From: Heterotrichella gracilis
Lineage: Eukaryota; Sar; Xanthophyceae; Tribonematales; Xanthonemataceae
DNA length: 28,098 bases
Reading direction: 5' to 3'
Assembly (NCBI GenBank): GCA_032358255.1
Contig: JAULBX010028560.1
Span: forward strand, 1-28,098
Shown: one piece after another, positions 1 through 28,098 of the stretch
Position numbering within the stretch: position 1 is the stretch's first letter
Layout: each line of letters starts with the position of its first letter
Position numbers and translations under genes: made by a program
Notes under the pieces: model-generated
Told to the model about the DNA's origin: nothing
Database searches by the model: none
What the model saw: only the letters and a program-made list of their open reading frames with translations

Positions 1-1
1 A

Positions 2-118
2 TATACCAAGCTTGTCCTTTGGTGCAGTGCTTATACCAAATCAAACCCATTTTGGGGGCTTATACCAAAACAAATCCCTTTCAGACCCTTATACCAAAAC
101 AAATCCACCCCCATACTA
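2..118. repeat. Short tandem repeat, ~30-bp unit, 4 copies
   Basis: TATACCAA recurs at 2, 31, 61 and 90, and the last three copies are followed by (A/T)CAAA(C/T)CC. The array lies downstream of the STELLO stop codon. The rest of 1-337 holds nothing I can assign; no TGTAA polyadenylation motif was seen on the minus strand here. Confidence 0.75.
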
Positions 119-337
119 AAAAAAAACCATGACCATTATAAAGTAAATATTGGAGGGTAAAAGTAACTCGCGAGTCTGAAACACTCGATGCCACTGCACT
201 GTAAACCACCCAACAGTTCCATATTAACAAACAAACAAGCAGAAAAAAGTATTCCCAGCTGTCACCTGCATCGGCAACAGTTTCATACCATTAGCATACA
301 TGGGCATTTGCTGATGCATGCAATGCATGTCATCGTG

Positions 338-3300
338 TCATGATGCGCATGACGCCGCTAACCCCTTCACCATCTCCATGTCCCACACGTGTCCTACTGC
401 GTGCACATGTGCGTAGTGGCTCTCCTGCGCCGTCATGCAATCAGGATCCCACTGCCAGCCCTGGCTCTCAAACACAAACATGCGGTTCTGCAGCTCACGG
501 ACGTTGAACTTGGTGCACCATTGGGGCGTTGTGCGGAAACCTTCGCTGTAACAATACCCCTGTAACAGCGTCTGGCACAGGTTCAATGCCTGGTCCTCGT
601 AGTCCCAATGCACTGCTATCCTTGCGTGGGGAAAGGATGTGGCTTCCAGTAGCAAGGCTTGGGTATTGGGCACCTGACCTGGCACGTCCCCGGTCCAACC
701 ATGCACCATTTCTTGGAAAACAAAATGGTAGGAGTTGCGTTCATAGTACCACAGATAATTCACGATGATGTTGAACTGAGAATAGGGTGCGTGCTCCCAT
801 GCTACGTTTTTGGCTTCCGTGGTGAAACTGAGGAAAATCGAATTGAAATCATCCTTCCGATGAAGCTGCCGGATGTAATCGCGCACTCTTCTGAAGTGAT
901 TCCGATGAATTATCACCGGAAAGTAGGTCATCGCCCTGAACGCCTCATGCTTGCCTAGCACTTTATTGGTGACCGCTGTTGCGGCTATCCACCAATCGTT
1001 GAAAGGCTGTCCAACTTGACCAACGACCACCGCCTTACCAGACACAAACAGATCGCTGGGGTCCACCACCGTCACAAACACTGTGTCTGTGTCACAAAAG
1101 CCCACGTACTGAGCTGACGTGAAGTTGTCCACCCAAAACATCAGGAGCTGCTGCCGATCCCAGCCGATGTTGTAGTAGGGCGACGGCTCTGCAACACAAA
1201 ATGATAATCTTGTTCATTTACTAAAATGTATGTTTGGTACACTTAATGCTTTTGCATCTATTACAGTTGTAGTAGGGCGACGGCTCTGCAACACAAACCC
1301 AATGATTACCCTCTTTTTGTATGAAAATGAATTGTATGAAAGCAGGTTAAAAGAAAACAAGCTGCTACATCTGTCTGCAGGGATTTGTACAAGGACCTTG
1401 CAAAAAAGGTAATGGCATGAAACACCTGTGATCATCATGAACAATGGCTTGGCTATAACCTCCCACCTGAAAACACCACCAACGCTCGATGCGCACCCTT
1501 GGTCCGCGGCGCCTCGAGCAACCCTTATTTCAATTTCTTTAAATTTTCTTTGCCCACACAGGGCAATGCAATGGTTACTTATGGTACTCAAATCATGTTC
1601 TACATGTTCCCCTTGAAGGCACCATATGGGCATGCGATAAATGCCACGCCTATGCAACCACCCACCCTGACCCACTAGCCCTGCATGCAATCCACGTACC
1701 TGAGAACACAACCGACGCTCGATGCACACCCTTGCTGCGCAGCTCCTCGATCAAGCCCGGGGCATTTTGGTGGTCCGGCTCCTTCTCCCCATCCATGACT
1801 ATGATCAGTTGCACGCTGTTCTTGGGCCAGAACAGCAGGAAGCTGGGCAGGAACTTCTCTCGGTACTCCTCGATGTAGGAGGTGGTCAGGGGCATGACCA
1901 GGGCGATATCTGGCCATTCCTGCGAATTAAAAATATATTTGATGTTTTAACTCAGTTTTAGCTTAGTTGTTAAACGATAATGTATAATATATAGTTAAAA
2001 CCAAAATGGGAATTTTACTGTAGGTTTTAAAATATGACTTGGGCAGAATGGCATATCTGGGCAACCTCCTGATGCAAACGGTTATATAATATAATATAAT
2101 ATAATATACAGATGCTTACATAAATTAAATGCTCATATTTTACATGTGGAATTAAAAAACATATTTGTTTTTCTAGGGTTGAGTTATGAGAAGTGCGTCC
2201 CCGTGGTTACCAATTATTACCTGCTGGAAGCCCTGCTGAGGCATAAACCCCGTGTGCGAAGCAGACGGCAATGGCAGTGGCGCGTACCCAACCGCCACCA
2301 AATCCTCCACCCAGGCCTGCATGATGACCACCTCTTGGAAACCCCAGTACCCTTCCGTTGCCATGTCATATGCCAGCTGCACGGCACACCACGTTTGGTG
2401 AGAACCCAGATTGGTGGTGACACAGTTCAGTTTAGAGCTACATAATCCTAGCCCCACATAATGCATCCACCGGCAGTGGGCACACTCCCTGGCAGGCACG
2501 CTGTCATCACAACCATTACGTAGTATTTTGAATCCCTACATGACACAACCACCTGTGAAGTATCAGTTTCACCATGAACCAACCGCGAGAGCACAACATT
2601 GTGGGGTTGACAACAAATGAAAACTAGGTTGGCCATGTCATGCTACCTGCAGCATGCAGTCAAACAGCAAATTGCGCATGCACTGCCACCCCCTCAGGAT
2701 CCAGGAGGGAGCCTGTCTGTTACCCAACACATCACACAGGATAATACCTTTTTATTCAGCTGTTAAGCAAGCATCTACTCAGTCAGTTTCACATCATGAC
2801 AAGCCAGTGGCAATGCACCATTACCTGCTGCATGCAATCAAACAGCGTCTTATGCCTGCACTGCCACTCCTTCAGGAACTCCAGCAGGGCGCTGGTCTGC
2901 GCATACATCTGCACCTCCAATGCCATGTCTGTCATGTAGTCATGCGGGTTGCGCACTTGGTCCACGGTGCCTGACACACACACCACATTGCTTTGTCGGG
3001 AACAATTGGTAGCACGAATGCGGTAAGCGGCATGAGTGGCTGGCCAGTATCTGCCACATTGGAAACAGTGTTAGACAAACGCTCTAGGACAGGGGTGAGG
3101 CATACCCAGGCATGCTAAATTGAAATCTATTTGTACGGGGTGTCCTTCAAAACCATGATCTGTCAAGATACAACGTACATCTGGATGATTTGAAAAAAAA
3201 CTAGGCTACAGATCAGCTGAATTGCAGATACGTACCTGACACAATGTGCAAGACTGACTGCTAATCTGGCTGTATTGCTGGAATGCAAGCATGTAACTAA

Positions 3301-6300
3301 CTAACTAAATAAATAACCTGACACAAACACCACATTGCCATGAAGGTCCCACAGCAGGCGCTGCGCCCAGTAGCTCCTCCAAATGTCGGTCACCCGGAAG
3401 CTCACAGTGGATGGCATGTACAGGGCCCAGAAGGCGGCGTGGTAGTGCAGCGTGTTTTGGGAGTTGTAGGGGGTGAAGACCCCCTTGGAGATGGCCAGGG
3501 GCTTGACCTCCGTGCGGTCCAGGAACTGCACGTGCCCGATGCGCGAGGGGTACATGATCCTCCAGATGGCATCGACATCGGGGTCCAAACCTGCAGCAAC
3601 ACATTAAATAACGACTATGGTGACCATTTCATTCAATCTTATTACTCACATACCAATTCATTTCAATTTTAGTACTCGTCCAGAAATCCAGAAAGTTGTT
3701 CTCACCAGGAATTCAACCCGTTTTGTTTGCTTTAGATGTTACCTACATATTACCCATGTACCATGCAGCAACACTTTATCACGTGCCACCCTAGCAACTC
3801 AGCCCACCAGACATTGCCGACACCGCCATCACAGCCACCCACACACCCGCACCCTGCACAGGTCCACACCTGCACAGCCCTGCTGAAACCACAATAGCAA
3901 GCACCCTAAAAGGACCCTACAAGCACACTACAAGCACACTACAAGCACCCTGCATAGGTTCTATACCTGCGCAGCCCTGCTGTAGATGATTACCCATGTA
4001 CCATGCAACGAGTTCAACGCGCCTGCACAGCCCTGCTACCCCCAAAATTGCAAGCACACTAAAAGGACCCTAAAAGCACACTAAAACCACTCTGCATCTT
4101 ATGGGGTCTACACCTGCGCAGCCCTGCTGGATGGTTGCATGCACCTCCTGCTGCCTGTGGGGGGCGGTGGCGTTGGGCACCACACCTCCAGGGCACTTGA
4201 AAAACCCTTCCTGGAGCACGTGTTCCAAGGGGTACCCCCTGGGCCAGATCTCGCACACGCCAAAGTGCGTGTATGGGTTGGCCACGCCATGGCCATGTGG
4301 GGTCACTGTGGTGTAAGTGTGTGGTGGGGTGATCCAATCCAACCCAACCCCTGCACCATCACACACATTTAGTCCGGTCAGAGCTGGATGGAAAAGCCTA
4401 TTGAAACACAGTCCTTCACTTCGTAATATGATATTAATGTGTTGGCGGACCATGCCATGCTTCATGCACGCTAGCTGCGTTTAAAAACGCGCAGAGATGG
4501 GAGGCCCTATGACAGGCACACCTGGCGCAAGGCGTGCATGGCCAACTCCTAATCTGGGCGCATTTACCGCATTGCTGGAATGCATGTAATGACTCAATTT
4601 CAGGCCACCTAGTAACTCAAAGGTGTTGACATCACATGATACGGCAGTGCAGTGGTATGCATGTATACCCTGAAGCCTAAACCCCAAACCCTTAAATCTA
4701 CAGTTGCCCCCCCCACCTGGTTTAGGCGCGTTGTCATCATCGGTCTCAAAAATGAGCTTCGCACCATGCTGCACAGCAAAGAAGGGTTTGACTTACCTGG
4801 TCAGATTGCCATTGTTGGTTTTGGAAAAATGGAGAAGAGTAAGCTATTTGGTTTACTAAACAAATTAATTCTAGTACATTTAATTGATTGAAATTTTGGA
4901 AGCACAAGTGTTCATTAAACAGCACTGTGTTTTGATCTGTAGCTTGTTGGAATCCTACACATTGCACTTGCACTCTTGGCTCCGTACCTGCATGGCGTAC
5001 AGGTACCCCACCATCTCGCCGGCATACGTGCGGTGTGGCTGTTTAGGGTTCTATGCTTAAAGGTGAAGGGTTTTGCACCATACATGCATGGCGTAGGTGC
5101 GGTGTGGCTGTTTAGGGTTCTATGCTTAAATGTGAAGGGTTTTGCATCATACACGCATGGCGTAGGTGCGGTGTGGCTGTTTAGGGTTTAGGATTAAGGG
5201 TGAAGGGTTTTGCACCATACACGCATGGCGTAGGTGCGGTGTGGCTGTTTGGGGTTTAGGATTAAGGGCCTTGCTCCATACCTGCATGGCGTACAGGTAC
5301 CCCACCATCTTGCGGGAGTAGGTGCGGTAGGGCAGCTTTTGCGTGATTTGGTACCCAAGGCCCTCCTGTGCCTCTATTGACAGGAAGTGCACACCAGGGT
5401 GGGACCATGTGGCGGGGGTGGCTGTATCCCCAACCTGTGGGTGTGGGGACAGGCACCGCTTAGTGGGGATTGAGGTAATATGGATTTTGTTGTTGGCAAA
5501 GGACAAATTTAAAGGGATAGGTAGGTGGCCAGAGCAGGTTAGCACGTGTTATAACCAGTGCCTGGGTACAACCAGGGGTATACTAATAATACTAAGTTAG
5601 TATTATTATTATACCCCTGGTACAACACCCGTGCACCACACGTGCAAGCTGTGCTGCTGATCAGGCAGTTTCGCAGGGATGCATGTGGCCACAAATGGGG
5701 ATTTTGGTTGTCACCCGGGCCTCGAGGTAAAAAGGTGTAGCATCCCTGTGAGCAAGGGCAATGAGATAATGATAGTCCTATTATCATCTTATTACCCTTG
5801 CTGGGAGGTGGTTGGATGTGGTGGACAGGAGCCTCGCATAGGTGGATAGGTGAGAAAACCCTAAACCCTAGCACCACACCACCTAACCACCACCTGCTAG
5901 CAGCGACAACAACTCCTCGCCCAGGTGGTTCTCATGATAGCGTTTGCAAGGCATGGTGCAAAGCGCTAGGCGTCCTTCATGAGCCGCTTTCCTGTGGACT
6001 GAAAAGGCTTGGGAGTTGTCTTGCATGCAGCCAGGTACAGTAGGTATAGTGCGCTAGCTTTGGCATAGTGCCATGTGACTGCAATTGACTGCCCAAAAGC
6101 CTATGCAGCAAGTGAAACTGCAAGGACATTCATAGACCTAGGCTTAACACCACCTGCACCCCACCAAAGGTCCCAATTGTTGACTAACCACCCCGATGCA
6201 TGCATACACAATTCCAACTTCTCAAAAGTGATGTCGTAGTGCCGTCAGGACACAATCAGCCCTTCATATGTTGCTTGGCAGATTGAATTCTATGTGCACG

Positions 6301-6755
6301 CAGGCAGGTGGACCAGCGGCACTTACCACCACCACTCGCCACTCTGGGAGCAGTGCCCACTGCTGGATGGCTGGAGTCACTGCCTGGATGGTCGTGATAA
6401 CAATCCACTTGTGATGGCTAGCAGTGCCGGGCTGCACGTCTGGGATAGCTTCCGCAAACTTCCACTGGCGGTACTTTGGATGGACGGTGGCGTTGGACCA
6501 CGTTCTCCAGGTTGCATCGCCGTATCTGTAGCCGTATCTAACTGTGTCTTTTACCGCAATTGCGCACAGCTCGTAGCAAGCGTCTGTGCCGTTTCGGTCG
6601 GCGCAGGTCACCTGCTGCATGCTGCTCTTTATCTTGAGCCAGGCCTCTGCAGGTGTCGGACCAGGAACAGCTTTTTGCGCGCAGCACAGTCGAACAACTG
6701 CTAGGCAGAACCACAGGAGGGGCAACACTCGCTCCATGGTGGTGGGCACACGCAT
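338..6755 (-). CDS. STELLO-like (DUF288) Golgi glycosyltransferase, 9 exons, 823 aa
   Basis: Exons in coding order: 6755-6327, 5434-5282, 4768-4717, 4305-4114, 3590-3318, 2970-2825, 2376-2221, 1919-1700, 1188-338. All introns are GT-AG and phases agree. The start ATG is followed by a hydrophobic stretch (about residues 10-25), a signal peptide or anchor expected for a secretory or Golgi enzyme; Met7 is an alternative start. DUF288 hallmarks, recognised from memory of plant STELLO proteins: [13 protein letters not shown] (about 140-152), [18 protein letters not shown] joined to [13 protein letters not shown] (about 177-207), NPYTHFG and WPRGYPL (221-238), DPDVDAIWR (278-286), [12 protein letters not shown] (346-357), AW..DL.AVGY (exon 7). 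A C-terminal module has [10 protein letters not shown] and a DxD-like CDTDT (572-576), as in GT-A folds. Plant STELLO proteins assist cellulose synthase in the Golgi and are about 770 aa; the algal substrate is unknown. The family call is firm and the exact acceptor of exon 7 is the least certain junction. Confidence 0.88.
1266..1297 (-). repeat. Exact 32-bp copy of STELLO exon 9 acceptor junction
   Basis: Positions 1266-1297 are identical to 1169-1200, which span the first 20 coding bases of STELLO exon 9, its CAG acceptor and 9 bases of intron. The copy lies inside the same intron, upstream in transcription order, so it offers a second identical acceptor. Confidence 0.9.
1465..1524 (-). repeat. 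Diverged copy of STELLO exon 8 donor end
   Basis: Aligns to 1698-1758 (for example CGCTCGATGC(G/A)CACCCTTG), the donor-side end of exon 8. The copy is in the downstream intron. The donor has decayed: GTACCTG at the exon edge corresponds to CCACCTG on the plus strand. Confidence 0.8.
2643..2722 (-). repeat. Partial copy of STELLO exon 6 donor end
   Basis: Aligns to 2821-2897: ACCTGC(A/T)GCATGCA(G/A)TC, then AAACAGC, TGCACTGCCAC and AGGA..CCAG. The copy lies in the intron between exons 6 and 7, about 178 bp from its source, and keeps CAG/GTA at the donor position. Confidence 0.85.
3040..3117 (+). repeat. Dispersed repeat family B, copy 1
   Basis: Shares CTGCCACA(T/C)TGGAAACAGTGT and CTCTAGGAC.GGGGTGAGG followed by CATACCCAG with the reverse complement of 28009-28090. 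It lies in the STELLO intron between exons 5 and 6. Confidence 0.8.
3234..3326 (+). mobile_element. 71-bp SINE-like element (family A) with 11-bp target-site duplication in a splice donor
   Basis: The element body 3245-3315 is a member of family A and ends in (TAAC)n-like CTAACTAACTAA then ATAAATA. It is flanked by identical 11-mers ACCTGACACAA at 3234-3244 and 3316-3326. On the minus strand the 11-mer is TTGTGTCAGGT, which is the end of STELLO exon 5 plus its GT. The duplication therefore produced two donors, CAG/GTTATT next to the exon and CAG/GTACGT on the far side. The element has no coding capacity and would need enzymes from elsewhere. Confidence 0.85.
3850..4045 (-). repeat. Three copies of STELLO exon 4 donor junction
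   Basis: ACCTGC(G/A)CAGCCCTGCT(G), the minus-strand donor end of exon 4 (4113-4131), recurs near 3866, 3966 and 4022 in the following intron. Between the copies are repeated AAGCACCCT/AAGCACACT units. No other gene is seen in 3600-4110. Confidence 0.75.
4522..4596 (+). repeat. Dispersed repeat family A, diverged copy
   Basis: CTGGCGCAAGGC, then CTAATCTGG and ATTGCTGGAATGCATGTAA, in the STELLO intron between exons 3 and 4. It ends in the short tail TGACTCA. This is a more diverged member of the family at 3245-3315. Confidence 0.75.
4982..5036 (-). repeat. Partial copy of STELLO exon 2 donor end
   Basis: Matches 5278-5330: TACCTGCATGGCGTACAGGT then ACCCCACCATCT. On the minus strand it still reads [16 protein letters not shown] followed by CAG/GTACGG. 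The real exon reads [16 protein letters not shown] followed by CAG/GTATGG. The real exon is preferred because the copy loses homology upstream of this segment. Confidence 0.88.
5028..5275 (-). repeat. Tandem array, 69-bp period, built from a condensed exon 2 fragment plus TTTAGGG-like sequence
   Basis: GTGCGGTGTGGCTGTTT recurs at 5028, 5097, 5166 and 5234. Each unit carries (C/T)GCATGGCGTAGGTGCGG, which equals the exon 2 donor end with the middle (encoding SRKMVGYLY) deleted, followed by TTTAGGGTT and GAAGGGTTTTGCA. It lies in the STELLO intron between exons 2 and 3. Confidence 0.88.
5571..5621. repeat. 25-bp-arm hairpin with 1-base loop
   Basis: Left arm 5571-5595 and right arm 5597-5621 are inverted copies with one mismatch (ACCAGGGGTATA..TAATAATACTAA), separated by a single G. 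The arms are AT-rich inside and capped by ACCAGGGG. It lies in STELLO intron 1 (5435-6326). Confidence 0.9.
5751..5802. repeat. Imperfect hairpin, ~23-bp arms
   Basis: AGCAAGGG(C/T)AAT(G/A)AGAT..GATA is followed by its inverted copy ending ATTACCCTTGCT, with a loop of a few bases. It is the second hairpin in STELLO intron 1, 130 bp from the first, with no sequence similarity to it beyond AT-rich arms capped by GC. Confidence 0.8.
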
Positions 6756-7435
6756 AGCGGTGCGTAGCCAGCATCAATCAACCAACCCTTTTCACTGATA
6801 CGAGCTGGGTTTCGTTTATTGCGCGGGGAGCGTCAGCCAAGTAACACATTGCACTAGACTGGTGTGTAGTGCACCAAGTTCATCAGTGCCACACCCCGCG
6901 TAGGGAAGTAAGGCAATCCCTTAAGCACCATGGTGCAAAGTTGCTGTGCAAAGCAGTGCGTCAAGCACGAGAAATAGAACTGTCCGCAGCAACCACGAAG
7001 TTTAAGCAGGCGTCCTTTACTGTTTGAGCTCGCCCAGTACTCGAGTGCTGCTTTTAGGTGGCGGTACACTGTGCTGGGTGGGGTTTGGACTCCATCATGG
7101 GTGACAAGCAGTTGGATTTTTATCCTTGCAATATGATACGCACGAGTGAGGATACAGGGTAATTCAACACGCTGTTGCACTGGTGAACTCGAGTTCCAGG
7201 CAATTAGAAATGACAACGGCATGCGCTGGAACCTATGAATCTCCAAGTCTGTCACCACCATGAAAACCCTAGCAGGGTTGAGGTACAGGAATTGAATCAC
7301 CATGATTACAGTACCATGGTTGAATGACAGGTACCGCCTGCCATTTGTGCTCACCAACAAGCGCCCAGACACGCAACCCGCCACAACCGTAAAACCCTAG
7401 TAGGGTTCAGGCGCAGGTACGCAAGACACAGGTAC

Positions 7436-7705
7436 CCTACAACGTGCGCTGCCGCGCAGCCACTTCCAGCTTCATGAAGTGCGTCACCACCATTTAAACC
7501 CTTGTAGAGTAGACATACAGAGATGGTGTAAGCAGTGCCAGGACACTGTCCTGAGGCCTCCTGAGACCCGAGGGCTGGTTGGCGCAAGGCATGTAGGACT
7601 GGCAGCTAATCTAGCTGTATCGCTGGAACGCATGTAAAGGGTAAAAACAATGTACAGCTACAACGGGCACAGCGCAGCCACCTCCGTGAAATCCCCCACC
7701 GCTAA
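7436..7705 (-). repeat. Two partial copies of LysM-gene terminal exon
   Basis: 7436-7494 (CTGCCGCGCAGCCACTTCCA then GCTTCATGAA) and 7651-7705 (GCGCAGCCACCTCCGTGAAA) match 7757-7814 in the last exon. The copies lie beyond the stop codon chosen here. They leave open that 7752-7925 is not the last exon. Confidence 0.75.
7579..7637 (+). repeat. Dispersed repeat family A, diverged copy
   Basis: TTGGCGCAAGGCATGT, then CAGCTAATCTAGCTGTAT and CGCTGGAACGCATGTAA, between the two partial copies of LysM exon 11. It lacks a long tetranucleotide tail. Confidence 0.7.
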
Positions 7706-7751
7706 AACCCTAGTAGGGTTGTCATACAATTTCCAAAGAGACACATATGCC

Positions 7752-10700
7752 CTACGACATGCACTGCCGCGCAGCCACCTCCAGTGCCAGCTTCATGAAA
7801 TCCGCCACCACCATGCGGGGGGGCAGCGGCATCTCCCCCTTGCGGAACACAGTCACACCCGCAGCCCTGCCCTGCAGCATGCGCACCAGGTCGCCAGGGG
7901 GGAGCGGCACGATCGACACGTCCACCTACAGGGGCGGGAACGTGGGTGAGGACGGGGGGGGGCACGATTGCGACATGGATGGTTTGCCCTTTAGGGCAAA
8001 GACCCCAAGGGGTTGTACGATCTTGCAGTGCTAGGAGTGCTACATGGTTGACTGCATAGTCCCATTATCGCACCACCCACTCCCCCCTCACATCACTTTG
8101 TCAGTCACAGCCACCTGACTACAACCAAAACCCTCCCTCGTACCCTACACGCACCCACCTGATCATACCTGGGATTGCACCAGCCACTCCGCGGCCCCCC
8201 ATCGCTCCTATGTACAAAAAGCCACCACAGTCCCTATCTGCTACCCGGGTTCAAAACCAGGCACCCACCAGCCACCTCCTCACACCTCCCAGCACCCCCA
8301 ACACCAATCACATGACCATCATCACCCCTTGCTTATGCGCCCCTCCCCACCCTTCCACCCCCACCCCCAACACCGCACCACCCCCCAAACCAGCGCCACC
8401 CACCTGATCATTCCTTGACCAGGATCGCACCAGCCACTCCGCAGCCCCCGCGTCCTTCCGATCTGCAAATGCCAGCACATGCGCCTCCCTGCTCCCGGGG
8501 TCCAAATCCTGGGCCAGGTTTGCTGTGAGGAATGCGGTGGCCCCATCTCGGTATGCCAGCATGGGCACGCAGACGAAGGGGAGAGAGGACCACCAGCCTG
8601 GGAGGGGGGGGAACTTCATGTGACACCAGGGTGGAGTGTCATTCTTTGCAGATGAATAGATTTCTTTTACTTTCGGACAGGAAAATAGGTGTGAAGAGTT
8701 GTGTAGATTATGCTGAGCCATTTAGAAGATTGTGGATTCCCCAACAGTGTGTGATCGGGGCAGGCCATAACTGCTGGAAATAAAAAAAGCGGTAGATTGA
8801 TACTCACGCATAGAATCATCCCACTCACCACTGTCCCCCTCCGTGCACATCACAAACTGTGCCGCTCATATCCTACCCATCCCCCACCATACCCTCCCCA
8901 TGGCAAGGCCAAACCCTAAACCCTAAACCCTACCTTCCGCCACAGGAGGCAGCTTCTTGAGCCGGTAGCTGGTGCTCAGCGACTCCTCAGTTTCACCACC
9001 ATCCTCGCTCCCCTGGCCACCTCCTACCCTCCCACTCCCATTACTGCTCTCCCCCCCTTGCTGCGGCGAGCTCCCATTGCTGGCCTCCTGCTGCTGGCTC
9101 TCTTTAGGCCCCGTGGCGGCATCAACGGGCATTTGGTCCACATTTGGGGTGGAGCGGGGGGTGTAGGCGAATTTGCGGGACCCCGGCGGGGGCTTCTTGC
9201 TGGTCCCCTGGGGACGGATGATTTGGTCCGCAATGACCACATTTGATGGGCTGGGATCGGAGGGCTGGGACCGATCAGAGGGTAATGATTGAGGCTCCTG
9301 ATCGTCGGCCGCTGACGCTTGTGGCACATCAGGCGATGGGGGGGCGTCATTGGCTGAAACTCTAGGGAATTTGGGCTCGGCGCCGTTCATGAAGACCCTA
9401 GGGTATTTGTCCTCGGCGCCGCTGGTGGAGGCCCTAGGGTTTGCTGGTGTTACGGCGGTGCTGGGAGACCCTTCTGCAGGGTTTCCGTCACCAGCAGAAC
9501 CCTTGGCGGTGTCGCGCTGTTTCGCCTCGCGCGCCAGGGAGTCCAAATAGGCCCCTAGCTGGGCGTGGGTCGAAATCTGGGAGCTGCGCACAAATGCCAG
9601 CTCCAGCCCCATCTTATCCTCTATTTCAGGGAACTGCACCAAGCATAAGAGCACATTTGAGGGGCACATTTCAGGGGAATTGGCACCAAGGGAAGGGGCA
9701 CACATCAGGGAGCTGCGCAATGGAGGGGGCCAGGTGTGCCGCAATACATTTGCCATGAAAGCAGCAGGGGCACACTTTAGGACCCTGCACCAAGAAAGGC
9801 TGAAGGGGCAAAAGTCAGGAAAATGCACCAAGAAAAGGGCCAGTTGCACCCACTCGATGCATTTGTTGGGCGAATCTGAAGGGGCACATTATAGGGGGCT
9901 GCGCAAGGAAGGGAGGCACAGCAGTCTCAATGCACTGTGCTATATAAACTTGAACGCAAGGGTTTTGCATCCTACCGGATGAAGGTTTAGGGTTTAGGGC
10001 AGTCCAACGCAAAACCCTGCCCAAAAACCCAAAACCCTAATCACCTCACCCGCATGGCTCCCTTTGCAATGAAGGACATGGCCGCATTGTTGTCCCGCGC
10101 CAGGCGAACCATCTCGACGGGGTTTAGGGTTTTGGGCACCACCCTCCCCGCCTCGGCCCCGGATGGGTCCTCTACACCCACGATGGAGCTCATGGTGGTA
10201 GCATCGTCCAGGGCCTGCGCAGCAGGGATTCAAGGGTTTGTGGGGAATTGCAGTTTAACTACACCATCATAGTGGCACTTTACAGGGCCTTTGCAGTAGG
10301 ATTTCATGGAAAACAAATCAAGGGGTTTAAGGTAGGAGGTAAAGAACAGTTATTTTTTTGTCAGTTCCTTCACACCCACGATGGAGCTCATGGTGGTGGG
10401 ATTGTCAAGTGCCTGCACAGTAGCAAATATAGGGCTTTAGGGTACTTTGCGCGTCAACCCTGCATATGGTGCATTCAAGCACAATAGGCTTCCACCCCTT
10501 GTGACTGAAAGTGCAGGGTTTGACTAGGGTGGTTTAAGCACAGCACGCAACCTGCACACCATCAATGCGCACCAAGGTGAAGCCTGTCAAGGCCCATACA
10601 CTTCAGACTGCACAGGACTTCCCACCAAAAAGGGACAGGGTTTTCACATCGGACAAAACCAATTCCCGTCCGACGCAAACCAAAAAGCAGCGATATCGAT

Positions 10701-13700
10701 TGGATCTCCCAGCACGTTCCCAGTGCATTGCAGAGGGTTGTTTAGGGCTTCTGCAGGTTGTTTGCCAAAGGTTGTCTAGGGTTTCTCTAGGGTGCTTGCC
10801 CCCACCTCGAATGCCACCCAGCTGTAGATCCTGCCGGTTGCCCCGGGGATTTGCACCTCCATCACCGAGTCCTCGCCCCCCCCTGGTTCCACCATCATGC
10901 AGGTGTGCACATGCTTGCGCCGCATCCAGGCGGGGACAAGCACCTCTGCACACCAATGGTTTGTTGGGGTTTTGGTAGGGGTTTTAAGGGTTGGGATTCA
11001 ATGAGCACGCAGGTGTTTGCATGCCAGTCATGCAGGTGTGCACATGCTTGCGCCGCATCCAGGCAGGGACGAGCACCTCTGCACCACAAGGGTTTGTTGG
11101 GGTTTTGGTAGGGCTTTTAAGGGTTGGGATTCAATGAGCACGCAGGTGTTTGCATGCCAGTCATGCAGGTGTGCACATGCTTGCGCTGCATCCAGGCGGG
11201 GACAAGCACCTCTGCACAACAAGGGTTTTGTTGGGGTTTTGGTGGAGGTTTTATGGGTTGGGATTCAATGTGCACGCAGGTGTTTCCATGCTTCCGCTGC
11301 CTCCAGGCGGGGGGGAAGCACTTGTGCACCGAACGACAGGGTTTTGATAGGGTTTCTAGCATGGCTCCACCATCATGCATGCTTGCGCTGCAAATAGGCA
11401 GGCACAAGCACCTCTGCACCAGACAACAGGGTTTTGATAGGGTTCTGTAGGGTTTTACAGCTTTTCAAACCATGAAAATTTATGCATGCCACCCCCGCCT
11501 GCTAAATTAATCGCCACTGCTACAGTATCCGCTACAAGATGTTCAATCCCTCATGATTTTATTGATTTATTTGTTCTATTCCCACCTGGAGTTCCTGGAT
11601 GCGGCACATTCCTCCCCCTGAAGGGTTCCTCCCCTGGCAAGCCCCCTGAGGTGCCGGCCGCCAGCTCAGCGTCCAGCTCAAACAGCCCACTCAAGTCGGG
11701 ATCGAGGTTTGATCCCCGCGAGCGGAATTCGCCCAATGGCGCACCATCCCCTCCCGCTGGGGATTGGCCATCGGGGGAGGCACCCCCCAGTCGCGAGGCT
11801 GCTTTGGCTGCATTCTCCTTGCCTTGAAGGAAGAGCCTGCATCACCAGGGAGATGGGCAGTGGTTACAAAAAAGGGGAGGCATCTACAACCCTTAGGGCA
11901 CTGTGTGTAGGGGAACGCATACTGGACCAACCTTCTTTAAGGGTAATGCAGACCATGGTCCAGCCCAACCCTCTTTTAGGGTAATGCAGGCCACGGTCCC
12001 ACTAACTCTATCCTGGTGTGCAGGGGCCTCTTGTAACTCTGCTGCACCACCTAGTTACATCAATCATCCCCAATACCCCCTGCCATAATCATCCCCAGTA
12101 CCTCCTGGCATCAGATTGTAGGACATATCAGGATCAAATGCATAGGACATTGGATGGCAGTCAGAGTCCCGAGCACGCCTGACATCCCAGTGCACCTCCA
12201 GTTTAGGGTTTAGGGTTCAAACCCGCAAACCCTCCCTTTTCTCACCTTGCCCCCACCGCTGCTGCAGACACAACCACCAGTGCCAAGGCGCCAAGCCCAA
12301 CCGCAGGCCTGCAAAACCACAACCACACGGTTATGGATCCCACACATGACGGATCGCACACATGCATTTCACCCAAGCAGCACAATGGCCAGCTTGACCC
12401 AACGTGCAATCGTCACTGCTTGGGGGTGCGTGATCCTAACCAACCACGGAGCCTACAAACCCTAGGCCAAACCCTTACCCTTGAGCGGCCACCCAGTCCT
12501 GGAAACCCTCCCATGCGGTGCTGGCTGTGGCCTCCCTGGCTTCCCAGGGAGGTTCCCAACCGCACCCAGCTTGTGTCCTAAACCCTCAATCCAAAGTGTC
12601 CTACACCCACCACATTCCTCCAGCAATTCCCAGCCATGGTGTCCATCCACGCCACAAAACCCTAGGCCAAACCCTTACCCTTTTGCGGCCGCCCAGTTCT
12701 GGAACCCCTCCCATCTGGTGCTGGCTGTTGCCTCCCTGTTCTCCCTGGGATGGACCACCGCCACCGTGTGTCCCGACCTCCCCTTGCGCACCATCACCTC
12801 ATCCTCCAAGGGGAGCATGGCGTTGGTGAGGTCGAGGGGGATGGTGAGGGCGGTGTCCTGGCTGACGCGCTCGTCGCCTGCAAGGGTGAAAGGGTTAGGG
12901 TTTAGGGTTTAGGGTTAAAAAGGATGGTGAGGGCGGTGCCCTGGCTGACGCGCTCGTCGCCTGCAAGGGTTAAAGAATGAGGGTTAGGGTTTAGGGTTTA
13001 GGGTTTGGGGTTTCAGAGGATGGTGAGGGCGGTGTCCTGGCTGACGCGCTCGTCACATGTCAGAAAGGGGAACATGTGATTTTAGACCGGGGAGGGGGGT
13101 CGGCGCAACTCAATTTTTATCAACTCAATTTAACCGCCCCCGCAGTTTGAAGCCTCCTTGTGGGTCTGGTTTTATGCTTCAGATCTAGGGTTCCGCACAC
13201 TGGTTACCTTTATAGGTTAAGAATAGGCGCACCCTTATTGGCTGTTTATGGGTCAGGTTTTAGGGTTGGGCTTTAGGGTGTAGGGTGTGGCGTGTAGGGT
13301 TGTCGCGCACCCTGGTTGGCTGCCCGCAGCACGTGTTCAGGGATGCCGTATCTCTCCGACAGCTTCTTTACTGTGTCCCCCTTGACCACTGGCAAAACGA
13401 GGTCCCTGTGGGTCAGGAGCGGGGTTCAGCGTAGGGAGCATTGTAGGCAGTTGTCCAGCGTAGGGTTTATACTAGGGTTTTGGCATGGCAGCCGCGGCTC
13501 TATCGCGAGATGGGTTCGGCAAGCAATGAAGTGCACACTGATTGTATACAATTTAGAAAGCTTGGGGTGTAGGGTTTAAGGTTTGGGGTTAGGACCCAGG
13601 GCCTCTGAGCGCTGAAAGCTTTACACCAGCAACGCAGCAGAGCTGGTTGGTGGTGCCAGCCCTTGGTATATTGGGCAGTCGGTGCCTTGCACGTGTAAGT

Positions 13701-14151
13701 ACCACAGTTCTATTATGAGCCAAATGTACACACACAATAGCACCACTCTGGTGTACCAACCACCATCTCCAACTATAGTGCACATGCATGCATGTTGGCA
13801 GTTTTCTGATGCAGCAGTGGTGGGGAGTACGGAACTGTGTTGATGCACTCGTACAGGCGTGGAGACATATGCTATTATAGAAACCCTACAAGGGCAACGC
13901 CCAGCCATCGATACGATGCACGACAGCCACACAACAATGCGTGCATATGCACACACCCACCCGACGATGCCATCCAGGCGCAGCGGGGGCGGCGCAGCGT
14001 CAGGTGGAGGTGGAGGCGGTTTACTGCGCCGAAACAACCCACACACCAACACCGCCCGCAGCCCCTCCCGCCTCCTGACCCCGCCCGCCCGCGAGCTCCC
14101 CCACAGTGGCCGCCGGCTCAGCGGCCAAGTGCCCACAGCCATTGCATGCAT
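7752..14151 (-). CDS. Putative plastid LysM-domain single-pass membrane protein, 11 exons, 739 aa
   Basis: Exons: 14151-13961, 13405-13311, 12877-12679, 12308-12246, 12178-12102, 11807-11586, 10945-10806, 10214-10050, 9633-8934, 8597-8404, 7925-7752. Phases agree throughout. Residues 1-50 are rich in Arg, Ser and Ala with almost no acid, like a chloroplast transit peptide; Met4 is an alternative start. Residues 66-100 form a LysM domain (VVKGDTVKKLSERYGIP, then ..LRAANQGD). One transmembrane helix lies at 163-182 (PAVGLGALALVVVSAAAVGA). A variable Gly/Ser/Pro-rich stretch fills about 430-610 in the 700-bp exon 9. A compact conserved-looking C-terminus follows, with VLAFADRKDAGAAEWLV and PLPPRMVVADF. 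LysM domains bind N-acetylglucosamine polymers such as peptidoglycan or chitin; any ligand here is inferred. I do not recognise a named family. The last exon could instead splice at LALE and continue, and the exon 6 acceptor is a choice between nearby AGs. Confidence 0.75.
8156..8262 (-). repeat. Partial copy of LysM-gene exon 10 donor end
   Basis: CACCCACCTGATCAT.CCT and GCACCAGCCACTCCGC.GCC match 8398-8450. Weaker similarity continues to CCGGG(T/G)(T/G)CAAA. The copy keeps the CAG/GTGGGTG donor and lies in the following intron. Confidence 0.85.
8915..8933 (-). repeat. Telomere-like (TTTAGGG)n forming a splice donor
   Basis: The intron after LysM exon 9 begins GTAGGGTTTAGGGTTTAGGG on the minus strand, so the 5' splice site lies within a TTTAGGG run. 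The same occurs at the donor of UTP6 exon 6 (17145-17157). Confidence 0.8.
9618..9908 (-). repeat. Degenerate repeats of LysM exon 9 acceptor region, ~6 copies
   Basis: The true junction is CTTGGTGCAG/TTCCCTGAAA (9643-9624 on the minus strand). Similar blocks, GGGCACA(T)TTCAGGG(A)A(C/T)TG(C/G)CACCAAG-like on the plus strand, recur near 9661, 9697, 9767, 9807 and 9882. Several keep a CAG at the acceptor position. Spacing is irregular (about 35-75 bp). Confidence 0.75.
10371..10430 (-). repeat. Partial copy of LysM exon 8 acceptor end
   Basis: ACACCCACGATGGAGCTCAT, GGTGGT and GTC.AG.GCCTGC.CAG match 10174-10222, covering the first ~40 coding bases and the acceptor. The copy lies in the intron upstream, about 200 bp away. 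Confidence 0.87.
10897..11425 (-). repeat. Tandem array of LysM exon 7 acceptor end, 133-bp period
   Basis: TGTGCACATGCTTGCG recurs at 10904 (real exon), 11037 and 11170, exactly 133 bp apart. Two shorter, diverged copies lie near 11290 and 11375. Each copy carries the minus-strand acceptor GTGCAG/AGGTGCTTG (or close) plus about 50 coding bases encoding VLVPAWMRRKHVHTCM-like sequence. TTGTTGGGGTTTTGGT-type filler joins the units. It lies in the intron between exons 6 and 7. Confidence 0.92.
12483..12560 (-). repeat. Copy of LysM exon 3 donor half
   Basis: Matches 12682-12757. On the minus strand it still encodes EATASTAWEGFQDWVAAQ followed by G/GTAAGGG, against EATASTRWEGFQNWAAAK with the same donor in the real exon. 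An AG (GGGAAGCCAG) precedes it, so it could act as a separate or alternative exon. Confidence 0.85.
12841..13062 (-). repeat. Three tandem copies of LysM exon 3 acceptor end
   Basis: ATGGTGAGGGCGGTG(T/C)CCTG followed by GCTGACGCGCTCGTC occurs at 12841 (real), 12924 and 13020. The two upstream copies lie in the intron. The first intronic copy keeps CTTGCAG/GCGACGAG, and the second has changed to TGACATGTGACGAG. (TTTAGGG)n-type runs separate the units. Confidence 0.9.
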
Positions 14152-14815
14152 GCAAACCGCTGCGTTGGACCACCTCTACACAGAATGAAAGCAAGACTGA
14201 AGTATTGACAGCTGTATTTTCCAGCACAGGTAGGGTGGACGGGTACTGGGGAACTGCTATCCAGCGCAGGCCAGTTAAGCTTGTGCCATCGTCTTCAGAA
14301 AACAACGTGTGGTTGTCCCCGCACAGCTTGCCCTCCAGGGTTTGATACACGATAGCTTATCAGTGCCACGGCAATGTTGCAATAACAACAACCCTATTGC
14401 TACTAGCTGCCTCGTACAACCGCTTGGTATAGGGTGCCTTGTGCTACCGCAGTGACCGCCGTGCACTCTGAAACCAAGGTACCATTTGGTGAATTCCCCT
14501 TGAAGGGCAAAAACAGCTGATCACCAGTGTGTGCCCATTTGGACCCTGCGACCCCGGACCTTTAAGGCGTGTCCTCTGAGAAAAAGTGCAGGTGCGTCCT
14601 GTGCGATCTCAGTCTCAACAGCCACGCCAATTTGCTCTATCCAACGGTGGTACATGGTGGATGGTGGATGGTGGCATGAAGCCTGGATTGGGCGTCCAAA
14701 GAAAGAAACAAAGCGCCCCACACGCAGCGGCACACCACAAACCAGCAATAATAGTATCAAAGGCTTTCAGAACTGCCGGAAAATCAGGCTAAGGCTGATC
14801 AACTCTTGAAAAGCT

Positions 14816-14896
14816 CAGCCTTTGACCCAGACTGGCCGGGCAGACCCAGACTCGCCGGGCAGCCCACTGGCAAGACCCAGATTGGGCGGGCAGCCA
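14816..14896. repeat. Direct repeats of GACCCAGA(C/T)..GGGC
   Basis: GACCCAGACTGGCCGGGCA, GACCCAGACTCGCCGGGCAG and GACCCAGATTGGGCGGGCAG follow one another at about 20-35 bp spacing. Confidence 0.8.
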
Positions 14897-15063
14897 TACA
14901 AGTCATACAAGTCAGGTAGCCATATGAGTCACTGCCATACGATGCAAAAGCGTTGATAGCACCATGATATGAGAAATTTAAAAGCAGGACATTCATTAAC
15001 CTAGGACGGCAGTATGTGCATGGATAGTCTCATATTTGAAGCAGGACATTCGTTCTCCTAGCC

Positions 15064-15112
15064 TACATGGATAGTACCCTACATGGATAGTACCCCACAT
15101 GGATAGTCTCGC
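15064..15112. repeat. 16-bp tandem repeat, 3 copies
   Basis: ACATGGATAGTACCC(T/C) repeats at 15065, 15081 and 15097, with a related GCATGGATAGTCT at 15019. The sequence GCAGGACATTC also occurs twice just upstream (about 14984 and 15040). Confidence 0.8.
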
Positions 15113-15239
15113 AACTCCTTGCAAGCGATGAAAATTCTACACCACTTAGGACAGACACCTGCCATATTACTGCCCCCTCCCCTCCCTTAACCTTGCCCAT
15201 CGCGCCCACCACCAGCGCAGCCTGCCCAGAAAGCCCTAG

Positions 15240-18200
15240 CTAGGGTTGCACCAGGGTTTTGTAGGCCGCCTCAAACTCGCTGGGATCCTCCAGTGCCTTC
15301 ATTGCCTTCCAGTACACCTCACCTGCACTGATGGCACCCCCCTTGGCCCCCGCAGCATATCGTGCCCAGCACAGCCACAGCGCCACGTCATCACTGCCGT
15401 GGGAGGCGGCGGCAGCCTGCGAAACGGGGAGGACTTTAGGTTTGGGGTATAGATGTGATTAGTAAGTACCCTGGCGCAGCATGTGCAAGACTGACTGTTG
15501 ATCTGGCTGTATTGCTGGAATGCATGTAACTGACTGACTGAGGAATAATGCCCTGATGCTGATCATAGATAATGTGACCTTGGGAAAGCACGCCGGGAGT
15601 TGCAGTCATTCACTCATAGAAAGACGCCACAGGATTGAGATGTGTGGATCTAAGGGGCAGCACATATGTGGGTGTCAAAGGGGGAAGCTGTGATCATTCG
15701 ACCTGTGAGGAACACCCTTGCAAGCTGGCCTTGGGCTTGCGACTTCCAGTGCAGCGCGCACGTGAATCGTCTGCACCCCGCACATGTCCATCACGTGAAA
15801 CACAAATGCCCTAGCGCAGGGTTTTGCACGCACCTCAAACAGCCGCGCCACCCGCTTGGCGTCTGCGTGCTTGCCCCCATGGTCGCAATCTGCAATTTCC
15901 TCCCCAATCACTCCCCGATAGAAGTCTCCCCCTGGCGAGGGCACGTGGAGCAGAGGCACGTAGAACTTGCGCATGGCCTCAATACCCTTGAGGTGGTTTA
16001 GGGTTTTGGCCGCCGCGGCGACCACAGCACCCATCCCCCCCTGCATGGCATCAAAGCGGGAGTTAGCGGCAAACCCTACCTTCCACTGTAAAATCCTAGT
16101 GTGGATTGCTGGGCATGTGTACGAGTGCTTATCAGTCAAAACTCTGCAGGCTGTGTGTGCGACCCAGAAGACCGTAAAGAACTTAGCTGAACCCTATAAT
16201 TCTGTGTTTAGACCTAAATACAACCACCCAGCTCTTGTCATAAGCTTGTGCAAATCAAGCGGACTGTGCAGCTGTTCTGCTGTACGCAGTTGGGCGACAC
16301 CTAGGTAAGAGGTCTCCTCGCCTTAAATGGTGAATGTACAGCATCGCTATGGTAACCATTTGTACAGATAGATTGTTTCAAGAATTGGTAGTCGTCAATA
16401 TGGTATGCAGGACTGAAGAAATTTGGATTTACTGCCACCCCTGCTTCTTACCGTGGTGGGACCCTTGGGCAGACCAGTCAGGGTTTTTGCCAGCGCCTTC
16501 AAAACCCTCTTGAGCCCAGCCCCACACCCTGCCAGGACCTCCATCCCCAGCAGCCACAATTGCGCCCCCTGGCCGGGGGGCATGCATTCCAGCGCATGTA
16601 GCACCACCCCCTCCAGCTCCTTTGCGCCCCCTGGCACCTCCCCTTCACCCGACGTCGATGCCACCTCCCTTGCTACCGCCTGGGCCTCCAGAGCCACCCT
16701 CTGGCACCAAATGTCGGCGGAATGCGAGGGGGATGCGCCCCCCCCGCAGGCCCGCCGGGCCACGTTTAGCGCCGCATTTTGGTCCCCTAGCCGGGCATGG
16801 ATGGCTGGCCATTGCAGCAAGAGGCTCTCGGTGGCTGCCCCTGCAGACAGCAGGGGTGGCAGTTGGACACAGCAAATTTCATGAAACCGTACACATCAGG
16901 CCCTATTTGCCAGGTCATCGATCGCTTGCCAATGCACCTGCTGTGTTGCAGGGTGAGCGACCCCAGGCCAAGAGGAGGCATTTAGGGTTTAGGGTTTAGG
17001 AAGGAGCGGGGTCACATGCATTGGTTGACCTGACTGTGCGAGGGACCTTGTTACATGAAAGACTGGGGAAAGTAGGAGTTTATTGTAGGTATACATACTA
17101 GACCATAAACGTGATTCTAATATCAGGAGCACAGCAAGGGTAAACCCTAAACCCTACCTGTTTCAAATGCGCGCTCAATGACCCCCAGCAGGCTGCGAGC
17201 CATTTCACCCCCTTGTTCGTCCACTCCCCCATCCTCCCCCTGCTCCCAGTGCCCCTTCAGCTGTTCCAACAGGAAGGAGGCATAATACTCATACATGGCT
17301 GGGGAGGGGAGCTGCGCCACCCCCTGTTGGTATACCGCCACCGCGCCCTGGAGAGAAAACACAGCAGGGTAAAAGCTAGGGCAGGGTGGGGTGCGCAGAT
17401 GTATATTTGAACGATTTTCTGGTAAATATTGTGTGCATGCCATGGCTTCGTTCATGACTACTCACACTGCACCCTGCAGTACTTAGCCACAAGCAAAGAA
17501 TGGTACACAGACAACTTTGGTGTGTGACTACCACCTTGCGTAATAAATGTATAGATTTAGTAGCACGTCAGTGTCAGCAACGCCTAAATGCTACGAGCAT
17601 GCCACATAAACCCTACAGGTACATCCAGAATCTATTAAACATCCAACCTACCTTCCATGGCTGATCCTCCTGTGCCTGTGGCCTGGGTCCCATGCACCGC
17701 CTTGCCCGCACATCCCACGCGCCCTCCTCCCCTTGGAAATCCCTCTCAATCCCCTGGTACACACCCTCCTCAAGGGCAGACACACCCTGCGCAACAAGGC
17801 CACGTGCGTTTGCATACGAAGGATGCAATAAGGGCCCTTTTAATGCATCCATATTTTGTTTCAAACCTGATTGCGCAAATTCCTATAGAAACTCCCCGGC
17901 GTACTAAAAGTGCCTTTTTGTTAATATAAGCTATATTAGTTCCAAGACTTGGTCACTATACTTTATTTCAAAGCCCTCAATCTCTTGTATGCATGGCCTT
18001 TCAGCACATTTGCAGCACAGGCATGATGCCAACAAGGCACTAAGTATTCTAACCAGACGCGGCGTAAAGAAAGGAGCTTGGAAACACAAAGTACAGATGC
18101 AAGCAACATCTTGCTCCAACACAAACAATTTTCCGGATGATTTCTCGAGCAACAAGACCTGGCAATGCTCACCCCATTATCGGAACCTTACGCGCCAAAA

Positions 18201-20037
18201 CTCCTCTAGGATATCAGCACCTATTGCGACCCTAGGGGCCGATTCCCTCCTAGGGTTTCTCACCTCAAAGCTGAAACCCTCCAGGGCCGCCAGGATCTGC
18301 CTGCGCAGCCCCAAATCCCTTGGGATGGCCTCGATTGCGTTGTTGATCACGATTTTCGCCACGCCTCCCGACAGGACCGCGGCCACTGCGCGCTCCGAAT
18401 CATCTTGAGCGCCCTCCCCTGTGGCATTGATTTGCAAAGCGTTCATTCCCACGCCAATACCAATAGTAAAAATGTGCCCAGCTGAGGTAACAGGAGATGC
18501 ACTGTGCAATATCCCCCTGGCAGCCCCTTCTTACTTGCTGACATGCGTTCCATCAGTCAGATTCACATCGATGAAAGATGCTGCCAGGAAGGGTGAAACT
18601 GACACGAGTGGTGTTGTCGGGTGCATTGTCTTGCTGTCCTTGCTTCACTATCGCATCGTGTGTACAGCAAATGTTGGATACGGCCTGGTTGCAACTGATT
18701 GCAACTGATTGCAACTGATTTGCTCCACCCAAAAACCATACAGCCATCCTCACCTGGATCAGCAATCCCCAGCACCTTGCGCCGCATCCCCAGCCGCTGG
18801 CAGTACGCCAGCTCCATCCCCAGGTACTCCACCCACATGGCCCCCTGGGAGCGGCACATGCGCAGGCCACGCTGCATGAGCGCCCGAGCGGCGCGCGGGT
18901 TGTGGTTTGAACCCAGCTCCCAGGCCGCGGCGGTGCACCACAGGGGTGCGGAGCGAGGGTGCAGGCGCAGGGCAGCGGTCAGCGCCTGCGGGGGATGGGC
19001 AGGGTTTTGGTTGGATCACATTCCTCCTCCGCCAACCCCACCGCTCCATCCAGCTTTGGCAGTTGCCGAATGGTCATGGTATCCTGGCAGCCAGCCCATC
19101 CAATTTCTAACAGGTTTCAAAGCGATCCCCAGTGCCCATTACTTCAAAACATTTGAACCTATATTGAAAAATTCTGAATATATAATGTAAAAAGATTCCA
19201 ACACCATATTTGCTTCCTCCACCCGCCCCTCTTTCTTTATGCCCCACCCACCTTTGACATCTGCCTGTTTGACTTTGTCTCCCTGCAGAAGGCCAGCCAG
19301 CCCATCCAGATGCGCAGGTCGCCCTTGAACTTGCGGGTGGCGCGCTGGAAGATGCTGTGGATGCGGCGGTTGATAGCAAAATCCGCAAGGGAGGTCTTCC
19401 CGCTGATGCCGCGGGAGATGGCGCGGGTGCTGCGGATGGCCTCGAGTTTCTTTTCGTATTCTACATACCTGGTGGAGAGAGGTAGGGGGGAGACACCAGG
19501 TTATGCGGTGCAGAGAAGTTGAAATTGCAAGTAAAAGTGGAATCCTTCGCAATCCAGTATTACGTACATAAACAAGGGGGTTAGAGGGTGGGGGTATGTG
19601 GATTGTACAGAGAATGAAAGAATAGTTTGGAGGGTTGACGAACATTCATTGCATGGCAAGACATCCAGTGTGACATGCGGCAAGGCCAAGCATGGTGGCG
19701 AGACATGTAAGGAGTTGGGAGGGATATCGTGCGAGGGCTGCAGAATACCCTAATGCAGGGTTTCAAATCAGTCTGGCGTCATGCAATGCAGAGGGACATG
19801 CAAATTGCCACCAGGAAAGCCAATCACCGGCAATGCCCCTTGCATTCCCAAACCCTAGCAAAACCCTTACCTCAGGAAATCCAGCTTGAGCGCTGCCCTG
19901 CGCTTGAGCCCATACTCAAATTCCGAGCGTTTCTGGACGATTGCGCGGCATTCTGCCTTGGAAAAATAGCCCCTGGCTTCGAAATCCTCAAGCTCTGGGA
20001 GCATAGCCTCGAGGTAGAAGCGCACTGTGTCCGCCAT
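15240..20037 (-). CDS. UTP6: U3 snoRNA-associated protein 6 (UTP6), HAT-repeat protein, 9 exons, 637 aa
   Basis: Exons: 20037-19871, 19468-19252, 18985-18754, 18418-18264, 17786-17652, 17347-17158, 16840-16452, 16085-15834, 15416-15240 (TAG). All junctions are GT-AG in phase. UTP6 belongs to the UTP-B subcomplex of the nucleolar small-subunit processome, which processes the 18S rRNA precursor. The N-terminus is diagnostic: MADTVRFYLEAMLPELEDFE, then KRSEFEYGLKRR and DFLRYVEYEKKLEAIR (residues 1-70). HAT-like repeats follow: IWMGWLAFCRETKSNRQMSK, ALRLHPRSAPLW, MWVEYLGMELAY and GIERDF. The C-terminus carries further HAT-like units (VARLFE, LWLCWARYAAG, GEVYWKAMKALEDPSEF). Length fits the family: human is about 600 aa and plant proteins are somewhat longer. 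The exon 8 acceptor (16086) is the least certain, since CAG before GGGGGGATG near 16050 is an alternative. It is divergent from the SET gene. I saw no exon-end copies in its introns, unlike its neighbours. Confidence 0.93.
15471..15541 (+). repeat. Dispersed repeat family A copy
   Basis: CTGGCGCAGCATGTGCAAGA, then CTGACTG, ATCTGGCTGTATTGCTGGAA and TGCATGTAAC, with tail TGACTGACTGA. It lies in the last UTP6 intron. No clear target-site duplication was seen. Confidence 0.85.
18691..18720. repeat. 10-bp tandem repeat, 3 perfect copies
   Basis: GCAACTGATT three times, in the UTP6 intron between exons 3 and 4, about 35 bp from the exon 3 donor. Confidence 0.95.
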
Positions 20038-21066
20038 GGTGGCAGGGAAACCCTAGCGGGTGCACCGAAAACCCTAGCGGGAGTAGTGGAAACCCTAGTG
20101 GGGTTGTGGTGACAGATTCGGTGGCGAGGGCTGCTGATGATGATGCTCGGCAGGGATGTGTGGCCAAGGGAGGTTGCAGACCCTAAAGTGGGGTTCTGGC
20201 TGGGGCTGGTGTTGGGGTGTGTGGCTCTCCCTTAATGGTTGGGTGATGGGCCTCCTGGGCTGATATGAAGCTCCTTTCCAATTCTGTTTGCTGCTTTTTA
20301 CCCTGTACGAATCGAAGCAGGCCAGGACCTAACCCAGTGAGTTGCCCAGCAGCAGTGCTGCTGTGTGGCAAGTGTGTGTGTACTAGAGTGGATTTATGTG
20401 CCTCTCAGCTGCGGTAACCACAGCGAACGGCAAAACGGCGCAGTCTGCTTCCCTTATGAGTTCCGCTTATGGTGAACTCCTTAGACAGACAAGAAAGCTA
20501 CCCACGAGCAAAGTGTTCTAGCTTGCAGCTACCAGTTCAAAGCAATGGGTGTTACAGCTATCACCCGTACTCAGGTGCCGAGGCGGCGGTAGTGGCGGTG
20601 GCACCCAGGTATTGACACAACAATATATGCCACCATGGCTTCGCTTGTAGCGCGACACAAGAGGTGGTTTTGACGGCCGTGACGGCGAAACAGTCGCCGG
20701 TGGGAGCCGCCTATATGCATGCATTGCGCGGCCGGTGGTGGTCTGCCGCCTGGCAGTTGTCTCCCGCCAAAACAAAGCTTACGGGTCGTGATAAACTGCC
20801 TGACGCAGTGGGTTTTGTTGACTTGTATTGGATCTGATAGTGTACCACTGCAAAGACAGACCACACGGCATCCCATTGTAGTGGGATGTTGCAATGCGTT
20901 GCAAACCATGCATTCCATTGCAGACCATGCTCGCACAGCATGCTTCTAACCAGACGCAGTGCTTGGAGGCTAGTGAACCCAATGCTCTTCACACTGAGGC
21001 AATTCTAACCCACAACTAGCCACTTCACGGGAAAACACTGAGGTAGAGACGCCTGTTATAGTGGGC
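20038..21066. other. Divergent intergenic region between UTP6 and the SET gene
   Basis: About 1 kb separating two divergent start codons, so both promoters should lie here. ORFs inside show no family similarity. AACCCTAGCGGG-type repeats sit next to the UTP6 start (about 20049-20105). No core promoter element is clear. Confidence 0.6.
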
Positions 21067-24000
21067 ATGGGTGTGTCCACCCTAGCCACCCTAGCCTGCA
21101 GCGGGTTGTGTGCCCCTCACTGCACACGGCGCTGCAGCGCACGTGCAAACCCACGACAACTGGGTACTTCTTGTGTCACGCTGAGCCAGTCAGCCAGGCG
21201 AGACAGCAGAAGGTATGAAGACCCAGCTGTCCTCATGTGCCTGGCATGCAAGCATCATGCATATGCACTGCTTACAGTCCAGGAAGCAGACAGGGCGGTA
21301 CATATCTCAGAACAATGTTTGTTCTCTGAAGTTATACTGGGTAGAGAGCGCCCCGGCTTCTTTCACCCGTCAAGAATTATCATTGGAATTATGCTCCCCC
21401 CTTTTCCATTACTAGCAATAAATCAGGTCTTTTCTTTAGTACGACACCTCTGCTTGGGTACAACCAGGGAGCCAACAGGGTCCCGACTAGCTAGCGCCAA
21501 AAAACATTTTCTCCACCTATTAGGGCTGCCCATGTACCACCAGCTTTGCAGACATGGCATGTGTTGCCCGTGCAGGCATGGCGTGTATTGCCCTGCACGC
21601 ACCCCCGGGATCGGGGACCAGCTTTGCCCGGGAGTTGCACGTATATGACAAGCATTTTGGCACAAATGCCAGAGTTGCACATGGGTCTCCCAAAGTATGG
21701 CAGGGTTGTCATCATCATTGACCCTGTAGTGCAGGGCCTGTACCTAGCTCACCATGGCAACCCTCCCCCAACCTGATACCCACCTTCAGAACCCAATCCT
21801 CCCTCTTTGTAAGTGTTCCACAGGGGGATGTCTGCTGGACACGCCCCACAGCACCCCACCAGCACCAGCAGCACCAGCACCAGCACCATGGGTGGTCCCG
21901 CATCGCCACCCTCCCCTCCTCCCCCGCCTGCGCCACCTCCCTTGCTGCAGTGGCTAGTAACACACAGAGAGGCGACTCCGCGCGACCTCAAGATACGGGT
22001 TTCTGATCTGGGTGGAGGTCGAGGAAGGGGGCTAATAGCAGTCCAGGACATCTACCCTGGGGAGGTCATCCTGTCTGTGCCGCTCACCTCGGCATTTGTA
22101 GATACAGAGGTGCGTCCATGCACAACCCTGGGGTGTGCGCCTGTAAAAACGCTAGGGTGCATGTTGCTTTGGTGCTACGCCCAGTGGTACCCTTGTGCGT
22201 ATGCTTTAAAAGGCAGCATGGCGTGTGTCCACTATTGGTGCATGTGTCTCATCAGGGACACACATGTGGTTGAGGCTAATGCTGTGCACTTTGCTTACAA
22301 AGGGCATCACAGAGTCCTGAACTGGCCGGGGTCCCACTGCATCTGATAGACCCATGCACTAAAAGCTGTAATTCTTGATGGCCATCTCAATGCAAGGGTT
22401 GTGTATGACTTGCAGGATGAGCCCGACCTCCCCTGGAGCGTGGCCATGGCCATTCGCCTGCTGGAAATGACAGCCACGTGCCGCCACATGGCGCAGTCAC
22501 ATGACGAGGATTTGCCTGGCGGTGGCACACACACCGATTCGCCTGACGATGAACAGCCGGCAGCAGCAGGTGGCAAGGATTCGCCTTGCGGTGACCCCGG
22601 AACTGATTTGCCTGGCGGAGAAGGTGGGGAGGAGGCCATGTGTGTGTGGCTGGATTCCCTCCCCAGGGACGTTTCCCTCCCCTGGCTGGATTGGGAACCA
22701 AGTGAAGTAGAAGAGTGTCAAGACGAGGGGGTGGCACGCGAGTGCAGGGGGCTGCGGGCCATGTATGAGAGCGCGGCGGAGGTGCGCGGTGAATGAAAAT
22801 CCTGCTGAGGGTTTGTACCACAATGTATTCAAGGACACACGCATTTACCGCCGGAACCTTTGTCCTCCAATAATTGCCCGCGTGTGCATATCAGTGGAAA
22901 TTTTATTACTGAACTGGACAGTGACTTGTGGTCCGACAGAGCTGGGCGGCGCACAGTGTGCTTGGGTGAATCCCATCTGGTTGCTATCATCATGCTGGGA
23001 GGCATAGAACCTTAAACCCTAAATCATAATGCTGGAATGCAAAAGTCACACTAGTTAGTTAGTTACATGCATTCCAGCAATACAGCCAGATTAGCAGTCA
23101 GTCTTGCACATGCGGCGCCACGCAGCTCTTTTCTGGCACTGTTTGAAACACTTATTGATCCCACGCGACTTGAGATTCCTGCTGAAAAATTACACTACCA
23201 TGCAATTACTCCGCCATTTACCTTTTAATGTCTGGCGCACCATCCCCCACCACCCACTCATCTGCGTCCGCTTCCCCTCCTTGCTTGCAGGCATTCGCCC
23301 CCTCCCTCGCCCCCCTTGGCTTGGGCCCCCGAGACCTTGCGTGGGCGCTCTCGGTGCTGCACAGCCGGTGCTTTGTGGAGGGTCCAAGGGGTGTGCATAT
23401 GACTGTCCCGGGGGTGGACATGGCTAACCACATGGACGAGCCCAATGCCGGGGTCAGGTAAAACCCTAGACCCTGAACGCTAAACCCTAAGCAGTATCAG
23501 GGGGTGTGCACATGACTGTCCTGGGGGTGGACACGGCAAATCACGTTGATGAGCCTAACGGCCCAGGTCAGACAACCCCTGAATGAGGAATCCCAACAGA
23601 CCCCAGATGCACTGGTTAGGTGGGGGTCATATGAAGCGGAAGCAAGGAAGGAATTTAAGGATCGGTCAGCTTCTTTAGTTTTCTTGCACAGTGACGCAGC
23701 TGCTTGGGAGCCCCACCGATGGTTTCCCACGAACCCACCTAGTGGTGTTACCTGGCGCAGGTGTGTGCACGGTGTGGAATCGTGCCAGGGCACAGACGCA
23801 GTGGAGGAGGTGTGCACGCCCTCCCCAGATGCTGCCGCTTCCCCCTCGCGCTTTGAGCTGGTGGCGGGGGATGACGTCATCATGTACGCGGGGCTCGATG
23901 CCATCATGTGCATGTGCATGCTGCATGTGTGGCTGTCATGTGGTGTTGATTTGGCATGCCATGATGACATGAGGTGCTGCTTTTCCCTGTTGCTGCCGCC

Positions 24001-25673
24001 TTGCGGTTCGAGCTAGTGGCGGGGGATGACGTCATCATGTACGTGCGCCTCGATGTCAGCATGTGCGTGTGATGTGCATGTGGTGGTTTCAAAACCCTAG
24101 TCTGGTGCTCACAGGCACTCCATATGCATGCGGGGGATGAATATGTGCGCGCGCCTGGATGCCATCATGTGCATGCGCATGTTCCATTTGTGGCTGTCAT
24201 GTGGTGTTGATTTGGCATGCCATGCTGACGCGAGACGCCGTAGGATCAGTAGGTGGTACAAACAGCGCCAGGGAAAAACCGCTTGGCGCCGCATGTGCAA
24301 GACTGACTAGCAGCTGCTAATCTGGCTGTATTGCTGGAATGAATGTACTGACTAACTAATTTACAAACCAACTGTGTGGGTTGATTTGGCATGCCACATG
24401 AGGTGTCGCTGTGGATTATTATTTTATTCTGCACTTTGGGGGTTTTGATCCGCCCCCTTTCCACAAGGGAAGGAAAACGTGGGGGTCGAGCTCAATTTGC
24501 AGCATGGTATAATCCTGCTTCCCCTTTGGTGCCCTGCAGGCAAGGTGATGAGGTGACCATCAGCTACGGCGCCTGGCCCAACGACCTCCTAGTCACCTAC
24601 TTTGGCTTTGCCCCCCCTGACAACCCACATGACTCCGTCGCCCTCTTTTCCGACCTGGACCATTTGGTGACGTGGCATGCACACGCGGCTGCCACCTGGC
24701 AGAACCCTGGCGGCGGTGGTGGGGCTGGTGAGGTGGATGGTGGTGACGCCAGCACTGGGGGTGCGGGTGGGGATGGGGGTGGGGACAGCAGTGGTGGGGG
24801 GTTTGGAGATGGCGGCCAAGTCAGCGTTGAGGGGAGGGTGCGAGAGGGGAGCGTCACAGTGATGCCACTGGAGGAAGCTTTGGGCCGGCCTGCTTGCGAA
24901 TTTACAAGGTGACCTCCTAGGAAACTGGAAAAAGGAAAAATAGTAGAAATGATTATGAGTTGCCGCCGCGGCTCAGAGAACCGGCTGGCCAGGCAACCCG
25001 CCACCCAGAACCCTAAACCCTAAACCCTAGACACTTGAAAACTGGAAGGGCACTCAGTCCTCGGGGCGATTTGGGGATTTGCATTTTGCAGTGTGTCAGC
25101 GTCTCAAAGCTAACTCGTGTGCCCCTGTCTTTGCTGCTCCACAGTGCTTTGAACACCGAACCTTCAATCTCAGGTTCTACACCCTCAATCCTAAGCCCTA
25201 AACCCCAATCCATACGCAGGTTGGCCGTCACTGCCCAGGGCTTTGACCACCGCACCCTGGCGGCACTGCGAGCCCTAGCAACCCTAGGGTCAACCACAGG
25301 CCGCCAACTTTCGATGCGCCACATGCTCACCCACCGATGCCGGGAGCTCCTGGAAGCCTTCCCCACAACCCTAGACCACGATTTAGGGCTTTTGGCTACC
25401 CTAGATGCCACTCCTGGTGACACTGCTGCGTCCATGGCGGAATCGCCAATCCCGGCACCGGCGGCAGCATTGGAAACGGCATCCCAAACGGCGTTGAAAC
25501 CAACCTCTCAGGCAGGAGCTGGGCCGGCACCAGGGGTTGGCAGTGGTGGGGCAGGGGGGAAGGGTGGTGGTGGGCGTGGGAGGGGAGGGGTGAGGCGGGT
25601 GGCACTGGAGTATCGGATCAGCAAGAAACGGGTGCTGGCTAATGCACTGCAGCAGCTAGGACAAGGGGAGTAG
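21067..25673 (+). CDS. SET-domain protein lysine methyltransferase, Rubisco LSMT/SETD3-like, 7 exons, 636 aa
   Basis: Exons: 21067-21212, 21824-22109, 22416-22781, 23291-23457, 23761-23883, 24540-24908, 25220-25673 (TAG). Phases agree at all six junctions. The SET core reads LKIRVSDLGGGRGRGLIAVQ (105-123, SAM-binding GxG), DIYPGEVILSVPL, DEPDLPWSVAMAIRLLEM, LAWALSVLHSRCF, then VPGVDMANHMDEPNAGV (N-H at 312-313, SAM and active site), FELVAGDDV and GDEVTISYGAWPNDLL with catalytic-type Tyr372. The C-terminal part (LAVTAQGFDHRTLAALRAL, LTHRCRELLEAF) resembles the LSMT substrate-binding helical domain, interrupted by Gly-rich low-complexity stretches near 415-460 and 575-610. An acidic insert at about 167-210 splits the SET/I-SET region. 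Exon 1 encodes a Ser/Arg/Cys-rich, transit-like N-terminus. It is supported only by its ATG, donor and phase; translation could instead begin at Met71 (21888). The substrate is unknown. Confidence 0.87.
23052..23120 (-). repeat. Dispersed repeat family A copy, reverse orientation
   Basis: Reverse complement of the family consensus: AGTTAGTTAGTTACATGCAT, TCCAGCAATACAGCCAGATT, AGCAGTCAGTCTTGCACATG, CGGCGCCA. It is in the SET gene intron between exons 3 and 4. Confidence 0.9.
23500..23575 (+). repeat. Partial copy of SET-gene exon 4 donor end
   Basis: GGGGTGTGCACATGACTGTC, CTGGGGGTGGACA.GGC.AA, then CAC and GATGAGCCTAA match 23389-23457. The copy has lost the Asn-His motif codons and has GGTCAGAC where the donor GGTCAGGTAA stood, so the splice site is broken. 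It lies just downstream of the real exon. Confidence 0.88.
23870..24415 (+). repeat. Tandem-like copies of SET-gene exon 5 donor end and following intron
   Basis: TGCTGCCGC.TT..CGCTTTGAGCT, then GTGGCGGGGGATGACGTCAT (23829-23880) recurs at 23990-24038. GGGGGATGA..ATGTGC, GATGCCATCATGTGCATG and GGCTGTCATGTGGTGTTGAT recur at 24130-24230. GTTGATTTGGCATGCC is seen again at 24379. The second copy has a stronger donor, CAT/GTACGTGCG, than the one assigned to exon 5 (CAT/GTACGCGG). Confidence 0.85.
24283..24360 (+). repeat. Dispersed repeat family A copy
   Basis: TTGGCGCCGCATGTGCAAGA, CTGACT, GCTAATCTGGCTGTATTGCT, GGAATG, tail ACTGACTAACTAA. It lies in the SET gene intron between exons 5 and 6. Confidence 0.88.
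25013..25029. repeat. Interstitial telomere-like CCCTAAA run
   Basis: CCCTAAACCCTAAACCC in the last SET gene intron. Comparable short runs occur in several other introns (for example 8915-8933, 12896-12915, 12980-13010, 16981-16999 and 17144-17157), in both orientations. Confidence 0.9.
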
Positions 25674-26943
25674 GTTGACGGAATGTATCATCAATTCACT
25701 CAACGTGAATCATCAAGAGTACCATCGTGTTTTTTGTTGTTGTGCTACCAGCTTCGTATGGGGCAGGAACACAGGTTGCCATGTTGCAATGCCCCACTTA
25801 CCCCCTCCAAAGGGTAGGATGCGATTCTAGGGGCCTCAAGCCCCTTGCATTCAGCAGCCCCGCACCTGCGTTGGTGACAGCCCGTGGGGCAGTAGTGAAC
25901 GAAAGTGGTGCATTCACCCATGGCCAGGAGTGCATGTTGTAAGGACGAGGCAAAGGGTCAAAAAATTTATTGCACTTCCTCACTAGACCTGACAACGGCC
26001 ATCGGTTATAGCGGACCCCAAAGCAAAACCCTTGAGGGTTTCTCCAGGGGAGTACGGTCTGCAAACTGAAACGAGTGTCCACCCAAGGTTGCAAGTTCGC
26101 AGGAACGCAGCTGTGGATGAACAACTGCTTTGGAAGCTCGAAGCGGCGTGTACGACAAAGGCCAACAGCACATGGCTATTATTAGGGTTGATCGCTGGTG
26201 CACACCATCTAGCACCGCACTGGTTTTTGTCGCTTTCTGAAGCACCTAGATGCCCACGTGTTTGCAATCTGAAACATCCTTCCTTTCGAACTACAAAAGC
26301 TGCCTAAGGAAACCGGGGTTGAAGTTTACACTAACATCCGCGCTCGTACCTCGGTAGTGCTAGCTACTGCGCTGAAGCCGTTTCCACGACCATCCGTGCA
26401 TTGTGTACATCCACCAACCCCTTTTGAACCCACCGTGTGTACAACTTTGGCACAAAGGGAAGCTGGTTGGGCACCGAGCGACAGGCTTATAGGCCGCCGG
26501 GCGCCTCTGCCAACCTCTGATTGCGAAGGTAAACGCCAGTACTTGCTTCCCTGAGATAGCTTCCTCCCCATCTGCCATGCTTTCCCTGGGATGGTCCGAA
26601 TGTGGGTCGTGGGGGTGTGGGGGTGTTTTGCCGGGGCAATCCCCGTCGGGGTCTGTCGTTTTTCAACGTCCTTTTGGTGGGGTCGTTGACCTTGCGCCCT
26701 GCCAGCAAACGCCCTCGAACTATATGCATGCATTGTCACCAATGCATGCGCCTAGGGAACAGCAGCTCGCCTTAATTAAGGTGTCCCAGGTGGCCTCCAC
26801 TGGGTTCTAGGGTTAGGTCTGGGTTTCTGGTTCACGTCTTTGCAATTCTAGCCCTACTGCTGGAATCCATGGCCTGCGGATGAGTAGGGGTTCCAGGCCC
26901 CCTTAGTAGGGGTCACAATACCATGGCCACTCCATATTAACTC
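25674..26943. other. Intergenic region downstream of the SET gene
   Basis: About 1.27 kb with no supported gene on either strand. The ORFs show no family motif and no exon-like junction pairs. It should include the SET gene 3' UTR and the upstream region of the next gene. Confidence 0.5.
25938..25942 (+). terminator. Candidate polyadenylation signal TGTAA
   Basis: TGTAA is the usual polyadenylation motif of chlorophycean algae. This is the first plus-strand one I noticed after the SET gene stop, about 265 bp downstream. It is inferred from motif and position only. Confidence 0.4.
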
Positions 26944-27641
26944 ATGCCTGCACAACCCAGTGCTCCCACACTCCACCGCCACCATCCCCACTGCAGGCAC
27001 CCCCCACCACCCCCACCGCTGCCCCTGGGCGAGCGCCCGCCACTGGGGGCCATGGCGCACCACCACCATCCCCACCAGCACCCAGGCCAACCCCTGTATA
27101 ACGAGGTAAGACAAAAAAACCCTGGTCACAACCCTCAAAGCAGACACCCAAAAACAACCGGAAAACGAGAAGCACCTCCAACCTCCCCAAACTCGACGAA
27201 ATCCTGGCGATACCCTGCATCCGACACCCTCGCCACACTCCCCCCCCACCACCACATACTCCAGTCCACCCTGGCCTTTGCTGTGTGCCTCATCCCCAAA
27301 GACTCCCCAAAGCTACTTGTAACCTCCTCAAACCCTAGTTGACACCCCGCCCAGCCCCTCACCCACCCTCCCTGTGATCTACCTACCCAACCCTAAACAT
27401 CAACCCAAAAAATTTGAGAAACCACTCCTTTCGACCCTCGCTGAAAACCCTGGCCCTCGCAGGAGGAGGTTCGGGAGCGCCTGCTGCAGTTTGCCTCTGC
27501 CTTTGCCGTGCGCTTCATACCCAAGGCCTCCCTCCAGCTGGTGCAGCGCGCGGCAGGCGAGGTGGTCGACACGCTGATGATGACCGCACCCCAGGGGGAT
27601 CGGCCTCTGGGGTGCCAGCTGGTGTTCAAGCACTACTGCCA
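26944..27641 (+). CDS. Unrecognised gene, 5' part; may continue beyond the window
   Basis: Two exons can be supported. 26944-27105 is rich in Pro and His and ends LYNE before GTAAGA. 27463-27641 runs from CAG/GAGGAGGTTCGG to CCA/GTGAGT and encodes EEVRERLLQFASAFAVRFIP, then QLVQRAAGEVVDTLMMTA, a helical segment with coding-like GC-rich third positions. The junction is phase 0. The 5' end is uncertain: ATG 26944, ATG 27052 (good context) or an internal acceptor CTGCAG at about 26994 are all possible. If the last donor is not used, the frame stops at TGA one codon later, giving about 114 aa. The presence of partial copies of this exon on both sides (27237-27315 and 27801-27846, the latter keeping GTGAGT) supports it as a real exon, since exons of three other genes here show the same pattern. 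I do not recognise the family. Confidence 0.45.
27237..27315 (+). repeat. Diverged copy of the 27463-27641 exon, 5' portion
   Basis: CTGGCCTTTGCTGTGTGCCT, CATCCCCAAAG and CTCC match CTCTGCCTTTGCCGTGCGCT, CATACCCAAGG and CCTCC at 27495-27535. It lies in the intron upstream of that exon. Confidence 0.7.
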
Positions 27642-27800
27642 GTGAGTGGGGTGGGGATGGTGGTTGGTGTGGTGGCGGTGGCCGTGCTTGTTGGCACTGC
27701 AAAGGGGGGGAGGAGTATATGAGAGGAGAGTTGGGAGTATGAGTGGGATGCATTTATAGTCCGAGGAATTTGGGGGCAATTTCTGTAGACCTGTTGTGCC

Positions 27801-27846
27801 CGCGGCCCCAGGGGTGTCAGCTGGTGTTTCATGCCCGTGAGTAGCG
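27801..27846 (+). repeat. Copy of the 27463-27641 exon donor end
   Basis: CCCCAGGGG, TGTCAGCTGGTGTTTCA and GCCCGTGAGTAG match CCCCAGGGG, TGCCAGCTGGTGTTCAA and TGCCAGTGAGTGG at 27591-27648. The GTGAGT donor is kept. Confidence 0.82.
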
Positions 27847-27871
27847 TGGTGGTGGTGGTGGTGGTGGTGGT
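27846..27871. repeat. (TGG)n microsatellite
   Basis: About eight perfect TGG units immediately after the exon-end copy at 27801-27846. Confidence 0.95.
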
Positions 27872-27959
27872 TGGAGGCGGAGAGTAGAGGTGGGAGTGGG
27901 TTGAGTGTGCAATGTTGGGCGTGGAGTGAGGGTGCTCCCAGCGGAGTGTCCCTACCCGT

Positions 27960-28098
27960 CCGATACGTAAGTAAGTAAGTAAGTAAGTATATGCCTTCCA
28001 GCTTTGAAGCCAGGTTAGCACGTCTGGGTATGCCTCACCCCAGTCCTAGAGCCAAGGCTTAACTGACACTGTTTCCAGTGTGGCAGATGGTGGCCAAC
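27960..28098 (-). repeat. Dispersed repeat family B, copy 2, with (ACTT)n tail, cut by the window edge
   Basis: The reverse complement of 28009-28090 matches 3040-3117. The element's presumed 3' end on the minus strand is (ACTT)n, seen on the plus strand as about five GTAA units at 27967-27987. The tetranucleotide tail is like that of family A. Confidence 0.75.

Follow-up and report, generated by a model that had tools for sequence, protein, structure and literature searches.

The window analysed here, a stretch of 28,098 nucleotides from Heterotrichella gracilis (contig JAULBX010028560.1), carries five predicted genes. Pfam matches were obtained for UTP6, for STELLO and for a Rubisco-LSMT substrate-binding domain in the SET gene, while the models of the LysM gene and of the fifth gene had no Pfam match at E ≤ 0.001. 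The names LysM and SET are those of a preliminary description of this DNA, which had reported that exon ends recur in neighbouring introns in four of the five genes. Comparing the window with itself (copies at most 2.5 kb apart, E ≤ 1e-3, telomeric arrays masked), we found 29 matches forming 14 duplication families, distributed over the STELLO, LysM, SET and fifth genes (Table 1); the UTP6 gene (about 15252-20037) contained no family at this threshold. A predicted exon-intron junction is spanned by 12 of the 14 families and is touched or ended flush by the other two. Donor and acceptor sides are both hit and identities range from 71 to 100%, in agreement with the two-sided pattern and the spectrum of ages described earlier, and the copy reported as identical proved to be so at all its bases. 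Telomere-like sequence accompanies several of these features: the 69-bp tandem array at 5021-5293 holds TTTAGGG-like units, and the stretches between the acceptor-junction copies at 12839-13054 contain TTTAGGG arrays. The 133-bp array of the LysM gene starts from an exon with its predicted end at 10945.

Table 1. Exon-end copies and associated features in the 28,098-nt window.
Feature	Positions	Strand
STELLO, acceptor junction with 20 bp exon and 12 bp intron; copied identically at 1266-1297	1169-1200	-
Intronic copy of 1169-1200, identical at 32/32 bases (100%), d=97	1266-1297	-
Intronic copy of exon end 1698-1757, 83%, d=233	1465-1524	-
Intronic copy of exon end 2822-2899, 79%, d=178	2644-2719	-
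Predicted STELLO intron; upstream exon end recurs at its 3' end, flush with the acceptor (24/30)	2971-3317	-
Array of copies round a STELLO junction: 3840-3885, 3935-3982; 3869-3982, 4022-4129	3840-4129	-
4979-5034 copying exon end 5273-5328, 89%; 69-bp tandem array 5021-5293	4979-5328	-
LysM gene, donor region 7698-7814, copy at 7386-7493, 74%	7386-7814	-
LysM gene, 8397-8512, copy at 8152-8261, 75%	8152-8512	-
LysM gene, acceptor junction 10168-10225, copy 10366-10423, 84%, d=198	10168-10423	-
LysM gene, 133-bp tandem array (3 units) and two decayed copies	10884-11456	-
LysM gene, donor junction 12657-12773, copy 12457-12578, 82%, d=200	12457-12773	-
LysM gene, acceptor junction in three copies, 96-100% over matched parts	12839-13054	-
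SET gene, exon end 23385-23457, copy 23498-23571, 81%, telomeric motif between	23385-23571	+
SET gene, exon end inside 23837-23968, copies 23992-24082 and 24130-24229, 85-87%	23837-24229	+
Fifth gene, donor junction 27601-27675, copy 27803-27870, 73%	27601-27870	+

The pattern extends beyond the window. Genes were predicted with a gene finder self-trained without RNA on 208 kb of the 68.5-Mb, chlorophyte-like genome, and duplication families were surveyed over 248 kb of nuclear loci, the single family of a contaminant locus (L023) having been dropped. A copy is carried by 72 of 752 predicted splice junctions, or about 1 in 10, and the number of copied junctions per 10-kb locus varies strongly, from 0 to 10. 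When 306 predicted introns were compared with their own flanking exons at a threshold of at least 32 bits, 20 matched the upstream exon and 20 the downstream exon, compared to 24 and 26, respectively, of 93,330 mismatched exon/intron pairs serving as controls. Exon matches are thus about 250-fold commoner in the exon's own adjacent intron. The possibility that the gene finder or the assembly made the signal has some basis in the training procedure and in the finder's habit of reading some copies as exons, in frame. However, the excess over mismatched pairs is about 250-fold, rotating the annotation leaves half the signal, and hold-out loci agree; moreover, comparison with a paralog identifies the real exon among the copies, and most copies have diverged and have differing flanks. 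An assembly artefact was already considered in the preliminary description and is made unlikely by this divergence and by the presence of copies in 16 of 23 nuclear loci, each on its own contig. We therefore regard a technical origin as highly improbable; exon-end copying is genuine, occurs on most sampled contigs and lies far above chance.

The copies are tied to splice junctions. Among the 40 exon matches, 20 end exactly at the junction, 27 within 4 bp of it and only 2 more than 40 bp away; the preliminary description had named equal matching of exon interiors as what would speak against it, and the sample shows the reverse. Junction-touching matches numbered 72 of 100, compared to 35.3 ± 5.8 of 100 after the annotation was rotated 300 times. 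The 79 families found over the 248 kb comprise 65 that span a junction, 7 that pair an exon with its own intron, 6 confined to introns and 1 that pairs an exon with intergenic DNA; none is purely intergenic. The junction itself lies inside 65 of the 72 exon-intron families, and in the other 7 the exon part lies 0-25 bp from it. Since a duplication that crosses a junction must contain it, we count the geometry of these 65 for junction-crossing duplication. Among matches with at least 80% identity, the median exon part is 45.5 bp long at 34 donors and 48 bp at 25 acceptors; the intron part measures 0-44 bp in 39 of 59 and is longer in 12, while 8 stop before the junction. The earlier statement that copies are always centred on boundaries therefore holds as an enrichment and fails as a rule, given these 8 matches and the 6 intron-only families. 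One locus (L025) suggested that the intron part has a constant length of 11-14 bp; this was rejected, as only a mild peak is present (12/59 in the 10-14 bin). Start-to-start spacing has a median of 118 bp (56 families), and arrays include intron-intron pairs too.

Short tandem duplication could strike uniformly, with exon units removed by selection and intron units decaying twice as fast, so that junction duplications would be the most visible. The local geometry and neutral decay of the copies fit this account, exon conservation does aid detection in simulations, and some matches are followed by residual similarity: over 40 bp beyond the match, mean excess similarity was z 1.0 (29 pairs of at least 85% identity, arrays included), and part of the spacers may accordingly be fuller tandem duplications that have decayed. 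We simulated uniform duplication with selection and double decay in two ways, with full tandem units (five ages) and with a short unit plus filler (six ages, 55 trials each, intergenic detection set equal to intronic). Resting on predicted gene models and assumed ages, the simulations gave intron-only, junction and intergenic families at 1.11:1:0.48 and 2.02:1:0.71, the latter corresponding, when scaled to our sample, to about 21 junction, 43 intron-only and 15 intergenic families. Both predict more intron-only than junction families, whereas 6 were seen against 65 (or 72), and purely intergenic families are absent from the nuclear loci. Counted as single matches, 26 intron-intron against 105 junction-or-exon-intron, the ratio is about 4.5 to 8 times below the simulated ones. 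Furthermore, the intron part common to many high-identity pairs stops after 4-20 bp, which uniform decay does not give. Uniform duplication is therefore an unlikely source of the pattern.

Several observations bear on the fate of the copies. First, GT or AG is still present in 59 of 75 aligned copies, so that decoy splice sites are indeed supplied, as had been proposed. Together with the in-frame reading of some copies by the gene finder, this could indicate that copies are retained as functional decoys or alternative splice ends; however, the retention is close to the 0.81 expected at 10% decay per site. Second, mismatches fall on all codon positions: in a test on 89 pairs, several per family, positions 1, 2 and 3 differed at 10.4, 9.5 and 16.3% where the copy was annotated as intron and at 10.8, 10.4 and 19.8% where it was annotated as exon. 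Third, 54 of 59 indels between copies are not multiples of three and shift the frame. Judged from their sequence, intron copies look like neutral wreckage rather than alternative exons, and retention for function appears very improbable. Lastly, in a pair of paralogous genes with common intron positions, two introns have copies in one gene and none in the other. The introns with copies are longer, at 472 and 514 bp, with the decoys included as intron, compared to 207 and 395, and we take the copy-bearing state as derived because the paralogous introns are both free of copies and shorter. Across junctions, intron length did not differ significantly between copied and uncopied (donors 301 vs 281, p 0.54; acceptors 274 vs 280, p 0.69); a split by intron, to which no test was applied, gave 331 with copies and 284 without.

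The layout of copy, spacer and copy, with spacers that match poorly elsewhere, would also result if a transposon or introner had inserted and made a long target-site duplication; the spacer would then be the element and the copies the duplication. Yet among 31 spacers longer than 40 bp, 1 matched another sampled locus. Genome-wide searches, which pass over very common words, covered three spacers and positions 1200-1400 of the window: two of the spacers matched nowhere else and the third matched one further place in part (65 bp at 82%), while 1200-1400 matched only itself and 1169-1200. The 65-bp spacer of the identical pair is thus without another match in the genome, and the bases past that match are weakly similar (z 3.0). 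Neither the sampled loci nor the spacers searched genome-wide revealed a repeat family, and we give an element of this kind scarcely any credence. Templated filler was likewise rejected: 34% of 35 spacers matched nearby DNA over at least 14 bp, compared to 4.5% of controls, but once spacers holding a third copy were removed one long match was left. With 16 such spacers left out, the mean longest match to DNA within 1.5 kb was 10.7 for the remaining 27 and 10.0 for controls, with one exception of 34 bp. Slippage or template switching, offered in the preliminary description, is consequently not told apart from break repair; the fillers resemble DNA within 1.5 kb no better than control introns, that one spacer excepted. 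The continuing local process that it had also proposed is supported.

Its suggestion of a general intron-gain mechanism was not supported, as the copies sit inside introns. An upstream exon end flush with the intron 3' end, the AGGT arrangement, matched at 18 or more of 30 bases in 4 of 344 introns (0.16 expected) and at 22 or more in 2; exon starts matched intron starts at the lower threshold in 0 of 349. Of the two stronger cases, we judged that in L011 to be a mis-read copy, as a predicted 6-bp exon follows, and that at 2971-3317 of the window to be convincing. Classical AGGT tandem-duplication birth was rejected as the general mechanism on these counts, and is possible in rare introns.

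Telomeric repeats are concentrated near the same junctions. The telomere of this genome is CCCTAAA, with arrays beginning at base 4-7 of six contigs. Units identical to it also occur away from contig ends, as interstitial telomeric sequences do: 376 introns contain 1275 telomeric 7-mers, compared to 115 in base-shuffled introns. The repeat is concentrated 0-40 bp past donors, reaching 12-21 7-mers per 1000 positions at 10-40 bp compared to 0-2 in exon flanks, and the peak recurs in hold-out loci. Genome-wide and independently of annotation, two telomeric units come after CAGGTGAG within 30 bp at 119 + 90 places and before it at 23 + 20. A telomeric motif lies near 39 of 72 copied but 131 of 680 uncopied junctions (odds ratio 4.95, p = 7e-10), and the association persists within loci (odds ratio 3.1). 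Telomerase extension followed by annealing to exon microhomology fits several examples and was rejected in general: telomeric microhomology at exon breakpoints showed no significant excess (8/51 vs 9.9% background) and orientation is mixed, being opposite to simple telomerase extension in 13 of 21 rows at donor-side joints (rows not independent). At acceptor-side joints 16 of 17 rows have the CCCTAAA orientation, a bias for which avoiding AG upstream of acceptors is probably the better explanation. A telomeric 5-mer was present at 8 of 22 indels of at least 4 bp between copies, a count without a control to which we gave no weight. The motifs beside donors could instead be a splicing signal.

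Taken together, we assign a probability of roughly one half to the copies being neutral scars of short local duplications from the repair of DNA breaks near exon-intron junctions. A break would arise near the junction, and its repair would duplicate a segment of typically some 60 bp, made up of the exon end with between a few and about 40 bp of adjoining intron, and would often leave telomeric repeats or filler of poor match at the joint. The original splice site on the outer side would keep working and the inner copy would be spliced out with the intron; products with the outer site intact would persist while the inner copy decayed neutrally. Telomeric repeats may mark those same breaks. The junction preference is observed in the sample; its cause we infer, and transcription- or splicing-coupled nicking would be the obvious candidate. 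Copying directed by RNA or the splicing machinery, either as pre-mRNA-templated repair or as nicking tied to splicing or polymerase pausing, would likewise yield a junction preference, an effect on both splice ends and an absence of purely intergenic families from the nuclear loci. However, most copies carry some intron sequence, which excludes spliced RNA as their template, and splice-site strength, as well as exon GC, does not differ between copied and uncopied junctions; we consider such copying rather improbable. GC skew beside donors differs weakly between the two classes (p 0.048, uncorrected). As no measured junction property separates them strongly, target choice is left without explanation by anything measured.

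Several known systems resemble this pattern. Duplications from paired nicks have reportedly been described in plants by Vaughn and Bennetzen in 2014 and by Schiml in 2016. A junction-crossing local duplication in potato is the same kind of event as those seen here; duplications of the potato or AGGT type give rise to a new intron or bring the new site into use, whereas the copies here decay as if silent. The copies are local direct duplications of tens to hundreds of bases, as are the small tandem duplications of the CST/Pol alpha type. CST is a telomere complex as well. Fill-in by CST-guided Pol alpha-primase at breaks makes short tandem duplications similar to ours (PMC8355091), but the abstract of that report describes no junction preference, and long filler is frequent here. 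Direct repeats in the introns are longer and commoner than chance, as expected of Daphnia-type staggered-break duplications. In Daphnia neointrons, internal direct repeats are attributed to staggered double-strand breaks and read as repeated break repair lengthening introns (PMC4202315), a likeness to our case; the exon-shared repeats there are 4-12 bp and lie at the opposite end of new introns, in contrast to our copies, which hold tens of bp of an exon end, in most cases including the splice site, and lie inside introns, often near telomeric repeats. Interstitial telomeric sequences are likewise short exact units within chromosomes and taken as scars of double-strand-break repair (PMC2246262); the units here differ in being concentrated within 40 bp of splice junctions and in their association with duplications, and microhomology at exon breakpoints showed no significant excess. 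Direct repeats near splice sites in several intron types, read as insertion scars (PMC11782384), are similarly close to intron borders, but measure 4-30 bp and pair the two intron ends, whereas here one exon end pairs with the intron interior. Searches of the open-access literature, assessed from titles and abstract openings, yielded no report of comparable genome-wide exon-end copying or of telomeric repeats concentrated at splice junctions, algal introns included, and nothing on point for break hotspots at splice junctions.

Where intron sequence comes from and how it turns over is still an open question, mostly approached via rare gains. In this compact alga, with about 1 in 10 junctions carrying a measurably decaying copy, it becomes possible to test rates, unit sizes and links to breaks, to transcription and to telomere repair. 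More tentatively, and with real doubt, splice junctions may be break hotspots through transcription- or splicing-coupled nicking within tens of bases, whose repair would leave telomeric repeats and exon-end duplications, with introns growing from their edges as a conveyor belt of decaying copies. If junctions are such hotspots, mutation would be tied to splicing geometry, and the process would supply decoy splice sites and make introns grow.

Copying of exon ends into adjacent introns is a real and strong pattern across the sampled contigs of the 68.5-Mb assembly (903 contigs, with the window as the 28,098-base G000:C604). The preliminary description had claimed the pattern for the window, and the sample bore it out: when copies were mapped onto predicted introns, 72 of 752 junctions (39 donors and 33 acceptors) were copied, in 16 of 23 loci. 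Twenty 10-kb stretches were sampled, and a hidden-Markov gene finder was trained on 18 of these plus the window (208 kb), leaving out L003 and L017 for their low GC. It predicted 306 introns, the median length being 285 bp for introns and 149 bp for exons, with donors of approximately AG/GTGAG, acceptors of approximately TGCAG/G, and 60.5 kb of exon, 109.5 kb of intron and 38.0 kb of intergenic sequence. These models are predicted from sequence alone, and the finder at times takes a copy for an exon. Pfam matched UTP6, STELLO and, in the SET gene, the Rubisco-LSMT substrate-binding domain, leaving two of the five window models without a match; the UTP6 query retrieved 44 proteins, the best named from green algae (Parachlorella kessleri, 42% identity). 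The assembly seems partly foreign: L003 (G000:C1, GC 36%) and L023 (C100, GC 35%) carry long intronless bacterial-type ORFs, which we take to be Bacteroidota-like, and L017 (C43, GC 37%) is similar in GC.

At 32 bits, upstream exons matched their own intron in 20 of 306 cases, compared to 24 of 93,330 mismatched pairs, and downstream exons in 20 of 306, compared to 26 of 93,330; the junction lay within 4 bp of the match end in 27 of the 40 exon matches. Self-comparison of the 208 kb gave 100 matches forming 56 families, with 48 junction-spanning, 4 exon-intron, 4 intron-only and none intergenic. With the model frozen, 40 kb of hold-out sequence (L024-L027) yielded 17 families at junctions, 3 of exon-intron type, 2 confined to introns and 1 that was exon-intergenic; a fifth hold-out stretch, the bacterial-looking L023, in which no gene was predicted and a single intergenic family was seen, was dropped after its result was known. 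In all 7 exon-intron families the exon copy lay 0-25 bp from the junction. The window holds 14 families, none in UTP6. Copy rates varied between loci beyond chance (chi2 56, 22 df), from 10 of 34 junctions in L025 to zero in L006, L007, L009, L015, L018, L022 and L024. Such differences could stem from expression, from position on the chromosome or from how often breaks occur locally.

The junction preference was weighed against selection and visibility by simulating duplication at a uniform rate, in which units internal to exons were excluded and both copies decayed, the functional exon copy at a quarter of the decay rate. Intron-only, junction and intergenic families arose at 1.11:1:0.48 for full tandem units (five ages; ratio derived arithmetically) and 2.02:1:0.71 for units of median 60 bp plus filler (six ages; intergenic detection set equal to intronic). 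For 79 families, units plus filler predict roughly 21 at junctions, 43 confined to introns and 15 intergenic, compared to 65, 6 and 0 seen (plus 7 exon-intron and 1 exon-intergenic), the simulated outcomes hinging on gene models and assumed ages. Among single matches, once the L023 match and one each of the exon-exon and exon-intergenic kinds were set aside, 26 were intron-intron versus 105 junction or exon-intron, a junction excess smaller than by family, yet clear.

Exon-copy mismatches at codon positions 1/2/3 were 0.104/0.095/0.163 where the copy was annotated as intron and 0.108/0.104/0.198 where it was read as exon, indels between exon and copy were frame-breaking in 54 of 59, and GT/AG was retained in 59 of 75 copies, as neutral decay of the copy and synonymous change of the exon would give (decay statistics from 89 pairs, several per family). 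Many high-identity pairs end sharply, sharing 4-20 bp of intron before a spacer that matches poorly; some spacers keep weak residual similarity, among them that between the STELLO acceptor junction (1169-1200) and its identical intronic copy (1266-1297; z 3.0). Other cases are plain tandem arrays, such as the 133-bp units at 10895-11293. Introns at copied junctions showed no significant length excess, although an intron-level split, made without a statistical test, gave 331 bp with and 284 bp without copies. Paralogous genes in L014 and L018, presumably SGNH-hydrolase-like, have intron positions in common. Because the copies in two L014 introns are absent from the shorter L018 counterparts, they are most simply read as insertions into pre-existing introns. 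The suggestion of general intron gain found no support. The predicted STELLO intron at 2971-3317, where the upstream exon's end recurs flush at the intron 3' end, may have been born, or had its boundary moved, through duplication. By eye only, a dispersed short repeat, possibly a miniature transposon, was seen outside predicted exons on both strands.

Window positions of the dispersed repeat with a core like ctaatctggctgtattgctggaatgcatgtaac
Feature	Position	Strand	Basis
ctaatctggctgtattgctggaatgcatgtaac-like repeat	about 3247-3310		by eye
ctaatctggctgtattgctggaatgcatgtaac-like repeat	about 7582-7640		by eye
ctaatctggctgtattgctggaatgcatgtaac-like repeat	about 15478-15545		by eye
ctaatctggctgtattgctggaatgcatgtaac-like repeat	about 23031-23110	reverse	by eye
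ctaatctggctgtattgctggaatgcatgtaac-like repeat	about 24290-24360		by eye

Telomeric repeats are associated with the copies. CCCTAAA arrays begin at base 4-7 in six contigs, and telomeric 7-mers cover 2.7% of introns versus 0.6-0.7% of exons and intergenic sequence. They peak 0-40 bp into the intron at donors, in both orientations (window 12839-13013 and 5021-5256, for example), and 20-40 bp upstream of acceptors in the CCCTAAA sense; the hold-out repeats both peaks and adds TTTAGGG 40-80 bp upstream of acceptors. Across the whole genome, free of annotation, CAGGTGAG has TAGGGTTTAGGG after it within 30 bp at 119 sites (reverse order 23) and CCCTAAACCCTA at 90 (reverse order 20), overlapping matches in one array being counted repeatedly. 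The concentration just inside donors could count as a separate finding. A telomeric motif lay near 39 of 72 copied versus 131 of 680 uncopied junctions, an association that was present both inside single loci (odds ratio 3.1) and across the 23 loci (Spearman 0.81). Spacers of 19 of 56 families held a telomeric 7-mer, versus 7.5 +- 2.3 for random intron segments, a null that, unlike the junction test, is not position-matched. Several donors within 7 kb at G000:C420:132494-139218 have TTTAGGG units on both sides and seem to form a bigger group of similar cases.

Exon-end copying was not found described in the literature searched; its component event types are each known. Small tandem duplications born at breaks (PMC8355091), telomeric insertions at breaks (PMC2246262), Daphnia introns with internal repeats (PMC4202315) and a potato duplication crossing a junction (PMC4974935) are each a counterpart of one part of what is seen here. 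These events fit an account by junction-proximal breaks, repair and selective filtering, a fit that does not extend to the junction preference. Counting against this account, the filler as a rule had no local template, telomeric microhomology was not found at exon breakpoints, telomere orientation at joints was mixed, and introns were not significantly longer at copied junctions. The continuing local process proposed in the preliminary description holds as a reading of the pattern, and we infer that junction-proximal breakage is its most economical account: a DNA break close to an exon-intron junction would be repaired in a way that leaves a short duplicate and filler, at times with telomeric repeats as well, and selection would retain those products in which the outer splice site is intact.
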